Source of the DNA: Daucus carota subsp. sativus
Taxonomy: Eukaryota > Streptophyta > Magnoliopsida > Apiales > Apiaceae
Assembly: GCF_001625215.2 (NCBI RefSeq)
Contig: NC_030383.2
Span: forward strand, 55,852,949-55,916,948
Direction of reading: 5' to 3'
Length of the DNA: 64,000 bases
The position numbers and the translations under genes were made by a program. Each line of letters begins with the position of its first letter. Within the stretch, counting starts at the first letter, position 1. Below are positions 1 to 64,000 of the stretch, in pieces. The notes beneath the pieces are model-generated. The model did not search any database, had not been told where the DNA came from, and worked only from the letters and a program-made list of their open reading frames with translations.

Positions 1-126
1 CAGTACCTTCTAGGTTTACAGGGGATAGACTCAGATACATGAGTATCATCTATGTAGCAAAGGTACTACCAATTCACCCTTACAGCTTGTTATTACCACA
101 TTGAATACACTTCGAGGGATCTCCTC

Positions 127-2997
127 TCATGTGTATTGGGTTCCCACTGTTGATGAATTATGATGGGTTGACAGTCCCATCCCCAACCTTGACTTAAGGA
201 CTACTGCAGGTTCCAGTCCTTTAGTCAAAGGATCAGCTATATTATTCTGAGTTCCTATGAACTCTATAGCTATAATCCTGTCAGACACTAACCCCCTTAT
301 AGACTTAAGTCTAACTTGGATGTGTCTCTTTGTTTTAGCATTATGCTTTTTACTGCTAACCTTGTCAATAGTTGTTCGACTATCACAATGAATAGCAATC
401 GCAGGAAGCGGTCTGCTTACTACAGGTAACGTGGACATAAGCCCATGCAGCCATTCAGCCTCCGTCCCAGTGGCATCAAGTGCACACAACTCAGCCTCAA
501 ATGTCGACCGAGTCACAATAGTCTGTCTAGTCGACTTCCAGGATACTGCTCCACCTGCAAGGGTAAACACATATCCAGTCACTCCATTGGAACCAGACTT
601 CTTAGCTATCCAACTTGCATCACTGTACCCTTCAAGTACACCAGGAAATCTCCTATAGTGTAAACTAAGGTACATTGTGCCTTTCAGATATCTAAGTACT
701 CTATCAAGAGCATCCCAATGAGTTCTGTTTGGACAGCTTGTATATCTAGCCAACTTAGACACAGAATATGAGATGTCTGGTCTAGTACAGTTAGCAAGAT
801 ACTGCAAGCTTCCAATAATCTGAGAATATCTTAACTGAGACACAGGAACTCCAGAAGTATTCTTGACAAGGGCAACTTTAGAATCATAAGGTGTACTAGC
901 GATTCTACACTGTGAATAACCATATTTCTCAAGTATAGATTTCTCTATATAATGAGATTGAGTCAAGGTTATTCCTTCAGTTGACTGAATCAGTTTGATT
1001 CCAAGAATCACACTAGCCTCCCCCATATCCTTCATTTCAAAATGCCTTTTTAAGAATGCTTTTGTCTCGTTAATAATCTCAATATTGGTTCCAAACAATA
1101 AGATGTCATCCACATATAGGCATAAGATGACATACTCACTGCCTTTAACTTTGATGTAGACACACTTATCGCTTTCATTAACTTTAAAACTGAATGGCAA
1201 TACAGTATCATCAAACTTTTTATGCCAATCCCTAGGAGCTTGTTTCAAGCCATAGATGGACTTAATTAACTTACATACTTTCCTTTCATTTCCAGATGCA
1301 ACAAATCCCTCAGGCTGATCCATATAAATCTCCTCTTCAAGATCACCATGAAGAAAAGCCGTCTTTACATCCATCTGATGGATGATAAGACCATGGACCG
1401 AAGCCAATGCTATAAGCATACAGATTGTTACCATCCTAGCAACCGGAGAGTATGTGTCAAAGTAATCAATTCCTTCCTTTTGCTTAAACCCTTTTGCCAC
1501 CAGTCTAGCTTTGTACTTATCTATTGAGCCGTCAGGGTTTAACTTCCTCTTGAAGACCCACTTGCACCCAATAGTAGAGCACCCAGGAGGGAGATCAACC
1601 AACTCCCATGTTCCATTAGAAACAATAGAGTCAATTTCACTCTTTACAGCGCCCTTCCACTGCCTAGACTCCGAAGAGTTCATAGCCTGTCGGAAAGTTA
1701 AAGGTTCGTCCTCGACATTGTAAGTGATAAAATCACTTCCAAAATCCTTAACTACCTTTGCACGCTTACTTCTCCTTGGTTCCTCTACTTCATTAGGAGT
1801 AGAACTACTACCAGGTTCCGCCCCCACATTTGTCATCTTTTCCACATAATCGGGAATAGAACTTGATGTGTGAGTAGGATCATTGGTCTCTTGAGGTATA
1901 CCAGTCTTCATAGGGTAGACATCCTCAAAGAATGTAGCATCACGAAATTCAACTATCGTGTTAGCCACTATACCATCTATGTCAGATTTTATTACTAAAA
2001 ATCTCATAGCTGTAGTGGTCTCAGGATAGCCCAGAAAGATACAATCAACAGTCTTTGGACCTAGTTTCTTTCTCTTGTGTTCAGGGACAAGTACCTTAGC
2101 AAGGCACCCCCACACACGAAGATACTTAAGACTAGTCATCCTGCCTTTCCATAACTCTAAAGGTGTCTTATCCATGTGTTTCAGAGGAACTCTATTCAAA
2201 ATATGGCAAGCCGTATTTAGAGCCTCTCCCCACATGTATTTAGGCAACCCAGAGTTAATTAGCATACTATTAATCATATCTTTAAATGTTCTGTTCTTTC
2301 GCTCAGCGACCCCATTAGACTCAGGTGTGTATGGTGGAGTAACTTCATGAACTATACCATTGTTTTCACAAAATTTATTAAAGGAGTTACTTGTATACTC
2401 ACCACCTCTGTCAGATCTCAAACGTTTAAGTACCTTACTAGTTTGTTTTTCAACTTCAGTTTTATATATAATGAATTTACTAAGTGCTTCATCCTTATGT
2501 TTAAGTAAATAAACATAACAATATCTACTACTATCATCAATAAAGGTAATGAAGTATCTAAACTGGTCTTTAGTCAACACACCACCAAATTCACAAATAT
2601 CAGTGTGTACTAAATCTAATAAGTCTGAATCCCTAACAATGTTATGAAAAGGTTTCCTTATTTGTTTAGCTGACACACATACTTGACATTTAGAATTCTT
2701 TTCTATGGTATGTTTTGGAATCAACTCTAAGTTCATCATATTCTTAAGAGCACCAAAGTTTAAGTGACCTAGTCTAGTATGCCATAAACTTGAGTATTCA
2801 ACACAATTCACAGAAGGAAGAATAACATTATTTAATGTACCCAAAACGGGTTCAGCATTAATTACAAATAAACCATTTGACAAGTAACCCTTGCCAAAAA
2901 ATGTACCAGTGTGAATAAGAACTACTTTATTACATTTGAAGGAAATTTCAAAGCCATTGGAAACTAAACAGCTTCCACTTATTATATTTCTACGCAT
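127..2997 (-). pseudogene. Copia 1 pol: integrase, reverse transcriptase, RNase H
   Basis: A 956-codon open frame. It begins inside the region before integrase, then shows the integrase zinc-binding HHCC pattern (LWHTRLGH, later CQVC), the integrase core with TDICEFGG, RSDRGGEY and ESNGVAERKNRT supplying the catalytic D, D and E, the Copia RT signature YVDDILL, and an RNase H region with SDASW and a terminal ADPLTKG. The frame is intact across these domains but is cut off from the protease by one extra base at 3007. The reported first Met is internal to the original polyprotein, not a true start. Confidence 0.9.
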
Positions 2998-3489
2998 GTC
3001 GGGAACAATGCACTCTCGTTAGGGATAGAATACGTCCAGAAGGGAACTTCAAGTCTACGTTTCCTATTCCATGTACTTGAGCAGCACTAGCATTCCCCAT
3101 CGTCACTGTCAAGCTATGACTCTGTTGATAAGATACAAATAGACTAATATCAGCACAAATATGCACATTAGCTCCAGTATCTATCAACCATTCATTTGAC
3201 AGATAGGTAGAAAATAATACAGGGTTGTAGGAAACATACCGGTCTGCGTTGGTTTCAGAAGCCGTGGCCTCACCAACAACCATGTTCACTACGGGCCCAC
3301 TTGTAGTTGCAAGCACAGCATTCGCTTGTGCTACCACCTCAGCCTTCTTCGCCTTCTTTGTAGGGCAGTCCTTACTCCAGTGCCCAACCTGCCCACAAGA
3401 CCAACACGGTTTGTTTGCCTTGGGTTTCTTGGCCTTGTCCTTGTCACTTTTAGGTTTATTAGCGCTAACTTTCTTAGCCACACCCTTCC
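2990..3489 (-). pseudogene. Copia 1 zinc knuckle and protease segment
   Basis: This frame holds a CCHC knuckle (CWSCGQVGHWSKDC) and the aspartic protease motif as WLIDTGAN, where most Copia proteins have DSGA. The frame runs into a TAG near 3490 on the upstream side and ends at 2990, only because a single extra base at 3007 throws it out of the pol frame. It lies between the gag frame (3534-4256) and the pol frame. I read the three pieces as one former polyprotein. Confidence 0.85.
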
Positions 3490-3533
3490 TTTTCTATCCT
3501 ACAGTTGCTACATTTACCTTCGAGCTCCTGGCC

Positions 3534-4256
3534 TCAGTTGGCATCACATGTCCTTGTTTGGACTTGTGTTGTCCTTGCTACATTTACTTGTTCTTGAACC
3601 GAGATGTCCAGCATAAGGTTGGTCCAGGTGATCTCTCCTTTCTGTCTTTTCAGGGAGAGAGAGAACTCCTCCCAAGACTTCGGAAGCTTTTCAATCACAC
3701 TCATAACCTTGAACTTTTCAGGGAGGTCCATTCCGGACTCCTTCAAAGCATGCACTATCATCTCGAATTCATGCACTTGCTCAGTCATGGACTTGTTGTC
3801 CACCAGCTTGAATTCAAGGAACTTAGCCACAGAATACTTCTCAAGACCCTGAGAGTCAGTATTATGTGTCTGGTCCAGCTTCTCCCATAAGAGTTTTGCA
3901 GAGTAGGCATCAGAAGAATACACATCAAACAATGTGTTAGTGAGAGCAGCCAGAATGGCCGCCCTGGCCACACCATCCTTCTCAGCCCACTTCGCAAAAC
4001 CCTTAACAGTTTCAGCCTTCTCTTGATCCACCACTGGTTTCTCATACTCCACAACAGGCCATAGACCCTTTACAGTCAACCACAATTTCATTCTTTTCTG
4101 CCAGCGAGAAAAGCCTACACCACCATTGAACTTCTCTGGCAAGCCAGTTAATTCAACGGCTTGTGGAAAACTGTAAGTGGTCCAATCAATGGCCACAACA
4201 GATGCACCAGAACTACTACCACCACCAACAACGGGAACCTCAGTTTCACTCGACAT
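3534..4256 (-). pseudogene. Copia 1 gag (capsid-like) segment
   Basis: The frame starts at the ATG at 4256 (MSSETEVPVVGG) and matches the gag polypeptide of Copia elements: residues such as LPEKFNGGVGFSRWQKRMK and KLPKSWEEF are typical of the UBN2-type gag domain. The open frame extends further upstream to 4478, but that part is hydrophobic, low in gag similarity and probably untranslated leader. Near 3560-3590 the reading frame slips by one base relative to the natural continuation toward the zinc knuckle, so gag ends early. Confidence 0.85.
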
Positions 4257-4468
4257 TATGCTAAATATTATATAACAAATATTCTCTTCAAGAATGTTGG
4301 AAATACTGATTATTATAGCAACATAGAGGCAGTTATATATCATATTATACAAGCCAAGGCCAAGCAAGTTGAAACAAAACGTGAAGGTAAAACACATGCA
4401 TATCAGTGACTGTAAGAACAGAGGAAGGAAAGAAGTTGTACCAGTAGCCATAGCTTGAGCCAACAATA

Positions 4469-4990
4469 TGTACAACAAGGAAAAAACACAAGAACAGCTG
4501 AGTCGTCAGGCCTTATACGAAGACCTGACTGCTCTTGAAGAGAATATTGCCCCCACCTGCTGCACTGGGGATGCTTGCAACACCTCCTCCAGGATAAAAC
4601 AGCACAGAGCTTTGGTTAAGCAGCACCTCCAAAGCTCAACGACGACTTGCTCCTCACTCGCCGGGAAACCACGAACTGACTAGTGTATGAGAGAGGGAGA
4701 GAGCAGAGAGGCAGTGAAGAAGAGAGAATGTAAGGTGTGTAGTGTGTAACAATCAGCTGCTTAGGCCTCTATTTATAGGAGAGGCTAAGTGTAACTGATA
4801 CACCTCAATTTAATATCGAATAAAAACCGTCCATTTAATTAAATAAATCAAACCCAGTCCAAGAGAAGCCCAACTGATTAAATAATTTAATTAAATTAAA
4901 TCAAAACCGAAATAAAATCCCCGCCCAGGTCGCCTCGCGTACGCGAGACGCCGAGACATTCGCCCAAATCGCCCTTCGACCCGACCCAAA
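4469..4990 (-). repeat. 5' LTR of Copia 1 (edges approximate)
   Basis: Upstream of gag on the minus strand is a TATA box, a CT-rich transcribed leader and a transition at about 4469 where plus-strand TGTACA would be the LTR end, followed by a weakly tRNA-Met-like stretch. The other edge is placed near 4990 because similarity to the neighbouring ACD6-like exon begins there. The partner LTR is outside the window, so neither edge can be confirmed. Confidence 0.55.
4771..4777 (-). promoter_or_regulatory. TATA box in Copia 1 LTR
   Basis: TATAAATAGAGG on the minus strand, about 500 bases upstream of the gag ATG, followed by a CT-rich leader. This is the expected place for the LTR promoter. Confidence 0.6.
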
Positions 4991-5200
4991 TCTCAGGCAC
5001 AACCGCAGAAGCTTGATTAAGACTTTAGTATTTTCCAACACAGAGGCACCAAACATAGGTACGAGATTGTTATCCAGTGATTCTCTCAACATACTTCGCA
5101 GAAGAGTGGTTGCGTTTTCTGACTTCATCATCTCTGGAGGTCCTATACTTATGTTCCTTAAATCTTCTGGCTTCTGAGGACTAATGGGAGACATTCTGCT
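4991..5200 (-). pseudogene. ACD6-like ankyrin gene fragment
   Basis: The minus-strand translation contains GPPEMMKSE and ENTKVLIKLLRLC, which aligns with the fourth coding exon of the ACD6-like gene at 26939-30921 (GPPEVIKVRE and GNTKFLIELLRLC). DNA similarity to 28030-28200 is obvious by eye. The match stops at about 4990, where the Copia LTR begins, and fades near 5200. No other exon of this copy is in the window. It is a dead fragment. Confidence 0.8.
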
Positions 5201-5260
5201 GTGTTTTATATACGGTTACAAGATCAAGGACTGGGATTGAGGTTTATACTATAGAACACG

Positions 5261-5604
5261 GAGAATTATGAGTTTGTGAAAGATATTGGTGCCAGGAGTT
5301 TTGGGCTTGCAAAGCTTATGAGGAACATAACAACTAAAGAACTGGTTGCCATGAAATTTATGGAAAGAGGTCCCAAGTTAAGAAACTTAATGTTAGCTCA
5401 ACTGCACTTGCTTTGAACTCTGTTATAAGTTATTATTGGTAATATTTTCACACTTGAGATTTCATTAATATGATCGAGTTTTCACTTGATTTGACCTCAA
5501 TTGTTTGCTCAGATACACGATGATGTTGCAGCACAGATCATTAGTCATAGGCTAGATACTACTTCCAGCAGTTAATCTCACGAGTAAGCTATTGTCATGC
5601 CAAG
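5261..5604 (+). pseudogene. SnRK2-like kinase fragment, exon 3 deleted
   Basis: 5261-5377 corresponds to exon 1 of the SnRK2-like genes downstream (ENYEFVKDIGARSFGLAK), but the start ATG is lost and the glycine loop GSGSFG is altered to GARSFG. 5513-5551 matches the first part of exon 2 (DVAAQIISHR). It then runs directly into exon 4 (ARYYFQQLIS), omitting the rest of exon 2, intron 2, exon 3 and intron 3. The join sits on a shared AGG triplet and leaves the frame broken. No later exons were found. Confidence 0.85.
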
Positions 5605-6030
5605 GTAAAAGAAAATCTTGAAGGAAATACCTGCACATCCTCTTATGCATGTAAATCAGTATAAATTTCTGCACAAACACTGAAATATGGTTTTATCTTG
5701 TAGCGAATTATAAGATGAAAAGGGAGTTGAGTGTTGGTGTTTTAGATAATTGTGATGGGATGAGTCTGTCGTTTTTTGGCGGGGTTATGGAGGGGTTTCT
5801 TACTTAGTTGATGCATCTGTATCAGAGTGTGGAGTTCAGGAAAATGGGGATGTTAATATGGTTATTGAGGGTTCGGGGACTGGCTTTACATTTTCCGAGA
5901 CAATAAAGAAGCAAATCAATCAGTGATTTTCGAATTATATATAAATTTTGATAATAAAAATATTATTTATGATTAAATCAAATAATTATGACAATTACTC
6001 TGATACTCCAACTAAAATGTGGATTCAGTG
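5605..6030 (+). other. Intergenic, no gene recognised
   Basis: The first part resembles intron sequence following exon 4 of the SnRK2-like copies (CATCCTCTTATGCATGT is shared). 5714-5900 has a short open stretch (MKRELSVGVLDNCDG) ended by a stop, with no recognisable family. The rest is AT-rich. Confidence 0.5.
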
Positions 6031-6265
6031 AAACCTAATAAGCATCTCCAAGGGAACAAAACCCTTAGCTAAAATGTCTATATGGCAATTAGGTGGCATC
6101 TAGGTGTCAATTTTTTGATAATATGTAAAAGTTTTGGACTCCAACCATATTCTTCTTAGCAAAAAATTATAGATAATCATATTTTGATTGGCTATATTTG
6201 CTGAACCAACAAACCTTTTAGGTATAATTTTAGCTATCATATTATACATAATATCATTGGAGTGT
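6031..6265. mobile_element. Degenerate Tourist-like MITE
   Basis: The left end AGCATCTCCAAGGG, then CCCTTAGCTAAAA, and the right end TTGGAGTGTCTA resemble the terminal repeats of the clean MITE at 18220-18605 (GAGCAACTCC...GGAGATGCTC, CCTTTAGCTAAAA). Terminal bases have drifted, so the target duplication is not clear. Its right end lies a few bases from the broken end of the truncated Copia gag. Confidence 0.6.
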
Positions 6266-6267
6266 CT

Positions 6268-7241
6268 ACCCTTAACAACTGCTCAAGTTGGTGAGTAGTC
6301 ATTGTCACTTCATCAGAACTGTTCACAGTGCCTTGTGCGTTGTTAGCCATCTTTGTTACACCTGGCTTGTTTGAGACAAACTTTTGCCCTGGTTTTCGAT
6401 ACTTGTGATGCCACTTGGGGTACCCCGCCACAGTCCAACATCGCTCTCTAGTATGACCTTTAAGACCACAAGCCACACAAATCATCACCTTTTCAGTGCT
6501 TCCCTTGCTGTACATAGCAGACACATCAGTTTCGCTCACAAGAGACTGATTTAAGACTTCCCTTTGTGACTCCTCTTGCTGCACAGCAGCGCATGCCATT
6601 TCGACAGAAGGCAGAGGAGACATCATGAGTAGCTGACTCCGTTGAGGACCGTATAAATCATCAAGGCCATTAAGAAATTGGAATAACTTTGCTTCCTCTT
6701 TCATGGTTTGTATGGCCATTAGTAGCTTAGTTACATTTGGTGTCATGATGTCAACCGTTGGTAACCCATTCATGGAATCAAGCTCTTCCCAGAGAGAGCT
6801 CAAACTTGTGAAATACTCATGAACTTTGGCACCATTTTGTTTTAAATTAAATAAATCTCGACTGAGCTTGTATTTGTGAGAGCCATTTGTTAAGGAAAAA
6901 CGTTTGGCAAGTTGTGACCAGATTTCACTAGCAGTACTGATAAATAAAATGGAGGATTTAATAGTATCAGACACGTTATTATGGATCCAGGAGATTACCA
7001 TATTGTTAACAGTGTCCCATTGAGCTGCCTCATTGATGTCTGTAGTGCTGCGAGTGACCGAGCCATCCACAAAACCAAGCTTTCTCTTTGGTGAGACTTG
7101 AATCTCGAACTGTCTTTTCCATGCTCTATAATCAACAGTTCCCTGTAGCTTTGACACACTAATCGATAGTGGGCCATCAGAGGGGTGCAAGAACAAGGGA
7201 TTTAGCAAATCTGTGTAGGAGACCCTACTGCTAGACGCCAT
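6268..7241 (-). pseudogene. Copia 2B gag, truncated
   Basis: Starts MASSSRVSYTDLLNPLFLHP at 7241, as in copy A, and carries the knuckle CVACGLKGHTRERCW. I counted only a handful of amino-acid differences from copy A (for example SPKRK against SAKRK, GTVDY against GAVDY, PNVTK against PDVTK, QEESQ against QDESQ). After VDT at 6268 the match ends and the frame runs into unrelated DNA to a stop at 6237. Confidence 0.9.
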
Positions 7242-7372
7242 AGATCTGAGAAAACAACACCTAGAATAAACACCTAGAGTGACAGATCAAGAATAAACAA
7301 ACGACCAGCGATTTAAAAAACTGTATACTCTCTCTATTTACTTTATTCTACGTACTCTCAAGCTAGCATATA

Positions 7373-7386
7373 CAGCTCTGATACCA
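7373..7386 (-). other. Primer binding site of Copia 2B
   Basis: TGGTATCAGAGCTG on the minus strand, directly after the LTR end TTTACA. This is the standard initiator tRNA-Met complement of plant Copia elements. Confidence 0.9.
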
Positions 7387-7738
7387 TGTAAACATTTGAT
7401 ATTTAAGCATATGAAGCTGTGCAGAAAAGAAAGAGAGGATATGGGAAAGCAAACTGATTGATTCAAAATACTGCAATCTCACATATGAGTTTGTTACACT
7501 ACATGCTCGTTCTTTTAACTACTACAGTCCATACTACCATAACAAACTATTAAATGATTCAGACAAGTACTCTTAGGACCACTACACTTGTCATTCTTAA
7601 CATACTAAATAAGACAAAAGGGAATAGTTCACTGCAGTAACAATGTGAAAACTATTCCTGCTTTATTCCAGCAAACTTGGTGAAATAACTTGGCTTCAGG
7701 GTGCTGCATGGGACTGCATGCCTTTTTCTCCTTCAATA
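7387..7738 (-). repeat. Copia 2 LTR shared by copies A and B
   Basis: About 350 bases, ending TGTAAAC on the plus strand at 7387 next to the primer binding site, and bounded on the other side by the polypurine tract (CTCCCCCTCA on plus, 7739-7748). By eye it differs from the LTR at 12198 by one substitution (GGGAAAG against GAGAAAG), so the copies are recent. Confidence 0.9.
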
Positions 7739-9483
7739 CTCCCCCTCAAGATGGGTGTAGGTGCAACTGGAACTCCAATCTTGTGCAAGAGATAGTTATG
7801 TTGCTTCGCTGTCAAGGGCTTTGTCATGAGATCTGCAAGTTGCTGATGCGAAGGAACGTGAACAGTAGTAATAGAGCCATCTGCAATTTTATCACGAATG
7901 TAGTGGCAATCGAGCTCAATGTGCTTTGTTCGCTCATGTAACACAGGATTCGCAGCAATGGACAACGCAGCTTGATTGTCACTCTTCAGAACAGTGGGAG
8001 GTAAGGCTGAAAGACCCAGATCTTTGAGCAAAGCTGTTAACCATGTAATTTCACAGCAGGTTAAGGCCATGGCGCGATATTCCGCTTCAGCCGTGGACCG
8101 AGCAACAACAGATTGTTTCTTAGTTTTCCATGAGATAGGAGAAGTACCAAGCAAAACACAGTAGCCAGTAGTGGATTTGCGTGTGGTTGGACAACTAGCC
8201 CAATCACTATCGCAAAAAGCCGTTAGTTGAGCTGCAGAACTAGAAGCTAAAAGTATGCCTTGTCCAGGATTAGTGAGTAAATAGCGAAGCACACGCTTTG
8301 CAGCTTGCATGTGGACATTAGTGGGACGTTGCATGAATTGGGCAAGGTTGTGCACTGGAAAGCTCAGGTCAGGTCGAGTGAGAGTAAGGTAAATCAATTT
8401 ACCCAGAAGCTTTTGAAATGGATGAGGATCTGGAAGGACAGTTCCTTTGTCTGGAGTAAGCTTGAAATGAGAATCCATAGGTAACTTCAGAGGAGTAGCA
8501 TTGAGCATCCCAAATTCTTCTAAGAGATCAAGCACATACTTCTTTTGGGAGATAAAAAATCCATCTGTTGTCCTATCGATTTCGAGACCCAAGAAATATG
8601 TGACAGAACCTAAGTCCTTCATATGAAATGTACTACACAACACAGACTTTAAGCTGGCAATAGAAGTATCACAGTTCCCACTTATCGAAAGATCATCAAC
8701 ATATACTAAAACCAGAGTTATAGAAGTAGGTGTGACCTTGGTGTATAGGCTGTAATCCGCCTTGGAGTGAACAAAACCAGCAGCCAAGAGAGTCTCAGAC
8801 AACTTGTCAAACCATTCACGTGGTGCCTGTCGCAACCCATATAAAGTTTTAATCAGCTGACATACCATCGTAGTTGATGATTGTACATGTATCTCATCCA
8901 GATTATGTGAAATTCGACTCCCAAGTCCAGAGTAACCTTGTGGAAACTTTATATATACTATTTCATTCAATGTTCCATGTAAGAACGCATTGGAAACATC
9001 CATGTGAATAGCATCCCAATCCATCATAGCTGCAACAGCCAACACAGCTCGCACTGTTGCCATTTTTGCAACGGGAGCGAAAGTTTCCATGTAATCGATT
9101 CCATAGGTTTGCTTGTTTCCCAACACAACTAACCGTGCTTTGTATTTGTCCACAGACCCATCAGGTTTGTACTTTGTTTTGAACACCCATTTGCATCCAA
9201 TAGCTTTTCTATTTGGTGGAAGCTCAGTGATCTCCCATGTGTGATTACGCTCAAGTGCCTCGAGCTCTTCATTCATAGCATCAATCCACTGTGGTTGTGT
9301 TATGGCCTGTTTGAAATGTACAGGATCCTTGTGCTCTGCAATTCTTGCCAGGAAGCACCCAAAAGTTCTGGTTACAGGTTGACATATCACTGCAGATGCA
9401 CTAACTGCAGTATTGGACAGTGGTTGAACAAAGTCTTCTAACCATTGTGGTGGCTTGATATTTCTAGTAGAGCGTCGCAGCAC
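7696..9483 (-). pseudogene. Copia 2A reverse transcriptase and RNase H
   Basis: 595 codons in the same frame as the integrase piece, split from it only by TAA at 9526-9528. RT shows the linker WKWVFKTK-like region, AFLHGTL, the YVDDLSISG active site, and RNase H shows CDSDWASC, RSTAEAEYRA and ADLMTKPLT. The last codons run into the LTR, which is normal for Copia. Without the stop this would be one polyprotein with the next upstream piece. Confidence 0.9.
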
Positions 9484-9525
9484 TGGACTTGTTGTAGCTG
9501 TTGGAGACCTCTCCTCCTCACTTGA

Positions 9526-11019
9526 TTATGCTGTTGTATCAGCAATATGTGAATCAGGTGGGTCGGTACTTGTCTCATTTTCTTCACTATCAGAAAGTGG
9601 AGTTGAGAGAATGCTATCAACATCATCGATATAGGCTGGTGGCTCTGGTTGTTTCAGTGTAACAGGCAATGGCTGGATGAAGGAAGGAGCAGAGCTTTTG
9701 TTGAGTGGAAACACTTGTTCATTGAACACAACATGTCTTGTGACATAAATTTGCATTGAGACTAAGTTGAGCAAACGAAATCCCTTCTGCAAGCTAGGAT
9801 AACCCACAAAAACTGATGGATATCCTCTAGCAGCAAACTTATCATTATGACAACTTGGATCCTTTCCGAAAGCGAGACATCCGAATACCTTCAGGTGCTC
9901 ATAAGTAGGCACTTCTTCATGCAACTTCTCATAGGGTGTGCAGAAATTCAATGCTGCATTTGGTAAGAGATTGATCAAGTGTGCTGCAGTTAAAACACAC
10001 TCTCCCCAAAAAGACAGGGGCAGACCTGATTGAAAACGCAATGCACGAGCTACTTCCAATTGATGTCGGTGCTTCCTTTCCACCCTTGCGTTTTGTTGGG
10101 GTGTGTAAGGACACGATTTTTGATGAAGAATGCCTTTCTGATTCATGAACTCAACACATGCTTTGTCAGAAAACTCAAGCACATTATCACTTCTTATAGT
10201 ACTAATTTCGCCCTTCAAGTGTTTAACCACATATTTTTGAAATGCCATCATAACACCAAGGTAATCTGATTTCTTAGTTAATAAGTAGATCCAAGTCATT
10301 CTGCTATAGTCATCTACAATGGTGAGGAAGAATCGAAATTTACCTCGTGTGAGAACTTTGTACGGTCCCCATATGTCGATATGAACAAGAGAAAATGCTG
10401 CAGCTGCCCGAGAAGTGCTAACTGGAAAGGGTTGATTTGTCAGCTTTGCCATTGGACAAGTAAGGCACACTTGGGTTTGATTGTTCAGAAAAGGCTTCAT
10501 CCAGTCAATATGCTTCATCTTGGACTGAGAAGCATGCCCTAGTCTTTGATGCCAAAGACTGAATTTGTTTACAGAGCTAGTGTCTGCAGCTACACTCATG
10601 CATACCTCTGAAGCGTCTGTTTTGCACTGCAGATAATACAGACCTTCTTTAAGAACTCCTTTTGCTATCACCTTCTTTGTTTTTGAGTTAATAACCACAC
10701 ATTGACTTGGCTGAAACAACACATCACATTGTGCATCCTTGGCCAATTTGTGAATTGACAACAAATTGTGAGTAAACAAGGGAACATACAGGACATCTAG
10801 CAGCTTTAGACCATTTGGAAGAATGACATCCCCTATGTGACTTATAGAGGCTGTAGCTCCAGTGGGTAATTTTATAGTGAAAGTAAAGGGTGCTACCTTC
10901 ACATTGACTAAATTATCCAGTGAGCATGTCATATGGTCGGATGCACCTGAGTCAACAATCCATTCCCCTTGTTTTGTCACTGTCACCTCCTTTGCTTTGC
11001 CTTTCTGTGCATTCACCAT
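9526..11019 (-). pseudogene. Copia 2A protease and integrase
   Basis: Protease motif WIVDSGASDHMT, then integrase zinc finger (WHQRLGHASQ with later CLTC), catalytic core with VHIDIWGPY, IRSDN and RVERKHRHQLEVAR giving D, D and E, and the C-terminal region with FVGYPSLQKGFRLLN. The frame ends at TAA 9526-9528, after which the same frame continues open as RT. It overlaps the end of gag by seven bases in another frame. Confidence 0.9.
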
Positions 11020-12056
11020 TCCAGAAAAAACATACTCGAGCTCCTCATCAGAGTCATTCGTTTGGAGCTATCTTTGGGCAACAATTTTAACAACTGCTCA
11101 AGTTGGTGAGTAGTCATTGTCACTTCATCAGAACTGTTCACAGTGCCTTGTGCGTTGTTAGCCATCTTTGTTACACCTGGCTTGTTTGAGACAAACTTTT
11201 GCCCTGGTTTTCGATACTTGTGATGCCACTTGGGGTACCCCGCCACAGTCCAACATCGCTCTCTAGTATGACCTTTAAGACCACAAGCCACACAAATCAT
11301 CACCTTTTCAGTGCTCCCCTTGCTGTACATAGCAGACACATCAGTTTCGCTCACAAGAGACTGATTTAAGACTTCCCTTTGTGACTCATCTTGCTGCACA
11401 GCAGCGCATGCCATTTCGACAGAAGGCAGAGGAGACATCATGAGTAGCTGACTCCGTTGAGGACCGTATAAATCATCAAGGCCATTAAGAAATTGGAATA
11501 ACTTTGCTTCCTCTTTCATGGTTTGTATGGCCATTAGTAGCTTAGTTACATCTGGTGTCATGATGTCAACCGTTGGTAACCCATTCATGGAATCAAGCTC
11601 TTCCCAGAGAGAGCTCAAACTTGTGAAATACTCATGAACTTTGGCACCATTTTGTTTTAAATTAAATAAATCTCGACTGAGCTTGTATTTGTGAGAGCCA
11701 TTTGTTAAGGAAAAACGTTTGGCAAGTTGTGACCAGATTTCACTAGCAGTACTGATAAATAAAATGGAGGATTTAATAGTATCAGACACGTTATTATGGA
11801 TCCAGGAGATTACCATATTGTTAACAGTGTCCCATTGAGCTGCCTCATTGATGTCTGTAGTGCTGCGAGTGACCGAGCCATCCACAAAACCAAGCTTTCT
11901 CTTTGCTGAGACTTGAATCTCGAACTGTCTTTTCCATGCTCTATAATCAACAGCTCCCTGTAGCTTTGACACACTAATCGATAGTGGGCCATCAGAGGGG
12001 TGCAAGAACAAGGGATTTAGCAAATCTGTGTAGGAGACCCTACTGCTAGACGCCAT
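11013..12056 (-). CDS. Copia 2A gag
   Basis: 347 codons from MASSSRVSYTDLLNP to a stop at 11013. It contains the Copia gag domain (VSKLQGAVDYRAWKRQFEI, FNLKQNGAKVHEYF, LMAIQTMKEEAKLFQFLNGL) and the knuckle CVACGLKGHTRERCW. The last 20 or so residues are out of frame with the expected continuation toward protease, either a one-base deletion near 11070 or a programmed slip. Most Copia elements use one frame, so a deletion is more likely. Confidence 0.9.
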   Translation of the reverse strand: MASSSRVSYTDLLNPLFLHPSDGPLSISVSKLQGAVDYRAWKRQFEIQVSAKRKLGFVDGSVTRSTTDINEAAQWDTVNNMVISWIHNNVSDTIKSSILFISTASEIWSQLAKRFSLTNGSHKYKLSRDLFNLKQNGAKVHEYFTSLSSLWEELDSMNGLPTVDIMTPDVTKLLMAIQTMKEEAKLFQFLNGLDDLYGPQRSQLLMMSPLPSVEMACAAVQQDESQREVLNQSLVSETDVSAMYSKGSTEKVMICVACGLKGHTRERCWTVAGYPKWHHKYRKPGQKFVSNKPGVTKMANNAQGTVNSSDEVTMTTHQLEQLLKLLPKDSSKRMTLMRSSSMFFLEW

Positions 12057-12183
12057 AGATCTGAGAAAACAACACCTAGAATAAACACCTAGAGTGACAG
12101 ATCAAGAATAAACAAACGACCAGCGATTTAAAAAACTGTATACTCTCTCTATTTACTTTATTCTACTCTCAAGCTAGCATATA

Positions 12184-12197
12184 CAGCTCTGATACCA
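12184..12197 (-). other. Primer binding site of Copia 2A
   Basis: TGGTATCAGAGCTG on the minus strand, adjacent to the LTR end at 12198; identical to the site of copy B. Confidence 0.9.
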
Positions 12198-12549
12198 TGT
12201 AAACATTTGATATTTAAGCATATGAAGCTGTGCAGAAAAGAAAGAGAGGATATGAGAAAGCAAACTGATTGATTCAAAATACTGCAATCTCACATATGAG
12301 TTTGTTACACTACATGCTCGTTCTTTTAACTACTACAGTCCATACTACCATAACAAACTATTAAATGATTCAGACAAGTACTCTTAGGACCACTACACTT
12401 GTCATTCTTAACATACTAAATAAGACAAAAGGGAATAGTTCACTGCAGTAACAATGTGAAAACTATTCCTGCTTTATTCCAGCAAACTTGGTGAAATAAC
12501 TTGGCTTCAGGGTGCTGCATGGGACTGCATGCCTTTTTCTCCTTCAATA
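12198..12549 (-). repeat. 5' LTR of Copia 2A
   Basis: About 350 bases, nearly identical to 7387-7738. It ends at CCTTCAATA; beyond it the sequence (ATATTTTAAAA) is unrelated to the polypurine tract found next to the other LTR, which marks the element boundary. Confidence 0.9.
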
Positions 12550-13467
12550 ATATTTTAAAAAAAGATGAATTGAATCCCTGCTGGGTTTCCGTTCCCCATT
12601 TGGGGCGGGGATCAAGAAGGAAAAAAATCCCGTGTTGGGAATATTACAGTGAATTGCTTCCCGAGAGTTGTGATTCATGAATCATGATTCGTCCTGGGTA
12701 AAGTAAATGAAAATCTGGCATCCGTGTGATGGGTTAATCAAAGTTCAGCTCATGAATGCATGAAGATTTCCCACTCCAAACTCAAAGAGTTTATTGGTAT
12801 TACTGTTATATCGATAGTATTCAGCAATGTTGTTGGCAGTATTTGCTTTTAATTAATTCATCTGTATATTGACTTGATTAATTACCTGAGGGTGAAACAG
12901 ACCACTAAGTACATATCTAATGAATAATTTTGAAATTCTTCAAATCTCATGTCTAACATAAGAATTTACGTTATTACGTACAATATATATTCATTTTCAA
13001 CTTTTTTCACTTTGTGATGGACCAAGACCCTACTATAAATGCAAAGACGGAATCCACCTTATCTTGAGGAATAATTTTAAGCACCTGATTCGTGCTTTTA
13101 GCTATGTTATCTCCAGTGCAATAATTCTGATGAGCTGAGAGGATTGGGCTCACCATCTTCTAATGCCTAATTTGAAGTTTTGCCATAATCATTTTTAAAA
13201 ATCTTATATATCTAGTTACTATAATATTTTGCAGCATTTTTATATATCAAGGACTTTCATTACATGTCTTCTTGTTACTTTTATGGCAAAGTAGGTTTTT
13301 ATGCAGTTAAGAGGAGTATACAACTCTGAGAACCAAAAGCTCCGGTCCTTGTTCGAGCCAAAACCTGTTAAATTTGCATTATGTTTTTATTAGGAAACAA
13401 CTGTACTTCAATTCAATATCTTGTTTGGTATGATAACAGATAACTCTGTATATATTGATAAATAGTA
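12550..13467 (+). other. Upstream region of first SnRK2-like gene
   Basis: No gene. From about 12950 to 13420 it closely matches 17110-17640, the region upstream of the second kinase copy (for example GGAATAAT.TTAAGCACCTGATTCGTGC and GAACCAAAAGCT), so the tandem duplication unit included 5' flanking DNA. 12570-12660 is a G+C-richer patch without a recognised function. Confidence 0.6.
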
Positions 13468-13687
13468 CTCCCTCTGTCCCATTTTAACTGATGTTTGACT
13501 TTCTAGCACGTCTATTAAAATGTAAAAAAACAATATCTACACTCAACAAAATAATTCAATCCTTATATCAAATAAACTTTTATTTGATATAAATTTTATA
13601 AAAAATTATTATGTTTAGATGTGATTTTTTTAACATCTTAAAGTACGTGTAAAAAAGTCAAAAGCAGTTAAAATGGGACGGAGGGAG
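13468..13687. mobile_element. Stowaway-like MITE
   Basis: Terminal inverted repeats CTCCCTCTGTCCCATTTTAACTG and its near-complement AGTTAAAATGGGACGGAGGGAG, flanked by TA on both sides. This is the Tc1/mariner Stowaway pattern. It is absent from the matching upstream region of the second kinase copy, so it inserted after the duplication or was lost from the other copy. Confidence 0.85.
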
Positions 13688-13935
13688 TATCCGTGTATTT
13701 TTCGTTATTTAATTATTTCTGCTATAAGTGAAGTAGAAAGAACAGCCTTTTCTTAAAGTTTATGTGAGTGGTGATATGTTGATATTGTTCAAGTAAAATT
13801 AATATTTCTCGTTGGAGTTTAACTATATTCTAATTTAAAATTCATATCCGTTATTTTGCCAGAACTGTATTTATGGTCTGATTGGCAAGTACGAACTCTC
13901 CTTGAGCGATTTTTGTTGAATAAAGTGTGAAGAGA

Positions 13936-16900
13936 ATGGACAAGTATGAGTTTGTGAGAGACATTGGGTCTGGTAGTTTTGGTTCGACGAAGCTGATGAA
14001 GAATAAGGAAACTGAGGAACTGGTTGCCGTGAAATTTATTGAAAGAGGAGACCAGGTTGGCCTTTTTTCACATTTGATTTAATAAAGTTTGATTTTTGTA
14101 TTTTGTAATCTTTACTGACATATGATTGGAAATACTTTTACGCATAAAATTTGTCACACGGATTAAGTTCGCACTAGATTGAAATCAATAATTTGTTCTT
14201 TGTACTCAGATTAATGAGAATGTTGCAAAAGAGATCATTAATCATAGGTCACTCAAGCATCCAAATGTAATAAGATTCAAAGAGGCAAGTTTCACTGATC
14301 ATTTCCCTTTCCACAACTATTGATATCCCCATGGTTCCATGTTTTCATGGCACTAAGCTATGAGTTATCCATTTACTTGCTCTAGATGCGGGTTTTGAAT
14401 TTACAGGTGCTACTTACACCCACCCACCTTATGATTGTGATGGAATATGCTTCTGGAGGAGAGCTCCTTGAACGCATTTCACATGCAGGCAGATTTAGTG
14501 AAGATGAGGTATTTTTAATGTGTTTAGATTTCAACATTTAGCCTGCTGCCTGAATCTTGAACATTTAATCAGCCACTCTTTTGTATAAAACTTTCAGGCT
14601 CGATACTTCTTTCAGCAGCTAATCTCAGGAGTAAGCTACTGTCATGCAATGGTAAAGAAAAACTTATATGAACTGCCTATATAATCTGCATGCTCATCCG
14701 CTTATGCATGTATGTGTGATACCCTTGTGTTTAGTAACAAAGTCTGGATGTAATTATATTACAAGATTCAGAGCTTAGAAAAGGTAAGTTCTGCTCCAAT
14801 TTGAGCACTGGAACCAACAACCTGGAATCCCTGTGTCTGTACAAAGGTTGTGCCCTTTAGTCCACCTACTGGCCAAGGGGTAAACTAATGTATCATTAGT
14901 TTGCAAGACTTATTTATAGAGGAAGCATATTCTATATGTGATAGATCATGTAAATTACCTGTTATATTTGGCAGCAAGTATCCCATGGGGACTTGAAGCT
15001 GGCTAATATTCTTCTGGATGGAAGCGTTGCAAGAAGACTGAAAATATGTGATTTTGGCTCCTCAACGGTGAATCTTTTGTAAAAAAATTATAGTTCAACC
15101 CATCCTCTAAAGCTTTTACGTACTTACATTATTTTATTATATCTTTATGTGGTCATCTGTGCTCGATTCAGCACCTCACTCAATTGCTGGTACACTGCGT
15201 TACATTGCGCCAGAGGTTCTTTCTGGTACAGAATATGATGGCAAGGTAAACCTTAATCTTTGCAGTAAAAACACTATGTTTTAAGTTTGAGATTGATAAG
15301 AATTGGATATATCAATCTTATAAATTTTCTATCTTTGACCTATCAATTTTCAGATGGCAGATGTTTGGTCATGTGGAGTGACATTGTATGTCATGCTAAT
15401 TGGTGCATACCCATTTGAAGACGCAAGGGAGCCTGAAAATTTTGAGAAAACTAAGCAGGCAAGTTTTCCATCAGTTTCTTTAAGTGTCATAAATATATAA
15501 AATGTTACTATCCTGAATTACAGTTTTTTTTCCTTCCTTCTCCAGCGTGTACTGGGAGCCAAATATAAGATCCCTGCCCATGTTCACTTATCTAAAGAAT
15601 GTAGGCATCTGCTTACTCGCATATTTGTTGCTCCTGCAAGCAAGGTATGTTAAATTTTGGGGGCAAGTAATTCAGGAAAAGATATTTAATGAATCTAGTT
15701 TAGTGGAGGATCCAGAAAACAATTTCACTTATGACTCCGTCAGAAGTCATAATAGGGTTTCTGGTGCTTATGACTCTGTCAGAGGCAGACTACAATTTTA
15801 TGCTGTGTAACTTCAAAATTTTACAATTTTACAGAGCTACCGTATCATGTCATACACTTACATAGACAAATGAGTATCTTTGAACTATTAGTTTAGCTTC
15901 GCTAAAGAAACCAGCCAAGTTTTTCTCCAGAAGTACTCTTACTGATATTTTTACAAATTTAGTCGTTTCTGTTCAATTAATACTGGAGCTAAAAAGATTT
16001 ATATTCCTATCACTTTCCAAATTAATCCTGCAGAGGATCAGAATAGTAGAGATCAAGAACTCGCCATGGTTTTTGAAGAACTTGCCACAGGAGCCAACTG
16101 TTACATCTCAAGACATAGACTACAGCAGCGATGAGTCTGACACATGGGTTTTCCAGAGTATTGACAGTATCGTGAATATTGTGGCAGAAGCGACGATTCC
16201 TCCTCAAGCTTCCAGTTTTATTGGAAGGTTCGGATGGGCAGGGGGAAACCAGAATTTGGAAGTGGAAGTGGAAGTGGAGGAAGAAAATGAGTATGGTAAG
16301 AGACTAAAGGAGGTATACGAATCGAGGAGTTTATCAGTGTTTGGCATGGTGAGACCCGCAGAAAGGTCTCTAGTTCCAAAGCAATTTCATTATGATCATA
16401 GAGATCCATCACCATCTCACATGCTTGCAGCTACACATCTTGATCAATCCATGTCTGATTTGCGCTTGGCTGAAAGGTCTTTAGACTCAAACCACTTACA
16501 TACCTATCACTCAGATTTAGGAGCATCTCAGGCAGTCAGCTATGCAAAAAATGCTAATAGTTTTAAGCTACTGGATTCATCAGTGTATATACGTTCTCCT
16601 GAGAAGTCTATAAAGTCTGCAGGTTTTGCAGGAAATCCTACAAATTCCGGTCTGCCTTATTCTAACAAAGTTACGACACTTCATCCATTGATGTCCGATG
16701 TGCGTCCTGCAGAAAAGTCTATTATAGCTGACCAATTGCATCCCCGTTATTTTGATCCATCAGCTTCCGAACTGCAGATTGAAGATCTCACAGAAGGTTC
16801 TATAGTGACAGGCTTAGATTTCGGTGAGCCTGCACAAACTGGAAATTTTGATTTGTCTATATCTGATGTGTGTTCAGCAGAGAAGTCTCTGATCATGTAA
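13936..16900 (+). pseudogene. SnRK2-like kinase copy 1 with repeated tail, splice acceptor lost
   Basis: Exons 13936-14055, 14210-14284, 14407-14508, 14598-14651, 14975-15067, 15153-15245, 15354-15458, 15546-15644, 16034-16900 would encode 535 residues. Visible: glycine loop GSGSFG, VAVK lysine, the catalytic loop HGDLKLAN (Arg of HRD replaced by Gly), DFG, YIAPE, the SnRK2 box (FQSIDSIVNIVAEA) and the glutamate-rich patch EVEVEVEEENEYGKRLKEV seen in subclass I. Unlike the family, which ends near there, about 190 residues follow, with repeats such as MSDLRLAERSL and MSDVRPAEKSI. The exon 6 acceptor reads TGTGG at 15148-15152, where copy 2 has TGTAG, so normal splicing should fail. Introns 2 and 7 begin GC. 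Family role: osmotic-stress Ser/Thr kinase. Probably a recent pseudogene, unless a cryptic acceptor is used. Confidence 0.8.
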
Positions 16901-17671
16901 CTGCTAATTCATCGCATTCTCAAACCAAACAAAATGCAAATCACAAGGTACCTGGTAAGACTTGCAGAGCAGGGTCGTCAGATGTATGCAGGATATAAAG
17001 TGACTGCATCTAGCAAGCGTTGTGTTTTTAATAGAAAGGTTCATGAATCAGTCAAGAGGCTGTACTCTACAAAGTTATCAGTGTTTCAAATGTGATGAAT
17101 AATTCTGAAATTTTTTAAATTCCTATGTCTTCTGACATAAGAATTTACAGACAATATATTTTCATATTCATTTTGGATATTGTGTTAAATTTAGGGAATA
17201 AAAGCTAAATATGTCATTTTCATTTTCAACATTCTTTCTCTTTGTGATGGACCAACCCAACTATATGGAAAGACAGAGTATATCTTATCCTGAGGAATAA
17301 TATTAAGCACCTGATTCGTGCTCTCCGGTGCAATAATTCCTATCAGCTGAGCGGACTGTGCTCACCATCTTCTGAGGCATCATTTTTAAAGACCTTACTG
17401 GTATGATTATGTTTTTTTTCTGGTCAATATAATATTTTGCAGCATTTTTATATATCAAAGGACTTTCGTTACATGTCTTCTTGTACTTTTATGGCAAAGT
17501 AGATTTACGTGCAGCTAAGAGGAGTATACAACTTTGAGAACCAAAAGCTTTGGTTCTCTGGTCCTTGTTCAAACCAAGGCCTTTTAAATTTGTGTTTTGT
17601 TTTTTATTAGGAAACAACGGTACTTTAATTCAGTCTCTTAACAGATTTTTGTTTAATAAATTGTGGAGAGA
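16901..17671 (+). other. Spacer between the two SnRK2-like copies
   Basis: Holds the 3' flank of copy 1 and the 5' flank of copy 2. 17110-17640 matches 12950-13420. No other gene or transposon seen. Confidence 0.6.
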
Positions 17672-18219
17672 ATGGACAAGTATGAGTTTGTGAGGGATAT
17701 TGGGTCTGGGAGTTTTGGTTTGACGAAGCTTATGAAGAACAAGGAAACTAAGGAACTGGTTGCCGTGAAATGTATTGAAAAAGGACCCCAGGTTGGCCTT
17801 TATTCACATTCAGTTAATTTTGATTCTTAGTATTTTTAATCTTTACTGATATATGATTGGTAATACTTTTATTTAGTTCGCACTAGATTGAAATCAATAA
17901 TTTGTTCTTTGCACTCAGGTTAATGAGAATGTTGCAAAAGAGATCAATAATCATAGGTCAGTCAGGCATCCAAATATAATAAGATTCAAAGAGGCAAGTT
18001 TCTTTCATCATTTTCCCATGGTTCCATGGCAATAAGTTATGAGTTGTCCCATGGTTTTTAATTAACAGGTGCTACTTACACCCACCCACCTTATGATTGT
18101 GATGGAATATGCTTCTGGAGGAGAGCTCCTTGAACGCATTTCACGCGCAGGCAGATTTAGTGAAGATGAGGTATTTTTAACGAATTTTCTATGGTGTGCC
18201 CATGTTTTTAATGTGTTTA

Positions 18220-18605
18220 GAGCAACTCCAAGAAAAGCCTTTAGCTAAAAAAACCAAAAATAAAAAATATAGTCAGTATCTAGAAAATAATACACTCCAA
18301 CCATCACAACCCCTTGTATATAAATATAGCCAACCTCCTACAGATGACTATGTTTGTCGAACCTCTACATGACTGTAAGAAATTTATAGTAAGATTACAC
18401 ATCATTTATTATAATATTGTAAATGAACTGATATATTCTATTTATAACACTCTAAAATATTAATAACATACTATTTTTGAATTATAGCCAACCAATATAG
18501 CTAATATCGTCGAAGCACAATGTCTTACAGGTTCATCAAATTTTACATAATGACTTATAGGTCCAATTTAGCCAACGATTATAGCCAACGCCATCGGAGA
18601 TGCTC
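18220..18605. mobile_element. Tourist-like MITE in kinase intron 3
   Basis: 386 bases, ends GAGCAACTCC and GGAGATGCTC, flanked by TTA at 18217-18219 and 18606-18608. The same intron of copy 1 has the empty site GTGTTTAGATTTCAAC with one TTA. Terminal sequence and 3-base TTA duplication fit the PIF/Harbinger (Tourist) class. Confidence 0.92.
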
Positions 18606-19723
18606 TTAGATTTCAACATTTAGGCTGCTGCCTGAATATGGAACATTTAATCAGCCACTCTTTTGTATAAAACTTTCAGGCTTGATACTTCTTTCAGCAG
18701 CTAATATCAGGAGTAAGCTACTGTCATGCAATGGTAAAGAAAAACTTACATGAACTGCCTCTATAATCCGCATGCTCATCCACTTATGCATGTGTATTTT
18801 TTTACAAGATTGTTGAGATATGGATATGTGTGATAAGACCCTTGTGTTTAGTAACAAGACCTGTATGTATTCATATTACAAGATTCAGAGCTTAGAAAAG
18901 GTAAGTTCTGCTCCAGTTTGAGCAATGGGACTGACAACCTTGAATCCTTATGCCATTTCTAAAGTATCATTAGTTTGCAAGACTTATTTGTAGAGGAAAC
19001 GTCTTCTATATGTAATAGATCATGTTGATTACCTGTTATCATTGGCAGCAAGTATCCCATGGGGACTTGAAGCTGGCTAATATTCTGTTGGACGGAAGCC
19101 CTGCAGGAAGACTGAAAATATGTGATTTTGGCTTCTCAACGGTGAATATTTTTGTAAAAAGATTACAGTAGAACCCATCCTTTAAAGCTTTACACACTTA
19201 TATTACTTCAATATATCTTAATGTAGTCAAATCTGCTCCATTCAAGACCTAAATCAATTGCTGGTACACTTCGGTACATTGCTCCAGAGGTTCTTTCTGG
19301 TAGAGAATATGATGGCAAGGTAAACGTCAGACTACATCCATCGGAACATTATGCTTTAAATGTTTTATAAGAATCGGATATATCATACAAAAGGATAACA
19401 GGTCTATGACTTCAGAGTATACTTCTAATATTTGAGCTTACTGACCAAACAATAGTTCGAATTGTATTGTGTTTTTAGTATTTCAATCTCCAGAGTTTGC
19501 AACATTTTAGAGACATTGAGCATGAAACCAGAAATCAAAGCTTCCCTCACTTTTTTTAGAAATCCAGACAATAATTATAATTTTCTCAATATCAGTCTTT
19601 TGTTGCCATATTAGTTTTCCTTTACCTCTCCAGGGTACAAAAATTAAGCTAACAACACTAGTGAAATTAATTTATTTATTTTAATTTTGACACCAGTAAA
19701 TCTAAGGTTCTCAGTAGAACTGT

Positions 19724-19855
19724 TAAGTGATCAGTTCTCCCAAAACCTCAATAGCCTGAACTCTGATAACATGTTAATTGACCAGTTCTCCCAAAACCTC
19801 CAGAGCCTGAGGTCTGATGTCATGTTAAGTGACCAGTTCTCCCAACACCTTGAGG
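19724..19855 (+). repeat. 51-bp minisatellite in kinase intron 6
   Basis: Nearly three tandem units of about 51 bases, each containing GACCAGTTCTCCCAAAACCTC and ending with CATGTTAA. Because the unit is a multiple of three it forms an open frame (S-D-Q-F-S-Q-N-L repeats). The surrounding intron is larger than its counterpart in copy 1, which lacks the array. Confidence 0.85.
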
Positions 19856-21712
19856 TTTTGGATAGTTGGTCACTGAACAAGAACTTTATAGGCCTCTGTC
19901 TACATTGTGCTGATATAATCAATTTTTACGAATGCTGTATATGATGTTCAAGTTGAGCAAAGTTGTGTACTGTTGGACGAGAATGTTTTGTAAGTAAACC
20001 TTGCATCCCCTACTGCAAAAACGTTGTTCTGGACATCTTTTCTGGTAAAAAAAGGGGTTGAATATATTGTGTTTTATAATTTCTTGTAATGAACATGGGG
20101 AGATTATAATCTTACTTTTAAGCTATCTATTCACAGTTGGCAGATGTTTGGTCATGTGGAGTGACATCGTATGTCATGCTAGTTGGTGCATACCCATTTG
20201 AAGACCAAAAGGAGCCCCAAAATCATCAGAAAACTATGCAGGTAAATATTCCTTTAAGTTCTTTAAGTATCATCAATGCATAATATCATATTTTACTGTC
20301 TTAAAAGTGAATTTTTCATCCTTCTCCAGCGTATACTGGGTGCCCAATACAAGATCCCTTCCTATGTTCACATATCCGAAGAATGTAGGGATCTTATTTC
20401 CCGCATGTTTGTTGCTAATGCACGCAGGGTACGTTGTATTCTGCAGTTATGTAATTTATGTTAGTAAGGATATTAAAAGAAACTAGTATAGATTTGTTTT
20501 ATCTTTAGCATTAGCGATTTTCAGTTTTTAAGCATAAGTACAACTACCAAGTGCACCAACAAGTCGTGACATTCTGGGAGCCTGTCGGATTATTTCGATT
20601 ATTTCGCATTCGGAAGCCAGGAAGTGATTCACTCTTCAGATACTGACTTTGGGCCTTGTCCGTAGAAGTTAGAATTATGGAAGTTGGACAGATAACGGCA
20701 TACAATTAATAGATAAATCATTATTTTTGATGATCTGCCTTGCAAAAGAATCTTCTTACTTTTCCTGTAGAAGTATATCTTATGTAACATTTCAGCCGTC
20801 CTGTTAAATTTTTACTGTAGAAGTCTGTTATTTCTGCAGAGAAAAACAATACGAGAAATACAGAATCACCCATGGTTTCTGAAGAACTTGCCGCAGGATC
20901 TATCGGCTACAGGTCAAGCCATACACTACAGGAAAAGTGACTCCACATATCCTCTCCAGAGTATCGAGAGCATCAAGAAAATTGTGGAAGAAGCCAGGAA
21001 GCCGTTGATGATTTATTCTTCTTCAGTTTCCAGTTCAATTAAAGGCTTTGGATATGCAACACCAATGTTAAACCAGCTTCATGACGATCATACAGATCCA
21101 TTCCCACTTCCTGCGACAAGTTTTGATCAATCAATGTCTGGTATTCGTTTGCCAGAAAGGTCTATACTTACAGATCAATTGCATTCCTATCATCCGGATC
21201 CACCAATTTCTCAGTCAGTAAGTTACACAAAAAAGGCGACAAATCCAAAGCTATTAGATTCATCTATGTATGTCCGTTCAGCCGAAAGGTCCATAAACTT
21301 TGCAGGAAACCATACAAATGCTGAGCCTAAAGATTCATCAATGTATAGTGTGCGCTCCGCTGAGAGGTCTTTAGACCCTAACGTATTACATCCCTATCAA
21401 TCACATCCATCAGTATATCGTACAAATCCAAAGCTCTTTGATCCATCTATTTCTGATGTGCTTTCGTCTGAAAAGTCCATGAAGTCAAATGCATCATATC
21501 AATCAGAACCATCAGCGTATCAACTGCAATCACTAGGTTTTCACTCCAAACTATTAGATATCAAGAGCTTGACACAAGTTGCAAGTTCAGATCTGTCAAT
21601 GTCCGATGTGCATCCGCCAGAAAAGTCTATAATTCCTAACAAAATGCATTATCATATTGATCCATCAGGTTCTAATCTGCATGCTAAAGGCAAAAAGTTC
21701 TGTAAATTCTGA

Positions 21713-22303
21713 AGTTCTAGATACCAGTTATTTGGCACGGTTTGGGAATATTGATATATCTATATCTGATGCGTGAACTCAAGGTAGCTCAAGGTTCAGC
21801 TCATCTATGCAAGTTCAAATTTCCTCTCCAATTAGGCCTTTTATTTGAAGTTCTTGTTCATTTATCCTATATTAATGTGTAAGCAACTGTAAATCACAGA
21901 TAAATAATTATCTAATCGTAATTATTTCTAGTTTTTTGCTTCTTCACTAACAGATCCTCTGGCCTTCTTTTTCTCTCTCTATTTCGGATGGTATACAGAT
22001 TACGTATTAGGGATTCGAGAAAAGAGTTCATATATATAAAGTTCATAGGAAATTCAATAATTATATTTAAACTAAAGATGTAGTGTTGCTATGTAAGCTT
22101 ATACATGCTCATTAGCTCCGGATTGTGGACTTGGCTGTGAGATAATCAACCATGTATTCGGAGGTTATGAATAAATCTAGACTGTTTATGTATTCAAGAA
22201 AAAAATTCAAATTTCTACCTCTCACATATGAGGTTTTAGGAGTGGAAGTCAATTCTGCAAACACCTCTATGTTGTTACAAACTTGAAAAAGAAACTAGAC
22301 CAC
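21713..22303 (+). other. 3' flank of SnRK2-like copy 2
   Basis: The first 65 bases continue the original kinase tail in another frame (ISISDA then stop). The remainder is AT-rich without features. Confidence 0.5.
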
Positions 22304-22727
22304 AGTAATTTCGCATTCGGCCGGTTCGGTTCAAAACCGAACCGAAAAAACCGAAAACTGAATTGTGTTTTTTTGCGAAACCGAACTGAATAACCGAATT
22401 ATTTTGGTTCGGTTTCAGTTGGAAAAAACCAAAATTTTTACCAGGACTTTCAGTTTGGAAACCAAGCATGAGAATCTGAGGAATAACAGTTGAGGTATGT
22501 AATCAAATTCTTATAAGCACGGATATCAGAAAACAGGAAACAGGAAACTAAAGTTCAGTATCTCCAGAATAACATTGCTATACAACAATCATCAAAATAA
22601 CATGCATGATTATTACACTCATGTCTCTATCAATTTGCTTAACAATATATGAAGTTTTTGGAAAAATGAAACCAAACCGAACTGAAATTGTACAGTTAGG
22701 TTCGATTTTGCGCACCCCTAGTAATTG
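22304..22727. mobile_element. Possible hAT-type non-autonomous element
   Basis: Flanked by 8-base near-duplicates AGTAATTT (22304-22311) and AGTAATTG (22720-22727), 7 of 8 identical, the length expected for hAT. The interior is rich in GGTTCGGTT/AACCGAACCG motifs and the right end GCGCACCCCT is typical of such plant elements. The left terminal repeat is poor, so the class is tentative. Confidence 0.5.
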
Positions 22728-22874
22728 CTATAATACACAAAGAGTACATTGGTGCATGTCAAGAGCATATGGTTAAAACAATTTAGACTTTCATTGTTAA
22801 AATAAGAGTAAATTAAAAGGCGGTGGCCGTATTTTACACCGAATTTAAAAAATGTGACTAAACTTTCAAATTTA

Positions 22875-23045
22875 TGTGTGCCCAAGGGCACACAATAAGC
22901 ACCAACTTTCATGCAAATGGCTTGTTTTGATTGGTGGAATTGATGTGAATGCAGGGGGGCCCTTTACATTTATTATCCATCTACCAATCAAAAGCTAGTA
23001 TTGTCATGGATGTTAGTGACTATTGTGTGCCCTTGGGCACACCAT
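22875..23045. mobile_element. Inverted-repeat MITE with GTGTGCCCAAGGGCACAC ends
   Basis: The left end TGTGTGCCCAAGGGCACAC, then AATAAGCACCAAC, is matched in inverse at the right end by GTTAGTGACTATTG, then TGTGCCCTTGGGCACACC. Each end is itself a near-perfect palindrome. No convincing target duplication was seen. The superfamily is not assigned. Confidence 0.65.
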
Positions 23046-23367
23046 AGAAAATTCGATTATAAATTGGTGGCCAGTTTTAACTTTTGCGTTTTAAAATATT
23101 GGCGTTTGTTAATTTTTCATTATTTTTTTATAAAATGGTGGCCATATTTTATTTTCATTTTTCAGAATAATGCCGAATTCTCATGTTACAAATCAACATG
23201 AGCCATTCTTTTAGAAGACGAAAGTAAATTCTGGCCACTAATTTGTGATTTTGATAATTCGACCACTTTTTGAAATTTAGTGAAAAATACGGTCACCACC
23301 CTGTCATTTACACTAAAAATAACTCAGCAAGTATGAAGTAACCTGACCTGCCCTTTTGTGCTTGGTT

Positions 23368-26088
23368 TTAGTTAGGCTTTAGTCCAGCATTGACAAGGAT
23401 CTTTAGCCAATTATTACCCTGGCTCTCTTGCTCTTTCTGAATATCCCTTGCAGACTCTGTTGCAGCATCACTACATCCACTCAACCCAATCCACTCAAGT
23501 GTGCATATATTACCAAAGTCATCCGGAAGTTCAAGCAGATATGGGCATCGGTACACCTGTAAGCGCTGAAGCACTGGAAAATGATTACGAGAAGCTGTCC
23601 AGATCACAAAATCCATTGTATCAAGTTTCAAAAATTTGAGCCGAGGGAAGGCTTCTGGACTTGTTTCCCAGACTTTACCAGCAAAGGCATGCAATTTCAA
23701 CTTGAGAACTTCAAGGTTAGGTATCATTTCGAACACCCAAGCTTCCTTCCAATCCAAATAAGTATTTGAAATAGAAAGACTTTTAAGACTTTGGGGGAAT
23801 ATAATTGAGTCGCTTAATCTTCCGGCTTTGCACAAAGTAGTTGTATTTAACAACTTCAATGTTTTAAGGTGCACTAGAAGGCCTAGATCAGGAAATTTTA
23901 TGTCCCCAATCTTTGTTGTGAAAGGTCCACAAAGACCTAGTTTCTGCAAATTACGAGTTCTAGCTAGGATATGTTGACATTGCCTAGTAGGGCTCACTAG
24001 TGACAATGTCTGCAAATTTTCCAATAAATATTGTCCTTCATCAACATTAGAGAAATTCACAAGATTTTCACCTGACTTGATACAAAGATGCCTTAACTTT
24101 ATCATCTTCCACATGTTTTCTGGAACAACCATATTCATCCTTGATGACATGATAAGTGTTTGGAGTTCTGCCAGGTTGGATATATGTTCTGGAGGGTTGC
24201 CAGATCTAAAACGAATTTCCAAGTACCTCAAGTGTACAAGTTGCAATAGTTCACTTGGAAACATGAATAATTCTATGGATGATATATTCAAAGCCCTGAT
24301 CAGTTTAGAGGTATCCCACATAATTGAAACATCCTTAAAAAATAATTCGGACACTTCAGAAGAATAGCAAGAACAGTTTGATCCCGTAGTATGGACATTC
24401 GTGTTGAGCAAAAGTTGGAATTTCTTAGAAGGACTCGTTAAGGAATGAGGACACCTATAAGAATGTTTATTGTGGTAAATATTTGGTAAGAAATTCTCCT
24501 CCTCGGCCTTTCTTAAGCTCAAGTCACGCAAGAGGTCATGAATACGACATGTTTTGATTGCACCCATAGACCCTTTCTCACATACAACTAGACTCCTACT
24601 TGCAAGATCTGTCAAATAATCCGCCGCGACATCCTCCAATCTCTTCTCTGTGCTATTGTGACATATGAATCCTTCTGCAATCCACAAACAAACCAACTTA
24701 CTAACTGGAATGTCATAATCTTCTGGGAATGCTCCAAAGTAGAGAAAACAAGGTCTTAAGTATTGCGGCAGGTGGTCATAACTCAATGCTAGTGTATCCA
24801 TGTACCGATTTTCATCAGTTAAAATGTATGAACTTACTCTTTCCTCCACCTCTGCCCACCATTCTATCTTCAAATTGGATTTGAGTAGTCCAGCAATTAC
24901 AACAACCGCAAGAGGCAAACCCCGACATTTTTTAGTAATTCTCTTTCCAATTAAAGTCAAATAGTTAAAGAGATCTTCAGTGATGAAAGCTTTCCTTCTG
25001 AGCAAAGTAAAACTTTCCTCTTCCGTCAGGAAACGCAAATGAAGTGGATTCCCATCAGATTGTGCATGTAAAGCCACTTCTTCAAGTCGGGTGGTCAACA
25101 TAATTTTACTCCCATTGTTATCATTTGGAAAACATCTTTTCAAGTCATCCCATGCCTCGCTACTCCAGATATCATCAATTACAATCAGATATCTCCGATC
25201 CATTAAAGCACGATACAATTCATGGGCTAACATGTTATCATTCATCCTACAAATTTGATCAGTAATCTCAACAACAGACCTTAAAATGCCAAGCAATAAA
25301 TCCCTCTGTTGATAATCCTGAGAACAACAGACCCATACACGAACATGAAAGTACGAGACTAAATAGGGATCATTATAAAGTCTTCTAGCTAAAGTCGTCT
25401 TACCTAGTCCAGCCATCCCGACAATTGAGATCACTTGAAGCTGCTTCTTCGTGATACTCGCAAGTCTTTTGAGTAGATCACTAGCCTCCTCTTGGAATCC
25501 AACAAAAACTTCCTCATCTTGTTCTTGACATTTCTTCTCGTCAAAAATGAAATGAGAAGCGAAATCTGGGCACACGACATTCGAATCTTTTGGCTTGTCA
25601 AAAATGTGCATGCAGGCTTCATAAATCCCAGACAGTCGAGCCACTAGTTCGTCTCCAACAATTTTCAGACCCATCTTATTATTAAACTTAATTTTAATAT
25701 CTATTATATCCGGTTCCTTCCCCATAAGCTTAATTAGCCTAGTAATAGCAGTAAGGTTCATATATTCCTTTGCTTTTACAAATAAGGAAGATAAATATAT
25801 AGAATTAGGTTGACCTGTGATTGTAAAGCTTGGAAATACTTGCAAGGAGGACCTTAGCTTTTCGGAATAGAATTTAAGTTGACGTTCTTGGGCAGGAGAC
25901 CAATAAGGATATTCAAGCAGCTCGTCAACTTGTTTTATCCAAGAAGCAAACAGAAGATCTATTCTTGATTTGACTTGGGAAGATAGACAATCATTTAAAG
26001 CAGGGGAACTAGGGAGATGAGGAAAGGGAGCTCTTGGAAACTGGACATTCGGCTGCGCACACCACCGTGCCACAAGATTTCCCATCAC
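23368..26088 (-). CDS. CC-NB-LRR (NLR) immune receptor, R1/RPP13-like
   Basis: 906 codons, no intron. Residues 1-200 form an R1-type N-terminal region ending FVGFQEEASDLLKRL. The NB-ARC follows: P-loop GMAGLGKTT at 224-232, kinase-2 LIVIDDIW at 301-308, GSKIMLTTR, GLPLAVVVIAG from 390, and CRIHDLLRDL at 514-523, with Ile in place of Met in the MHD motif. About 590-906 is a short leucine-rich repeat region (LVHLRYLEIRF, LAELQTLIMSS, FPRLKFLKLD). Family knowledge: such proteins detect pathogen effectors and trigger cell death through ADP/ATP exchange. All core motifs are present and the frame is intact, so it may be functional. It is shorter than solanaceous R1 proteins. It lies next to two ACD6-like genes on the same strand. 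Confidence 0.93.
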   Translation of the reverse strand: MMGNLVARWCAQPNVQFPRAPFPHLPSSPALNDCLSSQVKSRIDLLFASWIKQVDELLEYPYWSPAQERQLKFYSEKLRSSLQVFPSFTITGQPNSIYLSSLFVKAKEYMNLTAITRLIKLMGKEPDIIDIKIKFNNKMGLKIVGDELVARLSGIYEACMHIFDKPKDSNVVCPDFASHFIFDEKKCQEQDEEVFVGFQEEASDLLKRLASITKKQLQVISIVGMAGLGKTTLARRLYNDPYLVSYFHVRVWVCCSQDYQQRDLLLGILRSVVEITDQICRMNDNMLAHELYRALMDRRYLIVIDDIWSSEAWDDLKRCFPNDNNGSKIMLTTRLEEVALHAQSDGNPLHLRFLTEEESFTLLRRKAFITEDLFNYLTLIGKRITKKCRGLPLAVVVIAGLLKSNLKIEWWAEVEERVSSYILTDENRYMDTLALSYDHLPQYLRPCFLYFGAFPEDYDIPVSKLVCLWIAEGFICHNSTEKRLEDVAADYLTDLASRSLVVCEKGSMGAIKTCRIHDLLRDLSLRKAEEENFLPNIYHNKHSYRCPHSLTSPSKKFQLLLNTNVHTTGSNCSCYSSEVSELFFKDVSIMWDTSKLIRALNISSIELFMFPSELLQLVHLRYLEIRFRSGNPPEHISNLAELQTLIMSSRMNMVVPENMWKMIKLRHLCIKSGENLVNFSNVDEGQYLLENLQTLSLVSPTRQCQHILARTRNLQKLGLCGPFTTKIGDIKFPDLGLLVHLKTLKLLNTTTLCKAGRLSDSIIFPQSLKSLSISNTYLDWKEAWVFEMIPNLEVLKLKLHAFAGKVWETSPEAFPRLKFLKLDTMDFVIWTASRNHFPVLQRLQVYRCPYLLELPDDFGNICTLEWIGLSGCSDAATESARDIQKEQESQGNNWLKILVNAGLKPN

Positions 26089-26209
26089 ACAACGGCGGAG
26101 AGAGACTTTTTAAGGATATTCAACTTCACAGGTGGGTCAAAGGTGAATGTTAGGTGTATATGTGGTTGAGGAGAGCATGCATACTTTGAAATGTGAAATG
26201 TGATAGTTA

Positions 26210-26790
26210 GCATCCTAAATTTTTAAAACAATTCATGTTTATTTTCTTAAAAATTTTCATTAATGTTGAATATGAAGTATTAATTTAGTGGCATTTTTTT
26301 ACTTGTATAATATAATTTTTGCTTTGTATCAAAAAAATTATCTATTAATTCGATTGATGTCTAATTTTTTATTTTACTTTAATAATAATACTCCCAACTA
26401 TCATTAATTAAAAGAAATTAAATAAAAGATTAACTCTTTTTATAATTTAAGAAATTAATATTCGAGAAAAAGACATTTTAGGTATTTTAATTGTATTGAA
26501 ATTCTTATATTTAATTTCTTTCAAGTAATGATAGTTGGGAGTATTAGTTTTAAAGTTAAAAAAAAAATTTAGATATACAATCAAATTATTAGATAATCTA
26601 TTTTTATGAAAGTCAAAAATTGTATTATGCAAGTACGAAAATGTCCCTTAACTAACACCTCATGTTTAATTTTAACGAAAGGACTACAAACTAGGACGCA
26701 TTATGAATTTTGGAGTGTAAACTGTCACCTTTCAAAATATGGGTACTCATATGCCAATGAGCCAAAGTTAAGGGTTACAAACTGTAATAA
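26210..26790. mobile_element. Foldback MITE, relative of the element at 58208
   Basis: Two arms are inverted copies: ACTCCCAACTATCATTAATT at about 26391 and AATGATAGTTGGGAGT at about 26527, extended outward by TTTTACTTGTATAATATAATTTTTG and its complement. The same sequences occur in the complete element at 58208-58916. The left arm appears shortened. No target duplication found. Confidence 0.65.
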
Positions 26791-26938
26791 TTTCAAAAAA
26801 AATAGAACTAACGGTTCAGTGTTCAATCTAAAATATATGAACTCATACATTTCAATATATGAAGAAGGACCAAAGTACATTTTGAGTAATAGGCACAACA
26901 TATACAAGAAAACCAACAAATATACAATATGGAGTTCG

Positions 26939-29900
26939 TCAGTAAAGCATGTGTTTTTTAGGCTTGAAAAGAAATCTAGAACTCAATGTTGTACGGACCA
27001 CATCGAAAAATAGACGATATTGAAGTCTGGCAAATAAAAGAACTGGTCCTCCAGCTAAACCAGTGATTAGATAAGGTACCCATTTCATGCCTTTTGTATA
27101 CACCAGGAAGAAGCTCGCACTGAAAGCGATCATCATTGTAGTAATTGAGATGAAAAGTGTGAAGAGCCCAATCATCAATTTTATTGGCAACGACACCAAA
27201 AAATCTCTTTCTGCATAACGTGCTGTAAGAATGGCCAGGAACATGAGTATTGAAGCTGCAGAGCTGAACAATGAAATGGCGTCTGTTATTACAAACACGA
27301 TGAATGCCCCTTTATGTTTAAATATTGGATGCCCGCTATCCTGATTGTTACCACCTGGTAAAGTAAAGGCTGCTGCAAACATAATCGTAGCTATAAGGGC
27401 AGCAACAACCATGCATTGAGATGCTGTTTCCTTCATCCAGCTTTCCCCTTTCTCCATCAGGTCTGAATGCTGATGAGTAAATAATTCATGGGGAGTTTTC
27501 CCTTGTCTATTCTTTTTTTCTCTTAGAGAAGGATGCACCATAGTTTCTACTTCCTGATTAGATTACGATAAGAATAAATTAATATATAGAGGCATAGTAT
27601 ACTTTGGGGTGTGTGAAGGGTGATCTAACTTAAGATTTGAGTGAATCAATTGTAATAGAAAGTTAACTTTGATAATGTAGATCAAGACCAGGAAACAATA
27701 TAATGAATAACTAAACTTACATAGAATCTTTGGAGTAAATGTATTTTATTAATTTATTTTTGATGAAGGAATATTCACCTTGAACCACAGTATTTCTCTT
27801 TGCATTTGAAGAGCTACTCCTGACACGATATGAAGACGACTTTGTTCTGGCTTCATGGCGGCTAAGTGTAGTATATTGTTGTCATTAGTGTCCTTAAAAG
27901 AAGTTACGAGGTCCTTAATTGATCCTATCTCATATAGAAGATTGTAGACACTCTCCTGACGATGCAATACTGCAACATGGAAAATTGTTCGATCATTGTC
28001 ATCTATCTTCCATATTAGCTCAGGACACAATCGCAGAAGCTCGATCAAAAATTTAGTATTTCCCAATGCAGCAGCAACAAATAGAAGTCGAGATTGATAT
28101 CCAGTGATTCTCTCAACATACTTCGCACCAGGGTGGTTGCCTTCTCTGACTTTTATCACCTCTGGAGGTCCTCTAATTATGTTCCATATTTCTTCATCCT
28201 TCAATTTAACAATCTCTCTCCAAATTATCTGGACTATTTCAATTGCTTGACACTTTTCCTCACCAGGCCCTCTTCTTGGTCCAGGAAGAACTGTAAAAAA
28301 AATGTAAACAATATCAAATACAATTTATAAATTTTGCATATACCATCTACGACATAGACTAGGTTAAGCTTCTTCAAGTTTAGATAAGTATTTTGCCTCC
28401 TGAATCTTTAAATTTTGTTTCTATTTTAAGATACTATTTAGTAATAAAAATAAAATATATATATTACATGCTTCATCAGGCCAAACGATCATGGATTCAC
28501 CACGGATAACTTACTTGTATTAAGTAGTCTCCAAAAAATGGGCTGCCTTGTTCCATCAAATACTGACGGATTTTTAGCCAAAACATGGAGTGCATTTTTG
28601 TCAGTTGCCAGAGCTAGTTCTTTCTTGTGATGGTGCAATAATTTCAATGAAACATCTACAAAATTCGATGAACTGTTATAACAACATAATTGAAGCTACT
28701 GCGCAAAATAAACCAATCATAAAGATCTAGCAATACAGTACAAGACGTCAGTGAATATTCTTAGGCTGAAGTTATGATTTAGCAAATGAGTGGTAGTAGG
28801 ATCAAGCCCTTAACCATATCCAGTTTGAAGCAACATAATAATTTCACGGATCCCTAAAATCCTAAGTGATGCATCAAGATATTTGAACATTCCTTAATGT
28901 CAAGTACAACGTCTTCAATTACTGAAAAAAGTACTGGAACATGTATTCATCTGTTACTATATATAGCCTCTGGGGAATTGTAGCACCCTGAATCTAAAGT
29001 AGCAGTTACCATATTATACTTAAATGTACTTGCAGAACCCATTAATCCTATGCAGATTTATCTTGGAAGAACCAATTGGAGAAAGTACAAATTTCTAATA
29101 TTCACATAATGAGAAAGACAAGGGTTCTGTTGTGCGCCATATTAGAATGTTGACCAACAATTTTAGCAATAACACAACTTAACAGGCAAGAAAAAAATGG
29201 CTTTCTGAAGGCGCTGGCATCACATAAGAAGCTATATTTTGCAATCATGTATGTATGCATTCTTCTGCTCGTTTAACTTGTCTACTAATATAAGAAGAGA
29301 AATGGAAAAGATCATATGGCTTTTAATTATATTCAGAATGGCATAGAAAGCTTATAAGATGGACATGATGACTTGAATTTTTTTCCTATTAAATTAGTTC
29401 CAAGAGAAAGTTTACCATATAGATTTGCGCTGATGCAGGCATGCAGTAGCATAATTCTATCCGTATTAATCCAATCATCATCTGTCATGTTTTTCGTCTT
29501 ATTATAAAGATATGACACCATGTCTTTGTGTCCAAATAAAGCAGCCATCAGGAGTGGTGACATTTTATTGTTTCCACGTATCTTAAGAAGGTTAGGTCTC
29601 TTCCGAACCATAATATCAGCAATCTTAACTGTTCCAGCTGCTGCTGCTAAACAGAGAGCTGTGTTCGAGTTTTTGTTTTGAAGTTCCAAGTCCTCAGGTT
29701 CCATCAATTGCACCAGCTCTTCCACAAAGTGAGTGTGTTTTGTTGACGATGCGATGTGAAGAGCAGTCTCAGAATTTTTTGTAATGCTCATATTTATCAC
29801 CTTTCGACATTTTCCTATGATTCCTTGAGCAGCTTGCCAGTCACCTTTGAGTGCAGCTTCATAAAGCGGCAAACAGATATCCAGGTAATTTTCTCTTTGT

Positions 29901-30921
29901 TCCTCTGTTTGGAGTTCAAGCGTAAAAGTTTAGTACTCAATCCATAATTTGTTTACAAAGAAGCTATGATTAAAGTACCCTATTCTTTGTTGACTATTTT
30001 TTATATATATTCAATTAGGAAAACAAGTGATAAACACAAACATCAATTTGATGCCTTGACACTTACCTTTAAATCAAATAAAACCAATCAACCTCAGTCA
30101 TACCTTTTATTTCTTAATATTAATATTGATTTATTGGCTGGCTTGTAATTATCCACAGGTTGCAATAAGAGACACAAAAACCTAACTCTAATGCAGGCAA
30201 AACACTTTCAACGTCATTGTTCATGCTGGAATTACACGCTCAGATGGCAATTTCCCCACTAGCAGCTTCATTTCAGGCGTGTTCTTTAGGTGCACAAGAA
30301 CAGGTAACATAGCTTATACATCACACCGTAGTTGTGAATTCGGGTTGACTATCAGGCCTTATTTCAAACACATTATGTTAAATGGCCGACTCTCTCCCAG
30401 AACTCGTAGTACATGCTGTAATATAACCTATTAAATGAGAAATTAAAATTTACTTCACAAGATATTTTCACTTATCATCATAGGCTTTAACAAAAAAAAA
30501 ATGTAAATATAACAAAGTCATTCTATCTGTCTCGAGTTCTAGGAGGAAACTATGCCTGTTTGCAACATTGCATAAAGCCAACGCCTAATTACTGCAAAAC
30601 CAATAACTTCCACACTCCCTCCTTAGATATCGAGTCTTAATTAGGCAAATGCACTTAATCTAAAAATGCCCAACTGCAGCAATCGAGAAACCACAAGCAT
30701 CTAACACAAACAACATAGTCATGGATAAATAAAATGAGAATCAAAATGAAAAAGGGCTAACCAGAAAGATACTCAGCAGAAGGCAAACTAGGACTAGCAG
30801 GCCGCACCTGAGAAGTAGAGACAGGGTGAGGAGGATGAGGTACACTATTAATATTAATAGAATGATAAGGCTGTAGCTCCATCTGATCAGCAGCTGAGTT
30901 TGAACTACTTGCTCCTGTCAT
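26939..30921 (-). CDS. ACD6-like ankyrin-repeat membrane protein A
   Basis: Five coding exons on the minus strand: 30921-30762, 29904-29416, 28655-28515, 28290-27779, 27553-26939; phases agree throughout and give 638 residues. Exon 2 encodes ankyrin repeats (PLYEAALKGDWQAAQ, ETALHIASSTKHTHFV, NTALCLAAAAGTVKIA, MSPLLMAALFGHKDMV), exon 4 a second block (RTIFHVAVLHRQESV, NNILHLAAMKP). Exon 5 is the PGG domain: MVVAALIATIMFAAAFTLPGG followed by three more hydrophobic segments, so four membrane spans. ACD6/ITN1 family proteins sit in the plasma membrane or ER, and ACD6 promotes salicylic-acid-dependent defence. I infer a similar class of role; the exact one is unknown. The start is the only ATG in the first exon consistent with gene B. 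All splice sites are GT-AG. Confidence 0.88.
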
Positions 30922-31632
30922 TTCTAGCTCCTCCTAGTTCATTACATAAACATAAACATTAGTCAATGATTGACACAACATGTAATGAACTGAAGTTAAG
31001 AATCAAGATTTGAGTATTCAACAGTTGGAGAACTTACCTTAACTTGAAATTGCTTCGGACAAGTTTCTTCAACTCAAGCCCATGTGCTTTGATTATGTTA
31101 AGTAGATGAATCTACTTAGTTGGACATGTAGCAGAGACTTCCATGACTTTAGTTTTTGCAAGTCAACTAAATAATGTAACTGTTAAACTACAAGAGCAAG
31201 ACAGGTTACTCTCAAGGCGGAACAAAACTTAGTTGGGTTCTGTTTTTTCTTCTTTTCTTTTGGAAAAGTGATACTCCCACCATCCACTTATAATAATTTA
31301 TTCTTTTTGACTTTATTTACATATTTCAATTTTTTTTAAAAGAAAAACACAGTCTCCTACTTATTTTCTAAGATCGTTTTTTGAATTATATTTTTTTTAT
31401 TAATCTTGGATTATGGGTAAAATTAAAATAAATATTTTCTGCGTTCAAAGAAATATGGTCATATTTGGTTTGTACATGAAATATGTGCAATGATGAGGGA
31501 TAAAAAAAATAGACTAGTTAGGCGTTATTTGTTAATTTATTAATACATATTTTTATACATAGACCAATAAAAAATAATAATATCAAAAGGAAAGATATAA
31601 TTTTTATATTCATATGAAATATTTAAATGATA

Positions 31633-31876
31633 CTCCCACTATCCCATTTAATTGTATACGTTTCTTTTCAACTGCTCGACACGCATTTCAATGCTCTTAT
31701 AAAATATAATTCCGTAACTTATTTTTGAGTTTTTTTTTCTTGAATAAAAGTTTAACATCCAAACTTTCAGAAAAAAAAAATTTTAAAAAAATTGCACAAC
31801 TACACTTTACAGGAGTATTAAAGTCTGTGCCGCGTCCTCGTCTCCCAATGTATACAATTCAGGGAGACAGAGGGAG
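31633..31876. mobile_element. Stowaway-like MITE
   Basis: Ends CTCCCACTATCCCATTTAATTGTATACG and GTATACAATTCAGGGAGACAGAGGGAG, flanked by TA on both sides. Confidence 0.75.
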
Positions 31877-33109
31877 TAATATTTTATAAATTAAGAGATT
31901 TTAATTATATTATATAGATAATATTCATTATAAAATTATATATTTGACTAGAATTATTAATTTTATCATTTTACTTAAATTTTTGTTTGATATGCAACTC
32001 TATCAAATAAGTTAATATAATTATAAAAGAAAAGCAAGATAAAAATTAATATATTAAATGGCATTTTGGTTGGAGCTGGGTATAAAATTGGAATTAGGAA
32101 TGGTACATGTGTGCTTAGTTGATTGACGAAATGAATATAGTTATTAATTATAACTAATTAAAATATTCTTTAATTATCATTTCTATATATTTTACCCATT
32201 AATTCATTTGTATTAATTATTTATATGTAATGGTATAAATAAAGATGAAAATAAATGAAAATTTTTTGATTACTCAAATCCACGTTTTATGCCAACCTTG
32301 AACTTCTTTATTGGATAGAAAAAACTCATATCATGTAAGATTGAGGTATGGATTTTAGGGGGGGCATTAACCAAACACCGTACATATAACTCGACTTTAA
32401 TCCGATATGATCCGTTTTTCATTCCGAATCGGAGATTTTGAGACACCTTAATCCGATATCGATCCGTGTTCTCCGATCCTAATGGAGTAATGGGGGATTT
32501 TTTCGGACATGATGAAAGATGAAGAGTAATTTTACACAAAAAAAATCGGGAATAAATCCTACAACCATCTAATCAAGTAATGAATCCTAGAAATTAAATT
32601 GTTCCGTTGTATCAAAAATATCATTTTAGTCGAATCTTAAATTTGTACACTTTCTTTTATATAAAAAAAAATCCCATCGAATATAAATATATAAATTTTG
32701 GAGTACTTTGACATCATATATATTTTCCTATGGTATTACTGGATAGAAAGAGTAAAAGATAATATATTTTTTGTTTAAAAAGAAGATAATATATTTTTTA
32801 AGGTGATGTGTACATTTCCAATCTTTTAAAACAATCTGAAATAACTGATGCACCATCACTATCTGATATGAGATCTTCATATCCTATGAAATGTTCCAGG
32901 CTTTTAACACAACCCAACAGTTCTGATGTTGATGCTGTTTAGGACGCCTACATAGGACCTCTAATTAAGAAACTAAAAGTTTATATTAGCTTTGGGCAAG
33001 AACATCTGTTTTTTAAGTTTGATGTTTGGTGATGTATTTCAGATGGATCATATATCTCGGCCAGATAGTTGTATGAGCATTCTGGCCTTCATGAATTGAG
33101 TAAATATTA

Positions 33110-33346
33110 CTCTCTCCGTTTTGAAATATAAGTGGCTTGACTTTTTTGCACGCAATTCTAAGTGCTTTGACCGCATTCTAAAAATCATTATTTTTAAAAT
33201 TTTCTTTTTTTGAATAAAAATATGTGATATATATTTTTATTCAGAAAAAGAAAATTTCAAAATTAATGATTTTTAACATGCGGTCAAAACACATAAAAAT
33301 ACGTGTAAAAAAGTCAAGCGAATGATATTTCAAAACAGAACAGTGG
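33110..33346. mobile_element. Stowaway-like MITE, diverged
   Basis: Left CTCTCTCCGTTTTGAAATATAAG and right ATATTTCAAAACAGAACAGTGG are inverted copies, with TA at both flanks and an internal foldback. Confidence 0.65.
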
Positions 33347-33578
33347 TAGTTCATGGAGTAGTTAAGAAACAAATCTGACAAAGGACATCCTGAGTGTCAC
33401 ACCTTCGAAACTTACATATTGTAATCAACAATACCGAAACAAAATGCATTGATTTTGAAGTTGAATTCGATGAATTTAAACACTTACTCACCAGGCATTA
33501 CTTGCCAAGACTTGAACATTTAACCATTATGCTGTGAAGAACTATAGGATCACAGCACGGAAATCCTCACAGAGTTCT

Positions 33579-36500
33579 TCAGTAAAGCATGCCTCTCTCA
33601 GGTTTGAACAGAGACCTGGAACTATAAGTTGTACCAACCACGTCGAAAAATAGACGAGACTGAAGTCCAGCAAATAAAATCACAGGTGTTCCAGCTAATC
33701 CACTGACTAGATACGGTACCCATTTTATATCTTTCGTATAAACTAGGTAGAAGCTGGCCGCGAAGGCAATCATCATTGTAGTTATTGAGATGAAAAGTGT
33801 CAGGAGCCCGACCATCAATTTTAAAGGTAAAGACACCAAGAAATCTCTTTCTGCATAACGTGACGTGAGAATGGCTAAGAACATGAGTATGGAAGCTGAA
33901 GAGCTGAACAAGGATACAGCGTCGGCTATTACAAACACCATGAAGGCAGGTCTATGTTTGAATATTGGATGCCCGCTATCCTGATTGCTACCACCAGGTA
34001 AAGTAAAAGCCGCTGCAAACGTTATTGTAGCTATAAGGGCAGCAACAATCATGCACTGAGATGCTGTTTGTTTCATCCAGCTTTCCCCTTTTTCCATCAA
34101 CTCTGCGTGCTCATCAATGAATAAGTTTTGAGGAGTTTTCCCTTGTTTGTTTTCATTTTCTCGCAAAGAAGGATGCACCATAGTTTCTACTTCCTAATAG
34201 AGACCAGGGAATTATATAATGAACAGCTGACAAAATATATTTTCAAGTAAAACCATTGTTTTTAGGCTTAAGTTCTTGATAAGGAATATTTACCTTGAAC
34301 CACAATATTTCCCTTTGCATTTGAAGAGCTGCTCCTGACACAGTCTGAAGTCGACTTTGTTCTGGCTTCATGGCAGCCAAGTGTAGAATGTTGTTATCAT
34401 CCGTGTCCTTCATACTAGTTATGAGGTCCTTTATTGAGCCTATCTCGTATATCAGGTTGTAGACACTTTCCTGACGATGCAAGACTGCGACGTGAAAAAT
34501 TGTGCGATCATTGTCATCTACCTTCCATACCAGCTCAGGACACAATTGGAGAAGCTCGATCAAAAATTTAAAGTTGCCCAATGAAGCAGCAACAGATAAT
34601 AGTCGAGACTGATATCCCATGAATTTATCAACATACTTAGCATCAGGGTGATTACTTTCTTTTTCTTTTATCATCTTGGGCGGGCCTCTGATTATGTCCC
34701 ATATCTCGTTATCCTTCAGTTGAACAACCTCTTCCCAAATTATCTGGACAATTTTAAGGGCTTGAGACTTCTTTTCACCTGGTCCTCTATTTCGTCCAGG
34801 AAGCACTGTGGAAAATGATGTTAGTTTTTACAGAGATAATAGTATATATTTCATTTTTAGTCAAGGGTATATGTTGCATTTGAATTTAGCAAAATAATGT
34901 TTCAAATGCTATATTATGCCAACGAGATAGAAATAAGAAAAAGGCCCAATTTCTTCTCTTTTAGACAAGAAAAGCGTTTCCTTTCCTCAGCTTATATTTT
35001 TTTAACATAATATTATACACATACATATGAGGGAGCCCCATGGAGACCAGGGTATGCCATGGCTCACCATGAGATTTTATAAATTTTCTATATTCTATGC
35101 TTTGAAATTTCAATTAGGTGAGTTGTCCAAGACCATATAGCAGCAACAGATGTATGTTTTTTTTTCATTCAAATCCTAACAATAGCAATGCTTTTTCTCA
35201 GTTACTGTAATTTTTTAGTTGAGTAGCATCATGTTTTATCGGCACACCCTAAATTTTGTGGCTCACTCCACCACCGTATATATAATATATTACATGCATA
35301 CCGGGTCATAAAGAATAATAAGTTCACTCGCAGACAACTTGCCTGTATTAAGCAGTCTCCAACATACAGGCTGCCCTGTTCCAGCAAATACAGAGGGATT
35401 TTTAGCCAAAACAAGAAGTGCATTCTTGTCAGTTGTCAGAGCTAATTCTTTCTTGTAATGTTCCACTTCCAGTAATTGTAATGCAACATCTACACAAAGG
35501 TTGAAGCTGTTATAACAAGTTGAATGAACCTAATATTAAAAGCAACAGTCATAAAGATCCAGCATTGCAGTCAAGATAAATGTAAAGCACAATATTTATA
35601 TATATATGAAGAGAAGAAACAAATGCAGAGAAGATATAATTAGCTGTTAGTACAATATTTTTCTAATGAGGAAGTATTCTTTGCAGGAAAGTCCGTGTGC
35701 ATATTTTTTGTGCCACTTAATATGTATACGGAAAAAAATATTACATTCAATTTGATAGTTAGATTCAGAATGGTGTAAAAGCATATAAAATGGATAAAAC
35801 AACTTGATTTTGAATTTACCCAGTATGCTGCTAAGCAAGAGAAAGCTTACCGTATAAATTTGCACTGACGCAAGCCTCCAGTAACGTTATTCTATCCCTT
35901 CCAGTCCAATCATTATCTGACATACTCATAGTCTTAGAATACAGAAATGACACCATATCTTTGTGTCCAAACAAAGCCGCCATCAGAAGTGGTGACATAT
36001 TATGGTTTCCGTGTATTTTGAGAAGGCGGGATTCGCTTCCCACCATAATCTCAGCAGATTTAACTGTTCCAGCTGCTGCAGCTAAACACAGAGCTGTATT
36101 CCAGTTTCTGTTTTGAAGAAACAAATCCTTAGGATTCATCAAGTCCACCAGCTTTTCCACAAAGTCACTATGCTTTGTTGACGATGCAATGTGCAGAGCA
36201 GTTTCATAATTCTTGGTAATGCTCACATTCACTATATCCGGACACTCGTCAATGATCGCTTGGGCAACTTTCCAGTTACCTCTGAGTGCAGCTTTATGGA
36301 GTGGCAAACAAAAAGCTAGGTAATTTTTTCTTTCATTCTCTGCGTCATGTCCAAGTGTAAAAGCTTAGTATAGCAATTCAGAATCTTGTCAAGAAAATTA
36401 GTTATGGCTAAATTTCTCTTTTTTTGTTACTCAGTTCTATATTGCAATATCAAAAATAATAAGCTCGGCACTGAAAATAACTGAAGTTAACAACAGCCAA

Positions 36501-36984
36501 AATGTAAGCATATCAAGTTGGAGTTAGCCAAAATGCATTAGCCACTTATGACTTGACAATATGTGCATTCCGTTGGAGTTACATATCAAGTTCATTGCTT
36601 CAAAAGAAACATTACGAGCATCTATATCAGGCTATCAGCATACATATATAAGGAAAAATGGTAAAGCTAACCAGAAAGATATTTGGATGAAGGTAAATCG
36701 GGAATTCGGCGCTGCTGCCTGACAGGAGTATCAGACTCAGGACGAGGCGGAGGAGGTGTAGCGATATTGATAGAGTGATGTGCCTGTAGTTCCACTTCAA
36801 CAGGTGACTTTGAACTACTTGCTCCTGCTTAATCATTGTACATGCATATACATTCAGACATTACTCAATAAGAGGTACATAGCCATTGGAGTATATAGTT
36901 TGAATTAATGGATGACACTAGGCGAAAATTACCCGAATGAGATTCGTTGCTAGCAGGAGACTTTGAAGTACTTGCTCCAGCCAT
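33579..36984 (-). CDS. ACD6-like ankyrin-repeat membrane protein B
   Basis: Six coding exons on the minus strand: 36984-36933, 36824-36672, 36339-35851, 35489-35343, 34805-34294, 34193-33579, giving 655 residues with consistent phases. Exons from the ankyrin exon on match gene A in phase and nearly in length. Ankyrin units include PLHKAALRGNWKVAQ, ETALHIASSTKHSDFV and MSPLLMAALFGHKDMV; the last exon holds the PGG domain (TFAAAFTLPGG) and four hydrophobic segments. It differs from gene A in having a short extra first exon (MAGASTSKSPASNESHS); without it the next exon lacks an in-frame ATG and is preceded by a stop. The fourth exon ends ACAG followed by GCAAGT, a GC-AG intron where gene A has GT. 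Family role as for gene A. Frame intact. Confidence 0.87.
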
Positions 36985-37084
36985 TTTTCCTGCTTCAAAT
37001 ATACAGACATTAGCGAATGAGGGGTAGAAAGTATAATAAACTTGTGGAAAACAGCGGCGGAGCCACACATGGGCCAGTGCAGTA

Positions 37085-37287
37085 CTCCATCTCATTTTAC
37101 ACGGTCTCTTTTGAAAAAATATATCCTCGTTAATTCAACTATTATTTCTTAACTAATATAGCCCAACACACAACTCAATTTAATTCAACCTAATTATCAA
37201 GATATATAGGTATATAAAGAACTCAACTAACGTTTTATTAGAACACGTAAAATTTTAAAAGGAACATGTAAAATGGAACGGAGCAAG
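37085..37287. mobile_element. Stowaway-like MITE near ACD6-like gene B
   Basis: Ends CTCCATCTCATTTTACACG and CATGTAAAATGGAACGGAGCAAG, flanked by TA. It lies about 100 bases upstream of the first exon of gene B. Confidence 0.7.
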
Positions 37288-38343
37288 TATATACGACAAC
37301 AGAGAATTACGGACGCAAACTACCGGCACTAGAAATGGGCAAGACAACTTTGTTTAACTTAGAGAATGTGTAAGAAAGAATGAGAGGTGTGAGAATGGTG
37401 AGACGAAATACCATGAGCTTTATACTCAGCTACTCAAGGTGAAGAGTCCCACAAGCCCACTATATCAATGAACTTTTAGCAGAGACTTCCATGAATTTAG
37501 ATTCTGCCAACTACCAAGTCAGCTTAACATTTGAGTTGAATTATTAAAGTCCTTGTTCTGAGCAAGAGACAGTGGATCACCAAAAGTTCAAATTTGAGTC
37601 TCACTTAAATCTTATTTTCACCTTTTTTTTTGCAACTACAACAAAATATCTTATCCCCAATTTCTATAAAAATATAATTATATTGGTAGTCGCTCATATC
37701 TGGATATTACTACTCCTGTTTTTAGATGAACAGTTTCAGACGAAGGATACTTGGCCGTTTGGGTGGTTTGGGTGACTGGTTAGTTAATACTTAATAAAAG
37801 TGTTTGGGAAAAAAAAAAAAATTATGAAACAAAAGTCCGAAATCCTATGTTTTTATAAGTGTTTTTCGACTTTTTATACAAACAATGTTCTTAACTTAAA
37901 ACTACATAAGCGGGGCTTAAAATCCCCACCTAAACACCCACTTAATTTTTAACACACAATTCACATTGAGAACATATGCATAATAATTAGTTTTAAAATT
38001 TCAATTTTGTAAATAAAAATATAAGACTTATACTTAATTCATAAAACGAAGGATTTGGAAAATGATAGTTCTCACCGTGAGATCAATATACTTAACAGTG
38101 TGTTTTAAAAAGCCAAATATCATTTATTTGAAACAGAATAATAATTTCAATCCCTGCTTTATTTTCGAATTAAAATTTAAATATTAGTTTTTATTTAAAA
38201 TAAAATTTTTACAATAATTTGTAGAATTATATATTATAAAAATCTAAAAATAAGTGTTGAATTCTCTACCTCAAGGACCGCCACAATGAAATACTTACAA
38301 TAGATTTTATAAGACATATATGTTTAGTTTGTTAAAAAAATTA

Positions 38344-38581
38344 GCCCTTCCATCCTCCTCAATTGTTTCCATTGGAGACGGGAGCTCGACACGCATTCTA
38401 ATACTGTCATAAAATATAGTTTGATAAATTATTTTGAAATTTTTTTTTGAATAAAAATTTAGTATCTAAACTTTTATACAAAAAAAAATTGAAAAAAAAG
38501 TTATGAAACTATGTTTCATATGCGCCTTAAAATGCGTGTCGAGCAATGAAAAAAATGTAAAGAAATGAGAGGAACAGAGAG
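38344..38581. mobile_element. Stowaway-like MITE, diverged
   Basis: Left arm GCTCGACACGCATTCTAATA and right arm TAAAATGCGTGTCGAGCAATG are inverted copies; outer ends are worn but TA flanks are present. Confidence 0.6.
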
Positions 38582-39932
38582 TATAAAACAAGCTTTTTGA
38601 AAAATAATGTTATATTTCGATGAATTTAATCATAAGAAGTTAAGATTGTCGTAAATATCATTATAATCATATTAAATAAAAATTATAAATATAAAATTGG
38701 TCAGTTTTCCGAGACATCTCGAAAAAATGATTCATATGAAATGATGTGCCTGCTTGGCGAATGTTATTTTTCAAATCACAGTTTATTTTTCTCAAAAAAT
38801 GTATTTTTTTATAATATTTTTGGATATAAATGATAAATAAGTGTTTCATATTCGTTATTTTAAAAAATAAAAAATTATTTTTTAAAAAAAATAAAATTTT
38901 ATGTATTTTTTTTCAAAAATAAATCTTTATTTTTCGAAAAATAACTAAATTTAAGGTAAATATATACTAAAATATATCGACGCAGATATGATACCCCGTG
39001 GACAACCGTCAACCAGATGCTGGGGCCGCTGGGCGGCAGCCGCAGTGTGAAGCCGAAAACAAATGAAAACCGCCTCCACTGTATACATAATACATACATA
39101 GGTAGCACCCATAGCATACCCTCTTATATGAAATTACGTACCACACCAGTATAAATATATACATAATATATATTTTATTATATTTTTTATGAAATATAAT
39201 TGCAAATTTTGATTATTAAACCGAAAACGAAGTTATACAATTTTTTTATTCCAAAGATCATCTAAAATTATGCAATATCTCAACATGATTCTATAACAGA
39301 ATAATAATCATCCAAAATTATTCTGTTGTAGAATCAGTTTCGAAAATATACTTTTTTTAATCAAATTTTAAGTGTTAAATTACTTAAAATAGATTTATTT
39401 TATAGTACTCTATATTAGAATCACGTTTTATATGTATTCTATAACAGAATTTATAATAAAATTGATGATTTATAGTGGCGCGCTATGTAACTCCATATAA
39501 GAAGTCCCTCTTTGGAATGTTGGCCTACATACATATATACGATTTCATGAATTTTTGATCAACAACGATATATTTTATAATATATTCTGTATTTTTTTTG
39601 TTTGACAGAATATGTTCTGTATTTCAATATAATCCTATACATACTTTTTTGGTAAATATTTTTGGACGATATTTAGCTAATAATATTTCTGTCTAATATT
39701 ATTAAATATTATTAAATAATGTATTTAAATACTGAATAATAATATTTTGATCAAATACAACTAAAAATGAATATTTTGGAAAATCCAATTTTTCTGTAGG
39801 GCCGTAATTTTTTTTCATGGAATAGTAATTGCACATACAGAAACACACGCAACGTGAGATACTACCATCAATTGATCGATTGGAGCCGCAGCTAGGTTTA
39901 CTACAATCACTGATCAATTCACCCTCAACTCA

Positions 39933-42900
39933 ATGGCTCTATGGTGCAGATTGAAGCAACCCCAGCTCAAATCCTTATCAAATCACCTCAAAAGATGCTT
40001 TTTTTCACCTATTTTACTCACTCAACACCCAAGAATCTCTACTATAACCCAGCAAGATTCAATTTTGAATAATACCCACTTCAAGATTCCTCAAAATTTT
40101 CGATCTTTTGCTGTTCCTGCACAGGTGAAATCATTATTTTCACTTGTATTTCTGTGCTTGTGTGTGTGTGTGTGTGTTTGTGATGTTTGTTTAAGGGTGT
40201 GTGTATAATGTGTCTGATGATTGATGTCGGTATGTGTTTGTGTGTTTAGTTTAAGCCAAAACAAGAAGAGGAAGAAGACGATGGGCCGCGGTTGAATGAG
40301 AAAATTACAGCTCCTTCTGTTAGGCTTGTGTTGGATCAAGGTAATTTTTGTTGTTGTTGTTTTAAGGTTATATATTGCATTTGTTGTTGTTTTAAGGTTA
40401 TATATTGCATTGCTTAAGTTGAACTTGAAGCATGAACTATTTATAATTAGTAATCATGTTGTTGCTCTTAATTGTTTTAAATTGTCATGCTTTTGTTTTT
40501 AGACATATGCTTTCCCTTTGTTTGGAGGATTGGAATTAAGGAAATATAGAATAAGATCTTTGTTTTCATTATTTTTGTGTGCGAGTATTTTTCAGTGCAG
40601 CATTAGAGTGTGACAGGAAATCAAGTGATTTACATTTAATGTTGTACTTTAAAGGAGCTTCTATTTTTATCTTTTGCACATTGGAGTATAAATTTTATGC
40701 ATGTTTACAGGCCATACTATAGTGTCAAGGCGTGAAGCTTTGGAGCGGGCAAAAAGTGTAGATCAAGATTTAGTTGAGGTAACTATTTCCCAACAGAATT
40801 AGTCTACAATATAATATAATGTAAGATGTTTGTGGGCAAAAGTTTGTTTGTTTGCTAATTCTTTCTTCCCGTATTACAGGTAGATCGAAATGCTAAGCCT
40901 CCTGTTTGCAAAATCATGGACTATCATAGAGAACAATACGTAAAAAAATTAAAGGAGAAAGAGCGTACTAAAAGCAAGGTATTGTTTCCTTTGTAATTAA
41001 AAAAAAAATGTAGTGATGTATCTCAACATGTGGTTGATATGTTCTTCTTTGGTAGTTCATATATTTTTTAGTATAAGGTGTTGGGAATATCAGAATCAAA
41101 CTCCTAGTCCCTACCACCTCTCCGTTTGTAATATCGTTTATGCTATCATTATCTTTTAGAGAAAAACATTAGGGATATGCCCTTAGATGTTAATGGAGTA
41201 TTTGGATAAGGGGTTGGGAAGAGGTGGGTTAGGCTGGGTTAGGAAGGGAGGGTTGGATTGAACCCTTGGTTTGTTTGGATGTAATGGTTGAGGATGAAGG
41301 GTTAGAATGCAAGATTAAAAATGTATATAATAAAAATAAAAATATTAATATGTATTAAAAATTATTATTATCTCATTAATTAGAAAATAAATTATCTATT
41401 TTCAATGCTTTAAAATTACAATTAAAATTAATTTATCATAAGATATTTGTATCATTTTTATTTTAATAAAAGATATAGGAAATTCTACATGTATCAATTT
41501 GCATGATTTTAGATGGTTAAAACAACTTCAATGAATTTGTTTTTCAAAAAAAAAAAAAAACTTCAATGAATTTAACAATGATTTTCATTTGTTATTTACG
41601 TGTGACATCAAACATAGCCACGTAACCCTAATGGTGCCCACATGTATTTTTAAAAGAGCACTCTAACTGAGGAAGGAATGAAGACACGCTTTTAACCAGC
41701 CTTGATACCCTCAAATGGGGTTTGGGGAATGTTATATAAATCAGCGCAAAACCAAACCCTGTCTAAGTCTAACCCTCTGAAACCCAACCAGCTTGTTATA
41801 ATTTGTTTCCAAACATGGTTTCAAATATTATTAACCGTCCCCGGCACAACCCAACCCTTCTCAACCCCTCATCCATATACACCCTAAAGACTCTTAGATG
41901 CAAATTTACCTTTTTTATGTAGGAAGTTTTTTCCGTGACAACAAGCTCTCAAATTTCTAGCAGGCTGCAAATTACAAAAAAAAAATGCCAATTTGTATAG
42001 TTGCATCTATTGATTTTGTTGTTCCCATGATGTAATCTTTCAGTTCTTGTCATCTTGATGACCCTTAAGAAAGCCCAATGAACATGTGGATCTTGATTTA
42101 TTAGTGGTCTATCCCTACACTTTTCCACATCACTTCTAATATCCATGAAACCAATATGAATGAGGCATTAATCACTTAATAGGTTTCTTTAGGGACTTCA
42201 GTGATTGGATGGTTCTTACAAGCATATTCGCATCCCATTAAGTAGTCCTGTGAGCCAGTCTTTTTTGTGTGTTGCTGTAAATGGAGTGTGATATATCTAT
42301 TGTAACTATAAGTCGCTACAAAATTTAACTTGCCACCTTGATATTCTAATAGCAAGCTGGCGAATTGTTTACTTCAATGAAGTACAAGCTACTCCAGTTT
42401 TTATGCTTTATAGGTAGGTATAATATGTCATTTTGAACTCACGCTCAAAGGAGAGCAATCACCTTTCATTGAAACAACTTCCCTGAATTAGCTTCCATTA
42501 GAACCTCCACTGGAAAATGCTGCATCGGACTTGCAGGGACCGGGTCACTTTGTATTTGTTGTCTGGAGAAGTACTTTGAAGTAAACAATAAGAAAAGAAG
42601 TTAATTGTAGCTAAGAGTACCGGCGACAGCTGGAAAAACTTCTTGTAGGGATGTAATGCTATGGTGAAACATTGAAAACTGCATGCTATATTTCGACATA
42701 TCTCCTGTTGCAAGTTATGAGCCATTACCTTATCTGTGCATGAAAATTGATGGGTTGATCTTCATTTGTTGAAATTCATTTCAAGTAATTTCATTTCACT
42801 CTGTATGTCTCTTCTAGTTTGTGAGGCATTGTGTTGGTTGTATAAGCAGTTGGATAGAGTTGATAACTTTATTTAGTTGATTTATAGTTACAATTTTTTA

Positions 42901-45900
42901 GCATAGACATTCCTTCATTTGTCTTTATTGCATGTCTTCTTACTATGATCATTCTAGACTATTTAAATTTTATATATTTTATTGGCAGGCTGAAGTGACT
43001 CTCAAGAAAGGATCATCCAAATCAGTTCAGTTTGAGAGTAAAATTGTGAGTGCATCTAATACTTATGCTTATTAATGCACGGCTGAAATGACTGTACCTG
43101 ATAAAAAAAAAGGATAAGCGAAAGTGTTTTCTAGCCCTAGGGCTCTAAATGAGTCGATTTGTTTGTGAACAAGCTCGGCTCAACTCGATTTGGCCCGTTA
43201 TCGAGCTCTAATTCGAACAAAAAAATATGCTTGTTAAGGAACTCAAGTCGATTCGAGTATTATTTGTGTTCGACTCGATCTCGACTCTTAATCGACTCGT
43301 TAAACTCGAACCCGGCTCTTTAAAATAGAATAGATATGAGATTTCAGCTTTGTCATGTGTTAAAAAATAGAGATAAATAGATAATAGAATACAAATACAA
43401 TATTAATATTTGATATTTTAACTTCTACTGAATTTTCCATAATTTAATATTTTATAAAAATTTATTTTTAAGTTTTAAATCAGCTCAAAATAAAATAAAA
43501 TAATTGAAATTTTCACGAGCTACTCGAAATTGATTCGAACTCGATTCGACTTGAATTGTATTGTTCGCGAGCAAATCGAACTCAACTTGGTTCTTAATGA
43601 ACTCATTTTTGAACAACAACAATTGTTCGATAAGCTTAACGACCAAACATGACAAGAAAAAAATCAAACTTGAACTCAATAAGCAAAAAAGTTGACCTGA
43701 CTTTTTGTTTACAGCCCTATGTTGGCATATATAGAAGCTTTACTTGATGAAAATAACATATATAATAGCAGAAATATACTTGAAGTATTACTACTCTTAT
43801 CTAAGCCTGTGGAACCTTCGTTTCATAGAGCATCTCCTATATGGTTACACTGTCATTACAATTTGATCATCAAACCATTTACAATCTGGATTCTAAAATA
43901 GCTTGTTGGAATTCTATAGTACCGTTTATATTATTATGACATCTTGAGCTCATTACTGAAGTAGCAAGACTTGATATAGTACTACATTATTTAGTTATTT
44001 TCATATTTTCAGTAAATTATTATGTTCCTCCGTAATTCTTCTGTGTATTGCTTGTAAATGTTTTCAAGTTTCACCATCCCACTTTCAATTAGTATATAAA
44101 AAGTAAATTTTTGGGACCATGCAGGTAATTTTGAAGTTGCTAACTATTGTAATATTTTCAAGGGGAAAGTTGCTTGAAGTGATGTAGATGAGAGGGAACA
44201 ACAAATTAATGTCTTAGTGATATGACAATATTTGACACCCTTAATGATTGCCACCATTGGATGTGCTCATGATAGATGGAATTCATTATTTTGTCCATTT
44301 TATTCTGGAAAAACTGTCTCTTGAAAATCCATCAGATACAGAACTTTCAGTGGATCTGTGGCAGTAACATATGCTCTGACTTAGTATTTTAGGAAAAAAC
44401 TGATTAATTAGAGATTTTTCAAATTGATTTCTTGTTGAGACTTTACTAAATTCACTTCTTTTTTTGGCCAACATTTAAGGTGTAAACATTTCCTCTGTTC
44501 TTATGTTTATAGGAAGAAAAAGACCTGCAAATGAAGGCAGCAACAGTCAAAAAAATGATGGAAAGTGGTTATCGTGTAAAGGTATATTTTATTTGTTATA
44601 GACATGATGTTATTTTAATCTTTGTTTTAAATGTTATTGGTAGTTATAATCGTGATGCCCTTGTACCATAAGTATGTTACACTTACATTTTCTTTCCCAG
44701 TGGAATGGATTATTGGATGTTTTTCTGGTATAGCATTTTTGTTGATTTGCTACAGTAGGACTACATATCTTGTGCATATGCTTTACATCATTTGGTGTTG
44801 TTTAATGCACACACTCTTTGTCGTTATGAACTATAAATAGTTCCTTGTCTGAAGCATTTTGGTTTTTGAACAGTGTCTCGCCAAGGCGAATGATAAAAAG
44901 GCGAATGATAAAACGGAGAATGATGAAACGGATAATGATAAATCAGAGAATGATAGAAAGGGGAATGATAGAAAGGGGAATGATAGAAAAGGGAATGATA
45001 AGAAGGTGAATAATAAAAAGGTGAATGATAAAAAGGCAATGCCTAATGAAGATGAGAACCTACCAGGATTGTTAGCCCGTTTCTGCGCTCTGGTAATTTT
45101 CTACCTCCCTTTACATGGTGATAATACTTCAGAAAATTTATGCACCAGTAACAATAATCTTTGCTTTGCAGATTGCGGATGTTGCAGTTATAGAAAGTGG
45201 GCCTATAATAGAGAGAAAAGGGGCATATGTTGTTGTCCGACATGTGAAGTATGGGCTACCAAAGAAAGGCTCAAAGAAAACTTTCCAACTTCAAGCCACA
45301 AGTAACCAAGCTAAAGAGGTTTCCTATTCAGAGGCAGACATGATTCCTGTCAATGAAAGCTCCATGCTTGATGACCTGACCCCCACATCCCACCCACCAG
45401 AACCTTCACTTGAAATTGAAAATAGGTACAAAAAGGACCAAGGAAGCAGATCTTTACCTTACACAGAACTGAATGTTGCTAGTCCTCCATGTGAGACTGA
45501 GAACAGGTACAAAAAGGACCAAACAACCAGGTCTCCGTCTTCCGCAGAAATAAATGTTGCTGGTCCTTCACTTGAGACTGAGAACAGGTACAGAAAAGAT
45601 CCGATAAACAGGTCTTCGCCTACACAAACAAATTTCGCAAGTGCTGATACAAAACCTTTACAACCCCAATCTCCATACCAAGGCAGACAACCACAACAAT
45701 ATCCAAACCAAGAGAGGCAAGTGCCACAATATCCAAACCAAGGTAGGCAACCACTACAACATCCAGATCTAGGCAGGCAACCGCAACAATATCCTGACCA
45801 AGGCAGGCAACTGCCAAAATATCCATCTCAAGGTAGGTCAACACAGCCATATCCGAACCAAGGGAGGCAAGCACCAGAATATCCGAACCAGGGCAGACCA

Positions 45901-46047
45901 TATCCTGGTGCTTCACCTAATTCATCCGGTGGTTCGGAACCTAACAGTACTACTGAGCCACAACCGGCAGTGGTAAATAGGTATAAGAAAGCTGTTAATC
46001 AGCATTCAGGTGTGCCCAACTTTCATGGCAGAGGGCACGGTAGATAA
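39933..46047 (+). CDS. Organellar translation initiation factor IF-3
   Basis: Eight exons: 39933-40124, 40250-40340, 40711-40778, 40880-40978, 42989-43045, 44513-44581, 44874-45092, 45172-46047, all phases consistent, 556 residues. Residues 1-64 are basic and Ser/Gln-rich, like a mitochondrial transit peptide. The IF3 N domain is clear: LNEKITAPSVRLVLDQGHTIVSRREALERAKS, DLVEVDRNAKPPVCKIMDY. The C domain is in two parts: DLQMKAATVKKMMESGYRVKC and IADVAVIESGPIIERKGAYVVVRHVKYG. IF3 binds the small ribosomal subunit and controls start-codon selection. Oddities: exon 7 places ten N-D-K-type pentapeptides between the two halves of the C domain, and exon 8 adds about 250 residues with ENRYKKD repeats and Gln/Pro-rich decapeptides. 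Introns 4 and 5 carry MITE-like insertions. Mitochondrial rather than plastid targeting is an inference. Confidence 0.9.
40351..40411 (+). repeat. 30-bp tandem duplication in IF3 intron 2
   Basis: GTTGTTGTTTTAAGGTTATA followed by TATTGCATT occurs twice in a row just after the donor of intron 2. Confidence 0.85.
41194..41884. mobile_element. Possible Harbinger-like MITE in IF3 intron 4
   Basis: Left GGATAAGGGGTTGGGAAGAGG and right CCTTCTCAACCCCTCATCC are inverted copies; TAA lies immediately outside each end (41191-41193, 41885-41887). Terminal bases TGGAGTATTTGG and GGGTGTATATGG are only roughly alike, so the class is tentative. Confidence 0.55.
43138..43719. mobile_element. Possible hAT-type MITE in IF3 intron 5
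   Basis: Ends TAGGGCTCTAAA and TTTACAGCCCTA are inverted copies, a common plant hAT terminus. The interior is rich in AACTCGA/TCGAGTT motifs. The 8-base flanks (TCTAGCCC and TGTTGGCA) do not match, so no target duplication supports it. Confidence 0.55.
44884..45038 (+). repeat. 15-bp coding minisatellite in IF3 exon 7
   Basis: About ten 15-base units built on AATGATAAAAAGGCG and AATGATAGAAAGGGG, encoding x-N-D-(K/R)-K pentapeptides. The central three units are nearly identical, which suggests recent expansion. The frame is kept. Confidence 0.9.
45410..45905 (+). repeat. Two peptide-repeat arrays in IF3 C-terminal extension
   Basis: First, three units of about 27 residues beginning E-x-E-N-R-Y-(K/R)-K-D (about 45410-45650). 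Then about eight 10-residue units of the form G-R-Q-x-x-x-Y-P-N-Q (about 45675-45905). A last N-R-Y-K-K-A follows near the C-terminus. Confidence 0.85.
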
Positions 46048-46740
46048 TGTTTTTGTCATACAGAAACTCTCTGCAGTCTGGGAAATGCAATATTGGCAGT
46101 GTGGCAATTGTAGGGAAGACTTAATGGAGTATTTTTGACAATTGAGTTGGAGAAGATCACGTAGGTGAAATTGCCAAGACACCATTCTTTAACTAACACT
46201 GAGGATACAGAACTCGTAAGCATGATTGAATGAATGGTGCTGGTCATTCATAGATCCATTATTTCGATAACTAAAATTCCAATAATTATAAATGGTATTG
46301 TGAGATTAAACACCCTGGCTTTAGTTTATTATTATTGAGGAGATCGGTTTTTTGTTCAGCGTGCTTCAGAGACCTATGTTCTCCCAAGTCAAAGTGATGG
46401 TTAAAATTATGGAATGTCATAGACAGAAAATGTCAGGTCTTTAGGAGGTATGTATTTTTACTTAGAAGTGAATGTTAAGCCTAGCCGAACGTTTTGTTGG
46501 TTTGTAGATGGGTGTTTAGTCGATCAATATGTTGGTTTTGTTGGTGTGCAGGTTTACCTATTCAGTCATTTTCAATACTCTGCATCTGAATTTCAACAAG
46601 CTTGTTCCGAATGTAAGAACTGGTATGATAGAGTAAGAAACTAGTAAGCTGGCAATTTATGTGGTGGCAAGATATGTGATTTGCAAGAAATTACTGTCAA
46701 AACTTTTGCACCATCCAAGTTACATATTGTTGGGTACTTA

Positions 46741-46792
46741 AGTTGGTTTTTGGTATGTGACAAAAAAAAAAAAAAAAAAGTTGGTTTTTGGT
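46741..46792 (+). other. Poly-A insertion with 14-base direct repeats
   Basis: AGTTGGTTTTTGGT at 46741-46754 and again at 46779-46792, enclosing ATGTGAC and a run of about 17 A. This looks like a very short 5'-truncated LINE-mediated insertion with its target duplication. Confidence 0.5.
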
Positions 46793-47070
46793 CCATGACA
46801 ATCGATTGTCATGGAGGTCTTATCTAACACACAGCTGCATTACCATCATATATGTATTTCAAGGGTTGAGATTTAAACTTGTTTTTTTAAGTATCCGCTT
46901 CCGCGGACAGGGACTTTCCCTAATTTTCCGCGTCCCTATCCGCGGAAAATTATAGCGGATACTTAAAAAAACGAAGTTTTAATCTGGATCTTTGAAATAG
47001 AGATCCGACGGCCCTGGATGTGTGTTAAATAACGTGTCTCTGACAACCGGTTGTCAGGGACCAGGACCCA
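46788..47070. mobile_element. Foldback MITE with palindromic ends
   Basis: The left end GGTCCATGACAATCGATTGTCAT and right end TGACAACCGGTTGTCAGGGACC are inverted copies, each with an internal palindrome; next inward come TCTAACACACAGC and its complement. A central hairpin is formed by TTTTTTTAAGTATCCGCT and AGCGGATACTTAAAAAAA. No clear target duplication. Confidence 0.7.
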
Positions 47071-47182
47071 CTAAAGTTTACCACTGACAATTACAGTACT
47101 ACTTGCATGCCTGCTATTACAAGCTCAAAGATGGCTAGACTAGGGCCGTTGCCTTTGTTTCTGCGAAGCTTGGTATCTACTA

Positions 47183-47438
47183 CTCCCTCCATCTCATTTT
47201 AAGTGTCCTGTTTGACTTTTGAATGGTCAAATTGATTAAATTTTGACTGAGATTTACACATATAATATAAATTTTAAAAATAAAAAAATTATGTCATTAT
47301 AAAGTACATACAATATACTATAAAATGTAATTTTAGCTTTTTAAAATAATAACAAATTTGTTCTTTATGTTTGGTCAAAAATTGGTCAGTTTGACCGTTG
47401 AAAATCAAAACATGACACTTAAAATGGGATGGAGGGAG
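47183..47438. mobile_element. Stowaway-like MITE
   Basis: Ends CTCCCTCCATCTCATTTTAAGTG and CACTTAAAATGGGATGGAGGGAG, flanked by TA on each side. Confidence 0.88.
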
Positions 47439-47520
47439 TATTTATATCCAAGTCCGTACAATGCAATGCCATTTATTTTCTGTTCATTGATGATAAAATA
47501 TTAAGACATGATTTCAAATA

Positions 47521-47783
47521 CTCCCTCCATCCCAATTTAGATGAGCTCTTCGCTCATTTCACACATATTAAGGAGTATTAAATGATAGTTTTTTTTTTCA
47601 TCTCTACCCATATTTATTTTGTTGACTTTTGATAGTATTAGCTACTTGGTATATTGGAAATGATAAATAAAAGAGGATAAAGTTGGAAAATTGTTGATAA
47701 ATGTACATTGAAAAGAAAGAGGCTCAACTATTTTGGGATAATTTTTTTTGTCAAAAAAGTTATCTAATTTGGAATGGAGGGAG
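47521..47783. mobile_element. Stowaway-like MITE
   Basis: Ends CTCCCTCCATCCCAATTTAGATGA and TCTAATTTGGAATGGAGGGAG, flanked by TA on each side. Confidence 0.85.
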
Positions 47784-48213
47784 TATAAGATATTCATTGG
47801 GATGGCTGTGTTTATTTCCATTCCATTTCATTCAAGCGAGGGCATTCATATCGATAAGAATTGTCATCTCATATCAATATTATAATTATGTTCTTGTCGA
47901 ACGACGTTCCATTTATAAGAATTGTCATCTCATAACGATACAATATTAGTTTTCTAGTCACCACGTTAAAATCATGCATATCTTTTTTATCACGAGTAAG
48001 AGCGACATGGTGGCTCATCTCTTGTAGTGTAGTTATCTTCAGACAAAAATACCCATACAAAATCCAAATACAAGTACCTACTACTAGCACCACCAGTCAA
48101 AAGGGGCTGCATAGTCATTGTCTCAACCACTCAATTATCAAATATTATTAATGTAATTTCGTAGGAAGCTGGGGCGAAAATGCCTAAAAAGAGGGGTTGC
48201 TAGTATTCACTGA

Positions 48214-48311
48214 AATCACATAGCTCACACACAAATCTCCAATCAGTCTTCAACCCTTGTATTGCATTGTAAATCACATAGCTCACACACAAATCTCCAA
48301 TCAGTCTCCAA
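48214..48311 (+). repeat. 58-bp tandem duplication upstream of repeat-protein gene
   Basis: AAATCACATAGCTCACACAC and the following AAATCTCCAATCAGTCT occur twice, 58 bases apart, starting at 48214 and 48272. It lies in the probable promoter or leader of the gene at 48441. Confidence 0.85.
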
Positions 48312-48440
48312 TCAGCTACTATCTGTTCAGTGTTCTCACTGCAGGTGCAGTTCATCACTTTGGATGAATCAATATTTCCACAGAAAAACCTGAAAGCCTG
48401 AACCAGTTGTTTCCAATAATTTGGCTCAATCCAAACTATC

Positions 48441-49544
48441 ATGTCTCACGGGCGTCCCAACAAAACTCCTTTTCCTAAAAGTTTGAATGAACTACTCTTA
48501 AACAGGAGTTCTGCACATTCTGATGCTCTGGAACTATCAACTGAACTGCTTCCGACCAGCAGACATCGTGATCAATCATATTCTGCACAATCCCATTCAT
48601 CTCCATCATCAACATCTCAACCGCACCCCCAAGACGACAATTATCCTGAAAGTCTAAGGAAATTTCTTAAGATAACTATGTATCCTGAGAGTTTACAGAA
48701 ATTTCTTTTGAAGCAGCATTCTCAATCATCACAGTCATCATCATCATCTCAAATGCACCCGAAAGAAACTAGTCTTTCTGAGAGTTTACAGGAATTTCTT
48801 TTGAAGCAGCATTCTCAATCATCCCAGTCATCATCAACATCTCAAGTGCATTCAAAAGAAACTACTTTCCCTGAATCCCTACAAATATTTTTTCAGAAGC
48901 AGCATTCACAGTCATCACACTCATCGTCAACATCTCAAGTGCACCCAAAAGAAACTAGTTTGCCTGAATCTCTACAGAAATTTCTACAAAAGCAGCTTTC
49001 TCAGTCATCGCACTCATCATCAACATCTCCAATGCCTTCTGAAGTAATTCCTTTTCCAGAAAGTCTAAATCAATTACTTTCTGAGAAATCTAGTGACTCC
49101 TTCGAACAACATCTTAATCCTATTCCATCAATATCTCAAATTCGCCCCTTACCAAGGTCAATACAAAAACATAATGATTCCATATTAGCACAAGCTAAAG
49201 AGTTTGCTTTATTTACAATATCTCATATCCGTGATATTCCAAGGTCTCAAATTCGAAATATTACCATATCAGAGCAATCTACAGATTTTGATTCATATAC
49301 AATATCATGTATTAGCTCTTTTCAAAGGTCTACAGAACTATATCAAAATCAAAATATTTCGATGTCAGATCAATCTAAAGATTTTGGTTTATTTACAATA
49401 TCTCAAATTCGCCCTTTAGAAAGAACTACAGAATTTCTTCCAAGACGACCCTCAAGTTTTAATGCACCCACGATATCTGATATTCGCCCTTTAGAAAGGA
49501 CTACAGAACGCCTCTTAGTACGACCCACAAGTTTTGATGTCTAA
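48441..49544 (+). CDS. Repeat protein of unknown function, Ser/Gln-rich
   Basis: 367 codons from MSHGRPNKTPFP, no intron seen, no family recognised. Two kinds of repeat. Residues about 70-215: four to five units of about 30 residues, P-E-S-L-Q-K-F-L-x-K-Q-H-S-Q-S-S, then a serine run, then S-Q-V-H-P-K-E-T. Residues about 225-367: shorter units such as TISQIRPLERTTEF, TISDIRPLERTTER, SISQIRPLPRS and TISHIRDIPRS, separated by D-F-x-x-F/Y. The second type resembles the tail repeats of the SnRK2-like genes (SISDV, MSDVRPAEKS). The TAA at 49542 falls inside the array: the same frame continues to TAG at 49677-49679 with another unit, LSQVRLFERSAV. No signal peptide or membrane segment. I infer a disordered, possibly soluble protein. 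Confidence 0.6.
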   Translation: MSHGRPNKTPFPKSLNELLLNRSSAHSDALELSTELLPTSRHRDQSYSAQSHSSPSSTSQPHPQDDNYPESLRKFLKITMYPESLQKFLLKQHSQSSQSSSSSQMHPKETSLSESLQEFLLKQHSQSSQSSSTSQVHSKETTFPESLQIFFQKQHSQSSHSSSTSQVHPKETSLPESLQKFLQKQLSQSSHSSSTSPMPSEVIPFPESLNQLLSEKSSDSFEQHLNPIPSISQIRPLPRSIQKHNDSILAQAKEFALFTISHIRDIPRSQIRNITISEQSTDFDSYTISCISSFQRSTELYQNQNISMSDQSKDFGLFTISQIRPLERTTEFLPRRPSSFNAPTISDIRPLERTTERLLVRPTSFDV

Positions 49545-49679
49545 GCACACCTTCATATCCACTCGGCAGAGGCCAGGAAATCTTCACACTCAAGTCGTCT
49601 AGCACAATCTAGAAGTTTATTTGTTTCAACAAAATTGTCTCAGGTCCGCTTATTTGAAAGGTCTGCGGTTAAATTATAG

Positions 49680-50624
49680 TACAGAGTTAAAAGCGGAAGG
49701 CTGGAGACGTCTCAGTATGTTTGGGCGTAGAAATGTTATTAACTCTAAACAAGTCATTTTCTTATCTTTAATCCTCATTGAGGTGACCAGGGACAAATGT
49801 GTAATAAAAATAAAGATTTGGCAATATAGTTATTTCTTCTAATTTCGTTTGCTTTTTTTTACTGCGACAATTATATGCCATGATCTTAAAGACACCTCTA
49901 ATTGCATCACACTCCAAACTCACTAGTGGCACTTAAAAAGTTTTGAGACCCAAATGTACGAGAAGGCCACCTTGAAAGAGTTTTAGTGTGTGAAAATCTA
50001 TAAAACATATGTACATTACGTTGTAAAAGTATGCCTTAACGATCATGATCCAGTCGTTCGTTTATATCTATTATTCAAGCGCCTGGAGCTTTGTAAATTC
50101 AACAGATTACAAGGGACAAAGCAGCTCTTACCTGATACATCGGTCTCCTAAAGATAGACACATGCCCTCTGGAAGCAGCTGAAAGAATTAAGGAACTACT
50201 TCCCACACAGACAAAAGGACTAAACTATGACAGCCCTTGGTGCAAGCAAATGATAGAGGGAAGCAAGTTACTCTTACTCTAGTGTAGGTAGGCATTTTAT
50301 ATTGAGCAGCAACAGGCAGCAATCACGGTTCTCACATATCTTACCTGGACCTCTCCGGTATGATCAGCATCATGCATTCCAGAAACTCGGATAAATTACA
50401 TGTACTAAACACTACATTTGAGCCTAAAAAGCACTGAGATGAAAAGTACTATTGAAATCTCAACTGTAGTCATATAACACAATCTTTCCTCATCACCTTA
50501 AAAAAATCACATTAAAAGTAGTCGGGGGGAATATAATCTGTGGGTTAGTAGTTAAAGTGTGCAATACTCATTTAGCAAGAAACAAAACAAGTGCCGTTAC
50601 AGGAGCATATCTAAGTATATTATT
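49680..50624. other. Intergenic between convergent genes
   Basis: 3' flanks of the repeat-protein gene (plus) and the PLAC8 gene (minus). No feature recognised. Confidence 0.5.
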
Positions 50625-52304
50625 TTACCTATGTTCTCTTTGTATTAATGAAGGAGCAGGTGGCGTCATCAGGTCAGGATTACCATTTGTGCCATCTTCT
50701 TCCCTGTCATGTAGCTCCCTGCCTGGGTCAATATATTCCTCTGAAAATCTGGTAGGACTCGGAGATTTGGATTTAGAAATCATGACTGAAGAGCTAGCAG
50801 CAGATCTAATATGGAAATCTCCATTTTCACGTGGCAATGGAGAGATAGGTGACTGCATGCTTTTGTCCAGATGTTTTCTGCATAATTTATCCTCCAAAAT
50901 ATCATAAAAATTTCCAGTGCGTACTTCCTGAGCAAGAGTACACCAACAGCAGAAAAGCCAAGATGCACAATCTGCAATAGCTGGCTTGCCACAACAGGAA
51001 TTATTTGGTGGCAAATTAAATCTCTTCCGCATCTGAATCCTCCAAAAGCCACCGTAAAGCAACCCAAAGATGCAAAGAAAGATTCCAAAAAGCCCTAATG
51101 TCTGCCTGACGATTTCGTTGTTAATATTAATGGCAGCCAAGTTAAAAATCCAAAAAGGAGCCAGACAAAACAGGAGAAAAGTTGCAATGTGAACATACAT
51201 GTTCCCAAATCCAAGTCTCTCCATATTCCATCCAAAAACACAAAAAGAGCAGAACAAAGAGAGATACGCGGAAGATATGTCATTCCAGAAGTCAAATATA
51301 CCCCCATCCCATTGTGGTCTATTTTCCTCACCTTTTTCCTCATCTCTAGTTGCAAATGAGAATCGTCTTTCCAAAGATTTTGATCTCAGCTGGTTTGTCC
51401 TGCTAGCATGAGCAGTGGTAATTTGCATTTGTGCTTCTTCATCTACTTCGGAATCGTAGTCCTTCCCGAGGGGGCTAACGATACAGTATATACCAGCAAT
51501 TGCAGGAGCACCAATTGCAACTGAAATAGTTACTCCAACCCCAATTGGTGGTCGCTCCGATCTCTTATAACCCACATTCAGACCACACAAGGCATATTGT
51601 GCAAAACAGTTAAGATTGAGTAGAATTATAACCACCATCATATGTGCCCACTCATGAGGTTTATAAGTTCCATTCTTGCAGTAAATCTTCCTGAGTCTAG
51701 AAATGTCTTCTGGTCTCCATCTTATCAAAAGGACAAGATGGTATAACCGTTGCGGATGTTGGTACAGACACATAAGAGTGAATAATGCATTGAGTATTTG
51801 GTTGTTCACTTCAAACCATGCATCTCTCTGGGACTTCCTCGGGAGGGCACTGTTCAACATTCCAGTCATAACAAGAAACAGAATCGCACCAGATACAGCA
51901 ACACACACTATCCACACTAATAGAACCATATTCATTGGATTCCTTATCCATTCTTTGCATATTTTCTTAAGACAATGCCAATCGATTTTCCGACTAAAAA
52001 CCCTGTGCAGACGATCCCGAAAATTCTGACTACCAGAAGAAGGCACCTTACGTGAAAGTTCATCCATAACCAATGCATATTTCTGAAATTTAGCAGACGG
52101 AGACTCCAAAGAACCAAAGCTAAGAAACCTTGCCCTCTTAGCATTTGCCATTGAGCTACTACCATCAGACTGACCTTGAGGTTCTTCACTGCTGATAACC
52201 TCAGTTCCAGCGGTCAATATTGTAAGAGGGACTCGGCCCTTCATTTTAGAACCATTAAAGTCATCACCCCCTCCACTCTCTTCACCACTTCCAGTTAAAC
52301 CCAT
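50625..52304 (-). CDS. PLAC8-family membrane protein
   Basis: 559 codons, single coding exon, start MGLTGSGEESGGGDD at 52304. Residues 1-110 are polar. Hydrophobic spans lie near 126-150, 168-185, 220-240, 256-278, 343-358, 369-392 and 402-420. The PLAC8 cysteine motif is at about 437-463: CCGKPAIADCASWLFCCWC followed by TLAQEVRTGN. The C-terminal 80 residues are polar, with several SP and PRE-type phosphorylation-like sites. Plant PLAC8 proteins include cell-number regulators and metal or calcium transport factors; this long subgroup with an N-terminal multi-span region is poorly characterised. A donor-like CAAAG-GTACC near 52760 on the minus strand suggests a 5' untranslated exon upstream. 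Confidence 0.9.
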   Translation of the reverse strand: MGLTGSGEESGGGDDFNGSKMKGRVPLTILTAGTEVISSEEPQGQSDGSSSMANAKRARFLSFGSLESPSAKFQKYALVMDELSRKVPSSGSQNFRDRLHRVFSRKIDWHCLKKICKEWIRNPMNMVLLVWIVCVAVSGAILFLVMTGMLNSALPRKSQRDAWFEVNNQILNALFTLMCLYQHPQRLYHLVLLIRWRPEDISRLRKIYCKNGTYKPHEWAHMMVVIILLNLNCFAQYALCGLNVGYKRSERPPIGVGVTISVAIGAPAIAGIYCIVSPLGKDYDSEVDEEAQMQITTAHASRTNQLRSKSLERRFSFATRDEEKGEENRPQWDGGIFDFWNDISSAYLSLFCSFCVFGWNMERLGFGNMYVHIATFLLFCLAPFWIFNLAAININNEIVRQTLGLFGIFLCIFGLLYGGFWRIQMRKRFNLPPNNSCCGKPAIADCASWLFCCWCTLAQEVRTGNFYDILEDKLCRKHLDKSMQSPISPLPRENGDFHIRSAASSSVMISKSKSPSPTRFSEEYIDPGRELHDREEDGTNGNPDLMTPPAPSLIQREHR

Positions 52305-54464
52305 CCTCCTAAATCACGACTGTCGACAACCACCAAAATCCCAAGGCTAAAACTTTTTAGGGTCACAATCAATTTTCAATATCTTCTTCTCAGCTAACTA
52401 AAACTTCTAGCAGAGAGGTGTAAACACAATGCCCCTCTATCACTAAAGAGAGGTGGACTAACACTCATAATCCTACACCACAAGAAAATTCAAACAGAAC
52501 ATAATTAATAAATAAAAAAATCTCTACTTTCATAATAAAAATCAAATCTTGACATCAACCACAGAAATAAAATCAACAAACAAAGACACCCCATGAACTT
52601 ATATTCAAAACCCAGTATTGTACTAAAAGAATATAATCAAACATAGTGAAAAACGCATACTAAAATTCAGAATTTCAAGAACAAGAATCATAAATTGGAC
52701 TGAGAAAAGAACATACATACATATGTTGAAAGTATAGGATCTTAAAGAAAAGATGGTACCTTTGAGATGTAAGAGAATCATGGGAGAGTTGTCTTTGTTG
52801 CAGTACAAGAGAAAGCATTGGTTCCTTCTTGTTCTTGTTGTACTCTTCCACCTGCATAAAAGTTGGTTGCACCAAAGCAAAACCCTTTTCAAACGCGTGC
52901 AGGGGTGGTTTGGTAAAAATACACTACCGTGTAGTTCTGGCTTTTTATTTCTTTGGTTTTTATAATAATAATAATAAATTTGTAAAAATTATATAAATGT
53001 CATATTTTCATAAACTCGTTTTGTATATTTATATTACCGAATATCTCACTGATTAAATATTAAAATAATATTTAGCACATAATTATGATATCTTAATCTA
53101 TAAATTCACAAAAATATAATATTAATCATAAAACATATAAATATATGATATGTTATATATAAGAAATAATTATGTCTGTTACATGATTCATTCAATTAAT
53201 CGCCCTGATTAATCTCAGGTAGACATGAAAGGTGTCTCTCTCATTCATTTTTTAAATTCGATCAATCAATATAATTTTTTTTAATTGATACTATATAAAA
53301 TATTAATATAATATTATAAAATATTTGATTTTTAATCTGATTATCCTTCCAATTAATTCTAGATTACCCATTAATCAACAGTGGAAAAGCAAAAGTAAAA
53401 GGCCAATGAAAAGCCAAACATAATATAATGCACTGGTTCACAATTTCTAAAGTAAAGGATCTTTCAAATGTATGTATTCAAATATATGTATGCAAAATCA
53501 GACGCCCGAGTGTTACATTCCTTCATGAGGCAAGTTTAACATATAGACACTCAACAGAAAACAAAGGAAGAAAGCCAATGTGTTTCCTTGAGAATGCTTC
53601 TACAACTTGCAACTAATGTTCTAGGATCTAAACATAAGACCAATCTGAATAGTGCCATTTGATGTTACAGATACCAAAGTTTTACTACTCTAATCTACAG
53701 TTTGAGCATGAGATGAAGTTTCAAGTGATAGCAAAGAAAATAAAGACGGACCAAGTGCAGGTGAGGATCAAGGAGGAATCAGCTGCACTTCAGAAACTGC
53801 AACTGATCCATTCAACGTACGAGTTGAGCTCGTGCTATCAAATTCCTTGACAGCATCTATATATTGCATGGTGTGCAGTGTGCACGCAAAGCAATGGACT
53901 AGAGATGATAGTTTTAATATTTGCCGCCAATGGGAATCAGGAGACTTCAATTTAAGAATAGCAAACTTCATCTAGCATGTTCGCAGAAAAATAATCAGAA
54001 TAAAAAAAAATCAATATTAAATAATATACTAAATAACGGAACAGCAGAGGCAGGTACATTTTATCGCCTGCAGATGCCATCAGTCTCATCTTAGGAAGGA
54101 ACATAAAGTATGTTTATAGAACTTGTCTAGAAACTGCACTTGGTGCGAGATCTTTCTGGGAAGTGCCGCACATCATAATGTGGTAGGGTTAAACAATAAC
54201 TACTACAATCAGTGACTATGCTGTTACTGTGATTTTATAATGCAGATTTCAAGATGCATATTTCAGAAAGCCATGCCCTAAAAACTTTACAGCATACTGA
54301 CTGTCCAAGTTTATCAGTGGTTTAAAGAATTTATGCTTGCCTAATTCCCCTTATAATATCTTGCTCACACAAATATCACACTAATATCTGAATAGCAGGG
54401 TCTTGCAGCTACATGGCTAAATGTCAACTTAAGCCTAATAAGCAACAAGGTGGAATTCTTCTCA
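52305..54464. other. Intergenic, AT-rich
   Basis: 52305-52900 probably holds leader and promoter of the PLAC8 gene. 52950-53400 is very AT-rich. 53400-54460 has no recognisable coding content; the last part matches the 3' untranslated flank of the gene at 55825. Confidence 0.5.
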
Positions 54465-54584
54465 CTACTTTCCCACAAGTTCCCACAAACGCTCAAGTGA
54501 CTTCTGTATTTCTTTTTCAGCAACATCAGATCGCTCTTTGATCCCCTGTTCAGTTGGGCTGTTTGCACTCCTCAATAGCCGGCT
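54465..54584 (-). pseudogene. Duplicate of last exon of coiled-coil gene
   Basis: Minus-strand reading gives SRLLRSANSPTEQ, then VAEKEIQKSLERLWELVGK and a stop. The end matches the C-terminus of the gene at 55825 (EEVLGSLERLWELV), and the 3' flanks also match (TAGCTGCAAGACCC.G.TAT against TAGCTGCGAGACTCCTACCAT). An acceptor-like CAG precedes it. It is either a dead duplicate or an alternative last exon. Confidence 0.7.
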
Positions 54585-55824
54585 CTGTATAAAAGTCAAT
54601 AACATAGCAAAACAAACATTTCAGCATTTGACTGTTAGCTAAGAACCAGAGCACTCTCTCCAGAAATGAATGCAATATGTAAATGTTACCAAAATTTCCT
54701 TAAGTGAAATATTACAACACGCTTGTGTTGTAATACGTATAATTCTTGGTACTGGTATTGTCCTGTAATGAAAGCGAAAGGTTTATCCTGCATATCTTTG
54801 TATACGAATCAAATTACAAGAAAGAAAGCATGGCAAACCGGAAACCAAATAGTGAGTGGAAACAAGAAAGAACATAGCATGTAAATTACTAAACCTGAGA
54901 CCTACCGAGCACAATGAAAGCAATTATATATCCATAGTGCCAAACGTTGCATGTAGAAATGAAGAGCCTGCTCTAAACTTTGCTCTTGCATGGAGATGTC
55001 AGAGAGTATAATGATGAAGGGATTAATTGAATACAACTGTCTATGGTAAAAACTGTATCTTGTTCACAAACTAAATTGGAAGGAAGCAAGGATGGCTAAA
55101 GCAGGTTAAGAAAAGTGATCAGGAAACTTACTGATGGATGAAAATTGGAAAGAAGACACTGCCAAACAGCCCAGAACACCAAGGAAAGTGCCGGTTTATC
55201 TAAGTTGTAAGCTATCCAAGTCCGATAGCAGATGCTGCAGATCATACAAATTCAGTAATTCAAAGTTGCTCGTTCAGAGACAAAAAGAATAAGCCAGAGC
55301 TAGACAAAAAGGAGCCAGCATTTTTACAGGTCAACTTCAGGAAAGATTAAGGTAAAAGATTTATGAAACAAAAACATAACGAGGACAGATGCAGCAATGG
55401 GAAACCATTCTTATAGAATACTGCATAATACAAGGAAGACAGGAAGGATCGTACCTTAAAAGGTTTTGCAGACATATTGAGCCGTCCGGTTTCCAAACAA
55501 ATAAATATTAACTGTTAATACTACAAACAAGTCTAGGCCTTTCAAAGATCAAGAAATTTGTAATAAGTTACAAAAGAAGCATATGCTAAAGGATATGTGA
55601 CAAGAAAGATAAACAAGGCATTTTTACATAATTTAATAAGCGACAAATTTCATAGTTTTCATAGTTCTGGAAGCAATTCACAAAAGCAGCATACCAAAAT
55701 TTGCATATACCAACCTATCAAGTATCACATGTGATAGAAGAATATGGTAGGAGTCTCGCAGCTACAATGCTAAAAGTCCACTAAGACCTACTAAATAATA
55801 AGGCTGAAATTTTTTCCACAACTT
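54585..55824. other. Spacer or intron between duplicate last exons
   Basis: No coding region recognised. If the exon at 54465 is used as an alternative last exon, this would be intron plus the first 3' untranslated region. Confidence 0.45.
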
Positions 55825-56661
55825 TCACACAAGTTCCCAGAGGCGCTCAAGTGACCCCAGGACTTCTTCATATGGCAGTTTAATCCTTACAGCAAGTGAA
55901 AAAGCCTCATTACAATGATCCCTCTTGGATGTCAAATTCTCAATTCCATCTCTTTCAGTGGCAGCCTCCACCTCAAGCTTGTGTAATACCGCTTTGAGCT
56001 TTTTGATTTTTTCGATTGTGTAATCATAATCAGTTTTAGCATTCATCAAGTTATATTCAGCAGCAGTTAGCTTTTCTCTGGCAGCATTAACATTAGACAC
56101 ACTCTTTTCATAAGCAACTTTCAGCCCCAAATCAGTACATGTGCTCTTCTCCTTATCTCCGCTGAGCTCCAGGGTATGCTTGATCAACTTGTGAACTTCG
56201 CCATGAAATGCTTCATAATCAACTTTCAGCAACTTCAATGCTGTGAAACATTTATTAGCACTTCTAAGCATGTCAACAGTGTCCAGTTTATGTGCAGTTT
56301 TTTCTAGGTGCGACACCAACTCATCCTTAAGTATAGCCGCTGCATCCATTAGTGTCTTGAGATTCTCCTGTGAAGTGTTAACATAAGAAGGTGGCTTGTA
56401 TGACTTGAGCATTGATAAATGGTCAACCTGAGGTTTTGATTCTTCACCCGAAGAAATATCAAGAGGCATTATCTCCTCTCCTCCCACATTTTCAGTTTCT
56501 GCTTCCTCTGCTCGACCTACAACAGCATCATATATCAGCAATTCAGCCTCGTGAACACGCTACTTCTAAATTGCTACTATTAACTAATACAATTATGTGC
56601 AGACCTGAAAAAAAGTCTTAAAATGGATCTATTTACCGAAAACCTCTGTACCTCCATCCAT
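55825..56661 (-). CDS. Small coiled-coil protein, function unknown
   Basis: Two exons on the minus strand, 56661-56637 and 56516-55825, joined in phase give 238 residues starting MDGGTEVFGRAEEAETE. Residues 1-45 are acidic; about 55-215 is predicted helical coiled coil (AAILKDELVSHLEKTAHKL, NAAREKLTAAEYNLMNAK, EKIKKLKAVLHKLEVEAATE); the C-terminus is LPYEEVLGSLERLWELV. I do not recognise a named family with confidence; it is of the kind seen at the C-termini of plant proteins with regulatory or chromatin roles. A possible further upstream coding exon with a strongly basic sequence lies at 57139-57289, but its phase does not match exon 2. The last exon has a duplicate at 54465. Confidence 0.6.
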
Positions 56662-57138
56662 TTTCTCGCAAGTTGTTAGTATGTGCACACAAGCCGAGAC
56701 AAAAGTTCCAGTGACCCGGATCTAAAATATTATTACTAGATCAATGAAGGTTAATCAGGGCTTTCAATTATTTTTCGAAGACCAGTTAGGGCTTGAATAT
56801 TTTCCTTCTTATTATTGTTGATATTACAACATCAGTTGAGGTTAGAGCCTGTGCTCAAACCTTCTAATTTTTTTATTATTATTCTACTAAATCTTGATCA
56901 GTAAATCTACTCAGAAACATGGAGATCTCTTCCCTAACATATTTCATTCTCTTGCAAGCAGGTAAAAACATATATACCAAAAAACACAAATAAGATCAAA
57001 AGTTGCACATATATAAAGTGGCCACAACCGAAACAACTAAGAGTGGAATTAAACTTTTGAACAATACTTATTTCTACCTGTACAAACTAAACAAGACACC
57101 AAAAATGAGATCAAAAGCTGCACATATAACATGCATAC

Positions 57139-57289
57139 CTCTACAAGGAGTGACAAGCTCCTTCTTAGATGGTTGCTTGTGCTGCGGCTTCCTGCATTTC
57201 AGACCCCTTTTTGTGGTTGGTCTTTTCTTGGGTGATCTAACAACCATCTTCTCTGCAGCATTGTTTCCTGATCTTCTCGTAACCACCAT
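57139..57289 (-). other. Possible upstream basic exon
   Basis: Minus strand ATG at 57289 opens MVVTRRSGNNAAEKMVVRSP and runs through KKRPTTKRG and RKPQHKQPSKKE to a donor-like AGAG-GTATGC at 57139. The composition resembles a nuclear-localisation segment. It ends in phase 1, while the next exon would need another phase, so either an acceptor was missed or this belongs to a separate transcript. Confidence 0.4.
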
Positions 57290-57641
57290 TTTCTTCAGAT
57301 TTGGACTTTTTTCAAGATTTGAAAATGTGACCAGCTGTATTTGTGTGAGATATATGATGAGGTTTTGTGGGAGTACTCTGCACTTGAAAATCAACAAGAT
57401 ATTTTCCTGAAAAGCTTAGATTTGAACTAAAGTCATGATCAAAGCTACAAATTTATAACTACACTCAACTTAGGTTGCCATGAAAAGAAACATAACATTA
57501 AAGTTATTACATAAATCAGTATACTTGCAGTTACCACTCTGGTGGAATAGTCCAACTACTACTGTCACCTCGAAAATCTTACAAACGAGACAGAGAGCAT
57601 TGAAACTTCAAATAAATTTTAAACCAGGACAATAATCCTCA

Positions 57642-58198
57642 CTCCGTCCCTTAAATGTACATTTTGATTTTCGACAATTCAAATTGACCAATTTTTAACT
57701 AAATATTATATATTATTTATTCATTATTTTTAAAATTTGAAAATTGCATATTAAAATAGACTAAATATACTCGTACGTCCCATTGATTAGTAATACATAT
57801 GGGGAGTGGCACGGAGGTTAAGAAAAATTGTAATTTAGTGAAGAAAAGTAATAAAAGGAGGTGAAGTGGTGGGATCATTAATATTTAATGTGTAAAATGA
57901 GTGTAGTGTGAGTAAAGTGGTGGGAACTACTAATATTTAATGGATAAAGTGAGCGTAGTGAGTAAAGTAGTGGCTGTAGTTAAGTTTTTATATTATAAAA
58001 ACTTACTATTTTTTGTATGTATACAATTGATGGATGAGACATCTCAAAAAAGAAACTGTATACAATTCAATGGGACAGAAGGAGTACATTCTAATGATAT
58101 AACTTTTATTATTTTCTTGATACACGTAAATTTCAGTCAAAATATAGTTAATTTGACTAGTTAGGTCAAAATGGACATGTAAAAGGGGACGGAGGGAG
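57642..58198. mobile_element. Outer Stowaway-like MITE containing another
   Basis: Left CTCCGTCCCTTAAATGTACATTTTG and right CAAAATGGACATGTAAAAGG then GGACGGAGGGAG are inverted copies. The right flank is TA; the left flank is CA, so one side has changed. It is split by a second MITE at 57770-58084. Confidence 0.75.
57770..58084. mobile_element. Inner Stowaway-like MITE
   Basis: Ends CTCGTACGTCCCATTGATTAG and ACAATTCAATGGGACAGAAGGAG, flanked by TA on both sides, lying inside the outer MITE. Confidence 0.78.
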
Positions 58199-58207
58199 TA
58201 TTATATA

Positions 58208-58916
58208 GAGTTAATTGCAGTTTGTGACACTTAAGTTTAATTCAATCGCATAAGAGTATTCATACTTTCAAAATTACAATTCGTACCCCAAATTTCAAAA
58301 AAATTCAGTTTGTAATCTTTCTGTTAAAAATTTATTCTAATGATAGATATGAGGTGTTACTTCAGGACATTTTCATACTTGCATAATATAATTTTTGATT
58401 TTTATCCAAAAAAATATTTAATATTTCGATTTTATTGCCTGAAATAATTTTTTTACTTTAATACTTATACTCCCAACTATCGTTAATCAAAAGAAATCAA
58501 TATAAGAATTTCAATCTCATTAAAATTACATAAAATATTTTTTCTCGAATATTAATTTTTAAATTATAAAAAATCTAATCTCATATTTCGGTTGCATATA
58601 TTATTTTTAAAAATAAAATTAAATCATACTTAATTTAATTAGGAACTTTTATTACATCATAAAAAGAATTAATAATTTATAAATATAAAATTAATTTATT
58701 ATATATGTGTTTTTGATAAAAATCAAAAATTATATTATCCAAGTAGGAAAATGCTCTTCGGACTTAACGTTAACATTTCTTTTTTAGCGGAATACGGGTC
58801 ACTGTATAAACTGCAACGCATTATGAATTTTGGAATTTCAACTGTCGCATTTTAAAGCGTTGACACTCTTATGTGATTGAGCCAAAAGTCAAAAGATTAC
58901 AAACTTTAATTAAATG
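58208..58916. mobile_element. Mutator-like foldback MITE, 9-bp target duplication
   Basis: 709 bases with long inverted arms: left GAGTTAATTGCAGTTTGTGAC, right GATTACAAACTTTAATTAAATG; further in, CTTGCATAATATAATTTTTG and its complement, then ACTCCCAACTATCGTTAATC. Flanked by TATTATATA at 58199-58207 and 58917-58925, a perfect 9-base duplication as expected for Mutator. It starts two bases into the TA flank of the Stowaway-like MITE. Confidence 0.85.
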
Positions 58917-58925
58917 TATTATATA

Positions 58926-60298
58926 TTGGATTACAAATCTGGAAAAATTTATGTTTTAGCTCGTTGTTTTTTGAGTGTTGATCATGTTACCATAAAAACT
59001 TAATAAAATCAGAGTGAATGATAAACGAACAAAAAGGGGAGAGAGGATGTTAAACTTATAAACACTTTTTCCATTTTAAATTATATATGCTATATACAAC
59101 TTTTAAATAAATTATGCATATTAAATATATTTAATTTTTACGAATCTTCGAATCAGATTTCTATTTTTAAATAAATTTTTCAAAACTTCACGTGTGAACA
59201 GATACAAGATTGTTAATGGATCGGAAATCCAATCCGACCTGATCCGATCCGATAATTAATGAACCGGAATTATCTAAAAATTTCATAATCAATAGTGACC
59301 TTATCTGGTCAAGATCTGATTCGATAACTACCAGTTATGAATTTAAATTGATTTGATTCTAATATTATATATATAAATATATTATCTTAAATATAAGATA
59401 TATTAAAAATATATAATTATTATTTTCGGCTCTCATCATTTGACAATATAATTTATGTTTAATGATATATCTCTTATTTTTCTTTAGATAATATACAATG
59501 TTTAAGTAAGTTTAGAAATGTTAAGTTCAATTTCCGCGTAGATTCAATGGTTATTTAAATTTTGTCAATAGAAGCCATAAATTATTGACATTGTTATTGT
59601 AAATTCATTTATCATTATGTTTGTATTTGTATTTTTCAGTTAGATCGAATTCTTTAACACGTTTTTGAAAAATATTAAATTATTTAAACTGATTCGAAAT
59701 TTCGATCTGTTAAATATAATCCTAACAGACCCTAATATAAATCAGGTTAAATAAATCTGACTACGATCCCATCTAAATACGAATCCACTAAAATTAAATG
59801 AATATGAATATGAATTTGGCCAATTCATTGACATCTCTATAAATATATTGTAACATTTCTAAGAATATTAATACGTAGAAGAAAATTTGAAACAAATTTT
59901 AAATATATAACACTGTTCCTATAATTATGACTAACGAGTAACTAGTAACGATCTATATTCGCTAAATGCCTGTGATTTTTTTTACATTTGTTAACATATG
60001 AAAGTAATATATTTAATTTATAGTAATTTAAAATTATGATAATATAGTATTTTCAAAAGCCAACCATTATATAACTATACTTAGTATTTACATTTTTATT
60101 TAAAAATAAAATTATAAAATTATATTATTTTATAAAAAACTGAAAATACGTGCAAACAGTTAAGATAAACAAGTTACTGGGACGGAGGGAGGGAGTATAA
60201 CTTATCATATAAACACTCATGTTAAGAATATCTGATAAATTTTGGAATATTTTCTTTCAATATCAATATTTATAAAACACTCTTATATTTGATATAAT
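58926..60298. other. Intergenic, very AT-rich
   Basis: 59210-59840 contains worn repeat-like sequence (GATCCGATCCGATAAT, ending CATTGACATCTCTATAA) that may be another non-autonomous transposon. 60178-60197 (GGGACGGAGGGAGGGAG) is a lone Stowaway-like end. No gene. Confidence 0.5.
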
Positions 60299-60302
60299 AA
60301 TG

Positions 60303-60386
<84 letters not shown>
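60299..60386 (+). repeat. (ATA)n microsatellite
   Basis: An essentially uninterrupted run of about 28 TAA/ATA trinucleotides. Confidence 0.95.
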
Positions 60387-60569
60387 TCGTTTTGTCCCTA
60401 AATTGTTATATTGGGGAATGAGAATTTGACATGCATTTTAATACTTCTATAAAATGTTTCATAGATTATTTAAATTTCTATTTTTCCTGAATAAAAATTT
60501 TATGTTTAAATATTTATAAAAAATATCTTAAAAATAAGTTATGAACTATAAATGATTTATTTATAAATA

Positions 60570-61726
60570 TCTTAAAAATTAGAATTACCTTTTTTAGTTT
60601 CGGGTATATTAGAAGCAAGTTTCAGAATATGATTTGTTTCAGATTATTTATGGAATATAGTAGTTTAAAAGTTTTAATCTGATTTTGTTTCAGATTATTT
60701 AATTATGGGAAAGAGTAGCACACAAGTCTCTCTGCACCTATAAATACCCATATAGATTTTAGGTTTTTGGATCATCTAAACACAACCTCCTCTCTCTGGT
60801 GATAGTTCTCTTGCAACGATAAGTGAAGGCTGTTTATATAATATTAAAAAAATAAAGGTTGTTGCAAGTAAAGGTAATTATAGATCGCTATGTGGGAGTC
60901 GACAAATTCAAGCACGAGAAAAGAATATAGTCTTGACATGATATTGATGGATGATACCAATAAATTAACTATTAGTGATATATGTTTGTTGGTTATTCTT
61001 TTATAATATTTGTTTTATTCATCGAACATGTTTGTTGTTAATTTTTATATGATTTACTTTGTGTACAGGAAAATATGGTGGAAAAGCGAGGGGCGTGTAG
61101 GTGGTAACTCTCACATCGCTTCGTTTTATTTTTCTGATTTATTGGAATTTTTGGATGAAAAATATCAAAAATTAGAACTACCTTTTTTAGTTTCAGGTAT
61201 ATTACAAGCAAGTTTCAGAATCTGATTTTGTTTCAGATTATTTATGGAATATAGTAGCTTGAAATTTTTAATCTGATTTTGTTTCAGATTATTTAATTAT
61301 TGGAAAGAGTAGCACACAAGCCTCTCTACATCTAAGAATACCCCTATAGATCGTAAGGTTTTGGATCATCTATACACAACCTCCACTCTCTCTCAATACT
61401 ACAACCTCACGGATTTAAGTTAGATTTTTTGTGCACATTCAATCCAAAAAATTGGCGGAAGGTTACAGTGTGAGAACATGATTACTTTTCAAAAAAGAAA
61501 ACACAAATAAAATTAAGATTCGTCGTGCTTTAAATTGTTAATTACGTATATAAATTTATTTTCATTTTTTCATCATGAATTATAGTCCAATTTTGCAATT
61601 TTATATATTAGTATTGGTATTACATCAAGATTTTTATAATAGAAATTTATTTTATCCTACAAATATTAATATTGAATAATTAATATAATTTTTATAGCCC
61701 GCCGCAACGCTCGGCTTCTCAACTAG
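60570..61726 (+). mobile_element. Helitron-like unit 1 (left edge uncertain)
   Basis: It ends GCCCGCCGCAACGCTCGGC, a short imperfect hairpin, then TTCTCAACTAG before T, the usual 3' end of plant Helitrons. Internally it carries two copies of a block starting TTAGAACTACC, with TTTCAGATTATTTATGGAATA and AGTAGCACACAAG. No helicase or Rep coding sequence. The 5' end was not located. Confidence 0.6.
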
Positions 61727-63068
61727 TACTTATATAAAGGAGAAGCGTGGGGCGTGTAGGTGGCGCTTCTCACATCGCTCTGTTCTATTTTTCTAATTTT
61801 TTGCAATTTTTAGATGAAAAATATCAAAAATTAGAACTATTTTTTTTAGTTTCGGATATATTAGAAGCAAGTTTCAGATTCTGATTTTGTTAAAAATATC
61901 AAAAATTAGAACTACCTTTTTTAGTTTGGGATATATTAGAAGCAAGTTTCAGATTATGATTCTGTTTTACATTATTTATGGAATATAATAACTTGAAAAT
62001 TTTAATCCGATTTTGTTTCAGATTATTTAATTATGGAAAAAAGTAGGACACAAGTCTCTCTGCACCTATAAATACCCCTATAGGTTGTAGAGTTTTAGAT
62101 CATATAAACATAAAGGAGAAGCGCAGCCTGTAAGTGACGCCTCTCACATCGCTTCGTTCTATTTTTCTAATTTTTTGGAATTTTCGGATGGAAAATATCA
62201 AAAAATAGAACTACCTTTTTTAGTTTCGGATATATTAGAAGGAAGTTTCAGATTCTGATTTTGTTTTAGATTATTTATGGAATATAGTAACTTGAAAGTT
62301 TTAATCTGATTTTGTTTGAGATTATTTAATTACGAGAAAGAGTAGCACACAAGTCTCTCTGCACCTGTAAATGTCCTCTACAGGTTGTAGGGTTTTGAAT
62401 CATCTAAACACAACCTTCTCTCTCGATACCACAATCCTACTTCTCTCTGGTGATTGTTCTCTTGCGCGATCTCTAACTTGGTGGTGTCGTTCTTGTGCAA
62501 TGATATATGTTTGTTGGTTATTCTTTTATAATATTTGTTTTGTTCATTTGACATGTTTGCTGTTAATTTTTATATGATTTACACAGGAAAAAATTATTCA
62601 TGCATTATCTGTTTGCTCTGTTCAAGCAACTTTTAAGTGAAGACTGTTTATACTGTATTAAAAAATAAAGATTGTGACAAGTAAGGATAGTTATAGACCG
62701 CTATCTCATGGATTTAAGTTACATGTTTTTTTGCGAAATCAATCCAAAAAATTGGAGGAAGGTGACAATGTATGAACATGATTACTTTTAAAAATAAACA
62801 AATAAAATTAAGATTCGTCGTATTTAAATTGTTAATTACGTGTAGAAATTTATTTTCATTTTTTCACGATGATTATACTCCAATTTTAAAATTTTATATG
62901 TTAGTTTTGGTATTACATCAAGATTTTTTTAATATAAAATTTATTTTATACTATAAATATTAATTTTGAATTATTAAGACAGCCACAAAATTATTTTATT
63001 CTACAAATATTAATATTGAATCATTAATATAATATTTATAGGTCGCCACAAAACAGCTTCTCAACTAG
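61727..63068 (+). mobile_element. Helitron-like unit 2, directly adjoining unit 1
   Basis: It starts within a few bases of the CTAG of unit 1 (TACTTATATAAAGGAGAAGCG) and ends GCTTCTCAACTAG then T at 63068. Two internal copies of the AGGAGAAGCG...CTCTCACATCGCT head and the AGTAGCACACAAG block are present. The last 400 bases match the last 320 of unit 1. Non-autonomous. Confidence 0.6.
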
Positions 63069-63464
63069 TTATTAAATAAAATAATAATCTTACAGAAAAT
63101 TTCTCAAACTGTGGCGAATCGTACAGAAAATAATGCTCATCTGGCAAACTCAACCAACAAAAGATACGAACAAGTTGAGTAACATGTGCTAGCTACCATA
63201 TATTTCTAATAAGAATGTACTAATAATTCCAAAAAGATAATCTAAATCCGATACATTAATCATTGTCCCAATAGATCCCACATTTCGGTCCACATACATT
63301 ATTTAATCTATTCCACGTCTACGTACATTATCAAGAAATTGTATAAACATGAATCACCAAATTATTTCAAACCAATATAATATTCATTTGCTCATTTCGC
63401 ATCTCCAATTCTCCATCTAGCCTCAAATTACAGTTTTACCCTTGTTATCCCTAAATAATACTCC
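63069..63464 (+). other. Upstream region of AVT6-like gene
   Basis: AT-rich; no transposon recognised between the Helitron-like end and the gene. Confidence 0.5.
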
Positions 63465-63470
63465 TATATA
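63465..63470 (+). promoter_or_regulatory. TATA box of AVT6-like gene
   Basis: CTATATAGAG about 75 bases upstream of the ATG. An earlier ATG at 63485 opens a 48-codon frame overlapping the main start, but a start site about 30 bases after this TATA box would exclude it. Confidence 0.5.
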
Positions 63471-63539
63471 GAGTTTAACACAACATGAACAAACCAAGAA
63501 AACAACTAAACAAGCTGCAGGGGACTCATAATTTCGAGC

Positions 63540-63903
63540 ATGGCTCCTGCAAAAAATGCCACTGGCCCTCATGCTCCGTTGCTCGGCTTGCGGCCCGCGA
63601 AGCGAGCATCGACATCAGGGGCAGTGTTTAATGTCTCGACCAGCATTATAGGAGCTGGAATTATGTCCATACCAGCAACTTTGAAAGTGCTAGGTGTGGC
63701 TCCAGCTTTCATCTTGATTGTTCTGGTTGCGGTTCTGGTAGACATTTCTGTGGAGTTCATGTTGAGGTTTACGTATGCCGGTGAGACCATGACTTATGCT
63801 GGATTGATGAAGGAGTCATTTGGAAGAGTGGGATCTGTGGCAGTTCAGATTTGTGTGATGATCACTAATTTTGGTTGTTTGATCATATATCTTATTATTA
63901 TCG
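63540..63903 (+). CDS. AVT6-like amino-acid transporter, first exon (continues beyond window)
   Basis: The ATG at 63540 opens MAPAKNATGPHAPLLG; exon 1 ends at 63903 before GTAAGAAT, after 121 codons plus one base. It has the AAAP/SLC38 pattern: SGAVFNVSTSIIGAGIMSIP, where the unwound first membrane helix binds substrate, then a hydrophobic span (APAFILIVLVAVLVDISVEF), then SFGRVGSVAVQICVMITNFG. In Arabidopsis the AVT6 group exports acidic amino acids from the vacuole to the cytosol; by similarity this is a vacuolar proton-coupled transporter. The remaining exons lie right of the window. Nothing in this exon is broken. Confidence 0.9.
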
Positions 63904-64000
63904 GTAAGAATAAGATGCTGTTATTATGTGTGAACATGTTTAAACTACTTTCTTACATGTATGTAAGAGTTAAGACATCCTTGATTAGAACATTGATGTA

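Follow-up and report, generated by a model that had tools for sequence, protein, structure and literature searches.

The C-terminus of SnRK2 kinases is usually a short regulatory region; in subclass I it is acidic and ends near KRVKEVHASGE, with a stop soon after. Kinases of the non-RD type, which have another residue in place of the Arg ahead of the catalytic Asp (reportedly the subject of Dardick and Ronald 2006), are mainly immune receptor kinases, whereas the kinases considered here, which show the same replacement, belong to the SnRK2 lineage. In a survey of Rosaceae, SnRK2 proteins are reported to range from 198 to 891 residues (PMC7653828), so protein length alone would not be a new feature. 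By contrast, a literature search over the titles and the openings of abstracts of the papers listed turned up no mention of a SnRK2 repeat tail; absence from print is not proven by this, but the repeat unit reported below was not found described.

Tailed SnRK2 copies in a tandem array

We analysed a 64,000-nucleotide stretch of Daucus carota DNA (henceforth the window), in which two SnRK2-like copies on the + strand, genes A and B, close a tandem array of SnRK2 genes whose start lies about 28 kb upstream. Both were resolved into nine exons by comparison, the number found in the array copies as in described SnRK2 kinases. Gene A (13936..16900) has its exons at 13936-14055, 14210-14284, 14407-14508, 14598-14651, 14975-15067, 15153-15245, 15354-15458, 15546-15644 and 16034-16900, and gene B (17672..21712) at 17672-17791, 17919-17993, 18069-18170, 18680-18733, 19049-19141, 19227-19319, 20137-20241, 20330-20428 and 20840-21712. 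A third tailed copy, K3, lies in the array outside the window; it is open over nine exons (609 codons, tail included), although the donor at intron 2 is a GC that fits the consensus poorly, and could make a protein. In a sequence search of the PDB, residues 3-303 of K3 aligned with SRK2E (3ujg) at E 2.9e-123, and the 7 distinct sequences found at E up to 1e-60, the limit of this search, were all SRK2E (SnRK2.6), SRK2I or SAPK10, a result that speaks to the kinase domain and not to the tail alone. As genes A and B align with K3, the likeness to SnRK2 kinase domains extends to all three.

As originally predicted, the kinases continue past the usual SnRK2 end. At four loci elsewhere in this genome (C1:27291618, C2:41082701, C2:43567595 and C5:41613300), which we take to be subclass I from the resemblance of their ends, the acidic last exon has an end such as EYDKRVKEAHQSGEVPLT and stops there, without units downstream. 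K3 and gene A match this acidic stretch up to KVKEVY or KRLKEVY and then continue into repeated units instead of a stop; the stretch is absent from gene B. The tail is encoded in the last exon, which also encodes the ordinary kinase end, and no intron separates the two; it runs for about 250 residues beyond that end. The tailed kinases also differ from SRK2E in the catalytic motif: HGD replaces HRD in all three (K3, A and B), whereas HRD is kept in both complete untailed array copies (K1 and K2). Because the catalytic Asp and DFG are retained, we regard HGD as a deviation within the SnRK2 family rather than as grounds for exclusion from it.

The tail unit reads roughly S-[IM]-S-D-V-R-[SP]-A-E-[RK]-S-[IL], followed by about 20 looser residues. 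Gene A carries five units (16337..16888, + strand), with 11-residue cores starting at 16337, 16448 (MSDLRLAERSL), 16577, 16688 (MSDVRPAEKSI) and 16856, and gene B another five (21131..21628, + strand), with cores from 21131 (MSGIRLPERSI), 21260 (MYVRSAERSI), 21338, 21446 and 21596. Five more units make up G2, an open frame of the array that consists of a tail only. Genome searches with single tails gave matches confined to the array and to fragments on two other chromosomes, and none of 13 SnRK2 last exons read elsewhere in the genome contained the unit. In searches of this genome it was found only in one tandem array, in array fragments and in the repeat gene described below.

Genes A and B had been described as SnRK2-like genes; on our exon comparison neither looks functional. 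Gene A has GG instead of AG as the acceptor before exon 6 and is probably a broken copy that lost this splice site. Exon 4 of gene B opens with GCT TGA, i.e., with a stop, and what is left of a final unit (DISISDA followed by a stop) lies past the gene's own stop in another frame (21733..21773, + strand), which points to a frame break in the tail; gene B, too, looks like a broken copy.

A single-copy repeat gene downstream of the array

Some 27 kb beyond the tailed kinases and on the same strand lies gene C (48441..49544), an intronless open frame of 367 codons plus a stop; the array and gene C fall within 77 kb. Gene C is rich in Ser, a genome-wide search found no paralog of it, and we regard it as single-copy. 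Between genes B and C, kinase exons and tail units gave only weak matches, with filters off. Gene C contains two types of repeat. The first comprises four 31-residue copies (48681..49052, + strand). The second corresponds to the motif shared with the kinases and comprises five units (49128..49502, + strand), with cores from 49128 (SISQIRPLPRS), 49215, 49299, 49395 (TISQIRPLERTTE) and 49470 (TISDIRPLERTTE); an extra unit, LSQVRLFERSAV, with the core KLSQVRLFERS, lies beyond the stop (49632..49664, + strand). The peptides originally quoted from genes A, B and C were all present in place on the + strand. No Pfam match exceeded the curated cut-off in the tail exon of either kinase or in gene C, in agreement with the earlier remark that no family with this unit is known to have been described; an Apiosidase match in the tail exon of gene A (E 0.088) was below the cut-off and was ignored.

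Comparison of the kinase-tail unit with gene C

When all six frames of the window were scanned with a regular expression for the core, 7 matches came up, each in gene A, B or C or just past the gene C stop. With a position matrix built from 22 of the 27 kinase units (the other 5, with one residue fewer ahead of the core, were omitted), the best gene C unit scored 17.9 bits and was the top non-kinase match of the window. This score was reached by 1 of 4000 residue shuffles and 5 of 4000 two-residue block shuffles of gene C, and by 1 of 4000 column-permuted matrices. After correction for the 31 ORFs to which the matrix was applied, the chance of the best unit is about 0.01; for a single unit of a motif that had been picked by eye, such a chance is not negligible.

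The link also exceeded chance when profile was compared with profile. A profile of 21 of the 27 kinase units (6 omitted) aligned with gene C at E 1.2e-5, and none of 200 permutations did as well. Using instead a profile of 13 of the 17 units from kinase-tail copies outside the window (4 omitted), hhalign returned E 1.6e-5, which again none of 200 column permutations equalled, whereas two other repeats of the window failed (E 0.53 and 0.55). These results bear out the proposal that kinase tails and gene C share a unit, but they narrow the link to a separate repeat protein: only the C-terminal units of gene C match, the first repeat type fails (64 of 200 permutations as good), and in each unit the likeness spans about 11 to 18 residues rather than extending over the whole repeat protein. 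One peptide of the first type, STSQVHPKETS, had reached a matrix score of 13.4 and was rejected by the profile comparison.

It had been proposed that a lack of significant alignment between the two sets of units would speak against the link. The profile comparison does find such an alignment; single-sequence searches do not, as neither individual tails nor gene C, searched against the whole genome, gave a link between the two. In a local HMMER search with two 27-unit profiles, gene C was not among the best 30 domain matches listed for either. Matches of tails to gene C obtained with filters off (K3, E 6e-5 at 25% identity; G2, E 0.006-0.011) were not counted because they were obtained without composition correction and gene C is rich in Ser. 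Intron 8 of K3 gave a blastn match with gene C, but this match lies on the opposite strand and contains stops, and it was dropped as well.

The silent searches, the Ser-rich composition and the chance of about 0.01 for the best unit are what one might expect if a Ser-rich, repetitive gene had reached a similar motif by chance or convergence and multiplied it, without common descent. Codon choice, given the peptide, speaks against this at the DNA level. Specifically, the six gene C units, which are not mutually independent and whose match is short, share codon choices with the kinase units at p 0.0006-0.037, or at p 0.0006-0.060 when gene C's own codon usage is assumed, while 94 other gene C stretches behave as chance would have it (6% below 0.05). 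The DNA tests drew on 23 units, one of them in another frame of a broken tail piece; with a DNA matrix made from outside units only, 2 of 60 random windows scored as high as gene C, which counts in favour of chance. The original prediction had left shared ancestry and convergence side by side. Since the codons chosen in gene C are those of the kinase units, a likeness that convergence on a peptide does not predict, ancestry is the better supported of the two; taken with the profile permutations, this makes common ancestry of the two sets of units probable and independent origin unlikely.

Origin and possible role of the shared unit

The account that we favour, with a probability of roughly 0.45 as a whole, is as follows. 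A tandem array derived from a subclass-I-like SnRK2 member would have gained, in its last exon and directly after the usual protein end, an extension of repeated units, and the tailed copies would have lost the Arg of the HRD motif. K3 would have stayed open while genes A and B decayed and one tail came to stand alone in its own frame (G2). Gene C would hold a diverged version of the unit, most likely taken from a kinase tail. The tail itself may act as a short linear motif, disordered and present in multiple copies, that serves in partner binding or as a phosphorylation target; gene C would then display this motif without a kinase.

The direction from kinase tail to gene C is somewhat favoured. 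Instead, a repeat gene resembling gene C, intronless and located downstream of a SnRK2 copy, could have fused to the last exon and become the tail, a course suited to a tail that shares the ordinary end exon without an intron and to an intronless gene C that carries the unit. However, gene C is single-copy and diverged, whereas the array is densely populated with the unit and contains tail-only pieces with an evident close relation to kinase tails; nothing here is firmly decisive, but we consider the fusion quite improbable.

A role for the unit as a docking or phosphorylation motif is put forward tentatively. Predicted structures had a mean pLDDT of 44.7 (tail of gene A, modelled from two sequences) and 45.7 (gene C, modelled from its own sequence alone); with models from one or two sequences, the lack of a confident fold in either suggests disorder at most. 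It is a further, speculative and rather unlikely step that gene C is a young single-copy gene budded from a kinase tail, presenting the docking motif of the non-RD kinase K3 but no kinase domain, and acting as a decoy, scaffold or substrate in the pathway of K3. If the favoured account holds, a repeat tail of about 250 residues together with the loss of the HRD Arg would be a route to rewiring a stress kinase, and gene C would be a candidate gene born from a kinase tail, whose birth related species could date.

The tails and gene C might alternatively be remains of duplication and read-through that serve no function today. Genes A and B look broken, stops occur in the tail pieces near C3:55825161 and 55850348, and the kinase parts of genes A and B differ with a dN/dS of 0.74, all of which would fit decay. 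Yet K3, G2 and gene C are open, and dN/dS is 0.40-0.61 among the tails (6 pairs) and 0.18-0.70 among the first repeats of gene C (6 pairs), so that decay alone seems improbable to us. The second repeat type of gene C, with dN/dS of 0.30-1.09 over 10 short pairs, shows little apparent constraint.

Tailed kinase genes in the window

The finding is real, and all peptides quoted in the original prediction were found in the sequence of the window, which lies at C3:55852949-55916948. The two SnRK2-like kinase genes there, A (window 13936-16900) and B (window 17672-21712), were modelled with nine exons each by comparison with relatives, and both carry a C-terminal tail of repeated units (roughly S-[IM]-S-D-V-R-[SP]-A-E-[RK]-S-[IL] plus about 20 looser residues). 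This tail is Ser-rich and sits in the last exon, directly after the ordinary protein end; in both genes the last exon yielded no Pfam family over the cut-off. The donor after exon 2 is GC instead of GT in A (window 14285), B (window 17994) and two copies upstream of the window, K1 (C3:55828996) and K3 (C3:55841592), and GT in a third, K2. Gene A has a second GC donor after exon 7 (window 15459) and GG as the acceptor before exon 6. Exon 4 of gene B begins GCT TGA, at a position that encodes Arg in A, K1, K2 and K3, and the frame of its tail is lost ahead of the last unit, which persists in another frame. Judged by these features, A and B look like broken copies.

An array of SnRK2 copies upstream

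Further copies were sought with exon queries across 80 kb from C3:55803000. The queries identified a partial copy (C3:55826299-55827059); K1 (from C3:55828718) and K2 (from C3:55835935), both open, with an HRD catalytic motif and without units; and K3 (C3:55841222-55849167), open across nine exons (609 codons, with an intron 8 of 3.1 kb), with HGD and a six-unit tail. The K1 model requires exon 1 to be spliced three bases upstream of the boundary used in the analysis, and the K3 model requires a weak-consensus GC donor at intron 2. Among the tailed copies, K3 is the strongest candidate for a functional kinase. Tail sequence was also found without an in-frame kinase, namely near C3:55825161 (one internal stop), near C3:55850348-55850848 (two internal stops) and at C3:55832792-55833577, where the tail-only frame G2 is open for 262 codons, with Met as its second codon and five units, downstream of K1 and in another frame.

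HGD instead of HRD occurs in A and B as in K3, 3/3 tailed kinases; HRD occurs in 2/2 complete untailed array copies. In a tree rooted on SRK2E, K1 grouped with K2 (99% support) and A with B (98%), and K3 joined A and B with 64% support only. Across the kinase regions of the five copies K1, K2, K3, A and B, dN/dS was 0.30-0.74 (10 pairs, the maximum being A-B); across the four tails (K3, A, B and G2) it was 0.40-0.61 (6 pairs). Read from such substitutions, the tail is coding, under some constraint now or until recently. SnRK2 fragments also occur at window 5261-5601 (exon 1 near pieces resembling exons 2 and 4), and similar pieces of exons 1 and 4 lie at C3:55838979-55839213.

Distribution of the tail in the genome

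We searched the genome (441 Mb, 11 contigs) with the A tail and obtained 13 matches, 8 of them in the array (query itself included). Outside it were two adjoining matches on C1 (8068552-8068762) and one on C7 (8208304-8208450), fragments of the tail's end, the C1 piece sharing up to 79% identity with the A tail; two more matches had E above 2 and were taken as chance. The K3 tail gave 10 matches, nine in the array plus the C7 fragment at E 0.55. A search for SnRK2 last exons returned 21 matches (7 in the array, 14 outside), and we read 13 of the 14, omitting the last (E 0.175). Ordinary SnRK2 protein ends were seen in 11/13, the other two being damaged (C3:7110677 and C4:45787896). No units were found in these 13 loci, scanned from match start to 1.5 kb past match end; the sole match below E 0.01 (0.0096, behind the C6 gene) lacked the core. 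All five outside loci reaching the HRD exon have HRD. As far as these searches reach, the tail is local to the array.

Gene C and its probable relation to the kinase tails

Gene C is an intronless open frame (ATG at window 48441, stop ending at 49544, + strand), and the further unit claimed to lie past its stop is present. None of 2000 base shuffles of gene C stayed open. Pfam gave no family over the cut-off; the genome yielded no paralog (whole-protein query, next match at E 2.97) and no further match to the C-terminal part. The first of its two repeat types (four copies of 31 residues; dN/dS 0.18-0.70, 6 pairs) had no match to the kinase unit in profile comparison; the second (dN/dS 0.30-1.09, 10 short pairs) bears the shared core.

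With a protein matrix, gene C was the window's best non-kinase match at 17.9 bits, a score attained by 1/4000 residue shuffles, 5/4000 block shuffles and 1/4000 permuted matrices. Profile-profile comparison, in which the gene C windows were hand-cut around its own repeat and the alignment itself was local, gave E 1.2e-5 for 21 of the 27 kinase units and E 1.6e-5 for 13 of the 17 units from copies outside the window alone (0/200 permutations as good in each case), with two other window repeats as controls at E 0.53 and 0.55. Codon choice given the peptide also agreed between six gene C units and the kinase units (p 0.0006-0.037, or 0.0006-0.060 with gene C's own usage); among 94 other gene C stretches, 6% fell below 0.05 and 2% below 0.02. 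Specifically, 5/6 gene C units use TCT for the second Ser, CGY for the first Arg and AGG for the second, as do most kinase units having those residues. A DNA matrix from 23 units scored the gene C unit at 49470 at 21.5 bits (0/60 random windows), and one from 15 outside units gave 20.1 bits (attained by 2/60).

Against relatedness, the match is short, the six gene C units are mutually dependent, gene C was absent from the 30 best HMMER matches listed, and single-sequence searches found no link in either direction. Weighing both sides, we put the probability of common ancestry at about three in four. The shared repeat of the original prediction stands, and the kinship of its two parts is more probable than its absence. 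It comprises a local repeat tail on SnRK2 kinases and a single-copy gene that, from its sequence, most likely took its unit from such a tail.

A possible role for the tail

A structure model of the tail, built from two sequences only, gave no confident fold, and the tail is probably disordered. A disordered tail in which a short motif recurs many times is typical of multivalent docking or phosphorylation, and loss of the HRD arginine, as in non-RD kinases, is expected to make catalysis less dependent on activation-loop phosphorylation. Taken together, these two features lead us to propose, from anatomy, a docking or phosphorylation role: K3 would be an SnRK2 whose control has partly shifted from the activation loop to a putative docking tail, and gene C would display the motif in trans.

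Other sequences nearby

Copia-type retrotransposon frames (RVT_2 and integrase; Pfam) adjoin the kinase array on the - strand (window 127-3018 and 7696-11067). Between the kinases and gene C, also on the - strand, lie an NB-ARC/LRR gene (Pfam; window 23368-26109) and ankyrin-like and PGG-type frames in two runs (window 27752-36364; Pfam support at 27752-28324, 33582-34193 and 34246-34827). The control frame at window 45097-46044 is a repetitive open frame without a Pfam family, carrying ENRYKKD and YPNQGRQ repeats.
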